Shown in pieces: positions 1 to 64,000 of a stretch of DNA of 64,000 nucleotides. Each line of letters opens with the position of its first letter. The stretch's first letter is position 1. The position numbers and the translations under genes were made by a program. The stretch is from Chamaelirium japonicum (taxonomy: Eukaryota > Streptophyta > Magnoliopsida > Liliales > Melanthiaceae): positions 186,001 to 250,000 of the forward strand of contig CANTAL010000020.1 in assembly GCA_947650365.1 (NCBI GenBank), read 5' to 3'. The notes under the pieces were generated by a model. That model saw nothing but the letters and a program-made list of their open reading frames with translations, did no database searches and was not told the DNA's origin.

Positions 1-43
1 ATTCTAATTCATTTGTAGGATCCATTCTAATTCATTCGTACAA
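1..43 (-). repeat. Block 1 (R)
   Basis: Tail of an R block entering from the left; identical to 11018-11060. Switch at GTACAATGAGTAAG. Confidence 0.9.
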
Positions 44-960
44 TGAGTAAGAATGGATCGTACGAATGAAATAGAATGGATTGTACGAATGATTTAGAAT
101 GGATACATTCGTGCGAATGAATTAGAATGGATTGTGCGAATGAATTAGAATGGATCGTACGAATGAATTAGAATGGATCGTGTGAAAGAATTAGAATGGA
201 TTGTATGAATGAATTAGAATAGATAGTATGAATGAATTAGAATGGATCGTATGAGTGAATTAGAATGGATACGAAATAATTATATTGGATCGTATGAAGG
301 AATTAGAATGGATCATACGAATGAATTAGAATGGATCGTGCTAATGAATTAGAATGGATACATTCGTGCGAATGAATTAGAATGGATCGTATGAATGAAT
401 TAGAATAGATCGTGCGAATGAATTAGAATGGATATATTTGTGCTAATGAATTAGAATGGATCGTGCGAATGAATTAGAATGGATCGTATGAATGAATTAG
501 AATGGATACATTCGTGCGAATGAATTAGAATGGATCGTATGAATGAATTAGAATAGATCTTGCTAATGAATTAGAATTAGAATGGATATATTCGTGCACA
601 TGAATTAGAATGGATCGTACGAATGAATTAGAATGGATCGTACGAATGAATTAGAATGGATCGTGCGAATGAATTAGAATGGATTATACAAATGAATTAG
701 AATGGATACATTCGTACGAATGAATTAAAATGGATCGTACGAATGAATTAGAATAGATCGTACGAATGAACTAGAATGGATACATTCATGCAAATGAATT
801 AGAATGGATCGTACGAATGAATTAGAATGGATCGTACGAATAAAATAGAATGGATCTTACGAATGAATTAGAATGGATCGTACGAATGAGTAAGAATGGA
901 TCGTACGAATGAAATAGAATGGATTGTACGAATGAATTAGAATGGATCGTACGAATGAAT
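1..960. repeat. Left copy of 11-kb-spaced duplication
   Basis: Matches 11018-12045 including the R-to-F switch at 43/11060 and rare variants: TATATTGGATCG (281 and 11298, shift 11,017) and AGATCTTGCTAATG with a 6-bp slip (555 and 11572, shift 11,017). The shift then becomes 11,063 (GGATTATACA at 681 and 11744) and 11,086 (TCTTACG at 855 and 11941), so the right copy gained two units and then one. Confidence 0.92.
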
Positions 961-2692
961 TAGAATGGATATATTCGAGCGAATGAATTAGAATAGATCG
1001 TAGGAATGAATTAGAATGGATCATACGAATGAATAACAATGGATCGTACGAATGAATTAGAATGGATCGTATGAATGAATTAGAATGGATCGTGTGAATG
1101 TATTAGAATGGATACATTCATGTGAATGAATTAGAATGGATCGTACGAATGAATTAGAATGGATACATTTGTGCGAATGGATTAGAATGGATAGTACGAA
1201 TTAATTAGAATGGATCGTATGAATGAATTAGAATGGATACATTCATGCGAATGAATTAGAATGGATCGGACTAATGAATTAGAATGGATCGTACGAATGA
1301 ATTAGAATGGATCAAATGAATGAATTAGAATGGTTACATTCATGCGAATGAATTAGAATGGATCGTACGAATGGATTAGAATGGATCGTACGAATGGATT
1401 AGAATGGATACATTCGAGCGAATGAATTAGAATGGATCGTACGAATGAATTAGAATGGATCGTACGAATGGATTAGAATGGATGCTTCGAATGGATTAGA
1501 ATGGATACCTTTGTGCATATGAATTAGAATGGATCGTACGAATGAATTAGAATGGATCATATTAATGAATTAGAATGGATCGTATGAATGAATTAGAATG
1601 GATCGTACGAATGAATTAGAATGGATCGTACGAAGGAATTAGAATGGATCGTACAAATGAATTAGAATGGATCGTACGAATGAATTAGAATAGATCGTAC
1701 GAATGAATTAGAATGGATCGTACGAAGGAATTAGAATGGATCGTACAAATGAATTAAATGGATATATTCATGCAAATGAATTAGAATGGATCGTATGAAT
1801 GAATTAGAATGCATTGTATGAATGAATTAGAATGGATCGTGCGAATGAATTCGAATGGATCGCATGATCCATTCGAATAGAATGGATCGTATGAATGAAT
1901 TAGAATGGATTGTAGGAATGAATTAGAATAGATCGTATGAATGAATTAGAATGGATCGTATGAATGAATTAGAATTGATCGTGCGAATGAATTAGAATGG
2001 ATCGTACGAATGAATTAGAATGGATCGTACGAATGAATTAGAATGGATCATACGAATGAATTAGAATGGATCGTACGAATGAATTAGAATGGATCGTACG
2101 AATGAATTAGAATAGATCGTACGAATGAATTAGAATGGATCGTACGAAGGAATTAGAATTGATCGTACGAATGAATTAGAATGGATCGGACGAATGAATT
2201 AGAATGGATCATACGAATGAATTAGAATGGATCAAATGAATGAATTAGAATGGTTACATTCATGCGAATGAATTAGAATGGATCGTAGGATCGTATGAAT
2301 GAATTAGAATGGATCGTGCGAAAGAATTAGAATAGATCATATGAATGAATTAGAATGGATCGTACGAATGAATTAGATTGGATCGTACGAATGAATTAGA
2401 ATAGATCGTACGAATGAATTAGAATAGATCGTACGAAGGAATTAGAATGGATCGTACGAATGAATTAGAATGGATATATTCGTGGAAATGAATTAGAATG
2501 GATCGTATGAATGTATTAGAATGGATCGTACGAATGAATTAGAATGGATTCGTACGAATGAATTAGAATGGATACATTTGTGCGAATGAATTAGAATGGA
2601 TCGTACCAATGAGTAAGAATGGATCGTACGAATGAATTAGAATGGATCGTGTGAAAGAATTAGAATGGATTGTATGAATGAATTAGAATGAA
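44..2692 (+). repeat. Block 2 (F)
   Basis: 2.65 kb. 28-bp units at 356, 430 and 504 give an exact 74-bp (28+23+23) trimer. GGATACCTTTGTGC lies near 1503, and GGTTACATTCATG units near 1332 and 2252. Contains the hairpin at 1849. Ends at GAATTC 2690-2695. Confidence 0.95.
1849..1878. repeat. 30-bp hairpin cassette, copy 1 (F context)
   Basis: Perfect 13-base arms ATTCGAATGGATC / GATCCATTCGAAT around GCAT. F repeat continues on both sides, so the right arm is a 13-base island of reverse orientation. It follows a unit with GAATTC. Confidence 0.95.
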
Positions 2693-2966
2693 TTCGTTCG
2701 ATCAATTCTAATTCATTAGCACGATCCATTCTAATTCATTCATATGATCCATTCTAATTCCTTCGTACGATCCATTCTAATTCCTTCGTATCCATTCTAA
2801 TTCACTCATACGATCCATTCTAATTCATTCAAATGATCTATTCTAATTTATTCATACAATCCATTCTAATTCTTTCACACGATCCATTCTAATTCATTCG
2901 TACGATCCATTCTAATTCATTCGCACAATCCATTCTATTTCATTTGTACGATCAATTCTAATTCAT
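2693..2966 (-). repeat. Block 3 (R)
   Basis: Opens with GTTCGATCAATTC and TTAGCACG units, has a 20-bp unit (CCTTCGTATCC near 2784) and a TTTCACACG unit. Leaves through TTCATTAGAATGG. Confidence 0.92.
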
Positions 2967-3474
2967 TAGAATGGATCGTACGAATGAATTAGAATGGATC
3001 ATATTAATGAATTAGAATGGATCGTACGAATGAATTAGAATGGATCGTACGAATGAATTAGAATGGATCTTATAAATGAATTAGAATAGATCGTACGAAT
3101 GAATTAGAATGGATCATACGAATTAATTAGAATGGATCGTACGAATGAATTAGAATGAATTAGAATGGATCGTACGAATGAATTAGAATGGATCGTACGA
3201 ATGAATTAGAATGGATCGTACGAATGAAATAGAATGGATCGTGTGAAAGAATTAGAATGGATTGTATGAATGAATTAGAATGGATCGTATGAATGGATCG
3301 TACGAATGGAATGGATACATTCGTGCGAATGAATTAGAATGGATCGTACGAATGAATTAGAATGGATCAAATGAATGAGTAAGAATGGATCGTACGAATG
3401 AATTAGAATGGATCGTACAAATAAATTAGAATGGATACATTCGTCCGAATGAATTAGAATTGATCATACGAATG
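2967..3474 (+). repeat. Block 4 (F)
   Basis: Includes a run of truncated units near 3284-3310 (GAATGGATCGTACGAATGGA). Ends at AATGCATT 3471-3478. Confidence 0.92.
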
Positions 3475-4390
3475 CATTTTAATTCCTTCGTACGATCCAT
3501 TCTAATTCCTTCGTACGATCCATTTTATTTCATTCGTATGATCCATTCTAATTCCTTCGTACGATCCATTCTAATTCCTTCGTATCCATTCTAATTCACT
3601 CATACGATCCATTCTAATCCATTCGTACGATCCATTCTAATTCATTCGCTTGAATGTAACCATTCTAATTCATTCATTTGATCCATTCTAATTTATTCGT
3701 ACGATCCATTCTAATTCATTCGTACGATACATTGTAATTCATTTATACAATCCATTTAGATTCATTCGCACAAATGTATCCATTCAAATTCATTCGTACG
3801 ATCCAGTCTAATTCATTCGTACGATCCATTCTAATTCATTCGCACGAATATATCAATTCTAATTCTTTCGTACGATGCATTCTAATTCATTCGTACGATC
3901 CATTCTAATTCATTCGTACGATCCATTCTAATTCATTCGCACGAATGTATCCATTCTAATTCATTCGTACAATCCATTCTATTTCATTCGTACGATCCAT
4001 TCTTACTCATTCGTATGATCCATTCTAATTCATTCGTATGATCCATTCTAATTCATTCGTACGATCCATTCTAATTCATTCGTACGATCCATTCTAATTC
4101 ATTCGCACGATCCATTCTAATTCATTAATACGATCCATTCTAATTCATTCATACGATCCATTCTAATTCATTCCTATAATCCATTCTAATTCATTCGCCC
4201 GATCCATTCTAATTCATTCATACGATCCATTCTATTCGAATGGATCATGCGATCCATTCGAATTCATTCGCACGATCCATTCTAATTCTTTCATACGATC
4301 CATTGTAATTCATTCATACAATGCATTCTAATTCTTTCACACGATCCATTCTAATTCATTCGTACAATCCATTCTAATTCATTAATATGA
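3475..4390 (-). repeat. Block 5 (R)
   Basis: Carries the TCCATTTAGATTC plus CACAAATG phrase near 3751, a 20-bp unit near 3579, and the hairpin at 4234. Switches at GATC 4389-4392. Confidence 0.93.
4234..4263. repeat. 30-bp hairpin cassette, copy 2 (R context)
   Basis: Same arms, loop ATGC, inside R block 5. Flanked on the left by CCATTCT and on the right by TCATTCGCACG, the flanks seen at most other R-context copies. Confidence 0.95.
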
Positions 4391-5121
4391 TCGTACGAAT
4401 GAATTAGAATGGATCATTCGAATGAATTAGAATGGATACATTTGTGCGAATGAATTAGAATGGATCGTACGAATGAATTAAAATGGATCGTACGAATGAA
4501 TTAGAATGGATCGTACGAAAGAATTAGAATGGATCGTGCGAATGAATTAGAATGGATCGTACGAATGAATTAGAATGGATCGTACGAATGAATTAGAATG
4601 GATCATATTAATGAATTAGAATGGATCGTATGAATGAATTAGAATGGATCGTACGAATAAATTAGAATGGATACATTCGTCCGAATGAATTAGAATGGAT
4701 CATACGAATGAGTAAGAATGGATCGTACGAATGAAATAGAATAGATTGTACGATTGAATTAGAATGGATCCTACGAATGAATTAGAATAGATCGTGTGAA
4801 AGAATGTATCGTACGAATGAATTAGAATGGATCGTACGAATGAGTAAGAATGGATCGTATGAATGAATTAGAATGGAATAGAATAGATTGTACGAATGAA
4901 TTAGAAAGGATCGTACGAATTAATTAGAATGGATCATACGAATGAATTAGAATGGATCGTACAAATGAATTAGAATGGATCGTACAAATGAATTAGAATG
5001 GATACATTTGTGCGAATGAATTAGAATGGATTGTACGAATGGATTAGAATCGATCGTACGAATGGATACATTCGTGCAAATGAATTAGAATGGATTGTAT
5101 GAATGAATTAAAATGGATCGT
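4391..5121 (+). repeat. Block 6 (F)
   Basis: Holds a broken phrase A beginning 4697: after the GTGTGAAAG unit the next unit is cut to GAATGTATCG. Ends in the palindrome GGATCGTACGATCC 5115-5128. Confidence 0.93.
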
Positions 5122-5572
5122 ACGATCCATTCGAATTCATTCGCACGATCCATTCTAATTCATTCATACGATCCATTCTAATTCATTCATACAATCCATT
5201 CTAATTCTTTCACACGATCCATTCTAATTCATTCGTAGGATCCATTCTAATTCATTCGTACAATCTATTCTATTTCATTCGTACGATCCATTCTTACTCA
5301 TTCGTATGATCCATTCTAATTCATTCGGATGAATGTATCCATTCTAATTTATTCATACGATCCATTCTAATTCATTCATATGATCCATTCTAATTCATTC
5401 GGACGAATGTATCCATTCTAATTTATTCGTACGATCCATTCTAACTCATTCATATGATCCATTCTAATTCATTCGTACGATCCATTATAATTCATTCGTA
5501 CGATCTATTCTAATTCATTCACACAATCTGTTCTAAATCATTCGTATGATTCATTCTAATTCATTCGTACGA
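5122..5572 (-). repeat. Block 7 (R)
   Basis: Begins CATTCGAATTCATTC and runs phrase A in reverse (TTTCACACG, GTAGGATCC, CTATTTC, CTTACTC near 5205-5310). Ends at the 42-bp palindrome. Confidence 0.93.
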
Positions 5573-5593
5573 TCGTACGAATGAATTAGAATG
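5552..5593. repeat. 42-bp perfect palindrome at an R-to-F switch
   Basis: Centred on CGTACGA|TCGTACG at 5572/5573 with no spacer; 21-base arms spanning almost one monomer each. The first mismatch is at the outer TTCATTC / GAATGGA pair. Confidence 0.93.
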
Positions 5594-6304
5594 GATTGTA
5601 CGGAATGAATTAGAATGGATTGTATGAATGAATTAGAGTGGATACATTCGTGCGAATGAATTAGAATGGATCATACAAATGAGTAAGAATGGATCGTACG
5701 AATAAAATATAATGGATTGTACGAATGAATTAGAATGGATCGTACAAATGAATTAGAATGGATCGTACGAATGAATTAGAATCGATCATACGAATGAGTA
5801 AGAATGGATCGTACAAATGAAATAGAATGGATTGTACGAATGAATTAGAATGGATCGTACGAATGAATTAGAATGGATCGTGTGAAAGAATTAGAATGCA
5901 TTGTATGAATGAATTAGAATGGATCGTATGAATGAATTAGAATGGATCTTGCGAATGAATTCGAATGGATCGCATGATCCATTCGAATAGAATGGATCGT
6001 ATGAATGAATTAGAATGGATCGGGCGAATGAATTAGAATGGATTGTAGGAATGAATTAGAATGGATTGTATGAATGAATTAGAATGGATCGTATGAATGA
6101 ATTAGAATAGATCGTGCTAATGAATTAGAATGGATCGTACGAATGAATTAGAATGGATCATACGAATGAATTAGAATGGATCATACGAATGAGTAAGAAT
6201 GGATCGTACGAATGAAATAGAATGGATTGTACGAATGAATTAGAATGGATACATTCATGTGAATGAATTAGAATGGATCGGACGATTGAATTAGAATAGA
6301 TCGT
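5573..6304 (+). repeat. Block 8 (F)
   Basis: Phrase A at 5783-5907 with CGTAC in place of CCTAC in its fourth unit; hairpin at 5959. Switch inside GATCGTACGAT. Confidence 0.93.
5959..5988. repeat. 30-bp hairpin cassette, copy 3 (F context)
   Basis: Same arms with loop GCAT, in F block 8, preceded by the phrase ending GTGTGAAAG as in several other hairpin neighbourhoods. Confidence 0.95.
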
Positions 6305-6820
6305 ACGATTCATTCTAATTTTATTCGTACGATCCATTCAAATACATTCGTACGATTCATGCTAATTCATTCGCACGATCCATTCTAATTCATTCGTACG
6401 ATCCATTCTTATTCATTCATACGATCCATTCTAATTCATTCGCACAATCCATTCTAATTCATTCGTACAATCCATTCTATTTCATTCGTATGATCCATTC
6501 TAACTTATTCGGTGGATCCATTCTAATTCATTCATACGATCCATTCTAATTCATTCCCACGATCCATTCTAATTTATTCGTACGATCCATTCTAATTCAT
6601 TCGTACGATCTATTCTAATTCATTCGCACGAATTTAACCATTCTAATTCATTCATACAATTCATTCTAATTCATTCGTATGAGCTATTCTAATTCATTCG
6701 TACGATCCATTCTAATTCATTCATACGATCCATTGTAATTCATTCATACAATCCATTTAGATTCATTCGCACAAATGTATCCATTCAAATTCATTCGTAC
6801 GATCCAGTCTAATTCATTTG
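6245..6820. repeat. Fragment of an earlier macro-repeat copy
   Basis: The end of F block 8 and the first 500 bp of R block 9 match 23809-24390 and 40800-41380. Shared rare markers in order are CGGACGATTGAATTAGA before the switch, a CGTACGATTCATGCTAATTC unit, the truncated unit TTCGGTGGATC (near 6510, 24071, 41063), GAGCTATTC, and the TCCATTTAGATTC unit (near 6751, 24314, 41301). The shift from copy 0 to copy 1 is 17,564 and from copy 1 to copy 2 is 16,991. Confidence 0.85.
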
Positions 6821-6982
6821 TACGATCCATTCTTATTCCTTCGTACGATCCATTCTAATTCATTCGTACGATCTATTCTAATTCATTCGTACGATCCATT
6901 CTAATTCCTTCGTACGATCCATTCTAATTCATTTGTACGATCCATTCTAATTCATTCGTACAATCTATTCTAATTCATTCGT
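6305..6982 (-). repeat. Block 9 (R)
   Basis: First of three copies of the TTCGGTGGATC marker stretch. The last 150 bp (CTTATTCCTTCG units) differ from the other two copies. Switch at GTAC 6981-6984. Confidence 0.93.
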
Positions 6983-9938
6983 ACGAATGGATACATTCAT
7001 GTGAATGAATTAGAATGGATCGTACGAATGAATTAGAATGGATCGTACGAATGAGTAAGAATGGATCGTACTAATGAAATAGAATGGATTGCATGAATGA
7101 ATTAGAATGGATCGTACGAATGAATTAGAACGGATCGTGTGAAAGAATTAGAATGGATTGTATGAATGAATTAGAATGGATCGTACGAATGAATTAGAAT
7201 GGATCGTACGAAGGAATTAGAATAGATCGTACGAATGAATTAGAATGGATCATACGAATGAATTAGAATAGATCGTACGAATGAAATAGAATGGATCATA
7301 CGAATGAGTAAGAATGGATCGTATGAATGAATTAGATTGGATACATTTGTGCGAATGAATTAGAATGGATCGTACGAATGAATTAGAATGGATCGTACGA
7401 ATGAATTAGAATGGATCGTGTGAAAGAATTAGAATGGATCGTACGAATGAATTAGAATGGATCGTGCGAATGAATTAGAATGGATCGTATGAATGAATTA
7501 GAATAGATTTTGTGAATGAATTAGAACTTATCATACGAATGAATTAGAATGGATCCTACGAATGAATTAGAATGGATACATTTGTGCGAATGAATTAGAA
7601 TGGATCGTACGAATGAATTAGAATGGATTGTATGAATGAATTAGAATGGATACATTCGTGCGAATGAATTAGAATGGATCGTGCGAATCCATTAGACTGG
7701 ATCGTGCGAATGAATAAGAATGGATCATACGAATGAATTAGAATGGATCGTACGAATTAATTAGAATGGATACATTCGTGCGAATGAATTAGAATGGATT
7801 GTATGAATGAATTAAAATGGATCGTACGAATGAATTAGAATGGATCATACGAATTAATTAGAATGGATCATACGAATGAATTAGAATGGATCATACGAAT
7901 GAATTAGAATGGATCGTACGAATGAACTAGAATGGATCGTACGAATGAAATAGAATAGATTGTACGAATGAATTAGAATGGATTCGTACGAATGAATTAG
8001 AATGGATACATTCGTGCGAATGAATTAGAATGGATACATTCGTGGGAAAGAATTAGAATAGATCGTATGAATGATTTAGAATGGATCCTATGAATGAATT
8101 AGAATGGATCGTGCGAATGAATTAGAATGGATCGTACGAATGAATTATAATGGATCGTGCTAATGAATTAGAATTGATCGAACGAATGAATTAGCATGGA
8201 TCGTGCTAATGAATTAGAATGGATCGTACGAATGAATTAGAATGGATCAAATGAATGAATTAGAATAGTTACATTCATGCGAATGAATTAGAATGGATCA
8301 TACGAATGGATTAGAATGGATCGTACAAATGGATTAGAATGGATACATTTGAGCGAATGAATTAGAATGGATCGTACGGAATGAATTAGAATGGATTGTA
8401 TGAATGAATTAGAATGGATCGTGCGAATGAATTAGAATGGATCGTACGAATGAATTAGAATGGATCGTACGAATGAGTAAGAATGGATCGTATGAATGAA
8501 ATAGAATAGATTGTACGAATGAATTAGAATGGATTCGTACGAATGAATTAGAATGGATACATTCGTGCGAATGAATTAGAATGGATCATACGAATGAGTA
8601 AGAATGGATTGTACGAATGAAATAGAATGGATTGTACGAATGAATTAGAATGGATCCTACGAATGAATTAGAATGGATCGTGTGAAAGAATTAGAATGGA
8701 TTGTATGAATGAATTAGAATGGATCGTACGAATGAATTAGAATGGATCGTACGAATGAATTAGAATGGATACAATCGTGCGAATGAATTAGAATTGATCG
8801 TATGAATGAATTAGAATGGATCGTGCGAATAAATTAGAATGGATCGTACGAATGAATTAGAATGGATCGTACGAATGAACTAGAATGGATACATTCGTGC
8901 GAATGAATTAGAATGGATCGTACTAATGAATTAGAATGGATCGTACGAATGAATTAGAATGGATCTTACGAATGAATTAGAATGGATCATACGAATGAAT
9001 TAGAATGGATACATTCATGCGAATGAATTAGAATGGATCGTACGAATGAATTAGAATGGATCGTACGAATAAATTAGAATGGATACATTCATCCGAATGA
9101 ATTAGAATGGATCATACGAATGAGTAAGAATGGATCATACGAATGAAATAGAATGGATCGTACGAATGAACTAGAATGGATACATTCGTGCGAATGAATT
9201 AGAATGGATCGGACGAATGAATTAGAATGGATCGTACGAATGAATTAGAATGGATCGTACGAATGAATTAGAATGGATCATATGAATGAATTAGAATGGA
9301 TACATTAGTGCGAATGAATTAGAATTGATCGTACGAATGAATTAGAATGGATCGTGCGAATGAATTAGAATGGATTGTACGAATGAATTAGAATGGATCG
9401 TACGAATGAATTAGAATGGATCGTACGAATGAACTAGAATGGTTTCATTCGTGCGAATGAATTAGAATGGATCGTACGAATGAATTAGAATGGATCGTAC
9501 GAATGAATTAGAATGGATCTTACGAATGAATTAGAATGGATCGTACGAATGAATTAGAATGGATACATTCGTGCGAATGAATTAGAATAAATCGGACGAA
9601 TGAATTAGAATGGATCGTACGAATGAATTAGAATGGATCAAATGAATTAATTAGAATGGTTACATTCATGCGAATGAATTAGAATGGATCGTACGAATGG
9701 ATTAGAATGGATCGTACGAATGGATTAGAAAAGATACATTCGAGCGAATGAATTAGAATGGATCATACGAATGAATTAGAATGGATCGTACGAATGGATT
9801 AGAATGGATCCTACGAATGGATTAGAATGGATACCTTTGTGCATATGAATTAGAATGGATCGTACAAATGAATTAGAATGGATCATATTAATGAATTAGA
9901 ATGGATCGTACGAATGAATTAGAATGGATACATTCGTG
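6983..9938 (+). repeat. Block 10 (F), longest forward block
   Basis: 2.96 kb. Phrase A at 8583-8707; the TTGATCGAACG and TTAGCATGG pair near 8178; a long run of CTTACG plus 28-bp units at 8880-9620; AAATGAATTAATTAG, GGTTACATTCATG and GGATACCTTTGTGC units at 9640-9845. Ends at CGTGCACG 9935-9942. Confidence 0.95.
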
Positions 9939-11060
9939 CACGATCCATTCTAATTCATTCGCACGAATGTATCCATTCTAAATTCATTCGTACGATCCAT
10001 TCTAATTCATTAATATGATCCATTCTAATTCATTCGTACGATCCATTCTAATTCATTCGCATAATCTATTCTAATTCATTCGCACGAATGTATCTATTCC
10101 AATTCATTCGTACGATCCATTCTAATTCATTCGTACGATCCATTCTAATTCATTCGTATGATCCATTCTAATTAATTCGTATGATCCATTCTAATTCATT
10201 CGTACGATCCATTCTAATTCATTCATATAATCTATTCTAATTCATTCGTACGATCCATTCTAATTCATTCGTACGCACGAATGTATCCATTCTAATTCAA
10301 TCGTACGAATCCATTCTAATTCATTCGTACAATCTATTCTACTTCATTCGCACGATTCATTCTAATTCATTCGTACAATCCATTCTAATTCATTCGCACG
10401 AATGTATCCATTCTAATTCATTCGTACCATCCATTCTAATTCATTCGTACGATCCATTCTAATTCATTCGTACGATCCATTCTAATTCATTCGCACGAAT
10501 GTATCCATTCTAGTTCATTCGTACGATCCATTCTAATTCATTCGTACGATCCATTCTAATTCATTCGCACGATCCATTCTAATTCATTAGCATGATCCAT
10601 GCTAATTCATTCGTTTGATCAATTCTAAATCATTAGCACGATCCATTCTAATTCATTCGTACGATCCATTCTAATTCATTCGCATGATCCATTCTAATTC
10701 ATTCATAGGATCCATTCTAATACATTCGTACGATCCATTGTAATTCCTTCGTACGATCCATTCTAATTCATTCGTACGATCCATTCTAATTCATTCATAC
10801 AATCCATTCTAATTCTTTCACACGATCCATTCTAATTCATTCGTACGATTCATTCTAAATCATTCGTGCAATCCATTCTATTTCATTCGTACGATCAATT
10901 CTAATTCATTCATAGGATCCATTCTAATTCATTCATACGATCTATTCTAATTCTTTCGCACGAATGTATCCATTCTAATTCATTCGTACGATCCATTCTA
11001 ATTCTTTCACACGATCCATTCTAATTCATTTGTAGGATCCATTCTAATTCATTCGTACAA
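9939..11060 (-). repeat. Block 11 (R)
   Basis: Contains a five-base shortened unit (GTACGCACGAATG near 10271) and the reverse TTAGCATG / CGTTTGATC pair near 10585. Ends as block 1 does. Confidence 0.93.
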
Positions 11061-12045
11061 TGAGTAAGAATGGATCGTACGAATGAAATAGAATGGATTG
11101 TACGAATGATTTAGAATGGATACATTCGTGCGAATGAATTAGAATGGATTGTGCGAATGAATTAGAATGGATCGTACGAATGAATTAGAATGGATCGTGT
11201 GAAAGAATTAGAATGGATTGTATGAATGAATTAGAATAGATCTTATGAATGAATTAGAATGGATCATATGAGTGAATTAGAATGGATACGAAGGAATTAT
11301 ATTGGATCGTACGAAGGAATTAGAATGGATCATACGAATGAATTAGAATGGATCGTGCTAATGAATTAGAATGGATACATTCGTGCGAATGAATTAGAAT
11401 GGATCGTATGAATGAATTAGAATGGATCGTGCGAATGAATTAGAATGGATATATTCGTGCTAATGAATTAGAATGGATCGTGCGAATGAATTAGAATGGA
11501 TCGTATGAATGAATTAGAATAGATACATTCGTGCGAATGAATTAGAATGCATCGTATGAATGAATTAGAATAGATCTTGCTAATGAATTAGAATTAGAAT
11601 GGATATATTCGTGCAAATGAATTAGAATGGATCGTACGAATGAATTAGAATGGATCATACGAATTAATTAGAATGGATCATACGAATGAATTAGAATGGA
11701 TCGTACGAATGAATTAGAATGGATCGTGCGAATGAATTAGAATGGATTATACAAATGAATTAGAATGGATACATTTGTACGAATGAATTAAAATGGATCG
11801 TACGAATGAATTAGAATGGATCGTACGAATGAACTAGAATGGATACATTCGTGCGAATGAATTAGAATGGATCGTACGAATGAATTAGAATGGATCGTAC
11901 GAATGAATTAGAATGGATCGTACGAATGAAATAGAATGGATCTTACGAATGAATTAGAATGGATCGTACGAATGAGTAAGAATGGATCGTACGAATGAAA
12001 TAGAATGGATTGTACGAATGAATTAGAATGGATTCGTACAAATGA
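11018..12045. repeat. Right copy of 11-kb-spaced duplication
   Basis: Counterpart of 1-960, longer by three 23-bp units. The two extra units lie near 11650-11696 and carry CATACGAATTAATTAG, a variant absent from this part of the left copy. Similarity fades after the GATTGTAC unit near 12020. Confidence 0.92.
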
Positions 12046-13118
12046 ATTAGAATGGATACATTCGTGCGAATGAATTAGAATGGATCATACGAATGAGTAA
12101 GAATGGATCGTACGAAGAAAATAGAATAGATTGTGCGAATGAATTAAAATGGATCCTACGAATGAATTAGAATGGATCGTGTGAAAGAATTAGAATGGAT
12201 TGTATGAATGAATTAGAATGTATCGTACGAATGAATTAGAATGGATCGTACGAATGAATTAGAACGGATACATTCGTGCGAATGAATTAGAATTGATCGT
12301 ACGAATGAATTAGAATGGATCGTGCGAATGAATTAGAATGGATCGTACGAATGAATTAGAATAGGTCGGACGAATGAACTAGAATGGATACATTCGTGCG
12401 AATGAATCAGAATGGATCGTACGAACGAATTAGAATGGATCGTACGAATGAATTAGAATGGATCTTACGAATGAATTAGAATGGATCGTACGAATGAATT
12501 AGAATGGATCATACGAATGAATTAGAATGGATACATTCGTACGAATGAATTAGAATGGATCGGACGAATGAATTAGAATGGATCGTACGAATGAATTAGA
12601 ATGGATCGTACGAATAAATTAGAATGGATACATTCGTCTGAATGAATTAGAATGGATCATATGAATGAGTAAGAATGGATCGTACGAATGAAATAGAATG
12701 GATCGTACGAATGAACTAGAATGGATACATTCGTGCGAATAAATTAGAATGGATCGTACGAATGAATTAGAATGGATCGTGTGAATGAATTAGAATGGAT
12801 CTTACGAATGAATTAGAATGGATCGTACGAATGAATTAGAATGGATACATTCGTGCGAATGAATTAGAATGGATCGGACGAATAAATTAGAATGGATCGT
12901 ACGAATGAATTAGAATAGATCGTACGAATGAATTAGAATGGATCGTACGAATAAATTAGAATGGATACATTTGTCCGAATGAATTAGAATGGATCATACG
13001 AATGAATTAGAATGGATCGTACGGATGAGTTAGAATGGATCATATTAATGAATTAGAATGGATCGTACGAATGAATTAGAATGGATACATTCATGTGAAT
13101 GAATTAGAATGGATCGTG
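11061..13118 (+). repeat. Block 12 (F)
   Basis: First 960 bp repeat block 2. Phrase A at 12082-12206 with a GAAGAAAATAG slip. Later part alternates CTTACG, CGGACG and 28-bp units. Switch at TGCA 13117-13120. Confidence 0.94.
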
Positions 13119-13726
13119 CATGAATGTATCCATTCTAATTCATTCGTACGATCCATTCTGCACAAAGGTATCCATTCTAATCCATTCGTAGGATCCATTC
13201 TAATCCATTCGTACGATCCATTCTAATTCATTCGTACGATCCATTCTAATTCATTCGCTCGAATGTATCCATTCTAATCCATTCGTACGATCCATTATAA
13301 TTCATTCGCATGAATATAACCATTCTAATTCATTCATTTGATCCATTCTAATTCATTCGTACGATCCATTCTAATTCATTCGTCCGATCCATTCTAATCA
13401 TTCGCACGAATGTATCCATTCTAATTCATTCGTGCGATCCATTCTAATTCATTCGTAAGATCCATTCTAATTCATTCGTACGATCCATTCTAATTCATTC
13501 GTACGATCCATTCTAATTCATTCGCATGAATGTATCCATTCTAGTTCATTCGTACGATCCATTCTAATCCATTCGTACGATCCATTATAATTTATTCGCA
13601 TGAATGTAACCATTCTAATTCATTCATTTGATCCATTCTAATTCATTCGCACGATCCATTCTAATTCATTCGTACGATCCATTCTAATTCATTTGTACGA
13701 TCCATTCTAATTTATTCGTAGGATCT
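13119..13726 (-). repeat. Block 13 (R)
   Basis: Phrase B in reverse: CACAAAGGTATCC near 13162, GTAGGATCC, two CTAATCC units, GCTCGAATG, GCATGAATGTAACC, CATTTGATCC. Ends GTAGGATCTTAG. Confidence 0.92.
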
Positions 13727-13831
13727 TAGAATGGAATATACGAATGAATTAGAATGGATCATACGAATGAATTAGAAGGGATCGTATGAATGAATTAGAA
13801 TGGATCGTACGAATGAATTCGAATGGATCGT
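13727..13831 (+). repeat. Block 14 (F)
   Basis: 105-bp insert starting with GGAATATACG, the marker also at 23347 and 40339. Closes in GGATCGTACGATCC. Confidence 0.9.
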
Positions 13832-14547
13832 ACGATCCATTCTAATTCATTCATACAGTCCATTCTTATTCATTCGCACGAATGTATCCATTCTAATCCA
13901 TTCGTACGATCCATTCTAATCCATTCGTACAATCCATTCTAATTCATTCGCACAAATGTATCCATTCTAATTCATTCGTACGATCCATTCTAATTCATTC
14001 GTAAGATCCATTCTAAGTCATTCGTACGATCCATTCTAATTCATTCGCACGAATGTATCCATTCTAGTTCATTCGTACGATCCATTCTAATTCATTCGTA
14101 CGATCCATTCTAATTTGTTCGTACGATCCATTCTAATTCATTCGTAATTCATTCTAATTCATTCATACAATCCATTCTAATTCTTTCACACGATCCATTC
14201 TAATTCATTCGTACGTTCCATTCTAATTCATTAGCACGATCCATGCTAATTCATTCGTTCGATCAATTCTAATTCATTAGCACGATCTATTCTAATTCAT
14301 TCATACGATCCAATCTAATTCATTCGCACGATCCATTCTAATTCATTCATAGGATCCATTCTAATTCATTCATACGATCCATTCTAATTCATTCATACAA
14401 TCCATTCTAATTCTTTCACACGATCCATTCTAATTCATTCGTACGATCCATTCTAATTCATTCGCATAATCCATTCTATTTCATTCGTACGATCCATTCT
14501 TACTCATTCGTATGATCCATTCTAATTCATTCACACGAATGTATCCA
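13832..14547 (-). repeat. Block 15 (R)
   Basis: Holds a shortened GTAATTCATTC unit near 14142, phrase D (CATGCTAATTC, GTTCGATC, TTAGCACG) near 14231, then reverse phrase A near 14395-14515. Confidence 0.92.
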
Positions 14548-14718
14548 TAATGGATCATACGAATGAGTAAGAATGGATCGTACGAAAGAAATAGAATGGA
14601 TTGTGCGAATGAATTAGAATGGACCGTACGAATGAATTAGACATACGAATGAATTAGAATGGATACATTCGTGCGAATAAATTAGAATTGATCATACGAA
14701 TGAGTAAGAATGGATCGT
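14548..14718 (+). repeat. Block 16 (F)
   Basis: 171 bp entered through TATCCATAATGGATC and left at GGATCGTCATTC. Both edges recur at 54766-54918 (shift 40,217), which lacks an 18-bp piece. Confidence 0.92.
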
Positions 14719-14937
14719 CATTCTAATTCATTCGTATGATCCATTCTAATTCATTCGCGCAATCTATTCTAATTCATTTGTACGATCCATTCTAATTCAT
14801 TCGTACGATCCATTCTAATTCATTCATACAACCCATTCTAATTTATTCGCACGAATGTATCCATTCTAATTCATTCGTACGATCCATTCTAATTCATTAA
14901 TATGATCCATTCTAATTCATTCGTAAGATCCATTCTA
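14719..14937 (-). repeat. Block 17 (R)
   Basis: 219 bp; GCGCAATC and TTAATATG units. Leaves through CTAATGAATTAG. Confidence 0.9.
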
Positions 14938-15771
14938 ATGAATTAGAATTGATCGTACGAATGAAATAGAATGGATTGCACGAATGATTTAGAATGGATC
15001 GTACGAATGAATTAGAATGGATCGTGTGAAAGAATTAGAATGGATCGTACGAATGAATTAGAATGGATCGTACGAAGGAATTAGAATGGATCATACGAAT
15101 GAATTAGAATGGATCGTACGAATGAATTAGAATGGATCGTACGAAGGAATTAGAATGGATCATACGAATGAATTAGATAGATCGTACGAATGAATTAGAA
15201 TGGATCATACGAATGAGTAAGAATGGATCGTACGAATGAAATAGAATGGATTGTACGAATGAGTTAGAATGGATACATTCGTGCGAATGAATTAGAATGG
15301 ATCGTACGAATGAATTAGAATTGATCGTACGAATGAATTAGAATGGATCGTACGAATGAATTAGAATGCATCGTACGAAAGGATTAGAATGAATATATTC
15401 GTGCGAATGTATTAGAATGGATCGTACGAATGAATTAGACTGGATCGTACGAATGAATTTGAATGGATACATTTGTGCGAATGAATCTAAATGGATTGTA
15501 TGAATGAATTACAATGGATCGTACGAATGAATTAGAATGGATCGTACGAATAAATTAGAATGGATCAAATGAATGAATTAGAATGGTTACATTCATGCGA
15601 ATGAATTAGAATGGATCGTACGAATGGATTAGAATGGATCGTATGAGTGAATTAAAATGGATACGAAGGAATTAGAATAGATCGTACGAAGGAATTAGAA
15701 TGGATCATACGAATGAAATAGAATGGATCGTACGAAGGAATTTGAATGGATCATACGAAGGAATTAGAATG
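14938..15771 (+). repeat. Block 18 (F)
   Basis: Carries phrase E (TTAGACTGG, AATTTGAATGG, 28-bp TTTGTGCG, AATCTAAATGG, TTACAATGG) at about 15430-15515 and a 20-bp unit GGATACGAAGG near 15659. Ends at GAATGCATTC. Confidence 0.92.
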
Positions 15772-16406
15772 CATTCGTATGATCCATTCTAATTCATTCG
15801 GATGAATGTATCCATTCTAATTTATTCATATGATCCATTCTAATTCATTCGTTCAATCCATTCTAATTCATTCGTACGATCCATTCTTACTCATTCGTAT
15901 GATCAATTCTAATTCATTCATACGATCCATTCTAATTCATTCGCACGAATGTATCCATTCCATTCGTACGATCCATTCATACGATCCATTCTAATTCATT
16001 CATACAATCCATTCTAATTCTTTCACACGATCCTTTCTATTTCATTCGTACGATCCATTCTAATTCATTCGTACGATCCATTCTAATTCATTCTAATTCA
16101 TTCCTAGGATCCATTCTACGATCCATTCTAATTTATTTGTATCCATTCTATTTCATTCGCACGATCCATTCTAATTCATTCGTGTAATCTATTCTAATTC
16201 ATTCGTACGATCCATTCTAATTCATTCATACGATCCATTCTAATTTATTCGCATGAATGTATCCATTCTAATTCATTTGCACGATCCATTCTAATTCATT
16301 CCTATGATCTATTCTAATTCATTCGTACGATCCATTCTAATCCATTCTACGATCCATTCTAATTCATTCGTATATTCCATTCTAATTCATTAGCACGATC
16401 CATGCT
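15772..16406 (-). repeat. Block 19 (R)
   Basis: Untidy: near 15960-16000 and 16080-16150 units are cut to 10 to 20 bp (TCATTCTAATTCATTCC, CATTCTACGATCC). Confidence 0.9.
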
Positions 16407-16424
16407 AATGAATTAGAATGGATG
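16407..16424 (+). repeat. Block 20 (F), single-unit inversion
   Basis: One F unit, AATGAATTAGAATGG, sits between R units at CATGCTAATG and GATGGTATGATCC. It is the smallest orientation block. Confidence 0.8.
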
Positions 16425-18181
16425 GTATGATCCAATCTAATTCATTCATACGATCCATTCTTACTCATTCGTATGATCCATTCTAATTCAATCGTACGAT
16501 CCATTCTAATTCATTCGTATGATCCATTCTAATTCCTTCGTACGATCCATTCTAATTCATTCGTACGATCCATTCTAATTCATTCGTACGATCCATTCTA
16601 ATTCCTTCGTACAATCCATTCTAATTCATTCATACGATCCATTCTAATTCATTCTAATTCATTCGCACGATCCATTCTAATTCATTCGTACGATCCATTC
16701 TAATTCATTCATACGATCCATTCTAATTCATTCGCACGAATGTATCCATTCTAATTCATTCGTACGATCCATTCTAATTCATTCGTATGATCCATTCTAA
16801 TTCCTTCGTACGATCCATTCTAATTCCTTCGTATCCATTCTAATTCACTCATACGATCCATTCTAATTCATTCATACGATCTATTCTAATTCATTCATAC
16901 AATCCATTCTAATTCTTTCACACGATCCATTCTAATTCATTCGTACGATCCATTCTAACTCATTCGCACAATCCATTCTAATTCATTCGCACGAATGTAT
17001 CCATTCTAAATCATTCGTACAATCCATTCTATTTCATTCTAATCCATTCGTAGGATCCATTCTAATCCATTCGTACGTTTCATTCTAATTCATTCGTACG
17101 ATCCATTCTAATTCATTCGCCCGAATATATCCATTCTAATCCATTCGTACGATCCATTCTAATCCATTCGTACGATCCATTCTAATTCATTCGCATGAAT
17201 GTAACCATTCTAATTCATTCATTTGATCCATTCTAATTCATTCGTACGATCCATTCTAATTCATTCGTCCGATCCATTCTAATTCATTCGCACGAATGTA
17301 TCCATTCTAATTCATTCGTACGTTACATTCTAATTCATTCATACGATCCATTCTAATTCATTCGCACAAATGTATCCATTCTTGTTTATTCGTACGATCC
17401 ATTCTAATTCATTCGTACGATCCATTCTAATTCATTCATACGAATGTATCCATTCTAATTCATTTGTATAATCCATTCTAATTCATTCACATGATCCATT
17501 CTAATTCATTCGTACGATCCATTCTAATTCATTCGTACGATCCATTCTAATTCATTCGTATGATCTATTCTAATTAATTCGTATGATCCATTCTAATTCA
17601 TTCGTACAATCCATTCTAATTCATTTGCACGAATATATCCATTCTAATTCTAATTCATTAGCACGATCTATTCTAATACATTCATGCGATCCATTCTAAT
17701 TCATTCGCACGAATGTATCCATTCTAGTTCATTCATACGATCCATTCTAATTCATTCGCACGATCCATTCTAATTCATTAGCACGAATATATCCATTCTA
17801 ATTCATTCGCACGATCCATTCTAATTCATTCGTACGATCCATTCTAATTCATTCGCACGAATGTATCCATTCTAATTCATTAGCACAATCCATTCTAATT
17901 CATTCGTATGATCCATTCTAATTCCTTCGTACGATCCATTCTAATTCCTTCGTATCCATTCTAATTCACTCATACGATCCATTCTAATTCATTCATACGA
18001 TCTATTCTAATTCATTCATACAATCCATTCTAATTCTTTCACACAATCCATTATAAATCATTCGTACGATCCATTCTAATTCATTCGCACAATCCATTCT
18101 AATTCATTCGCACGAATGTATCCATTCTAAATCATTCGTACAATCCATTCTATTTCATTCGTACGATCCATTCTTACTCAT
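16425..18181 (-). repeat. Block 21 (R)
   Basis: 20-bp units near 16828 and 17948 occur in two matching stretches about 1.12 kb apart (16775-17030 and 17895-18150), a further internal duplication. A phrase B stretch lies near 17040-17290. Confidence 0.92.
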
Positions 18182-18468
18182 TGTACGAATGAATTAGAAT
18201 GGATCCTACGAATGAATTAGAATGGATCGTGTGAAAGAATTAGAATGGATACATTCGTGCGAATGAATTAGAATGGATATATTCATGCGAAAGAATTAGA
18301 ATAGATCGTATGAATGAATTAGAATGGATCCTATGAATGAATTAGAATTGATCGTACGAATGAAATAGAATGGATTGCACGAATGATTTAAAATGGATCG
18401 TACGAATGAATTAGAATGGATCGTACGAATAAATTAGAATGGATACATTCGTCCGAATGAATTAGAAT
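18182..18468 (+). repeat. Block 22 (F)
   Basis: 287 bp opening part-way into phrase A (CCTACG, GTGTGAAAG). Ends in TTAGAATCCATTCTAA. Confidence 0.9.
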
Positions 18469-19121
18469 CCATTCTAATTCATTCCGTACGATCCATTCTA
18501 ATTCATTCGCTTGAATGTATCCATTCTAATCCATTCGTACGATCCATTCCAATCCATTCGTATGATCCATTCTAATTCATTCGCATGAATGTAACCATTC
18601 TAATTCATTCATACAATCCATTCTAATTCATTCCGTACGATCCATTCTAATTCATTCGCTTGAATGTATCCATTCTAATCCATTCGTACGATCCATTCTA
18701 ATCCATTCGTACGATCCATTCTAATTCATTCGCATGAATGTAACCATTCTAATTCATTCATTTGATCCATTCTAATTCATGCGTACGATCCATTCTAATT
18801 CATTAGCACGATCCATGCTAATTCATTCGTTCGATCAATTCTAATTCATTCGCACGATCCATTCTAATTCATTCGTACGATCCATTCTAATTCATTCGTA
18901 CGATCCATTCTAATTCCTTCGTACGATCCATTCTAATTCATTCGTACGATCCATTCTAATTCATTCATACAATCCATTCTAATTCTTTCACACGATCGAT
19001 TCTAATTCATTCGTACGATCCATTTTAATTCATTCGTGCAATCCATTCTATTTCATTCGTACGATCCGTTCTTACTCATTCGTACGATCCATTCTAATTC
19101 ATTCACACGAATGTATCTATT
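18469..19121 (-). repeat. Block 23 (R)
   Basis: ATTCCGTACG plus GCTTGAATG stretch occurs twice (near 18483 and 18631) and matches 35149. The end matches the last 250 bp of block 43 before 36500. Confidence 0.92.
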
Positions 19122-19824
19122 CCTATGAATGAATTAGAATAGATTGTACGAATGAATTAGAATAGATCGTACGAATGAATTAGAATGGATCGTACGAAGG
19201 AATTAGAATGGATCGTACGAATGAATTAGAATGGATCGTACGAATGAATTTGACTAGATCGTATGAATGAATTAGAATGGATCGTACGAAGGAATTAGAA
19301 TGGATCGTACGAATGAATTAGACTGGATCGTACGAATGAATTTGAATGGATACATTTGTGCGAATGAATCTAAATGGATTGTATGAATGAATTACAATGG
19401 ATCGTATGAATAAATTAGAATGGATCGTACGAATGAATTAGAATAGCTCATACGAATGAATTAGAATGAATCGTATGAATGAATTAGAATGGTTACATTC
19501 GTGCGAATGAATTAGAATAGATCGTAAGAATGAATTAGAATGGATCGTACGAATAAATTAGAATGGATCGTGGGAATGAATTAGAATGGATCGTACGAAT
19601 GAATTAGAATGGATCCATCGAATGAGTTAGAATGGATCATACGAATGAATTAGAATGGATTGTACGAATGAATTAGAATGGATTATGCGAATGAATTAGA
19701 ATGGATCGTATGAATGAATAAGAATGGATCGTACGAATGAAGTAGAATGGATCGTTCGAATGAATTAGCATGAATCGTACGAATGTATTAGAATGGATCG
19801 TACGAATGAATTAGAATGAATCGT
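19122..19824 (+). repeat. Block 24 (F)
   Basis: 703 bp, pair of block 44 (702 bp). Phrase E near 19315-19400 leads into phrase C. Confidence 0.94.
19611..19824 (+). repeat. 214-bp phrase C, copy 1
   Basis: Ordered units with GGATCCAYCG, GAGTTAG, TTGTAC, TTGTGCG/TATGCG, GAATAAG, TTAGCATG and ATGTATTAG, ending exactly at the switch GAATGAATCGTA. This copy has CCATCG and GAAGTAG private changes. Confidence 0.93.
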
Positions 19825-20533
19825 ATGATCCATTTTAATTCAATCATCCGATCTATTCTAATTTATTCGCATGAATGTATCCATTCTAATTCATTCGTAC
19901 AATTCATTCTATTTCATTCGTATGATCCATTCTTACTCATTCGTATGATCCATTCTAATTCATTCGTACGATCCATTCTAATTCATTCGTACGATCCATT
20001 CTAGTTCATTCGCACGATCCATTCTAATTCATTCATACGATCCATTCTAATTCATTCATACGATCCATTCTAATTTATTCGCCCGATCCATTCTAATTCC
20101 TTCATACGATCCATTCTATTCGAATGGATCATGCGATCCATTCGAATTCATTCGCACAATCCATTCTAATTAATTCATACGATCCATTCTAATTCATTCA
20201 TACAATGCATTCTAATTCTTTCACACGATCCATTCTAATTCATTCATACGATCCATTCTAATTGATTCGTACAATCCATTCTATTTCATTTGTACGATCC
20301 ATTCTTACTCATTCGTATGATCCATTCTAATTCATTCGTACGATCCATTCTAATTCATTTGTACGATCCATTCTAATTCATTCGTACAATCCATTCTATT
20401 TCATTCTTACGATCCATTCTTACTCATTCGTATGATCCATTCTAATTCATTCGCACGAATGTATCCATTCTAATTCATTCATACAATCCATTCTAATTCA
20501 TTCCGTACGATCCATTCTAATTCATTCGTACGA
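19825..20533 (-). repeat. Block 25 (R)
   Basis: 709 bp against 639 in block 45: a duplicated CTATTTC / CTTACTC stretch (near 20280 and 20396) explains three of the extra units. A 62-codon open frame spans its left edge and is judged spurious. Confidence 0.94.
20118..20147. repeat. 30-bp hairpin cassette, copy 4
   Basis: Loop ATGC, in R block 25. Counterpart in macro-repeat copy 2 is 37519-37548. Confidence 0.95.
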
Positions 20534-20563
20534 TCGTACGAATGAATTAGAATGGATCGTACG
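20504..20563. repeat. 60-bp perfect palindrome at an R-to-F switch
   Basis: Centre 20533/20534, 30-base arms without spacer. Just outside the left arm a single extra C (ATTCCGTACG) breaks symmetry, after which pairing resumes. The same extra C is present at 27895 and 37812, showing common descent of this junction. Confidence 0.93.
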
Positions 20564-20961
20564 AATGAATTAGAATAGATTGTGCGAATGAATTAGAATG
20601 GATCGTACGAATGAATTAGAATGGATCGTACGAATGAATTAGAATGGATCATACGAATAAGTAAGAATGGATCGTATGAATGAATTAGAATGGATCGTAC
20701 GAATGAATTAGAATGGATCGTACAAATAAATTAGAATGGATACATTCGTCCGAATGAATTAGAATGGATCATACGAATGAGTAAGAATGGATCGTACGAA
20801 TGATATAGAATAGATTGTACGAATAAATTAGAATGGATCCAACGAATGAATTAGAATGGATCGTGTGAAAGAATTAGAATGGATTGAATGAATGAATTAG
20901 AATGGATCGTATGAATGAATTAGAATGGATCGTGCGAATGAATTCGAATGGATCGTACGAA
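20534..20961 (+). repeat. Block 26 (F)
   Basis: 428 bp, one unit longer than block 46. Phrase A at 20766-20890 with CCAACG and TTGAATG changes. Confidence 0.94.
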
Positions 20962-20968
20962 TTCATTC
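20936..20968. repeat. Hairpin at F-to-R switch: 11-base arms, 11-base loop
   Basis: Arms GAATGAATTCG and CGAATTCATTC enclose AATGGATCGTA. Each arm contains an EcoRI-type GAATTC, absent from the consensus monomer. Confidence 0.92.
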
Positions 20969-22197
20969 TAATTCATTCATACAATCAATTCTAATTCCTT
21001 CACATGATCCATTCTAATTCATTCGTACGTTCCATTCTAATTCATTAGCACGATCCATGCTAATTCATTCGTTCGATCAATTCTAATTCAATAGCACGAT
21101 CCATTCTAATTCATTCGTACGATCCATTCTAATTCATTCGCACGATCTATTCTAATTCATTCGTAGGATCCATTCTAATTCATTCATACGATCTATTCTA
21201 ATTCTTTCGCACGAATGTATCCATTCTAATTCATTCGCACGAATGTATCCATTCTAATTCATTCGTATGATCCATTCTAATTCATTCGCACGATCCATTC
21301 TAATTCATTCGTACAATCAATTCTAATTCATTCGCACGAATGTATCCATTCTAATTCATTCGTACGATCCATTCTAATTCATTCATAGGATCCATTCTAA
21401 TTCATTCATACAATCCATTCTAATTCATTCGCACGAATGTATTCACTCTAATTCATTCGTACGATCAGTTCTAATTCATTCACAAAATCTATTCTAATTC
21501 ATTCATACGATCCATTCTAATTCATTCACACGAATGTATCCATTCTAATTCATTCATACGATCCATTCTAATTCATTCGTACGGTCCATTCTAATTCACT
21601 CATATGATCCATTCTAATACATTCATACGATCCATTCTAATTCATTTGCACGAATATATCCATTCTAATTCATTCGTACGATCCATTCTAATTCCTTCGT
21701 ACGATCCATTCTAATTCATTCGTACGATCTATTCTATTTCATTCGTACGATCCATTCTTACTCATTCGTACGATCCATTCTAATTCATTCGTCCGATCCA
21801 TTCTAATTCATTCGTACAATCCTTGCTAATTCATTCGTTCGATCAATTCTAATTCATTAGCACGGTCCATTCTAATTCATTCGTACGATCCATTCTAATT
21901 CATTCGCACGATCCATTCTAATTCATTCCTAGGATCCATTCTAATTCATTCATACGATCTATTCTAATTCTTTCGCACGAATGTATCCATTCTAATTCAT
22001 TCGCACGAATGTGTCCATTCTAATTCATTTGTACGATCCATTCTAATTCATTCGCACGATCCATTCTAATTCATTCGTACGATCAATTCTAATTCTTTAG
22101 CACGATCCATTCTAATTCATTCGTACGATCCATTCAAATTCATTCGCACGATCAATTCTAATTCATTCGTACAATCCATTCTATTTCATTCGTACGG
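20962..22197 (-). repeat. Block 27 (R)
   Basis: 1,236 bp, exactly as long as block 47. Phrase D near 21050. Ends ATTCGTACG-GAT-CGTACGAAT, a 9-base inverted repeat with 3-base spacer (22188-22208). Confidence 0.94.
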
Positions 22198-22517
22198 ATC
22201 GTACGAATGAATTAGAATGGATCGTACGAATGAACTAGAATGGATACAATCGTGCGAATGAATTAGAATGGATCGTACGAATGAATTAGAATGGATCGTA
22301 CGAATGAATTAGAATGGATCTTACGAATGAATTAGAATGGATCGTACGAATGAATTAGAATGGATACATTCGTGCGAATGAATTAGAACGGATCGGACGA
22401 ATGAATTAGAATGGATCATACGAATGAATTAGATTGGATCAAATGAATGAATTAGAATGGATCGTACGAGTGAATTAGAATGGATACATTCGTGCGAATG
22501 AATTAGAATGGATCGTG
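22198..22517 (+). repeat. Block 28 (F)
   Basis: 320 bp; block 48 keeps only 56 bp of it. Exit at CGTGCACG. Confidence 0.93.
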
Positions 22518-23328
22518 CACGAATGTATCCATTCTAATTCATTCATACGATCCATTCTGCACAAAGGTATCCATTCTAATCCATTCGTAGGATCCATTCT
22601 AATCCATTCGTACGATCCATTCTAATTCATTCGTACGATCCATTCTAATTCATTCGCTCGAATGTATCTATTCTAATCCATTCGTACGATCCATTCTAAT
22701 CCATTCGTACGATCCATTCTAATTCATTCGGATGAATGTAACCATTGTAATTCATTCATTTGATCCATTCTAATTCATTCGTACGATCCATTCTAATTTA
22801 TTCGTCCGATCCATTCTAATTCATTCGCACGATTGTATCCATTCTAATTCATTCGTACGATCCATTCTAATTCATTCGTACGATCCATTCTAATTCATTC
22901 GTAAGATCCATTCTAATTCATTCGTATGATCCATTCTAATTCATTCGTACGATCCATTCTAAATCATTTGCATGAATGTATCCATTCTAATTCATTCGTA
23001 CAATCCATTCTATTTCATTCATACGATCCATTCTTACTCATTCGTATGATCCATTCTAATTCATTCGTATGATCCATTCTAATTCATTCTTACGATCCAT
23101 TCTATTTCATTCGCACGATCCATTCTAATTCATTCATACGATCCATTCTAATTCATTCCTACGAGCCATTCTAATTCATTCGCCCGATCCATTCTAATTC
23201 ATTCATACAATCCATTCTATTCGAATGGATCATGCGATCCATTCGAATTCATTCGCACGATCCATTCTAATTCATTCATACGATCCATTCTAATTCATTC
23301 ACACGATCCATTCTAATTCATTAGCATG
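22518..23328 (-). repeat. Block 29 (R)
   Basis: Phrase B from 22558 (CACAAAGGTATCC, GCTCGAATG, GGATGAATGTAACC), then reverse phrase A, then the hairpin at 23219. Pair of block 49 (781 bp). Confidence 0.93.
23219..23248. repeat. 30-bp hairpin cassette, copy 5
   Basis: Loop ATGC, in R block 29. Counterpart is 40211-40240. Confidence 0.95.
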
Positions 23329-23349
23329 GATCTAATGAATTAGAATGGA
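23307..23349. repeat. Inverted repeat at R-to-F switch: 18-base arms, 7-base loop
   Basis: Left arm ends CATTCTAATTCATTAG, loop CATGGAT, right arm begins CTAATGAATTAGAATG. The F side carries the marker GGAATATACG at once. Confidence 0.92.
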
Positions 23350-23868
23350 ATATACGAATGAATTAGAATGGATCGTAGAATGGATCGTATGAAATGAATT
23401 AGAATGAATTAGAATGGATCGTACGAATGAATTAGAATGGATCATACGAATGAGTAAGAATGGATCGTACAAATGAAATAGAATGGATTGTACGAATGAA
23501 TTAGAATGGATCCTACGAATGAATTAGAATGGATCGTGTGAAAGAATTAGAATGGATTGTATGAATGAATTAGAATGGATCGTATGAATGAAATAGAATG
23601 GATTGTATGAATGAATTAAAATGGATCGTACAAATGAATTAGAATGGATCGTACGAATGAATTAGAATGGATCATACGAATGAGTAAGAATGGATCGTAC
23701 GAATGAATTAGAATGGATCGTACGAATGAATTAGAATGGATCGTACGAATAAATTAGAATGGATACATTCATCCGAATGAATTAGAATGGATCATACGAA
23801 TGAGTAAGAATGGATCGTACGAATAAAATAGAATAGATTCTACGGACGATTGAATTAGAGTGGATCGT
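23329..23868 (+). repeat. Block 30 (F)
   Basis: 540 bp, same length as block 50. Phrase A at 23439-23563; ends CTACGGACGATTGAATTAG before the GATCGTACGAT switch. Confidence 0.94.
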
Positions 23869-25444
23869 ACGATTTATTCTAATTCATTCGTACGATCCAT
23901 TCTAATACATTCGTACGATTCATGCTAATTCATTCGCACGATCCATTCTAATTCATTCTCACGATCCATTCTTATTCATTCATACGATCCATTATAATTC
24001 ATTCGCACAATCCATTCTAATTCATTCGTACAATCCATTCTAATTCATTCGTATGATCCATTCTAACTCATTCGGTGGATCTATTCTAATTCATTCGTAC
24101 GATCCATTCTAATTCATTCCCACGATCCATTCTAATTTATTCGTACGATCCATTCTAATTCATTCGTACGATCTATTCTAATTCATTCGCAAGAATGTAA
24201 CCATTTTAATTCATTCATACGATTCATTCTAATTTATTCGTATGAGCTATTCTAATTCATTCGTACGATCCATTCTAATTCATTCGTACGATCCATTGTA
24301 ATTCATTCATACAATCCATTTAGATTCATTCGCACAAATGTATCCATTCAAATTCATTCGTACGATCCATTCTAATTCATTCGTACGATCCATTCTATTT
24401 CATTCATACGATCTATTCTAATTCATTCATACAATCCATTCTAATTCTTTCACACAATCCATTCTAATTCATTCGTACGATCCATTCTAATTCATTCGTA
24501 CGATCCATTCTAATTCACTCATATGATCCATTCTAATACATTCATACGATCCATTCTAATTCATTTGCACGAATATATCCATTCTAATTCATTCGTACGA
24601 TCCATTCTAATTCATTCATACGATCCATTCTAATTCATTTGCACGAATTTATCTATTCTAATTCATTCGTACGATCCATTCTAATTCCTTCGTACGATCC
24701 ATTCTAATTCGTTCGTACGATCCATTCTAATTCATTCGTACGATCCATTCTAATTCATTAATATGATCCATTCTAATTCATTCGTACGATCCATTCTAAT
24801 TCATTAGCACGATCCATTCTAATTCATTCTACGATCCATTCTAATTCATTCGTACGATCCATTCTAATTCATTCGTACGATCCATTCAAATTCATTCGTA
24901 AGATCCATTCTAATTCATTCGTACGATCCATTCTAATTCATTCATACGATCCATTCTAATTCATTCGCACGAATGTATCCATTCTAGTTCATTCGTACGA
25001 TCCATTCTAATTCATTCGTACGATCCATTCTAATTCATTCGCACGATCCATTCTAATTCATTCGTACGATCCATTCTAATTCATTCATACGATCCATTCT
25101 AATTCATTCGCACGAATGTATCCATTCTAATTCATTCATACGATCCATTCTACTTCATTCGTACTATCCGTTCTAATTCACTCATACGATCCTTCTAATT
25201 CATTCATACGATCCATTCTAATTCATTTGCACGAATATATCCATTCTAATTCATTCGTACGATCCATTCTAATTCCTTCGTACGATCCATTCTAATTCCT
25301 TCGTACGATCCATTCTAATTAATTCGTACGATCCATTCTAATTCATTCGTATGATCCATTCTAATTCATTCGTACGATCCATTCTTACTCATTCGTACGA
25401 TCCATTCTAATTCATTCATACAATCCATTCTAATTCTTTCGTTC
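23869..25444 (-). repeat. Block 31 (R)
   Basis: Second copy of the TTCGGTGGATC stretch, then a TTTGCACGAATATATCC unit series. 66 bp shorter than block 51. Exit at TTCGAA 25442-25447. Confidence 0.94.
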
Positions 25445-25664
25445 GAATGAATTAGAATGGATACCTTTGTGCATATGAATTAGAATGGATCGTACGAATG
25501 AATTAGAATGGATCATATTAATGAATTAGAATGGATCGTACGAATGAATTAGAATGGATACATTCATGCGAATGAATTAGAATGGATCGTGCGAATCAAT
25601 TAGACTGGATCATGCGAATGAATAAGAATAGATCGTGCTAATGAATTCGAATTGATCGAACGAA
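25445..25664 (+). repeat. Block 32 (F)
   Basis: 220 bp, same length as block 52. Starts with GGATACCTTTGTGC and ends GATCGAACGAATTC. Confidence 0.94.
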
Positions 25665-26482
25665 TTCATTCTAATTCATTCATACAATCCATTCTAATTC
25701 TTTCACACGATCCATTCTAATTCATTCGTACGATCCATTTTAATTCATTCGTGCAATCCATTCTATTTCATTCGTACGAATCCATTCTAATTCATTCGTA
25801 CAATGTATTCTATTCCATTCTAATTCATTCGTACGATCCATTCTTACTCATTCGTACGATCCATTCTAATTCATTCGTACGATCCATTCTATTCTTGTTC
25901 ATTCGTATGATCCATTCTAATTCATTCGTATGATCCATTCTTATTCATTCTTACACATTCGTATGATCCATTCTAATTCATTCGGACGAATGTATCCATT
26001 CTAATTTATTCGTACGATCCATTCTAATTCATTCGTACGATCCATTCTAATTCATTCGTAAGATCCATTCTAATTCAATCGTATGATCCATTCTAATTCA
26101 TTCGTACGATCCATTCTAATTCATTCGTACGATCCATTCTAATTCATTCATACGATCTATTCTAATTCATTCATTCGTACGATCCATTCTAATTCATTCG
26201 TACGATCCATTCTAATTCATTCGCACGATCCATTCTAATTCATTCATAGGATCCATTCTAATTCATTCATACAATCCATTCTAATTCTTTCATACGATCC
26301 ATTGTAATTCATTCGTACGATCCATTCTAATTCACTCATACGATCCATTCTAATACATTCATACGATCCATTCTAATTCATTTGCACGTATATATCCATT
26401 CTAATTAATTCATACGATCCATTCTAATTCATTCGTACGATCCATTCTAATTCATTCGTACGATCCATTCTAATTCCTTCGT
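25665..26482 (-). repeat. Block 33 (R)
   Basis: Pair of block 53. Contains slips (CATTCATTCG near 26168; CTATTCTTGTTC near 25889). A 60-codon open frame at 25751-25933 arises where CTTACTC and CTATTTC variants remove the TAA. Confidence 0.93.
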
Positions 26483-27215
26483 ACGAATGAATTAGAATAG
26501 ATACATTTGTGCGAATGAATTAGAATGCATCGTACGAATGAATTAGAATAGATCGTATGAATGAATTAGAATGGATCGTACGAATGAATTAGAATGGATC
26601 TTACGAATGAATTAGAATGGATCGTACGAATGAATTAGAATGCATCGTACGAAAGAATTAGAATGGATATATTCGTGCGAATGAATTAGAATGGATCGTA
26701 CGAATGAATTAGACTGGATCGTACAAATGAATTTGAATGGATACATTTGTGCGAATGAATCTAAATGGATTGTATGAATGAATTACAATGGATCGTACGA
26801 ATGAATTAGAATGGATCGTACGAATGAATTAGAATAGCTCATACGAATGAATTAGAATGAATCGTATGAATGAATTAGAATGGTTATATTCGTGCGAATG
26901 AATTAGAATAGATCATATGAATGAATTAGAATGGATCGTACGATTAAATTAGAATGGATCGTGGGAATGAATTAGAATGGATCGTACGAATGAATTAGAA
27001 TGGATCCACCGAATGAGTTAGAATGGATCATACGAATGAATTAGAATGGATTGTACGAATGAATTAGAATGGATTGTGCGAATGAATTAGAATGGATCGT
27101 ATGAATGAATAAGAATGGATCGTACGAATGACTTAGAATGGATCGTGAGAATGAATTAGCATGAATCGTACGAATGTATTAGAATGGATCGTACGAATGA
27201 ATTAGAATGAATCGT
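26483..27215 (+). repeat. Block 34 (F)
   Basis: 733 bp, pair of block 54 (732). Same phrase E then phrase C order as block 24, so blocks 24 and 34 are themselves about 7.4 kb-spaced relatives. Confidence 0.94.
27002..27215 (+). repeat. 214-bp phrase C, copy 2
   Basis: Same unit order and length, ending at the same switch. Private variants are ATGACTTAG and CGTGAGAATG. Confidence 0.93.
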
Positions 27216-27924
27216 ACGATCCATTCTAATTCAATCGTCCGATCCATTCTAATTCATTCGCATGAATGTATCCATTCTAATTCATTCGTACAATCCATTC
27301 TATTTCATTCGTACGATCCATTCTTACTCATTCGTATGATCCATTCTAATTCATTCGTATGATCCATTCTAATTCATTCGTACGATCCATTCTAATTCAT
27401 TCGTACGATCCATTCTAATTCATTTGCACGATCCATTCTAATTCATTCATACGATCCATTCTAATTCATTCATACGATCCATTCTAATTCATTCGCCCGA
27501 TCCATTCTAATTCATTCGTACGATCCATTCTATTCGAATGGATCATGCGATCCATTCGAATTCATTCGTACGATCCATTCTAATTCATTAATACGATCCA
27601 TTCTAATTCATTCACACGATCCATTCTAATTCATTTGTACGATCCATTCTAATTCATTCGTACAATCCATTCTATTTCATTTGTACGATCCATTCTTACT
27701 CATTCGTATGATCCATTCTAATTCATTCGTATGATCTATTCTAATTCATTTGTACGATCCATTCTAATTCATTCGTACAATCCATTCTATTTCATTCGTA
27801 CGATCCATTCTTACTCATTCGTATAATCCATTCTAATTCATTCGCACGAATGTATCCATTCTAATTCATTCATACAATCCATTCTAATTCATTCCGTACG
27901 ATCCATTCTAATTCATTCGTACGA
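27216..27924 (-). repeat. Block 35 (R)
   Basis: 709 bp, one unit shorter than block 55. Hairpin at 27532; ends in a 60-bp palindrome. Confidence 0.94.
27532..27561. repeat. 30-bp hairpin cassette, copy 6
   Basis: Loop ATGC, in R block 35. Counterpart is 44571-44600. It stands 317 bp after the F-to-R switch. Confidence 0.95.
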
Positions 27925-27954
27925 TCGTACGAATGAATTAGAATGGATCGTACG
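27895..27954. repeat. 60-bp perfect palindrome at an R-to-F switch
   Basis: Centre 27924/27925. Same structure and same extra C as at 20504. Its macro-repeat counterpart at 44986 has lost perfection through CATACG and CGTTCG changes. Confidence 0.93.
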
Positions 27955-28697
27955 AATGAATTAGAATAGATTGTGCGAATGAATTAGAATGGATCGTACG
28001 AATGAATTAGAATGGATCGTACGAATGAATTAGAATGGATCGTACGAATGAGTAAGAATGGATCGTATGAATGAATTAAAATGGATCGTACGAATGAATT
28101 AGAATGGATCGTACGAATAAATTAGAATGGATACATTCATCCGAATGAATTAGAATGAATTCGTATATGAGTAAGAATGGATCGTACGAATGAAATAGAA
28201 TGGATTGTGCGAATGAATTAGATTGGACCGTACGAATGAATTAGAATGGATACATTCGTGCGAATGAATTAGAATGGATCAGACGAATGAATTAGAATGG
28301 ATCGTACGAATGAATTAGAATGGATCGTACGAATAAATTAGAATGGATACATTCGTCCGAATGAATTAGAATGGATCATACGAATGAGTAAGAATGGATC
28401 GTACGAATGAAATAGAATAGATTGTACGAATGAATTAGAATGGATCCTACGAATGAATTAGAATGGATCGTGTGAAAGAATTAGAATGGATTGTATGAAT
28501 GAATTAGAATTGATCGTGCGAATGAATTAGAATGGATCGTACGAAAGAATTATAATGGATCGTGCTAATGAATTAGAATTGATCGAACGAATGAATAAGC
28601 ATGGATCGTGCTAATGAATTAGAATGGAACGTACGAATGAATTAAAATGGATCGTGTGAAAGAATTAGAATGGATTGTATGAATGAATTAGAATGAA
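27925..28697 (+). repeat. Block 36 (F)
   Basis: 773 bp, pair of block 56 (774). Phrase A at 28373-28497, then TTGATCGAACG / AAGCATGG units. Ends GAATGAATTC. Confidence 0.94.
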
Positions 28698-29302
28698 TTC
28701 GTACGATCTATTCGAATTCATTCGCACGATCCATTCTAATTCATTCATACGATCCATTCTAATTCATTCATACAATCCATTCTAATTCTTTCACACGATC
28801 CATTCTAATTCATTCGTAGGATCCATTCTAATTCATTCGTACAATCTATTCTATTTCATTCGTACGATCCATTCTTACTCATTCGTATGATCCATTCTAA
28901 TTCATTCTGACGAATGTATCCATTCTAATTTATTCGTACGATCCATTCTAATTCTTTCACACGATCCATTCTAATTCATTCGTAGGATCAATTCTAATTC
29001 ATTCGTACAATCTATTCTATTTTATTCGTACGATCCATTCTTACTCATTCGTATGATCTATTCTAATTCATTCGGACGAATGTATCCATTCTAATTTATT
29101 CGTACGATCCATTCTAATTCATTCGTACGATCCATTCTAATTCATTCATATGATCAATTCTAATTCATTCGTCCGATCCATTCTAATTCATACGCACGAA
29201 TGTATCAATTCTAATTCATTCGTACGGTCCATTCTAATTCATTCGCACAATGCATTCTATTTCATTCGTACGATCCATTCTTACTCATTTGTATGATCCA
29301 TT
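28698..29302 (-). repeat. Block 37 (R)
   Basis: Phrase A in reverse from about 28769, so F and R copies face each other across 28697. An internal repeat (GTAGGATC at 28813 and 28980) makes it 166 bp longer than block 57. Confidence 0.93.
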
Positions 29303-29965
29303 ATGGATACATTCGTGCGAATGAATTAGAATGGATCATATGAATGAGTAAGAATGGATCGTACGAATGAAATAGAATGGATTGTGCGAATGAATTAGAA
29401 TGGATCGTACGAATGAATTAGAATGGATCGTGTGAAAGAATTAGAATGGATTGTTTGAATGAATTAGAATAGATCGTATGAATGAATTTGAATGGATCAT
29501 ACAAATGAATTAGAATGGATCGTACGAATAAATTAGAATGAATCGTACGAATGAATTTGAATGGATCTTACGAATGAATTAGAATAGATCATACGAATGA
29601 ATTAGAATGGATAGTATGAATAAATTAGAATGGATACATTCGTCAGAATGATTAGAATGGATCGTACGAATGAATTAGAATGGATATATTCGTGCAAATG
29701 AATTAGAATGGATCATATGAATGTATTAGAATAGATCGTATGAGTGAATTAGAATGGATCGTACGAATGAATTAGAATGGATCGTATGAATGAATTAGAA
29801 TGGATACATTCGTGCGAATGAATTAGAATTGATCGTACGAATGAATTAGAATGGATCGTGCGAATGAATTAGAATGGATCGTACGAATGAATTAGAATGG
29901 ATCGTACGAATGAACTAGAATGGATAGATTCGTGCGAATGAATTAGAATGGATCGTACGAATGTA
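29303..29965 (+). repeat. Block 38 (F)
   Basis: Entered at CCATTATGG. Phrase A variant at 29333-29457. After GAATGATTAG (29646) it joins a segment that in copy 2 lies 1,380 bp further on. Confidence 0.93.
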
Positions 29966-30426
29966 ATACATTCCTACAATCCATTCTAATTCATTCGCCC
30001 GATCCATTCTAATTCATTTATACGATCCATTCTATTCGAATGGATCATGCGATCCATTCGAATTCATTCACACGATCCATTCTAATTCATTCATACGATC
30101 CATTCTAATTCATTCATACAATGCATTCTAATTCTTTCACACGATCCATTCTAATTCATTCGTACGATCCATTCTAATTCATTCGTACAATCCATTCTAT
30201 TTCATTTGTACGATCCATTCTTACTCATTCGTATGATCCATTCTAATTCATTCGTACGATCCATTCTAATTCATTTGTACGATCCATTCTATTTCATTCG
30301 TACGATCCATTCTTACGCATTCGTATGATCCATTCTAATTCATTCGCACGAATGTATCCATTCTAATTCATTCATACAATCCATTCTAATTCATTCTGTA
30401 CGATCCATTCTAATTCATTCGTACGA
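29966..30426 (-). repeat. Block 39 (R)
   Basis: Hairpin at 30034; one unit shorter than block 61. Exit GTACGA|TTGTAC, a decayed form of the 60-bp palindrome. Confidence 0.93.
30034..30063. repeat. 30-bp hairpin cassette, copy 7
   Basis: Loop ATGC, in R block 39. Counterpart is 48311-48340. Confidence 0.95.
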
Positions 30427-31344
30427 TTGTACGAATTAATTAGAATGGATCGTACGAATTAATTAGAATAGATTGTGCGAATGAATTAGAATGGATCGTA
30501 CGAATGAATTAGAATGGATCGTACGAATGAATTAGAATGGATCAAACGAATGAGTAAGAATGGATCGTACAAATGAATTAGAATAGATCGTACGAATAAA
30601 TTAGAATGGATACATTCGTCCGAATGAATTAGAATGGATCATACGAATGAGTAAGAATGGATCGTACGAATGAAATAGAAAAGATTGTACGAATGAATTA
30701 GAATGGATCCTATGAATAAATTAGAATGGATCGTGTGAAAGAATTAGAATGGATTGTATGAATGCATTAGAATGGATTCGTACGAATGAATTAGAATGGA
30801 TACATTCGTGCGAATGAATTAGAATGGATCGTACCAATAAGTAAGAATGGATCGTACGAATGAAATAGAATGGATTGTGCGAATGAATTAGAATGGATCA
30901 TACGAATGAATTAGAATGGATCGTGTGAAAGAATTAGAATGGATTGTATGAATGAATTAGAATAGATCGTATGAATGAATTTGAATGGATCGTACGAATG
31001 AATTAGAATGGATCATACGAATGAATTAGAATGGATCGTACGAATGAATTAGAATGGATACATTCGTGCGAATGAATTAGAATGGATACATTCGTGTGAA
31101 AGAATTAGAATAGATCGTATGTATGAATTAGAATGGATCCTATGAATGAATTAGAATGGATCGTGCGAATGAATTAGAATGGATCGTACGAATGAATTAG
31201 AATGGATCGTGCTAATGAATTAGAATTGATCGAACGAATGAATTAGCATGGATCGTGCTAATGAATTAGAATGGAACGTACGAATGAATAAGAATGGATC
31301 GTGTGAAAGAATTAGAATGGATTGTATGAATGAATTAGAATGAA
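30427..31344 (+). repeat. Block 40 (F)
   Basis: 918 bp against 811 in block 62. Phrase A at 30636-30760 and a second, CGTACC-headed variant near 30830-30950. Ends GAATTCATACG. Confidence 0.93.
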
Positions 31345-33219
31345 TTCATACGATCCATTCGAATTCATTCGCACGATCCATTCTAATTCATTCATACGAT
31401 CCATTCTAATTCATTCATACAATCCATTCTAATTCTTTCACACAATCTATTCTAATTCATTCGTAGGATCCATTCTAATTCATTCGTACAATCTATTCTA
31501 TTTCATTCGTACGATCCATTCTTACTCATTCGTATGATCAATTCTAATTCATTCAGATGAATGTATCCATTCTAATTTATTCATACGATCCATTCTAATT
31601 CATTCGTACGATCCATTCAAATTCATTCGTACGATCCATTCTAATTCATTCGTCCGATCCATTCTAATTCATTCGCACGAATGTATCCATTCTAATTCAT
31701 TCATACGATCCATTCTAATTCATTCATACGATCCATTCTAATTCATTCGTAAGATCCATTCTAATTCATTCGTACGATCCATTCTAATTCATTCGTACAA
31801 TCCATTCTAATTCATTCGCACGAATGTATCCATTCTAGTTCATTCGTACGATCCATTCTAATTCATTCGTACGATCCATTCTAATTCATTCGCACGATCC
31901 ATTCTAATTCATTCGTACGATCCATTCTAATTCATTCATACGATCCATTCTAATTCATTCGTACGATCCATTCTAATTCATTCGCACAAATGTATCCATT
32001 CTAATTTATTCGTACGATCCATTCTAATTCATTCGCACGATCCATTCTAATTCATTCGTACGATCCATTCTAATTCATTCGCACGATCTGTTCTTATTCA
32101 TTCGCACAATCTATTCTAATTCATTCGCACGAATGTATCCATTCTAATTCATTTATACGATCCATTCTAATTCATTTGTACGATCCATTCTAATTCATTC
32201 GTATGATCTATTCTAATTCATTCGTACGATCCATTCTAATTCATTCGCACGATCTGTTCTTATTCATTCGCACAATCCGTTCTAATTCATTCGCACGAAT
32301 GTATCCATTCTAATTCATTCGTACGATCCATTCTAATTCATTTGTACGATCCATTCTAATTCATTCGTATGATCCATTCTAATTCATTCGTATGATCCAT
32401 TCTAATTCATTCGTACGATCCATTCTAATTCATTCATACAATCCATTCTAATTCATTCGCACGAATGTATCCATTATAATTAATTCGTACGATCCATTCT
32501 AATTCATTCGTATGATCTATTCTTATTCATTCGCACGATCCAGTCTAATTGATTCGCACGATCCATTCTAATTCATTCGCATGAATATATCCACTCTAAT
32601 TCATTCGTACGATCCATTCTAATTCATTAATATGATCCATTCTAATTCATTCGTATGATCCATTCTAATTCATATGCACAAAGGTATCCATTCTAATCCA
32701 TTCGTAGGATCCATTCTAATCCATCGTACGATCCATTCTAATTAATTCGCTCGAATGTATCCATTCTAATCCATTCGTACGATCCATTCTAATCCATTCG
32801 TACGATCCATTCTAATTCATTCGCATGAATGTAACCATTCTAATTCATTCATTTGATCCATTCTAATTCATTCGTATGATCCATTCTAATTCATTCGTCC
32901 GATCCATTCTAATTCATTCGCACGAATGTATCCATTCTAATTCATTCGTACGATCCATTCTAATTCATTCGTATGATCCATTCTAATTCATTCGTAAGAT
33001 CCATTCTAATTCATTCGTACGATCCATTCTAATTCATTCGTACGATCCATTCTAATTCATTCGCACGAATGTATCCATTCAAGTTCATTCGTACGATCCA
33101 TTCTAATTCATTCGTACGATCCATTCTAATTCATTCGCACGATCCATTCTAATTCATTCGTACGATCAATTCTAATTCATTCGCACGAATGTATCCATTC
33201 TAATTCATTCGTACGATCC
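31345..33219 (-). repeat. Block 41 (R)
   Basis: 1,875 bp, one unit longer than block 63. GATCTGTTC units near 32087 and 32252 mark a roughly 165-bp internal repeat; phrase B near 32686. Exit GATCCTGAATTAG. Confidence 0.93.
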
Positions 33220-33386
33220 TGAATTAGAATGGATCGTACGAATGAATTAGAATGGATACCTTTGTGCATATTAATTAGAATGGATCGTACGAATGAATTA
33301 GAATGGATCATATTAATGAATTAGAATGGATCGTACGAATGAATTAGAATGGATACAATCGTGCGAATGAATTAGAATGGATCGTG
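33220..33386 (+). repeat. Block 42 (F)
   Basis: 167 bp, pair of block 64 (168). GGATACCTTTGTGC at 33254. Exit CGTGCACG. Confidence 0.93.
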
Positions 33387-36300
33387 CACGAATGTATCCA
33401 TTCTAATTCATTCGTACGATCCATTCTAATTCATTAATATGATCCATTCTAATTCATTCGTACGATCCATTCTAATTCATATGCACAAAGGTATCTATTC
33501 TAATCCATTCGTAGGATCCATTCTAATCCATTCATACGATCCATTCTAATTCATTCGCTCGAATGTATTCATTCTAATCCATTCGTACGATCCATTCTAA
33601 TCCATTCGTACGATCCATTCTAATTCATTCGCATGAATGTAACCATTCTAAATTATTCATTTGATCCATTCTAATTCATTCGTACGATCCATTCTAATTC
33701 ATTCATCCGATCCATTCTAATTCATTCGCACGAATGTATCCATTCTAATTCATTCGTACGATCCATTCTAATTCATTCGTAACATCCATTCTAATTCCTT
33801 CGTACGATCCATTCTAATTCATTCGTACAATCCATTCTAATTCATTCGTACGATCCATTCTAATTCATTTGCACGAATGTATCATTCTAATTCATTCGTA
33901 CAATCCATTCTATTTCATTCGTACGATCCATTCTTACTCATTCGTATGATCCATTCTAATTCATTCGTATGATCCATTCTAATTCATTCGTATGATCCAT
34001 TCTAATTCATTCGCACGATCCATTCTAATTCATTCATACGATCCATTTTAATTCATTCGCCCGATCCATTCTAATTCATTCATACGATCCATTCTATTCG
34101 AATGGATCATGCGATCCATTCGAATTCATTCGCACGATCCATTCTAATTCATTCGTACGATCCATTCTAATTCATTCGTACGATCCATTCTAATTCATTC
34201 GTAAGATCCATTCTAATTCATTCGTCCGATCTATTCTAATTCATTCGCACGAATGTATCCATTCTAGTTCATTCGTACGATCCATTCTATTTCATTCGTA
34301 CGATCCATTCTTACTCATTCGTATGATCCATTCTAATTCATTTGGACGAATGTATCCATTCTAATTTATTCGTATGATCTATTCTAATTCATTCGTACGA
34401 TCCATTCTAATTCATTCGTACGATCCATTCTAATTCATTCGTCTGATCCATCCTAATTCATTCGCACGAATGTATCCATTCTAATTCATTCGTACAATCC
34501 ATTCTAATTCATTCGTACGATCCATTCTAATTCATTCGTAAGATCCATTCTAATTCATTCGTACGATCCATTCTAATTCATTCGTACGATCCATTCTAAT
34601 TCATTCGCACGAATGTATCCATTCTAGTTCATTCGTACGATCCATTCTAATTCATTTGTAAGATCCATTCTAATTCATTCGCACGATCCATTCTAATTCA
34701 TTCGTACGATCAGTTCTAATTCATTCGCACGAATGTATCCATTGTAATTCATTCGTATGATCCATTCTAATTCATTCGTACGATCCATTCTAATTCATTC
34801 ATACAATCCATTCTAATTCTTTCACACGATCCATTCTAATTCATTCGTAGGATCCATTCTAATTCATTCGTACAATCTATTCTATTTCATTCGTACGATC
34901 CATTCTTACTCATTCGTATGATCCATTCTAATTCATTCGCACGAATATATCCATTCTAATTCATTCGTACGAATCCATTCTAATTCATTCGTACAATCCA
35001 TTTTATTTCATTCGTACGATCCATTCTTACTCATTCGTACGATTCATTCTAATTCATTCGTAAGATCCATTCTAATTCATTCGTACGATCCATTCTAATT
35101 CATTCGCATGATCCATTGTAATTCATTCATACAATCCATTCTAATTCATTCCGTACGATCCATTCTAATTCATTCACTTGAATGTATCCATTCTAATCCA
35201 TTCGTACGATCCATTCTAATCCATTCGTACGATCCATTCTAATTCATTCGCATGAATGTAACCATTCTAATTCAATCATTTGATCCATTCTAATTCATTC
35301 GTACGATCCATTCTAATTCATTAGCACGATCCATGCTAATTCATTCGTTCGATCAATTCTAATTCATTAGCACGATCCATTCTAATTCATTCGCACGATC
35401 CATTCTAATTCATTCATAGGATCTATTCTAATTCATTCATACGATCTATTCTAATTCTTTCGCACGAATGTATCCATTCTAATTCATTCGCACGAATGTA
35501 TCCATTCTAATTCATTCGTACGAATCCATTCTAATTCATTCGTACGAATCCATTCTAATTCATTCGTACAATCTATTCTATTTCATTCGTACGATCCATT
35601 CAAGTTCATTCGTACGATCCATTCTAATTCATTCGTACGATCCATTCTAATTCATTCGTATGATCCATTCTAATTAATTCCTATGATCCATTCTAATTCA
35701 TTCGTACGATCCATTCTAATTTATTCATACAATCCATTCTAATTCATTCGCACGAATGTATCCATTCTAATTAATTCGTACGATCCATTCTAATTCATTC
35801 GTATGATCCTTTCTTATTCATTCGCACGATCCAGTCTATTGGATTCGCACGATCCATTCTAATTCATTCGCACGAATGTATCCATTCTAATTCATTCATA
35901 CGATCCATTCTAATTCATTCGTACGATCCATTCTAATTCATTCGCACAAATATATCCATTCTAATTCATTCGTACGATCCATTCTAATTCATTCGTACGA
36001 TCCATTCTAATTCTTTCACACGATCCATTCTAATTTATTCGTACGATCCATTCTAATTCATTCGCACGATCTATTCTAATTCATTCGTACGATCCATTCT
36101 AATTCATTCATACAATCCATTCTAATTCATTCGTACGATCTATTCTAATTCATTCGCACAAATTTATCCAATCTAATTCATTCATACGATCCATTCTTAC
36201 TCATTCGTATGATCCATTCTATTTCATTCGTACGATCTATTCTAATTCATTCGTACGATCCATTCTAATTCATTCGTACGATCCATTCTAATTCCTTCGT

Positions 36301-36500
36301 ACGATCCATTCTAATTCATTCGTACGATCCATTCTAATTCATTCATACAATCCATTCTAATTCTTTCACACGATCCATTCTAATTCATTCGTACGATCCA
36401 TTTTAATTCATTCGTGCAATCCATTCTATTTCATTCGTACGATCCATTCTTACTCATTCATACGATCCATTCTAATTCATTCACACGAATGTATCTATTC
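33387..36500 (-). repeat. Block 43 (R), longest reverse block
   Basis: 3.11 kb. Phrase B near 33484, hairpin at 34096, reverse phrase A near 34800, phrase D near 35324, CAGTCTATTGG near 35833. Block 65 keeps only about 1.24 kb of this. Confidence 0.94.
34096..34125. repeat. 30-bp hairpin cassette, copy 8
   Basis: Loop ATGC, in R block 43. It has no counterpart in copy 2 because the matching R block there is about 1.9 kb shorter. Confidence 0.95.
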
Positions 36501-37202
36501 CTACGAATGAATTAGAATAGATTGTACGAATGAATTAGAATAGATCGTACGAATGAATTAGAATGGATCGTACGAAGGAATTAGAATGGATCGTACGAAT
36601 GAATTAGAATGGATCGTACGAATGAATTTGAATAGATCGTATGAATGAATTAGAATGGATCGTACGAAGGAATTAGAATGGATCGTACGAATGAATTAGA
36701 CTGGATCGTACGAATGAATTTGAATGGATACATTTGTGCGAATGAATCTAAATGGATTGTATGAATGAATTACAATGGATCGTGCGAATGAATTAGAATG
36801 GATCGTACGAATGAATTAGAATAGCTCATACGAATGAATTAGAATGAATCGTATGAATGAATTAGAATGGTTACATTCGTGCGAATGAATTAGAATAGAT
36901 CGTCAGAATGAATTAGAATGGATCGTACGAATAAATTAGAATGGATCGTGGGAATGAATTAGAATGGATCGTACGAATGAATTAGAATGGATCCACCGAA
37001 TGAGTTAGAATGGATCATACGAATGAATTAGAATGGATTGTACGAATGAATTAGAATGGATTGTGCGAATGAATTAGAATGGATCGTATGAATGAATAAG
37101 AATGGATCGTACGAATGAATTAGAATGGATCGTGCGAATGAATTAGCATGAATCGTACGAATGTATTAGAATGGATCGTACGAATGAATTAGAATGAATC
37201 GT
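36501..37202 (+). repeat. Block 44 (F)
   Basis: Pair of block 24. Exit GAATGAATC then GTACGATC. Confidence 0.94.
36989..37202 (+). repeat. 214-bp phrase C, copy 3
   Basis: Counterpart of copy 1 in macro-repeat copy 2; GGATCCACCG intact. Confidence 0.93.
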
Positions 37203-37841
37203 ACGATCTATTTTAATTCAATCGTCCGATCCATTCTAATTCATTCGCATGAATGTATCCATTCTAATTCATTCGTACAATCCATTCTATTTCATTCGTT
37301 CGATCCATTCTTACTCATTCGTATGATCCATTCTAATTCATTCGTACGATCCATTCTAATTCATTCGTACGATCCATTCTAGTTCATTCGCACGATCTAT
37401 TCTAATTCATTCATACGATCCATTCTAATTCATTCATACGATCCATTCTAATTCATTCCTACAATCCATTCTAATTCATTCGCCCGATCCATTCTAATTC
37501 ATTCATACGATCCATTCTATTCGAATGGATCATGTGATCCATTCGAATTCATTCGCACGATCCATTCTAATTCATTCATACGATCCATTCTAATTCATTC
37601 ATACAATGCATTCTAATTCTTTCACACGATCCATTCTAATTCATTCGTACGATCCATTCTAATTCATTTGTACGATCCATTCTAATTCATTCATACAATC
37701 CATTCTATTTCATTCGTACGATCCATTCTTACTCATTCGTATGATCCATTCTAATTCATTCGCACGAATGTATCCATTTAATTGATTCATACAATCCATT
37801 CTAATTCATTCCGTACGATCCATTCTAATTCATTCGTACGA
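37203..37841 (-). repeat. Block 45 (R)
   Basis: Pair of block 25 without the repeated CTTACTC stretch; hairpin at 37519 with ATGT loop. The open frame at 37194-37382 is the homologue of the spurious one at 19816. Confidence 0.94.
37519..37548. repeat. 30-bp hairpin cassette, copy 9
   Basis: Arms intact, loop changed to ATGT, a CpG-type transition. In R block 45. Confidence 0.95.
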
Positions 37842-37871
37842 TCGTACGAATGAATTAGAATGGATCGTACG
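37812..37871. repeat. 60-bp perfect palindrome at an R-to-F switch
   Basis: Centre 37841/37842; counterpart of 20504-20563. Related decayed junctions are centred at 30426, 44986 and 48726. Confidence 0.93.
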
Positions 37872-38246
37872 AATGAATTAGAACAGATTGTGCGAATGAA
37901 TTAGAATGGATCATACGAATGAATTAGAATGGATCGTACGAACGAATTAGAATGGATCATACGAATAAGTAAGAATGGATCGTACGAATGAAATAGAATG
38001 GATCGTACGAATAAATTAGAATGGATACATTCATCCGAATGAATTAGAATGCATCATACGAATGAGTAAGAATGGATCGTACGAATGAAATAGAATAGAT
38101 TTTATGAATGAATTAGAATGGAACCTACGAATGAATTAGAATGGATCGTGTGAAAGAATTAGAATGGATTGTATGAATGAATTAGAATGGATCGTATGAA
38201 TGAATTAGAATGAATCGTGCGAATGAATTCGAATGGATCGTACGAA
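37842..38246 (+). repeat. Block 46 (F)
   Basis: Phrase A at 38051-38175 (first unit GCATCATAC). Pair of block 26. Confidence 0.94.
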
Positions 38247-38253
38247 TTCATTC
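38221..38253. repeat. Hairpin at F-to-R switch (counterpart of 20936)
   Basis: Same 11-base arms and 11-base loop, perfect. Confidence 0.92.
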
Positions 38254-39482
38254 TAATTCATTCATACAATCCATTCTAATTCCTTCACACGATCCATTCT
38301 AATTCATTCGTACGTTCCATTCTAATTCATTAGCACAATCCAAGCTAATTCATTCGTTCGATCAATTCTAATTCATTAGCACGATCCATTCTAATTCATT
38401 CGTACGATCCATTCTAATTCATTCGCACGATCCATTCTAATTCATTCATAGGATCCATTCTAATTCATTCATACGATCTATTCTAATTCTTTCGCATGAA
38501 TGTATCCATTCTAATTCATTCGCACGAATATATCCATTCTAATTCATTCGTACGATCCATTCTAATTCATTCGCACGATCCATTCTAATTCATTCGTACG
38601 ATCAATTCTAATTCATTCGCACGAATGTATCCATTCTAATTCATTCGTACGATCCATTCTAATTCATTCAAAGGATCCATTCTAATTCATTCATACAATC
38701 CATTCTAATTCATTCGCACGAATGTATCCATTCTAATTCATTCGTACGATCAGTTCTAATTCATTCACAAAATCTATTCTAATTCATTCATACGATCCAT
38801 TCTAATTCATTCACACGAATGTATCCATTCTAATTCATTCATACGATCCATTCTAATTCATTCGTACGGTCCATTCTAATTCACTCATACGATCCATTCT
38901 AATACATTCATACGATCCATTCTAATTCATTTGCACGAATATATCCATTCTAATTCATTCGTACGATTCATTCTAATTCCTTCGTACGATCCATTCTAAT
39001 TCATTCGTACGATCTATTCTATTTCATTCGTACGATCCATTCTTACTCATTCGTACGATCCATTCTAATTCATTCGTCCGATCCATTCTAATTCATTCGT
39101 ACAATCCATGCTAATTCATTCATTCGATCAATTCTAATTCATTAGCACGATCCATTTTAATTCATTCGTACGATCCATTCTAATTCATTCGCACGATCCA
39201 TTCTAATTCATTCATAGGATCCATTCTAATTCATTCATACGATCTATTTTAATTCTTTCGCACGAATGTATCCATTCTAATTCATTCGCACGAATGTATC
39301 CATTCTAATTCATTCGCACGATCCATTCTAATTCATTCGCACGATCCATTCTAATTCATTCGTACGATCAATTCTAATTCATTAGCACGATCCATTCTAA
39401 TTCATTCGTACGATCCATTCAAATTCATTCGCACGATCCATTCTAATTCATTCATACAATCCATTCTATTTCTTTCGTACGG
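38247..39482 (-). repeat. Block 47 (R)
   Basis: Identical length to block 27, with scattered base differences (CAAGCTAATTC for CATGCTAATTC near 38341). Confidence 0.94.
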
Positions 39483-39538
39483 ATCGTACGAATGAATTAG
39501 AATGGATCGTACGAATAAACTAGAATGGATACATTCGT
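39483..39538 (+). repeat. Block 48 (F), remnant
   Basis: 56 bp left of the 320-bp block 28: about 264 bp lost. The left edge matches, and the right edge now turns at TTCGTACGATCC. Confidence 0.92.
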
Positions 39539-40319
39539 ACGATCCATTCTAATTCATTCGTACGATCCATTCTGCACAAAGGTATCCATTCTAATCCATT
39601 CGTAGGATCCACTCTAATCCATTCGTACGATCTATTCTAATTCATTCGTACGATCCATTCTAATTCATTCGCTCGAATGTATCTATTCTAATCCATTCGT
39701 ATGATCCATTCTAATCCATTCGTACGATCCATTCTAATTCATTCGGATGAATGTAACCATTCTAATTCATTCATTTGATCCATTCGAATTCATTCGTACG
39801 ATCCATTCTAATTCATTCGTCCGATCCATTCTAATTCATTCGCACGAATGTATCCATTCTAATTCATTCGTACGATCCATTCTAATTCATTCGTACGATC
39901 CATTCTAATTCATTCGTAAGATCCATTCTAATTCATTCGTACGATCCATTCTAATTCATTTGCACGAATGTATCCATTCTAATTCATTCGTACAATCCAT
40001 TCTATTTCATTCGTACGATCCATTCTTACTTATTCGTATGATCCATTCTAATTCATTCGTATGATCCATTCTAATTCATTCGTACGATCCATTCTAATTC
40101 ATTCGCACGATCCATTCTAATTCATTCATACGATCTATTCTAATTCATTCCGACGATCCATTCTAATTCATTCGCCCGATCCATTCTAATTCATTCATAC
40201 GATCCATTCTATTCGAATGGATCATGCGATCCATTCGAATTCATTTGGACGATCCATTCTAATTCATTCATACGATCCATTCTAATTCATTCACACGATC
40301 CATTCTAATTCATTAGCAT
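39539..40319 (-). repeat. Block 49 (R)
   Basis: Pair of block 29. An isolated GAATTC away from any switch lies near 39784 (CATTCGAATTC). Confidence 0.93.
40211..40240. repeat. 30-bp hairpin cassette, copy 10
   Basis: Loop ATGC, arms perfect, in R block 49. The downstream unit has TTTGGACG in place of TTCGCACG. Confidence 0.95.
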
Positions 40320-40341
40320 GGATCTAATGAATTAGAATGGA
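40299..40341. repeat. Inverted repeat at R-to-F switch (counterpart of 23307)
   Basis: Identical arms and loop, shift 16,992. GGAATATACG follows, as also in the small block at 13727. Confidence 0.92.
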
Positions 40342-40859
40342 ATATACGAATGAATTAGAATGGATCGTAGAATGGATCGTATGAATGAATTAGAATGAAT
40401 TAGAATGGATCGTATGAATGAATTAGAATGGATCATACGAATGAGTAAGAAAGGATCGTACAAATGAAATAGAATGGATTGTACGAATGAATTAGAATGG
40501 ATCCTACGAATGAATTAGAATGGATCGTGTGAAAGAATTAGAATGGATTGTATGAATGAATTAGAATGGATCGTACAAATAAAATAGAAAGGATTGTACG
40601 AATGAATTAGAATGGATCGTACAAATGAATTAGAATGGATCGTACAAATGAATTAGAATGGATCATACGAATGAGTAAGAATGGATCGTACGAATGAATT
40701 AGAATGGATCATACGAATGAATTAGAATGGATCGTACGAATAAATTAGAATGGATACATTCGTCTGAATGAATTAGAATGGATCATACGAATGAGTAAGA
40801 ATGGATCGGACGAATGAAATATAATAGATTCTACGGACGATTGAATTAGAGTGGATCGT
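40320..40859 (+). repeat. Block 50 (F)
   Basis: Pair of block 30; phrase A at 40430-40554. Confidence 0.94.
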
Positions 40860-42501
40860 ACGATTTATTCTAATTCATTCGTACGATCCATTCTAATACA
40901 TTCGTATGATTCATGCTAATTCATTCGCACGATCCATTCTAATTCATTCATACGATCCATTCTTATTCATTCATACGATCCATTCTAATTCATTCGCACA
41001 ATCCATTCTAATTCATTCGTACAATCCATTCTAATTCATTCGTATGATCCATTCTAACTCATTCGGTGGATCCATTCTAATTTATTCGTACGATCCATTC
41101 TAATTCATTCCCACGATCCATTCTAATTTATTCGTACGATCCATTCTAATTCATTCGTACGATCTATTCTAATTCATTCGCACGAATTTAACCATTCTAA
41201 TTCATTCATACGATTCATTCTAATTCATTCGTATGAGCTATTCTAATTCATTCGTTCGATCCATTCTAATTCATTCGTACGATCCATTGTAATTCATTCA
41301 TACAATCCATTTAGATTCATTCGCACAAATGTATCCATTCAAATTCATTCGTACGATCCATTCTAATTCATTCGTACGATCCATTCTAATTCATTCATAC
41401 GATCTATTCTAATTCATTCATACAATCCATTCTAATTCTTTCACACGATCTATTCTAATTCATTCGTACGATCCATTCTAATTCATTCGTACGATCCATT
41501 CTAATTCACTCATATTATCCATTCTAATACATTCATAAGATCCATTCTAATTCATTTGCACGAATATATTTATTCTAATTCATTCGTACGATCCATTCTA
41601 TTTCATTCATACGATCCATTCTAATTCATTTGCACGAATATATCCATTCTAATTCATTCGTACGATCCATTCTAATTCCTTCGTACGATCCATTCTAATT
41701 CGTTCGTACGATCCATTCTAATTCATTTGTACGATCCATTCTAATTCATTAATATGATCCATTCTAATTCATTCGTACGATCCATTCTAATTCATTAGCC
41801 CGATCCATTCTAATTCATTCGTACGATCCATTCTAATTCATTCGTACGATCCATTCTAATTCATTCGTAAGATCCATTCTAATTCATTCGTACGATCCAT
41901 TCTAATTCATTGGTACGATCCATTCTAATTCATTCGCACGAATGTATCCATTCTAGTTCATTCGTACGATCTATTCTAATTCATTCGTACGATCCATTCT
42001 AATTCATTCGCACGATCCATTCTAATTCATTCGTACGATCCATTCTAATTCATTCATACGATCCATTCTAATTCATTCGCACGAATGTATCCATTCTAAT
42101 TCATTCATACGATCCATTCTACTTCATTCGTACTATCCGTTCTAATTCACTCATACGATCCATTCTAATTCATTCATACGATCCATTCTAATTCATTTGC
42201 ACGAATATATCCATTCTAATTCATTCGTACGATCCATTCTAATTCCTTCGTACGATCCATTCTAATTCCTTCGTACGATCCATTCTATTTCATTCGTATG
42301 ATCCATTCTAATTAATTCGTACGATCCATTCTAATTCATTCGTATGATCTATTCTAATTCATTCGTACGATCCATTCTTACTCATTCGTACGATCCATTC
42401 TAATTCATTCATACAATCCATTCTAATTCATTCCGTACGATCCATTCTAATTCATTCATATGATCTATTCTTTCATACAATCCATTCTAATTCTTTCGTT
42501 C
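40860..42501 (-). repeat. Block 51 (R)
   Basis: Third copy of the TTCGGTGGATC stretch. An extra stretch near 42421-42490 with a cut unit (CTATTCTTTCATAC) accounts for its greater length than block 31. Confidence 0.94.
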
Positions 42502-42721
42502 GAATGAATTAGAATGGATACCTTTGTGCATATGAATTAGAATGGATCGTACGAATGAATTAGAATGGATCATATTAATGAATTAGAATGGATCGTACGA
42601 ATGAATTAGAATGGATACATTCATGCGAATGAATTAGAATGGATCGTGCGAAACAATTAGACTGGATCATGCGAATGAATAAGAATAGATCGTGCTAATG
42701 AATTAGAATTGATCGAACGAA
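42502..42721 (+). repeat. Block 52 (F)
   Basis: Pair of block 32, same 220 bp. Confidence 0.94.
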
Positions 42722-43522
42722 TTCATTCTAATTCATTCATACAATCCATTCTAATTCTTTCACACGATCCATTCTAATTCATTCGTACGATCCACTCTTA
42801 CTCATTGGTACGATCCATTCTAATTCATTCGCACAAATGTATCTATTCTAATTCATTCGTACGAATCCATTCTAATTCATTCGTACAATCTATTCTATTC
42901 CATTCTAATTCATTCGTATGATCCATTCTTACTCATTCGTACGAACCATTCTAATTCATTCGTACGATCCATTCTATTCTAGTTCATTCGTACGATCTAT
43001 TCTAATTCTTTCGTATGATCCATTCTTATTCATTCTTACACATTCGTATGATCCATACTAATTCATTCGGACGAATGTATCCATTCTAATTTATTCGTAC
43101 GATCCATTCTAATTCATTCGTACGATCCATTCTAATTCATTCGTAAGATCCATTCTAATTCATTCGTACGATCCATTCTAATTCATTCGTACGATCCATT
43201 CTAATTCATTCATACGATCTATTCTAATTCATTCATTCGTACGATCCATTCTAATTCAATCGTACGATCCATTCTAATTCATTCGCACGATCCATTCTAA
43301 TTCATTCATAGGATCCATTCTAATTCATTCGTACAATCCATTCTAATTCTTTTATACGATCCATTCTAATTCATTCGTACGATCCATTCTAATTCACTCA
43401 TACGATCCATTCTAATACATTCATACGATCCATTCTAATTCATTTGCACGAATATATCCATTCTAATTCATTCGTACGATCCATTCTAATTCATTCGTAC
43501 GATCCATTCTAATTCCTTCGTA
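42722..43522 (-). repeat. Block 53 (R)
   Basis: Pair of block 33, 17 bp shorter; the CATTCATTCG slip is shared (near 43222). Confidence 0.93.
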
Positions 43523-44254
43523 CAAATGAATTAGAATGGATACATTTGTGCGAATGAATTAGAATGCATCGTACGAATGAATTAGAATGGATCGTATGAA
43601 TGAATTAGAATGGATCGTACGAATGAATTAGAATGGATCTTACGAATGAATTAGAATGGATCGTACGAATGAATTAGAATGCATCGTACGAAAGAATTAG
43701 AATGGATATATTCGTGCGAATGAATTAGAATGGATCGTACGAATGAATTAGACTGGATCGTACAAATGAATTTGAATGGATACATTTGAGCGAATGAATC
43801 TAAATGGATTGTATGAATGAATTACAATGGATCGTACGAATGAATTAGAATGGATCGTACGAATGAATTAGAATAACTCATACGAATGAATTAGAATGAA
43901 TCGTATGAATGAATTAGAATGGTTATATTTGTGCGAATGAATTAGAATAGATCGTACGAATGAATTAGAATGGATCGTACGAATAAATTAGAATGGATCG
44001 TGGGAATGAATTAGAATGGATCGTACGAATGAATTAGAATGGATTCACCGAATGAGTTAGAATGGATAATACGAATGAATTAGAATGGATTGTACGAATG
44101 AATTAGAATGGATTGTGCGAATGAATTAGAATGGATCGTATGAATGAATAAGAATGGATCGTACGAATGATTTAGAATGGATCGTGCGAATGAATTAGCA
44201 TGAATCGTACGAATGTATTAGAATGGATCGTACGAATGAATTAGAATGAATCGT
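43523..44254 (+). repeat. Block 54 (F)
   Basis: Pair of block 34; phrase E (with TTTGAGCG) then phrase C. Confidence 0.94.
44041..44254 (+). repeat. 214-bp phrase C, copy 4
   Basis: Counterpart of copy 2; begins GGATTCACCG and has ATAATACG and ATGATTTAG changes. Confidence 0.93.
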
Positions 44255-44986
44255 ACGATCCATTCTAATTCAATCGTCTGATCCATTCTAATTCATTCGC
44301 ATGAATGTATCCATTCTAATTCATTCGTACAATCCATTCTATTTCATTCGTACAATCCATTCTTACTCATTCGTATGATCCATTCTAATTCATTCGTATG
44401 ATCCATTCTAATTCATTCGTACAATCCATTCTAATTCATTCGTACGATCCATTCTAATTCATTCGCACGATCCATTCTAATTCATTCATACGATCTATTC
44501 TAATTCATTCCTACAATCCATTCTAATTCATTCACCCGATCCATTCTAATTCATTCATACGATCCATTCTATTCGAATGGATCATGCGATCAATTCGAAT
44601 TCATTCGTACGATCCATTCTAATTCATTCATATGATCCATTCTAATTCATTCATACAATGCATTCTAATTCTTTGACACGATCCATTCTAATTCATTCGT
44701 ACGATCCATTTTAATTCATTCGTACAATCCATTCTATTTCATTTGTATGATCTATTCTTACTCATTCGTATGATCCATTCTAATTCATTCGTATGATCCA
44801 TTCTAATTCATTTGTACGATCCATTCTAATTCATTCGTACAATCCATTCTATTTCATTCGTACGATCCATTCTTACTCATTCGTATGATCCATTCTAATT
44901 CATTCGCACGAATGTATCTATTCTAATTCATTCATACAATCCATTCTAATTCATTCTGTACGATCCATTCTAATTCATTCATACGA
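44255..44986 (-). repeat. Block 55 (R)
   Basis: Pair of block 35 plus one unit; decayed hairpin at 44571; exit junction has two mismatches. Confidence 0.93.
44571..44600. repeat. 30-bp hairpin cassette, copy 11 (decayed)
   Basis: The right arm reads GATCAATTCGAAT, one mismatch to the left arm. This is the only copy with a broken arm. In R block 55. Confidence 0.93.
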
Positions 44987-45760
44987 TCGTTCGAATGAAT
45001 TAGAATGGATCGTACGAATGAATTAGAATAGATTGAGCGAATGAATTAGAATGGATCGTACGAATGAATTAGAATGGATCGTACGAATGAATTAAAATGG
45101 ATCGTACGAATGAGTAAGAATGGATCGTACGAATGAATTAGAATGGATCGTACGAATGAATTAGAATGGATCGTACGAATAAATTAGAATGGATACATTC
45201 GTCCGAATGAATTAGAATGGATCATACGAATGAGTAAGAATGGATCGTACGAATGAAATAGAATGGATAGTGCGAATGAATTAGAATGGACCGTACGAAT
45301 GAATTAGAATGGATACATTCGTGCGAATGAATTAGAATGGATCGGACGAATGAATTAGAATGGATCGTACGAATGAATTAGAATGGATCGTACGAATAAA
45401 TTAGAATGGATACATTCGTCCGAATGAATTAGAATGGATCATACGAATGAGTAAGAATGGATCGTACGAATGAAATAGAATAGATTGTACGAATGAATTA
45501 GAATGGATCCTACGAATGAATTAGAATGGATCGTCTGAAAGAATTAGAATGGATTATATGAATGAATTAGAATTGATCGTGCGAATGAATTAGAATGGAT
45601 CGTACGAATGAATTAGAATGGATCGTGCTAATGAATTAGAATTGATCGAACGAATGAATAAGCATGGATCGTGGTAATAAATTAGAATAGAACGTACGAA
45701 TGAATTAGAAAGGATCGTGTGAAAGAATTAGAATGGATTGTATGAATGAATTAGAATGAA
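44987..45760 (+). repeat. Block 56 (F)
   Basis: Pair of block 36; phrase A at 45436-45560 with GTCTGAAAG. Confidence 0.94.
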
Positions 45761-46199
45761 TTCGTACGATCCATTCGAATTCATTCGCATGATCCATTCT
45801 AATTCATTCATACGATCCATTCTAATTCATTCATACAATCCATTCTAATTCTTTCACACGATCCATTCTAATTCATTCGTAGGATCCATTCTAATTCATT
45901 CGTACAATCTATTCTATTTTATTCGTGCGATCCATTCTTACTCATTCGTATGATCTATTCTAATTCATTCGGACGAATGTATCCATTCTAATTTATTCGT
46001 ACGATCCATTCTAATTCATTCGTACGATCCATTCTAATTTATTCATATGATCCATTCTAATTCATTCGTTCGATCCATTCTAATTCAATCGCACGAATGT
46101 ATCCATTCTAATTCATTCGTACGGTCCATTCTAATTCATTCGCACAATGCATTCTATTTCATTCGTACGATCCATTCTTACTCATTCGTATGATCCATT
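45761..46199 (-). repeat. Block 57 (R)
   Basis: Pair of block 37 without the internal repeat. Exit CCATTATGG. Confidence 0.93.
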
Positions 46200-46696
46200 A
46201 TGGATACATTCGTGCGAATGAATTAGAATGGATCATATGAATGAGTAAGAATGGATCGTACGAATGAAATAGAATGGATTGTGCGAATGAATTAGAATGG
46301 ATCGTACGAATGAATTAGAATGGATCGTGTGAAAGAATTAGAATGGATTGTTTGAATGAATTAGAATAGATCGTATGAATGAATTTGAATGGATCATATG
46401 AATGAATTAGAATGGATCGTACGAATGAAATAGAATGAATCGTACGAATGAATTAGAATGGATCTTACGAATGAATTAGAATGGATCGTACGAATGAATT
46501 AGAATGGATCGTACGAATAAATTAGAATGGATACATTCGTCCGAATGATTAGAATGGATCATACGAATGAGTAAGAATGGATCGTACGAATGAAATAGAA
46601 TAGATTGTACGAATGAATTAGAATGGATCCTACGAATGAATTAGAATAGATCGTGTGAAAGAATTAGAATGGATTGTATGAATGAATTAGAATGAA
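46200..46696 (+). repeat. Block 58 (F)
   Basis: Matches block 38 up to GAATGATTAG at 46543 (shift 16,897), then continues into phrase A at 46556-46680 that copy 1 lacks here. Confidence 0.93.
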
Positions 46697-47757
46697 TTCA
46701 TACGATCCATTCGAATTCATTCACACGATCCATTCTAATTCATTCATACGATCCATTCTAATTCATTAATACAATCCATTCTAATTCTTTCACACGATCC
46801 ATTCTAATTCATTCGTAGGATCCATTCTAATTCATTCGTACAATCTATTCTAATACATTCGTACGATCCATTCTTACTCATTTGTATGATCCATTCTAAT
46901 TCATTCGGACGAATGTATCCATTCTAATTTATTCGTACGATCCATTCTAATTCATTCGTACGATCCATTCTAATTCATTCGTACGATCCATTTTAATTTA
47001 TTCGTCCGATCCATTCTAATTCATTCGCACGAATGTATCTATTCTAATTCATTCGTACGATCCATTCTAATTTATTCGTACGATCCATTCTAATTCATTC
47101 GTCAGATCCATTCTAATTCATTCGTACGATCCATTCAAATTCATTCGCACGAATGTATCCATTCTAGTTCATTCGTACGATCCATTCTAATTCATTCGTA
47201 CGATCCATTCTAATTCTTTCGTACGATCCATTATAATTCATTCATACGATCTATTCTAATTCATTCGTACGATCCATTCTAATTCATTCGTACGATCCAT
47301 TCTAATTCCTTCGTATGATCCATTCTAATTCATTCGTATGATCCATTCTAATTCCTTCGTATCCATTCTAATTCACTCATACGATCCATTCTAATTCATT
47401 CGTACGATCCATTCTAATTCATTCATACAATCCATTCTAATTCATTCGCACGAATGTATCCATTCTAATTCATTCTTACGATCAGTTCTAATTCATTCAC
47501 AAAATCTATTCTAATTCATTCATACGATCCATTCTAATTCATTCACACGAATGTATCCATTCTAATTCATTCATATGATCCATTCTAATTCATTCGTACG
47601 ATCCATTCTAATTCACTCATACGATCCATTCTAATACATTCATACGATCCATTTTAATTCATTTGCACGAATATATCCATTCTATTTCATTCGTACGATC
47701 CATTCTTACTCATTCGTACGATCCATTCTAATGCATTCACACGATTGTATCCATTTG
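46697..47757 (-). repeat. Block 59 (R), extra in copy 2
   Basis: No counterpart at this place in copy 1. Its parts (reverse phrase A, 20-bp unit near 47350, CACAAAATC, TTTGCACGAATATATCC) are found elsewhere in the field. Confidence 0.92.
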
Positions 47758-48239
47758 TACGAATGAATTAGAATAGATTATACGAATGAATTAGAATGGA
47801 TCGTACGAATGAATTAGAATGGATCGTACAAAGGAATTAGAATGGATCGTATGAATGAATTAGAATGGATCGTACGAATGAACTAGAATGGATCGTACGA
47901 ATGAATTAGAATGGATCGTACGAAGGAATTAGAATGGATCGTACGAATGAATTAGACTGGATATATTCGTGCAAATGAATTAGAATGGATCATATGAATG
48001 TATTAGAATAGATCGTATGAGTGAATTAGATTGGATCGTACGAATGAATTAGAATGGATCGTATGACTGAATTAGAATGGATACATTCGTGCGAATGAAT
48101 TAGAATTGATCGTACAAATGAATTAGAATGGATCGTGCGAATGAATTAGAATGGATCGAACGAATGAATTAGAATGGATCGTACGAATGAACTAGAATGG
48201 ATACATTCGTGCGAATGAATTAGAATGGATCGTACGAAT
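47758..48239 (+). repeat. Block 60 (F)
   Basis: Starts like blocks 24 and 44 (GATTATACG, CGTACAAAGG), then from 47959 matches the end of block 38 at shift 18,277. Confidence 0.92.
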
Positions 48240-48726
48240 ATAATTCATTCCTACAATCCATTCTAATTCATTCGCCCGATCCATTCTAATTCATTCATAC
48301 GATCCATTCTATTCGAATGGATCATGCGATCCATTCGAATTCATTCGCACGATCCATTCTAATTCATTCATACGATCCATTCTAATTCATTCATACAATG
48401 CATTCTAATTCTTTCACACGATCCATTCTAATTCATTCGTACGATCCATTCTAATTCATTCGTACAATCCATTCTATTTCATTTGTACGATCCATTCTTA
48501 CTCATTCGTATGATCCATTCTAATTCATTCGTATGATCCATTCTAATTCATTTGTACGATCCATTCTAATTCATTCGTACAATCCATTCTATTTCATTCG
48601 TACGATCCATTCTTACTCATTCGTATGATCCATTCTAATTCATTTGCACGAATGTATCCATTCTAATTCATTCATACAATCCATTCTAATTCATTCCGTA
48701 CGATCCATTCTAATTCATTCGTACGA
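48240..48726 (-). repeat. Block 61 (R)
   Basis: Pair of block 39 plus one unit; hairpin at 48311. Confidence 0.93.
48311..48340. repeat. 30-bp hairpin cassette, copy 12
   Basis: Loop ATGC, arms perfect, in R block 61. It is the last copy; none is seen in the final 15.6 kb. Confidence 0.95.
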
Positions 48727-49537
48727 TCATACGAATGAATTAGAATGGATCGTACAAATGAATTAGAATAGATTGTGCGAATGAATTAGAATGGATCGTA
48801 CGAATGAATTAGAATGGATCGTACGAATGAATTAGAATGGATCATACGAATGAGTAAGAATGGATCGTACGATTGAATTAGAATAGATCGTACGAATAAA
48901 TTAGAATGGATATATTCTTCCGAATGAATTAGAATGGATCATACGAATGAGTAAGAATTGATCGTACGAATGAAATAGAATAGATTGTACGAATGAATTA
49001 GAATGGATCCTACGAATAAATTAGAATGGATCGTGTGAAAGAATTAGAATGGATTGTATGAATGAATTAGAACGGATTCGTACGAATGAATTAGAATGTA
49101 TACATTCGTGCGAATGAATTAGAATGGATCGTACCAATGAGTAGGAATGGATCGTACGAATGAAATAGAATGGATTGTGCGAATGAATTAGAATGGATCA
49201 TACGAATGAATTAGAATGGATCGTGTGAAAGAATTAGAATGGATTGTATGAATGAATTAGAATAGATCGTATGAATGAATTTGAATGGTTCGTACGAATG
49301 AATTAGAATGGATCATACGAATGAATTAGAATGGATCGTACGAATGAATTAGAATGGATACATTCGTGTGAAAGAATTAGAATAGATCGTATAAATGAAT
49401 TAGAATGGATCCTATGAATGAATTAGAATGGATCGTGCGAATGAATAAGAATGGATCGTACGAATGAATTAGAATTGATCGAACGAATGAATTAGCATGG
49501 ATCGTGCTAATGAATTAGAATGGAACGTACGAATGAA
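48727..49537 (+). repeat. Block 62 (F)
   Basis: Pair of block 40, 107 bp shorter; phrase A at 48936-49060. Exit GAATTCATACG. Confidence 0.93.
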
Positions 49538-51389
49538 TTCATACGATCCATTCGAATTCATTCTCACGATCCATTCTACTTCATTCATACGATCCATTCT
49601 AATTCATTCATACAATCCATTCTAATTCTTTCACACGATCCATTCTAATTCATTCGTGGGATCCATTCTAATTCATTCATACAATCTATTCTATTTCATT
49701 CGTACGATCCATTCTTACTCATTCGTATGATCAATCCTAATTCATTCGGACGAATGTATCCATTCTAATTTATTCGTACGATCCATTCTAATTCATTCGT
49801 ACGATCCATTCTAATTCATTCGTCCGATCCATTCTAATTCATTCGCACGAAAGTATCCATTCTAATTCATTCATACGATCCATTCTAATTCATTCGTACG
49901 ATCCATTCTAATTCATTCGTAAGATCCATTCTAATTCATTCGTACGATCCATTCTAATTCATTCGTACAATCCATTCTAATTCATTCGCACGAATGTATC
50001 CATTCTAGTTCATTCGTACGATCCATTCTAATTCATTCGTACGATCCATTCAAATTCATTCGCACGATCCATTCTAATTCATTCGTACGATCCATTCTAA
50101 TTCATTCATACGATCCATTCTAATTCATTCGTACGATCCATTCTAATTCATTCGCACAAATGTATCTATTCTAATTCATTCGTACGATCCATTCTAATTC
50201 ATTCACACGATCCTTTCTAATTCATTCGTACGATCCATTCTAATTCATTCGCACGATCTGTTCTTATTCATTCGCACAATCCATTCTAATTTATTCGCAC
50301 GAATGTATCCATTCTAATTCATTTGTACGATCCATTCTAATTCATTTGTACGATCCATTCTAATTCATTCGTATGATCCATTCTAATTCATTCGTACGAT
50401 TCATTCTAATTCATTCGCACGATCTGTTCTTATTCATTCGCACAATCCGTTCTAATTCATTCGCACGAATGTATCCATTCTAATTCATTCGTACGATCCA
50501 TTCTAATTCATTTGTATGATCCATTCTAATTCATTTGTATGATCCATTCTAATTAATTCGTATGATCCATTCTAATTCATTCGTACGATCTATTCTAATT
50601 CATTCATACAATCCATTCTAATTCATTCGCACGAATGTATCCATTCTAATTAATTCGTATGATCCATTCTAATTCATTCGTATGATCTATTCTTATTCAT
50701 TCGCACGATCCAGTCTAATTGATTCGCACGATCCATTCTAATTCATTCGCATGAATGTATCAATTCTAATTCATTCGTATGATCCATTCTAATTCATTAA
50801 TATGATCCATTCTAATTCATTCGTATGATCCATTCTAATTCATATGCACAAAGGTATCCATTCTAATCCATTCGTAGGATCCATTCTAATACATTCGTAC
50901 GATCCATTCTAATTCATTCGCTCGAATGTATCCATTCTAATCCATTCGTACGATCCATTCTAATCCATTCGTACGATCCATTCTAATTCATTCGCATGAA
51001 TGTAACCATTCTAATTCATTCATTTGATCCATTCTAATTCATTCGTATGATCCATTCTAATTCATTCGTCCGATCCATTCTAATTCATTCGCACGAATGT
51101 ATCCATTCTAATTCATTCGTACGATCCATTCTAAATCATTCGTACGATCCATTCTAATTCATTCGTAAGATCCATTCTAATTCATTCGTACGATCCATTC
51201 TAATTCATTCGTACGATCCATTCTAATTCATTCGCACGAATGTATCCATTCAAGTTCATTCCTACGATCCATTCTAATTCATTCGTACGATCCATTCTAA
51301 TTCATTCGCACGATCCATTCTAATTCATTCGTACGATCAATTCTAATTCATTCGCATGAATGTATCCATTCTAATTCATTCGTACGATC
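49538..51389 (-). repeat. Block 63 (R)
   Basis: Pair of block 41 less one unit; phrase B near 50848. Confidence 0.93.
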
Positions 51390-51557
51390 CTGAATTAGAA
51401 TGGATCGTATGAATGAATTAGAATGGATACCTTTGTGCATATGAATTAGAATGGATCGTACGAATGAATTAGAATGGATCATATTAATGAATTAGAATGG
51501 ATCGTACGAATGAATTAGAATGTATACATTCGTGCGAATGAATTAGAATGGATCGTG
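51390..51557 (+). repeat. Block 64 (F)
   Basis: Pair of block 42. Exit CGTGCACG. Confidence 0.93.
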
Positions 51558-52793
51558 CACGAATGTATCCATTCTAATTCATTCGTACGATCCATTCTAA
51601 TTCATTAATATGATCCATTCTAATTCATTCGTACGATCCAGTCTAATTCATATGCACAAAGGTATCTATTCTAATCCATTCGTAGGATCCATTCTAATCC
51701 ATTCGTACGATCCATTCTAATTCATTCGCTCGAATGTATTCATTCTAATCCATTCGTACGATCCATTCTAATCCATTCGTACGATCCATTCTAATCCATT
51801 CGTACGATCCATTCTAATTCATTCGCATGAATGTAACCATTCTAATTCATTCATTTGATCCATTCTAATTCATTCGTACGATCCATTCTAATTCATTCGT
51901 CCGATCCATTCTAATTCATTCGCACGAATGTATCCATTCTAATTCATTCGTACGATCCATTCTAATTCATTCGTACGATCCATTCTAATTCATTCGTACG
52001 ATCCATTCTAATTCATTCGTACAATCCATTCTAATTCATTCGCACGAATGTATCCATTCTAGTTCATTCGTACGATCCATTCTAATTCATTCGTACGATC
52101 CATTCTAATTCATTCGCACGATCCATTCTAATTCATTCGTACGATCAATTCTAATTCATTCGCACGAATGTATCCATTCTAATTCATTCATACGATCCAT
52201 TCAAATTCATTCGTACGATCCATTCTAATTCATTCGTACGATCCATTCTAATTCATTCGTACGATCTATTCTAATTCATTCGCACGAATGTATCCATTCT
52301 AGTTCATTCGTACGATCCATTCTAATTCATTCGCACGATCCATTCTAATTCATTCGTACGATCAATTCTAATTCATTCGTACGATCCATTCTAATTCACT
52401 CATACGATCCATTCTAATACATTCATACGATCCATTCTAATTCATTTGCACGAATATATCCATTCTAATTCATTCGTACGATCCATTCTAATTCCTTCGT
52501 ATGACCATTCTAATTCATTCGTACGATCTATTCTAATTCATTCGTATGATCCATTCTAATTCATTCGTACGATCCATTCTAATTATTTCGTACGATCCAT
52601 TCTAATTCATTCGTACGATCCATTCTAATTCATTCATACAATCCATTCTAATTCTTTCACACGATCCATTCTAATTCATTCGTACGATCCATTCAAATTT
52701 ATTCGTGCAATCCATTCTATTTCATTCGTACGATCCATTCTTACTCATTCGTACGATCCATTCTAATTCATTCACACAAATGTATCCATTCGT
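51558..52793 (-). repeat. Block 65 (R)
   Basis: Begins like block 43 (phrase B near 51657) and ends like it, with most of the middle missing, including the hairpin region. Confidence 0.92.
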
Positions 52794-52985
52794 ACGAATG
52801 AATTAGAATCGATTGTACGAATGAATTAGAATGGATCGTACGAATGAATTAGAATGGATCGTACGATGAAATTAGAATGGATCGTACGAATGAATTAGAA
52901 TAGATCGTACGAATGAATTAGAATAGATCGTATGAATGAATTAGAATGGATCGTACGAAGGAATTAGAATGAATCGTACGAATGA
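52794..52985 (+). repeat. Start of a further macro-repeat copy, then divergence
   Basis: The R block before it ends with the same sequence as those before 19122 and 36501 (TTCTTACTC unit, then an ACACRAATGTATC unit), and its first units repeat the GATTGTAC, CGTACGAAGG pattern of blocks 24 and 44. Near 52988 it jumps to the GGATATATTCGTGCAAATG segment otherwise found at 29682 and 47959. This suggests deletion or recombination between parts of the macro-repeat. Confidence 0.7.
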
Positions 52986-54239
52986 ATTAGAATGGATATA
53001 TTCGTGCAAATGAATTAGAATGGATCGTATGAATGTATTAGAATGGATCGTATGAGTGAATTAGAATGGATCGTACGAATGAATTAGAATGGATTGTATG
53101 AATTAATTAGAATGGATCGTACGAATGAATTAGAATGGATCATACGAATTAATTAGAATGGATCATACCAATGAATTAGAATGGATCGTACGATTGAATT
53201 AGAATGGATCGTACGAAAGAATTAGAATGGATACATTCGTGCGAATGAATTAGAATGGATTGTGCGAAAGAATAAGAACAGATCGTGCGAATGAATTAGA
53301 ATGGATCGTACGAATGAATTAGAATGGATCGTGGTGCGAATGAATTAGAATGGATCGTACGAATGAATTAGAATGGATACATTTGTGCGAATGAATTAGA
53401 ATGGATCGTACGAATGAATTAGAATGGATCGTATGAATGAATTAGAATGGATCGTACGAATGAATTAGAATGGATCATGCGAATGAATTAGAATGGATCG
53501 TACGAATGAATTAGAATGGATCGTGTGAAAGAATTAGAATGGATCGTACGAATGAATTAGAATGGATCGTGCGAATGAATTAGAATGGATCGTACGAATG
53601 AATTAGAATGGATACATTTGTGCGAATGAATTAGAATGGATCGTACAAATGAATTAGAATGGATCGTATGAATGAATTAGAATGGATCGTACGAATGAAT
53701 TAGAATGGATCGTGCTAATGAATTATAATGGATCGTACGAATGAATTAGAATGGATCGTACGAATGAACTAGAATGGATACATTCGTGCGAATGAATTAG
53801 AATGGATCTTACGAATGAATTAGAATGGATCGTACGAATAAATTAGAATGGATCTTACGAACGAATTAGAATGGATCGTATGAATGAATTAGAATGGATC
53901 GTACGAATAAATTAGAATGGATACATTCGTGCGAATGAATTAGAATGGATCGGACGAATGAATTAGAATGGATCGTACGAATGAATTAGAATGAATCGTA
54001 TGAATAAATTAGAATGGATACATTCGTCCGAATGAATTAGAATGGATCATACGAATGAGTAAGAATGGATCGTACGAATGAAATAGAATAGATTGTACGA
54101 ATGAATTAGAATGGATCCTACGAATAAATTAGAATGGATCGTGTGAAAGAATTAGAATGGATTGTATGAATGAATTAGAATGGATCGTATGAATGAATTA
54201 GAATGGATCGTGCAAATGAATTCGAATGGATCGTACGAA
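52794..54239 (+). repeat. Block 66 (F)
   Basis: 1.45 kb mosaic: start of block 44, then the 47959 segment, a run of 28-bp TTTGTGCG units, phrase A at 54044-54168, and the end of block 46. Confidence 0.92.
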
Positions 54240-54245
54240 TTCATT
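54215..54245. repeat. Hairpin at F-to-R switch, shortened arms
   Basis: Same junction with an outer G-to-A change, leaving 10-base arms around the 11-base loop. Confidence 0.9.
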
Positions 54246-54765
54246 CTAATTCATTCATACAATCCATTCTAATTCTTTCACACGATCCATTCTAATTCAT
54301 TCGTACGTTCCATTCTAATTCATTAGCACGATCCATGCTAATTCATTCGTTCGATCAATTCTAATTCATTAGCACGATCCATTCTAATTCATTCGTATGA
54401 TCCATTCTAATTCATTCGCACGATCCATTCTAATTCATTCATAGGATCCATTCTAATTCATTCATACGATCTATTCTAATTCTTTCGCATGAATGTATCC
54501 ATTCTAATTCATTCGCACAAATGTATCCATTTTAATTCATTCGTACGATCCATTCTAATTCATTCGTACAATCCATTCTAATTCATTCATATGATCTATT
54601 CTAATTCATTCATACAATCCATTCTAATTCTTTCACACGATCCATTCTAATTCATTCGTACGATCCATTCTAATTCATTCGCATAATCCATTCTATTTCA
54701 TTCGTACGATCCATTCTTACTCATTCGTATGATCCATTCTAATTCATTCACACGAATGTATCCAT
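54240..54765 (-). repeat. Block 67 (R)
   Basis: Opens like blocks 27 and 47 with phrase D near 54322, then reverse phrase A as at 14395-14515. Confidence 0.92.
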
Positions 54766-54918
54766 AATGGATCATACAAATGAGTAAGAATGGATCGTAC
54801 GAATGAAATAGAATGGATTGTGCGAATGAATTAGAATGGACCGTACGAATGAATTAGAAAGGATACATTCGTGCGAATAAATTAGAATGGATCATACGAA
54901 TGAGTAAGAATGGATCGT
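54766..54918 (+). repeat. Block 68 (F)
   Basis: Relative of block 16, 40.2 kb away, with the same entry and exit junctions. Confidence 0.92.
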
Positions 54919-57660
54919 CATTCTAATTCATTCGTATGATCCATTCTAATTCATTTGTATCCATTCTATTTCATACGCACGATCCATTCTAATTCATTCG
55001 CGCAATCTATTCTAATTCATTCGTACGATCCATTCTAATTCATTCGTACGATCCATTCTAATTCTTTCATACAATCCATTCTAATTTATTCGCACGAATG
55101 TATCCATTCTAATTCATTCGTACGATCCATTCTAATTCATTCGTACAATCTATTCTAATTCATTCATACGATCCATTCTAATTCATTCGCACGAATGTAT
55201 CCATTCTAATTCATTCATACGATCCATTCTACTTCATTCATACTATCCGTTCTAATTCACTCATACGATCCATTCTAATTCATTCATACGATCCATTCTA
55301 ATTCATTTGCACGAATATATCCATTCTAATTTATTCGTACGATCCATTCTAATTCCTTCGTACGATCCATTCTAATTCCTTCGTACGATCCATTCTATTT
55401 CATTCATAAGATCCATTCTAATTCCTTCGTATGATCCATTCTAATTCCTTCGAATCCATTCTAATTCACTCATACGATCCATTCTAATTCATTCGTACGA
55501 TCCATTCTAATTCATTCATACAATCCATTCTAATTCATTCGCACGAATGTATCCATTCCAATCCATTCGTATGATCCATTCTAATTCATTCGTACGATCC
55601 ATTCTAATTCATTCGCATGAATGTAACCATTCTAATTCATTCATTTGATCCATTCTAATTCATTCGTACGATCCATTCTAATTCATTCGTACGATCTATT
55701 CTAATTCATTCGCACGAATGTATCCATTCTAGTTCATTCATACGATCCATTCTAATTCATTCGTACGATCCATTCTAATTCATTCGCACGATCCATTCTA
55801 ATTCATTCGTACGAACCATTCTAATTCATTCCTACGATCCATTCAAATTCATTCGTACGATCCCTTCTAATTCATTCGCACAAATGTATCCATTCTAATT
55901 CATTCGTACGATCCATTCTAATTCATTCGCACGATCCATTCTAATTCACTCTAATTCATTCGTACGATCCATTCTAATTCATTCGTACGATCCATTCTTA
56001 CTCATTCGTATGATCCATTCTAATTCATTCGTACGATCCATTCTGATTCATTCGCACGAATGTAACCATTCTAATTAATTCGTACGATCCATTCTAATTC
56101 ATTCGCACAAATGTATCCATTCTAATTAATTCGTACGATCCATTCTAATTCATTCGCACGATCCATTCTAATTCATTCGTACGATCTATTCTAATTCTTT
56201 CACACGATCCATTCTAATTCATTCGTACGATCCATTCTAATTCATTCGCACGATCCATTCTAATTCATTCATAGGATCCATTCTAATTCATTCATACGAT
56301 CTATTCTAATTCTTTCGCACGAATGTATCCATTCTAATTCATTCGCACGAATGTATCAATTCTAATTCATTCGTACGATCCATTCTATTTCATTCATACG
56401 ATCCATTCTAGTTCATTCGTACGATCCATTCTAATTCATTCGTACGATCCATTCTAATTCATTCATATGATCCATTCTAATTAATTCGTATGATCTATTC
56501 TAATTCATTCGTACGATCCATTCTAATTCATTCATACAATCCATTCTAATTCATTCGCACGAATGTATCCATTCTAATTAATTCGTACGATCCATTCTAA
56601 TTCATTCGTATGATCCATTCTTACTCATTCGCACGATCCAGTCTAATGGATTCGCACAATCCATTCTAATTCGTTCGCACGAATGTATCCATTCTAATTC
56701 ATTCGTACGATCCATTCTAATTTATTAATATGATCCATTCTAATTCATTCGTACGATCCATTCTAATTCATATGCACAAAGGTATCCATTCTAATCCATT
56801 CGTAGGATCCATTCTAATTCATTCGTACGATCCATTCTAATTCATTCGTAAGATCCATTCTAATTTATTCGTACGATCCATTCTAATTCATTCGCACGAA
56901 TGTATCCATTCTAGTTCATTCGTACGATCCATTCTAATTCATTCGTACGATCCATTCTAATTCATTCGTATGATCCATTCTCATTCATTCGTATGATCCA
57001 TTCTAATTAATTCGTACGATCCATTCTCATTCATTCGTACGATCCATTCTCATTCATTCGTACGGTCCATTCTAATTCATTCGTACGATCCATTCTAATT
57101 CACTCATACGATCCATTCTAATACATTCATACGATCCATTCTAATTCATTTGCACGAATATATCCATTCTAATTCATTCGTACGATCATTCTAATTCCTT
57201 CGTACGATCCATTCTAATTCATTCGTACGATCTATTCTAATTCATTCGTACGATCCATTCTAATTCTTTCGTACGATCCATTCTAATTTCTTTGTACGAT
57301 CCATTCTAATTCATTCGTACGATCCATTCTAATTCATTCGTAGGATCCATTCTAATTCATTCGTGCAATCTATTCTATTTCATTCGTACGATCCATTCTT
57401 ACTCATTCGTATGATCCATTCTAATTCATTCGGACGAATGTATCCATTCTAATTTATTGGTACGATCCATTCTAATTCATTCGTACGATCCATTCTAATT
57501 CATTCGTATGATCCATTCTAATTCATTCGTCCGATCCATTCTAATTCATTCGCACGAATGTATCCATTCTAATTCATTCGTACGGTCCATTCTAATTCAT
57601 TCGCACAATCCATTCTATTTCATTCGTACGATCCATTCTTACTCATTCGTATGATCCATT
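54919..57660 (-). repeat. Block 69 (R)
   Basis: 2.74 kb mosaic. Starts as block 17. Contains a run of CTCATTCATTC units (near 56970-57050), CAGTCTAATGG near 56640, phrase B near 56774. Exit CCATTATGG. Confidence 0.93.
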
Positions 57661-58490
57661 ATGGATACATTCGTGCAAATGAATTATAATGGATCATACG
57701 AATGAGTAAGAATGGATCGTACGAATTAAATAGAATGGATTGTGCGAATGAATTAGAATGGATCGTACGAATGAATTAGAATGGATCGTGTGAAAGAATT
57801 AGAATGGATTGTATGAATGAATTAGAATAGATCGTATGAATGAATTAGAATGGATCGTACGAATGAATTAGAATGGATCGTACGAATGAACTAGAATGGA
57901 TACATTCGTGCGAATGAATTAGAATGGATCGTACGAATGAATTAGAATGGGTCGTACGAATGAATTAGAATGGATCATACGAATGAGTAAGAATGGATCG
58001 TACGAATGAAATAGAATGGATTGTACGAATGAATTAGAATGGATCGTACGAATGAATTAGAATGGATCGTGTGAAAGAATTAGAATGGATTGTATGAATG
58101 AATTAGAATGGATCATATGAATGAATTAGAATGAATCGTGCGAATGAATTCGAATGGATCGTACGAATGAATTAGAATGGATCGTACGAATGAATTAGAA
58201 TGGATACATTCGTGCGAATGAATTAGAATGGATACATTCGTGCAAAAGAATTAGAATAGATCGTATGAATGAATTAGAATGAATCCTATGAATGAATTAG
58301 AATGGATCGTGCGAATGAATTAGAATGGATCGTACGAATGAATTAGAATGGATCGTGCTAATGAATTAGAATTGATCAAACAAATGAATTAGCATAGATC
58401 GTGCTAATGAATTAGAATGGAACGTATGAATGAATTAGAATGGATCGTGTGAAAGAATTAGAATGGATTGTATGAATGAATTAGAATGAA
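57661..58490 (+). repeat. Block 70 (F)
   Basis: Starts as blocks 38, 58 and 74. Phrase A at 57972-58096; TTGATCAAACAAATG and TTAGCATAG units near 58373. Exit GAATTC. Confidence 0.93.
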
Positions 58491-58822
58491 TTCGTACGAT
58501 CCATTCGAATTCATTCGCACGATCCATTCTAATTCATTCATACGATCCATTCTAATTCATTCATATAATCCATTCTAATTCTTTCACACAATCCATTCTA
58601 ATTCATTCGTACAATCTATTCTATTTCATTCGTACGATCCATTCTTACTCATTCGTATGATCCATTCTAATTCATTCGGACGAATGTATCCATTCTAATT
58701 CATTCGTACGATCCATTCTAATTCTTTAATATGATTCATTCTAATTCATTCGTACGATCCATTCTAATTCATATGCACAAAGGTATCCATTCTAATTCAT
58801 TCGTACGATCCATTCTAATTCA
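58491..58822 (-). repeat. Block 71 (R)
   Basis: Opens CATTCGAATTC as blocks 28-29 boundary types do; CACAAAGGTATCC near 58786. Exit TTCAGGATCG. Confidence 0.9.
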
Positions 58823-59991
58823 GGATCGTACGAATGAATTAGAATCGATACATTCGTGCGAATGAATTAGAATTGATCGTACGAATAAATTAGAATGGAT
58901 CGTGCAAATGAATTAGAATGGATCGTACGAATGAATTAGAATGGATCGTATGAATGAACTAGAATGGATACATTCGTGCGAATGAATTAGAATGGATCGT
59001 ACGAATGAATTAGAATGGATCGTACGAATGAATTAGAATGGATCTTACGAATGAATTAGATTGGATTGTGCGAATGAATTAGAATGGACCGTACGAATGA
59101 ATTAGAATGGATCGTATGAATGAATTAGAATGGATACATTCGTGCGAATGAATTAGAATGGATCGGACGAATGAATTAGAATGGATCGTACGAATGAATT
59201 AGAATGGATCAAATGAATGAATTAGAATGGTTATATTCATGAGAATGAATTAGAATGGATCGTACGAATGGATTAGAATGGATCGTACGAATGAATTAGA
59301 ATGGATCATACGAATGAGTAAGAATGAATCGTACGAATGAATTAGAATGGATACATTTGTGCGAATGAATTAGAATGGATCGTACGAATGAATTAGAATG
59401 GATACATTTGTGCGAATGAATTAGAATGGATCGTATGAATGAATTAGAATGGATCGTACGAATGAATTAGAATGGATCGTACGAATAAATTAGAATGGAT
59501 CGTACGAATGAATTAGACTGGATCGTACGAATGAATCTAAATGGATTGTATGAATGAATTACAATGGATCGTACGAATGAATTAGAATGGATCGTACGAA
59601 TGAATTAGAATAGCTCATACGAATGAATTAGAATGAATCGTATGAATGAATTAGAATGGTTACATTCGTGCGAATGAATTAGAGTAGATCGTATGAATGA
59701 ATTAGAATTGATCGTACGAATAAATTAGAATGGATCGTGGGAATGAATTAGAATGGATCGTACCAATGAATTAGAATGGATCCACCGAATGAGTTAGAAT
59801 GGATCATACGAATGAATTAGAATGGATTGTACGAATGAATTAGAATGGATTGTGTGAATGAATTAGAATGGATCGTATGAATGAATAAGAATGGATCGTA
59901 CGAATGAATTAGAATGGATCGTGCGAATGAATTAGCATGAATCGTACGAATGTATTAGAATGGATCGTACGAATGAATTAGAATGAATCGT
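58823..59991 (+). repeat. Block 72 (F)
   Basis: Start resembles block 76; the second half is phrase E without its 28-bp unit, then phrase C. Confidence 0.93.
59778..59991 (+). repeat. 214-bp phrase C, copy 5
   Basis: Same length and same terminal switch, but outside the two complete macro-repeats, 15.7 kb after copy 4. Confidence 0.93.
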
Positions 59992-60808
59992 ACGATCCAT
60001 TCTAATTCATTCGTACGATCCATGCTAATTCATTCGCACGAATGTATCCATTCTAGTTCATTCGTACGATCCATTCTAGTTCATTCGTACGATCCATTCT
60101 AATTCATTCGTACGATCCATTCTAATTCATTCGTATGATCCATTCTAATTAATTCGTATGATCCATTCTAATTCATTCATACGATCCATTCTAATTCATT
60201 CATACCATCTATTCTAATTCATTTACACGAATGTATCCATTCTAATTAATTCGTACAATCCATTCTAATTCATTTGTATGACCCATTCTTATTCATTCGC
60301 ACGATCCAGTCTAATGGATTCGCACGATCCATTCTAATTCATTCGCACGAATGTATCGATTCTAATTCATTCGTACGATCCATTCTAATTCATTAATATG
60401 ATCCATTCTAATTCATTCGCACGATCCATTCTAATTGATTCGTACGATCAATTCTAATTCATTCGTACGATCCATTCTAATTCATTCGCACGATCCATTC
60501 TAATTCATTCGTACAATCTATTCTATTTCATTCGTACGATCCATTCTTACTCATTCGTATGATCCATTCTAATTCATTCGGACGAATGTATCCATTCTAA
60601 TTTATTCGTACGATCCATATTAATTCATTCGTACGATGCATTCTAATTCATTCGTACGATCCATTATAATTCATTCGTCCGATCCATTCTAATTCATTCG
60701 CACGAATGTATCCATTCTAATTCATTCGTAAGGTCCATTCTAATTCATTCGCACAATCCATTCTATTTCATTCGTACGATCCATTCTTACTCATTCGTAT
60801 AATCCATT
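59992..60808 (-). repeat. Block 73 (R)
   Basis: CAGTCTAATGG near 60307 and reverse phrase A near 60500-60560. Exit AATCCATTATGG. Confidence 0.92.
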
Positions 60809-61156
60809 ATGGATACATTCGTGCGAATGAATTAGAAAGGATCATACGAATGAGTAAGAATGGATCGTACAAATGAAATAGAATGGACTGTGCGAATGAA
60901 TTAGAATGGATCGTACGAATGAATTAGAATGGATCGTGTGAAAGAATTAGAATGGATTGTATCAACGAATTAGAATAGATCGTATGAATGAATTAGAATG
61001 GATCGTACGAATGAATTAGAATGGATCGTAAGAATGAACTAGAATGGATACATTCGTGCGAATGAATTAGAATGGATCGTACGAATGAATTAGAATGGAT
61101 CGTACGAATGAATTAGAATGGATCTTACGAATGAATTAGAATGGATCGTACAAATG
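60809..61156 (+). repeat. Block 74 (F)
   Basis: Short relative of block 70, with GGACTGTGCG. Ends AAATGCACGATCC. Confidence 0.92.
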
Positions 61157-61748
61157 CACGATCCATGCTAATTCATTCGTTCGATCAATTCTAATTCATT
61201 AGCACCATCCATTCTAATTCATTCGTACGATCCATTCTAATTCATTCTCACGATCCATTCTAATTCATTCGTACGATCCATTCTAATTCTTTCACACGAT
61301 CCATTCTAATTCATTCGTACAATCCATTCTAATTCATTCGTAAGATCTATTCTAATTCATTCGTACGATCCATTCTAATTTCATTCGTACGATCCATTCT
61401 AATTCATTCGCTCGAATATATCCATTCTAATCCATTCGTACGATCCATTCTAATTCATTCGCATGAATGTCACCATTCTAATTCATTCATTTGATCCATT
61501 CTAATTCATTCGTACGATCCATTCTAATTCATTCGTCCGATCCATTCTAATTCATTCGCACGAATGTATCCATTCTAATCCATTCGTAAGATCCATTCTA
61601 ATTCATTCGTACGATCCATTCTAATTCATTCGTACGATCCATTCTAATTCATTAATATGATCCATTCTAATTCATTCGTACGATCTATTCTAATTCATAT
61701 GCACAAAGGTATCCATTCCAATTCATTCGTACGATTCATTCTAATTCA
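61157..61748 (-). repeat. Block 75 (R)
   Basis: Opens with phrase D, then a phrase B stretch with GTCACC, and CACAAAGGTATCC near 61702. Exit TTCAGGATCG. Confidence 0.92.
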
Positions 61749-62550
61749 GGATCGTACGAATGAATTAGAATGGATACATTCGTGCGAATGAATTAGAATT
61801 GATCGTACGAATGAATTAGAATGGATCGTGCGAATGAATTAGAATGGATCGTACGAATGAATTAGAATGGATCGTACGAATGAACTAGAATGTATACATT
61901 CGTGCGAATGAATTAGAATGGATCGTACGAATGAATTAGAATGGATCGTACGAATGAATTAGAATGGATCTTACGAATGAATTAGAATGGATCGTACGAA
62001 TGAATTAGAATGGATACATTCGTGCGAATGAATTAGAATGGATCAGACGAATGAATTAGAATGGATCGTACGAATGAATTAGAATGAATCAAATGAATGA
62101 ATTAGAATGGTTACATTCATGCGAATGAATTAGAATGGATCGTACGAATGGATTAGAATGGATCGTACGAATGGATTAGAATGGATACATTCGAGCGAAT
62201 GAATTAGAATGGATCGTACGAATGAAATTAGAATGGATCGTACGAATGAATTAGAATAGATCGTACGAATGAATTAGAATGGATCGTACGAATGAATTAG
62301 AATAGAACGTACGAATAAATTAGAATGGATACATTCGTCCGAATGACTTAGAATGGATCATACCAATGAGTAAGAATGGATCGTACGAATGAAATAGAAT
62401 AGATTGTACGAATGAATTAGAATGGATCCTACGAATGAATTAGAATGGATCGTGTGAAAGAATTAGAATGGATTGTATGAATGAATTAGAATGGATCGTA
62501 TGAATGAATTAGAATGGATCGTGCGAATGAATTCAAATGGATCGTACGAA
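61749..62550 (+). repeat. Block 76 (F)
   Basis: Contains GGTTACATTCATG at 62109 and phrase A at 62355-62479. Left partner of the terminal duplication. Confidence 0.94.
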
Positions 62551-62839
62551 TTCATTCTAATTCATTCATACAATCCATTCTAATTCTTTCACACGATCCA
62601 TTCTAATTCATTCGTACGTTCCATTCTAATTTATTAGCACGATCCATGCTAATTCATTCGTTCGATCAATTCTAATTCATTAGCACGATCCATTCTAATT
62701 CATTCGTACGATCCATTCTAATTCATTCGTACGATCCATTCTAATTCATTCGTACGATCCATTCTAATTCATTCGTACGATCCATTCTAATTAATTCGTA
62801 TGATCCATTCTAACTCATTCGTACGAATGTATCCATTCT
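61921..62839. repeat. Left copy of terminal 1.14-kb tandem duplication
   Basis: Repeated at 63059-64000 with shift 1,138 (GGTTACATTCATG at 62109 and 63247; GCGAATGAATTC at 62523 and 63661), becoming 1,161 after one extra unit in the second copy's R part. It carries the F-to-R switch, the ATGACTTAGAATGG and CATACCAATGAG variants, and a private AATGAAATTAG insertion (near 62222 and 63360). Confidence 0.95.
62525..62557. repeat. Hairpin at F-to-R switch, inner mismatch
   Basis: Arms GAATGAATTC and GAATTCATTC (10 bases) with a 13-base loop, because the innermost G is A here (ATTCAAATGG). Confidence 0.9.
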
Positions 62840-62850
62840 AGTTCATTTGT
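62551..62850 (-). repeat. Block 77 (R)
   Basis: Phrase D near 62635; partner of block 79. Exit at GTAC. Confidence 0.94.
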
Positions 62851-63688
62851 ACGAATGAAATAGAATAGATTGTACGAATGAATTAGAATGGATTAGAATG
62901 AATTAGAATGGATCGTGTGAAAGAATTAGAATGGATCGTACAAATGAATTAGAATGGATTAGAATGGATCGTGCGAATGAATTAGAATGGATAGTACGAA
63001 TGCATTAGAATGGATTGTATGAATGAATTAGAATGGATCTTACGAATGAATTAGAATGGATCGTACGAATGAATTAGAATGGATCGTACGAATGAATTAG
63101 AATGGATCTTACGAATGAATTAGAATGGATCGTACGAATGAATTAGAATGGAAACATTCGTGCGAATGAATTAGAATGGATCGGACGAATGAATTAGAAT
63201 GGATCGTACGAATGAATTAGAATGGATCAAATGAATGAATTAGAATGGTTACATTCATGCGAATGAATTAGAATTGATCGTACGAATGGATTAGAATGGA
63301 TCGTACGAATGGATTAGAATGGATACATTCGAGCGAATGAATTAGAATGGATCGTACGAATGAAATTAGAATGGATCGTACGAATGAATTAGAATAGATC
63401 GTACGAATGAATTAGAATGGATCGTACGAATGAATTAGAATAGAACGTACGAATAAATTAGAATGGATACATTCGTCCGAATGACTTAGAATGGATCATA
63501 CCAATGAGTAAGAATGGATCGTACGAATGAAATAGAATAGATTGTACGAATGAATTAGAATGGATCCTACGAATGAATTAGAATGGATCGTGTGAAAGAA
63601 TTAGAATGGATTGTATGAATGAATTAGAATGGATCGTATGAATGAATTAGAATGGATCGTGCGAATGAATTCAAATGGATCGTACGAA
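62851..63688 (+). repeat. Block 78 (F)
   Basis: First 200 bp have cut units (GGATTAGAATGAATTAG near 62891); the rest repeats block 76, with phrase A at 63493-63617. Confidence 0.94.
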
Positions 63689-63695
63689 TTCATTC
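63663..63695. repeat. Hairpin at F-to-R switch, inner mismatch
   Basis: Copy of 62525-62557 from the 1,138-bp duplication, with the same inner G-to-A change. Confidence 0.9.
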
Positions 63696-64000
63696 TAATT
63701 CATTCATACAATCCATTCTAATTCTTTCACACGATCCATTCTAATTCATTCGTACGTTCCATTCTAATTTATTAGCACGATCCATGCTAATTCATTCGTT
63801 CGATCAATTCTAATTCATTAGCACGATCCATTCTAATTCATTCGTACGATCCATTCTAATTCATTCGTACGATCTATTCTAATTCATTCGTACGATCCAT
63901 TCTAATTCATTCGTACGATCCATTCTAATTCATTCGTACGATCCATTCTAATTAATTCGTATGATCCATTCTAATTCATTCGTACGAATGTATCCATTCT
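63689..64000 (-). repeat. Block 79 (R)
   Basis: Phrase D near 63774; one unit longer than block 77 up to the matching point. Runs off the window. Confidence 0.94.

Follow-up and report, generated by a model that had tools for sequence, protein, structure and literature searches.

In the 64-kb stretch of Chamaelirium japonicum DNA analysed here (the window; positions 186001–250000 of C32, the 2.1-Mb contig carrying it), a segment of about 17 kb has been duplicated in tandem together with the orientation switches, or flips, of its satellite, and the flips are older than the duplication. The best explanation overall, to which we give a probability of about 0.72, is that founder flips arose first, that stretches containing several flips were then copied in tandem, that one such step produced the dimer and that chromosome ends carrying the dimer were copied thereafter. 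All results rest on one assembly.

The window consists over its whole length (1–64000, unstranded, as are all features below other than the three markers) of a Chio-type satellite array, in which a 23-bp monomer, TCGTACGAATGAATTAGAATGGA, and a 28-bp variant with GATACATTCGTGC lie in blocks alternating in orientation; no closed ORF of at least 100 aa occurs within it. Monomer spacings are 23 bp (n = 1017) and 28 bp (n = 165), as for the monomers of Chio1 and Chio2, and two frequent words, GGATCGTAC and GGATACATTCGTGC, reproduce the relationship by which Chio1 is Chio2 minus 5 bp plus one substitution, while the 9-bp TTCGTACGA of Chio is contained in ATTCGTACGATCC of the window's tandem consensus. 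Exact 51-mer matches number 238,363 genome-wide and 65 in the window, and from the window density the satellite is estimated at about 235 Mb or 15.5% of the genome, in line with the approximately 16% of Chio. Compared on these features, the satellite can be assigned with near certainty to Chio1/Chio2, to which CENH3 binds in the holocentromeres of Chionographis japonica (PMC10264360, accessible part). The same part of that paper gives an 11.1-fold CENH3 enrichment for the Chio family and already describes the repeat as mixed in orientation; from these family data the array in the window would be expected to bind CENH3 as well. An initial assignment to CUS-TR24 of Cuscuta europaea was dropped when the Chionographis papers fitted, and a 16-letter word of the monomer had no match in the open-access literature, supplements aside.

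The duplication was delimited with a two-orientation HMM run over C32:136001–310000 (the window plus flanks, 174 kb), which called 203 blocks whose bases are 93.7% identical to the 23/28-bp consensus. Copy A, of about 17.4 kb (19127–36498, from HMM blocks and self-alignment), is followed by copy B (36499–52789), which has the block order and orientation of A and is truncated at its right end; homology of A to B starts by 18838 and ends near 34583, and the last 1.6–1.9 kb or so of A are without a partner in B. The first-pass annotation had placed the macro-repeat at 19122–52793 and proposed an orientation pattern of 19 blocks kept across two copies, and both proposals are borne out, with 20 A/B block pairs agreeing in order and orientation. 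The lengths that it had reported as exact, 1,236, 540 and 220 bp, return as 1232/1232, 537/536 and 222/222, the block edges differing slightly, and pairs of 733/733 and 166/166 are likewise matched. Gap-free identity is 95.6–99.1% in all 20 pairs, versus a mean of 90.1% (sd 2.3, maximum 97.7%) for 276 other pairs of like length, a test that is conservative because the top of this null includes truly homologous nested blocks. When gap columns are counted, four of the 20 pairs drop to 17–72%, because 163–1880 columns were gained or lost. That the likeness is specific to these shifts is also seen in a self-comparison of 77 windows of 200 bp, where the best ungapped identity at shifts of 16.85–18.35 kb has a median of 97.0% and reaches at least 95% in 70% of the windows, versus a median of 78.2% and a share of 3.9% in 308 equally wide shift ranges chosen at random. 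Identity above the null, together with breakpoint phases that are common to A and B at 17 of the 20 block starts, establishes that the flips predate the duplication, as the annotation had claimed. Its view that the composite of flips forms a single higher-order unit, much exceeding the monomer in size, is also supported, since the unit is multi-monomeric and identity between its copies is greater than between its monomers.

Over 19 block pairs, with the truncated last pair set aside, the alignment of the two copies has 13,321 columns and shows 313 substitutions (p = 2.35%), and 16 of the 22 gaps of at least 10 bp are exact sums of 23s and 28s, i.e. mostly whole monomers. Because of indels, the shift from A to B ranges from about 16.9 to 18.3 kb. 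An extra −/+ block pair (46698–48240) is present in B and absent from A, and 46400–47660, which overlaps it, matches in inverted orientation a stretch about 84 kb to the left at 96.4%. The ~17-kb unit is not special within its array: neighbouring macro-repeats have periods of about 11.1, 14.8, 12.4 and 7.4 kb, and 1–13117 is part of a separate domain of ~11.1-kb period that extends about 20 kb left of the window. Inside the unit, an older nested duplication (+733, −705; 26485–27922) matches 19127–20531 (+700, −705) about 7.4 kb away and recurs in B at 43524–44984. A partial inverted copy of the unit was found by self-alignment at 4388–9939, where 5669–9929 matches 37843–33613 at 91.2% and 4389–7651 matches 21706–18467 at 89.1%, gaps counted in both cases. 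Among self-matches of at least 600 bp within the 174 kb, all 10 at 98% identity or more are direct, and the inverted share climbs to 145 of 311 at 88–91% identity.

Copies elsewhere in the genome were traced with exact sequence markers. The junction marker M0 (23316–23361 in copy A, forward strand; 40308–40353 in B) has 39 exact matches, which comprise 12 pairs spaced 16.85–18.66 kb and 15 matches at other spacings; copies with an altered marker would escape this search. The 12 dimers lie on five contigs, and nowhere among the 39 matches do three follow one another head to tail at ~17 kb. Within C32 the marker matches exactly only twice. The earlier statement that a composite of flips is being amplified thus stands in so far as the composite acts as a unit, and is not supported as regards amplification, since there is one tandem dimer here and no array. 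Marker M2 (25427–25474, forward strand; second copy at 42484; 48 exact matches) lies 2091–2114 from M0 in 10 of the 12 A copies and 2175–2178 in 10 of the 12 B copies, being absent in two A copies and absent or displaced in two B copies. Marker M4 (33471–33518, forward strand; second copy at 51642) has 213 exact matches and is more widespread than the dimer; among the 100 of these that were listed, the M0–M4 offset is 10.0–10.4 kb in at least 10 of 12 A copies and 11.3–11.4 kb in at least five of 12 B copies. Across the window and four further stretches, p-distances between contigs are 0.58–0.69% for A versus A (C32, C5, C6) and 0.70% for B versus B (C32, C5), and A–B distances are 2.14–2.35%, from which it follows that the dimer is older than its spread. 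A copy at 84.19 Mb on C7 shows 2.4–2.5% divergence from the remaining A copies and 4.1% from B, carries many irregular indels, has an M4 offset of 11.8 kb and does not fit a single recent spread. The unit was duplicated once; thereafter the dimer seems to have been carried along, and so multiplied, within end segments of far greater size.

Such end segments are directly seen at sampled points. Non-satellite probes taken 0.8, 1.3 and 1.8 Mb distal to the C32 dimer, which are themselves repetitive, have 99–100% matches on C5, C6, both ends of C7, C44 and C77, where the distance to the scaffold end is 579–623 kb for the second probe and 78–110 kb for the third. Copies of three probes are collinear, near-identical and at like distances from the end, as in shared segmental duplications of chromosome ends. 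On the other side of the dimer, a marker at C32:4542 is collinear on C5, C6 and C7 and is also present on two contigs that yielded no dimer, C9 and C11. The dimers seem to ride on common end segments of up to about 2 Mb; homology presumably continues unbroken between the sampled probes, and the scaffold ends of C5, C6, C7, C44 and C77 are probably true chromosome ends.

It could also be that the orientation switches, the 17-kb repeat and the copies on several scaffolds are artefacts of collapsed, duplicated or mis-scaffolded contigs or of unpurged haplotigs. The single assembly measures 1.5187 Gb, the published values being 1.368 Gb for 1C and 1.526 Gb for the primary assembly (PMC10264360, accessible part), and C32, C44 and C77 may be alternative haplotigs. 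Two dimers on C5, at 1.866 and 1.963 Mb, have identical offsets; copies at C5:82.9–83.9 Mb lie away from any scaffold end, dimers at C5:80.9–84.8 Mb are interior to a 93.2-Mb scaffold, and C5:83.852 Mb resembles a head-to-head join, which makes mis-scaffolding possible there. However, the substitutions and whole-monomer indels between A and B mean that these are not one sequence assembled twice, and a probe at C32:2.000 Mb has 99–100% copies at seven places (C5, C6, C7 left, C7 right, C32, C44 and C77), more than the two alleles of one diploid locus. We therefore regard an artefact as unlikely.

Alternatively, the satellite alone may have spread, by extrachromosomal circles or interlocus gene conversion, and not whole chromosome ends. 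Circles and gene conversion have both been proposed for this repeat (PMC10264360), and gene conversion again in PMC12722358, each in the accessible part of the paper. M4, among the matches listed, also lies in the interior of C1, C2 and C7 at places lacking M0 and M2, implying that some satellite pieces have travelled without the dimer. For the dimer itself, circles or short satellite conversion tracts fail as an explanation, since its collinear 99–100% matches at three probes span 1 Mb of non-satellite DNA, the last about 0.1 Mb from the scaffold ends; spread of satellite alone seems to us as improbable as an artefact.

The founder flips of the favoured history are reflected in a small number of junction types. 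The 202 junctions in the 174 kb fall into 33 sequence families (single linkage, at most three mismatches in 28; by this criterion 51 of 600 synthetic junctions of random phase are matched as well), and the three largest plus-to-minus families hold 77 of 101 junctions; these families replace an earlier classification into phase types, which overcounts because the two strands allow two parsings of a single junction. Across the genome, the main founder junction is present 15,249 times and an artificial one five times. At nine satellite loci outside the 174 kb, five on C1 and four on C32 (L001, L002, L003, L005 and L008, on C1 and overlapping others, and L037–L040 being left out), the families account for 24 of the 40 junctions on C1 and 29 of the 41 on C32, the other 16 and 12, respectively, matching none. 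As an exact word, the main junction is found three times in 40 kb of C32 and twice in 20 kb of C1, and several rarer founder junctions have no exact match in the same sequence. Surroundings are more alike within a junction type than between types (mean 0.858 versus 0.772 for plus-to-minus, 0.885 versus 0.782 for minus-to-plus).

Independent flipping at hairpin-prone palindromes with a TCGTACGA core, by which likeness of pattern would reflect hot spots rather than descent, is very unlikely in our view. One large plus-to-minus family (20 junctions) is indeed centred on an 8-bp palindrome, the 400-bp surroundings of the palindrome phase type are only slightly above those of unlike junctions (mean 0.818 versus 0.772, the median for unlike junctions being 0.811), which suggests that this family may hold repeated events, and a core-like word lies within 9 bp of 45% of junctions versus 34% of random positions. 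This enrichment by junction count disappears when families are counted, the core being present in only 10 of 33, no more than random; with all types pooled, moreover, same-type junctions have the more similar surroundings, and A and B match in block lengths and interiors as well. Least probable of all is that each switch is a foldback, i.e. a hairpin or palindrome made by strand-switch copying of adjoining sequence, since, although junctions such as GGATCGTACGATCC are locally palindromic, no symmetric arms were found around the switches, an arm resembling its reverse-complemented opposite no better than arms from other junctions (0.553 versus 0.567 for 135 junctions at 250 bp, 0.560 versus 0.568 for 71 at 500 bp, with only 0.7% and 2.8%, respectively, above the null 95th percentile), which leaves room at most for old, eroded foldbacks.

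On the preferred reading, the chromosome is holocentric and repeat-based, and the window would form part of a Chio1/Chio2 centromere unit located close to one of its ends. The founder junctions there, limited in number, would go back to rare inversions. Stretches several to tens of kb long, with several flips each, would then have been copied, mostly in direct tandem, by unequal crossing-over or replication-based copying, and because such stretches are copied whole, orientation patterns would be inherited as blocks. One of these steps would have given the ~17-kb dimer A–B. Later, a chromosome end with the dimer, the centromere array and distal non-satellite DNA would have been copied onto other ends; the simplest routes are ectopic recombination and break-induced replication, initiated in the shared satellite array or close to it. 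In a satellite otherwise without features, orientation blocks and founder junctions are heritable landmarks that can be counted, and they reveal in which order inversion, duplication and spread took place; for the dimer this order is flips, then tandem duplication (2.1–2.4%), then sharing of scaffold ends with distal non-satellite DNA (0.6–0.7%, sampled copies). How the centromere units of this holocentric plant came to occupy their places along the chromosomes was stated to be unknown in 2025 (PMC12722358, accessible part), and a near-identical dimer pair close to the ends of other long scaffolds hints at how such centromeres spread. More tentatively, and with somewhat less than an even chance of being right, exchange of entire chromosome ends might be what homogenises and spreads the holocentromere units of this plant, terminal arrays serving as recombination sites, the unit and about 2 Mb of distal DNA jumping between non-homologous chromosomes, and multi-flip macro-repeats being inherited barcodes that trace and order the jumps.

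No direct precedent for higher-order repeats that switch orientation was found in the open-access literature (without supplements). Human alpha-satellite higher-order repeats are hierarchical, with multi-monomer units copied head to tail, mostly in a single orientation and a few kb long, whereas the unit here is ~17 kb long, contains about 20 orientation blocks and forms a dimer only. The CUS-TR24 heterochromatin of C. europaea is also a holocentric-plant satellite with segmental duplications and inversions in dot-plots, but it is interrupted by simple repeats and LINEs, and the accessible part of its description (PMC8091179) mentions no conserved multi-flip unit. Chio1/Chio2 of C. japonica shares with our array the 23- and 28-bp monomers, the 5-bp deletion and single substitution, the ~16% genome share and the ~1.5-Gb assembly; in the part of Kuo et al. 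2023 available to us (PMC10264360), forward and reverse Chio arrays are mixed, CL73 is given as a higher-order cluster that contains Chio, and the spread is suggested to involve gene conversion, circles, or inversions of which one breakpoint lies in the satellite arrays, while a ~17-kb multi-orientation unit, its recurrence, few junction families and the sharing of whole ends are not described. The Chama satellite of the Chamaelirium luteum macro-monocentromere comes from a related plant and has the same 9-bp TTCGTACGA and higher-order repeats, which extend over hundreds of kb; in contrast to Chio, its monomer is 60 bp and its arrays are consistently oriented, a difference from the alternating Chio that the paper itself points out (PMC12722358, accessible part).

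The whole 64-kb window (C32:186001-250000, on one of the 3253 contigs of a 1.5187-Gb assembly) is a single satellite array of 23-bp monomers, mixed with a 28-bp variant, that alternates in orientation and contains no closed ORFs of 100 aa. The satellite amounts to ~15.5% of the genome, as estimated by 51-mer density. By this abundance, the monomer pair, the 5-bp deletion and one substitution separating the two monomers, and the TTCGTACGA word, it is almost certainly Chio1/Chio2, the published holocentromere satellite of Chionographis japonica; the species name is inferred. The genome is plant-like, since cox1 matches on many small contigs have 532-aa frames free of stops under the standard code. 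A cox1 match with an identical 506-bit score over the full model recurs on 59 contigs, surplus organelle sequence left unpurged from the assembly.

An HMM divided 174 kb (C32:136001-310000) into 203 orientation blocks. Twenty blocks from window position 19127 were matched, with order and orientation kept, to blocks from 36499, giving copy A (19127-36498) and copy B (36499-52789), together a dimer, with one additional -/+ block pair in B. Paired blocks are 95.6-99.1% identical when gaps are excluded, versus 90.1±2.3% for 276 pairs of like length; with gap columns included, four pairs drop to 17-72%. The larger indels between A and B are mostly whole monomers (16 of 22 are exact sums of 23s and 28s), and breakpoint phases are identical at 17 of 20 block starts, the three unlike ones being 19127/36499, 22517/39539 and 31346/49540. 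The proposal of the first-pass annotation that a composite of flips of about 17 kb was duplicated as a unit thus holds up, A-B identity clearly exceeding that at random shifts.

Self-comparison of the 174 kb revealed further direct repeats at ~11.1, ~14.8, ~12.4 and ~7.4 kb, and also inverted copies. Matches of at least 1 kb at 95% identity or more cover 66% of this region, inverted ones just 8%. All ten self-matches of at least 600 bp at 98% identity or more are direct, whereas inverted ones make up 7 of 22 at 97-98% and 145 of 311 at 88-91%; orientation is therefore preserved in recent copying, and large pieces flip rarely or did so long ago. A separate domain of ~11.1-kb period, related in inverted orientation to the 17-kb unit, occupies window positions 1-13117 and ~20 kb leftward, its copies being 93-98% identical in their best matches. 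The longest near-identical pair within the 174 kb is a 9.6-kb direct duplicate (C32:285539-295141 and 300365-309968; spacing 14.8 kb, identity 99.35%).

The dimer is also present elsewhere. M0, a 46-bp marker spanning a junction (orientation switch) of the 17-kb unit, has 39 exact matches in the genome on 9 contigs, 24 of which form 12 pairs spaced 16.85-18.66 kb, in both orientations (six on C5, three on C7, one each on C6, C32 and C44). Marker M2 lies at the A-type offset in 10 of the 12 pairs and at the B-type offset in 10; for marker M4, among 100 of 213 matches listed, the offset is kept in at least 10 (A-type) and at least five (B-type). When the window's copies were compared with four 10-kb stretches from elsewhere, divergence was 0.58-0.69% among the A copies of C32, C5 and C6 and 0.70% between the B copies of C32 and C5, versus 2.14-2.35% between A and B; the A/B split thus predates the dimer's presence on several contigs. 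The exception, at 84.19 Mb on C7, differs by 2.4-2.5% from A and 4.1% from B. This unusually divergent A-type copy (C7:84191001-84201000), with many irregular indels, either descends from an older lineage or was poorly polished. Two C5 dimers (1.85 and 1.95 Mb), separated by 96,768 bp, agree exactly in spacing and marker offsets; either a large piece was duplicated very recently or the duplication arose in the assembly. Marker reach is unequal (M0 on 9 contigs, M2 on 15), and M4 occurs also in the interior of C1, C2 and C7 among the matches listed; pieces of the 17-kb unit may differ in age of spread.

End-sharing was compared at three points on C32, using 3-kb probes from loci devoid of satellite monomers (1.002, 1.502 and 2.000 Mb). 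All three have 99-100% matches on C5, C6, both ends of C7, C44 and C77, the first being split in two pieces on C5 left. The second lies 579-623 kb and the third 78-110 kb from the scaffold end (600 and 102 kb on C32 itself). All three probes have an extra copy in the interior of C5, at 82.9-83.9 Mb, the third one partial. Since the probes are repetitive, with hundreds of weaker matches and a top class drawn from 29-40 scored candidates, the argument rests on that top class and on collinearity. Copy A and the first probe are 793 kb apart on C32; elsewhere their separation comes to 786 and 787 kb (C5), 803 kb (C7 left), 767 kb (C44), 863 kb (C6) and 569 kb (C7 right). Second dimers lie 884 kb (C5) and 1.11 Mb (C7 left) from the probe, and C6 has a second copy of the first probe at a distance of 1.17 Mb. 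On the dimer's opposite side, a marker at C32:4542, 205 kb away, has nine matches. It is collinear on C5, C6 and C7, where 254-297 kb separate it from the dimer, and is also present on C9 and C11 without the dimer. The dimer thus seems to ride on chromosome ends. The third probe has nine further matches at 97-98% on a second set of contigs (C57, C157, C3 at 0.41 and 100.0 Mb, C47, C14, C12, C36 and C80), so sharing of the outermost DNA is both wider and less recent, which suggests layered exchange between chromosome ends.

The simplest account, to which we assign a probability of about 0.7, is that founder inversions would have been followed by direct tandem copying of multi-block pieces, the 17-kb duplication among them, and then by copying of entire chromosome ends, likely through ectopic recombination or break-induced replication in or close to the satellite, although no breakpoint was observed. 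The assembly may be mis-scaffolded or contain unpurged haplotigs, a serious concern given the interior copies on C5 at 80.9-84.8 Mb and the head-to-head point there at 83.852 Mb. Neither explains how A and B came to diverge, and the outer probe, with seven near-identical copies, exceeds the two alleles of one locus. The head-to-head point itself (C5:83850717-83853039), a near-perfect inversion in end-type DNA within a 93-Mb scaffold, is possibly a misjoin or foldback artefact.

As for the founder inversions, the 202 junctions in the 174 kb fall into 33 sequence families, 16 of them singletons. Genome-wide, the commonest plus-to-minus junction of the 174 kb was counted 15,249 times, versus five for an artificial junction. 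Beyond the stretch that defined the families, 24 of 40 junctions on C1 and 29 of 41 on C32 match known families, versus 51 of 600 synthetic ones. The 28 unmatched junctions include 21 in two loci that also contain non-satellite DNA (L035, 14 of 18; L030, 7 of 11) and four of ten in a third stretch, L018. These families are no proof of single origin, because surroundings of the palindrome-centred type are 0.818 identical, near the value for unlike junctions. That family's weakly similar surroundings lend a little weight to hot spots at which orientation switched repeatedly and independently, an origin of the flips that we nevertheless regard as very improbable. Foldback duplication is not supported, because the arms around the junctions show no symmetry.

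In the accessible text of the literature, we found no account of a conserved multi-flip unit, a small set of junction families or shared chromosome ends. That Chio alternates in orientation and that a higher-order cluster containing it exists has been published (PMC10264360), and PMC12722358 sets this alternation against the uniform orientation of Chama, the satellite of Chamaelirium luteum. In Cuscuta, a satellite of a holocentric plant is noted to carry duplications and inversions (PMC8091179).
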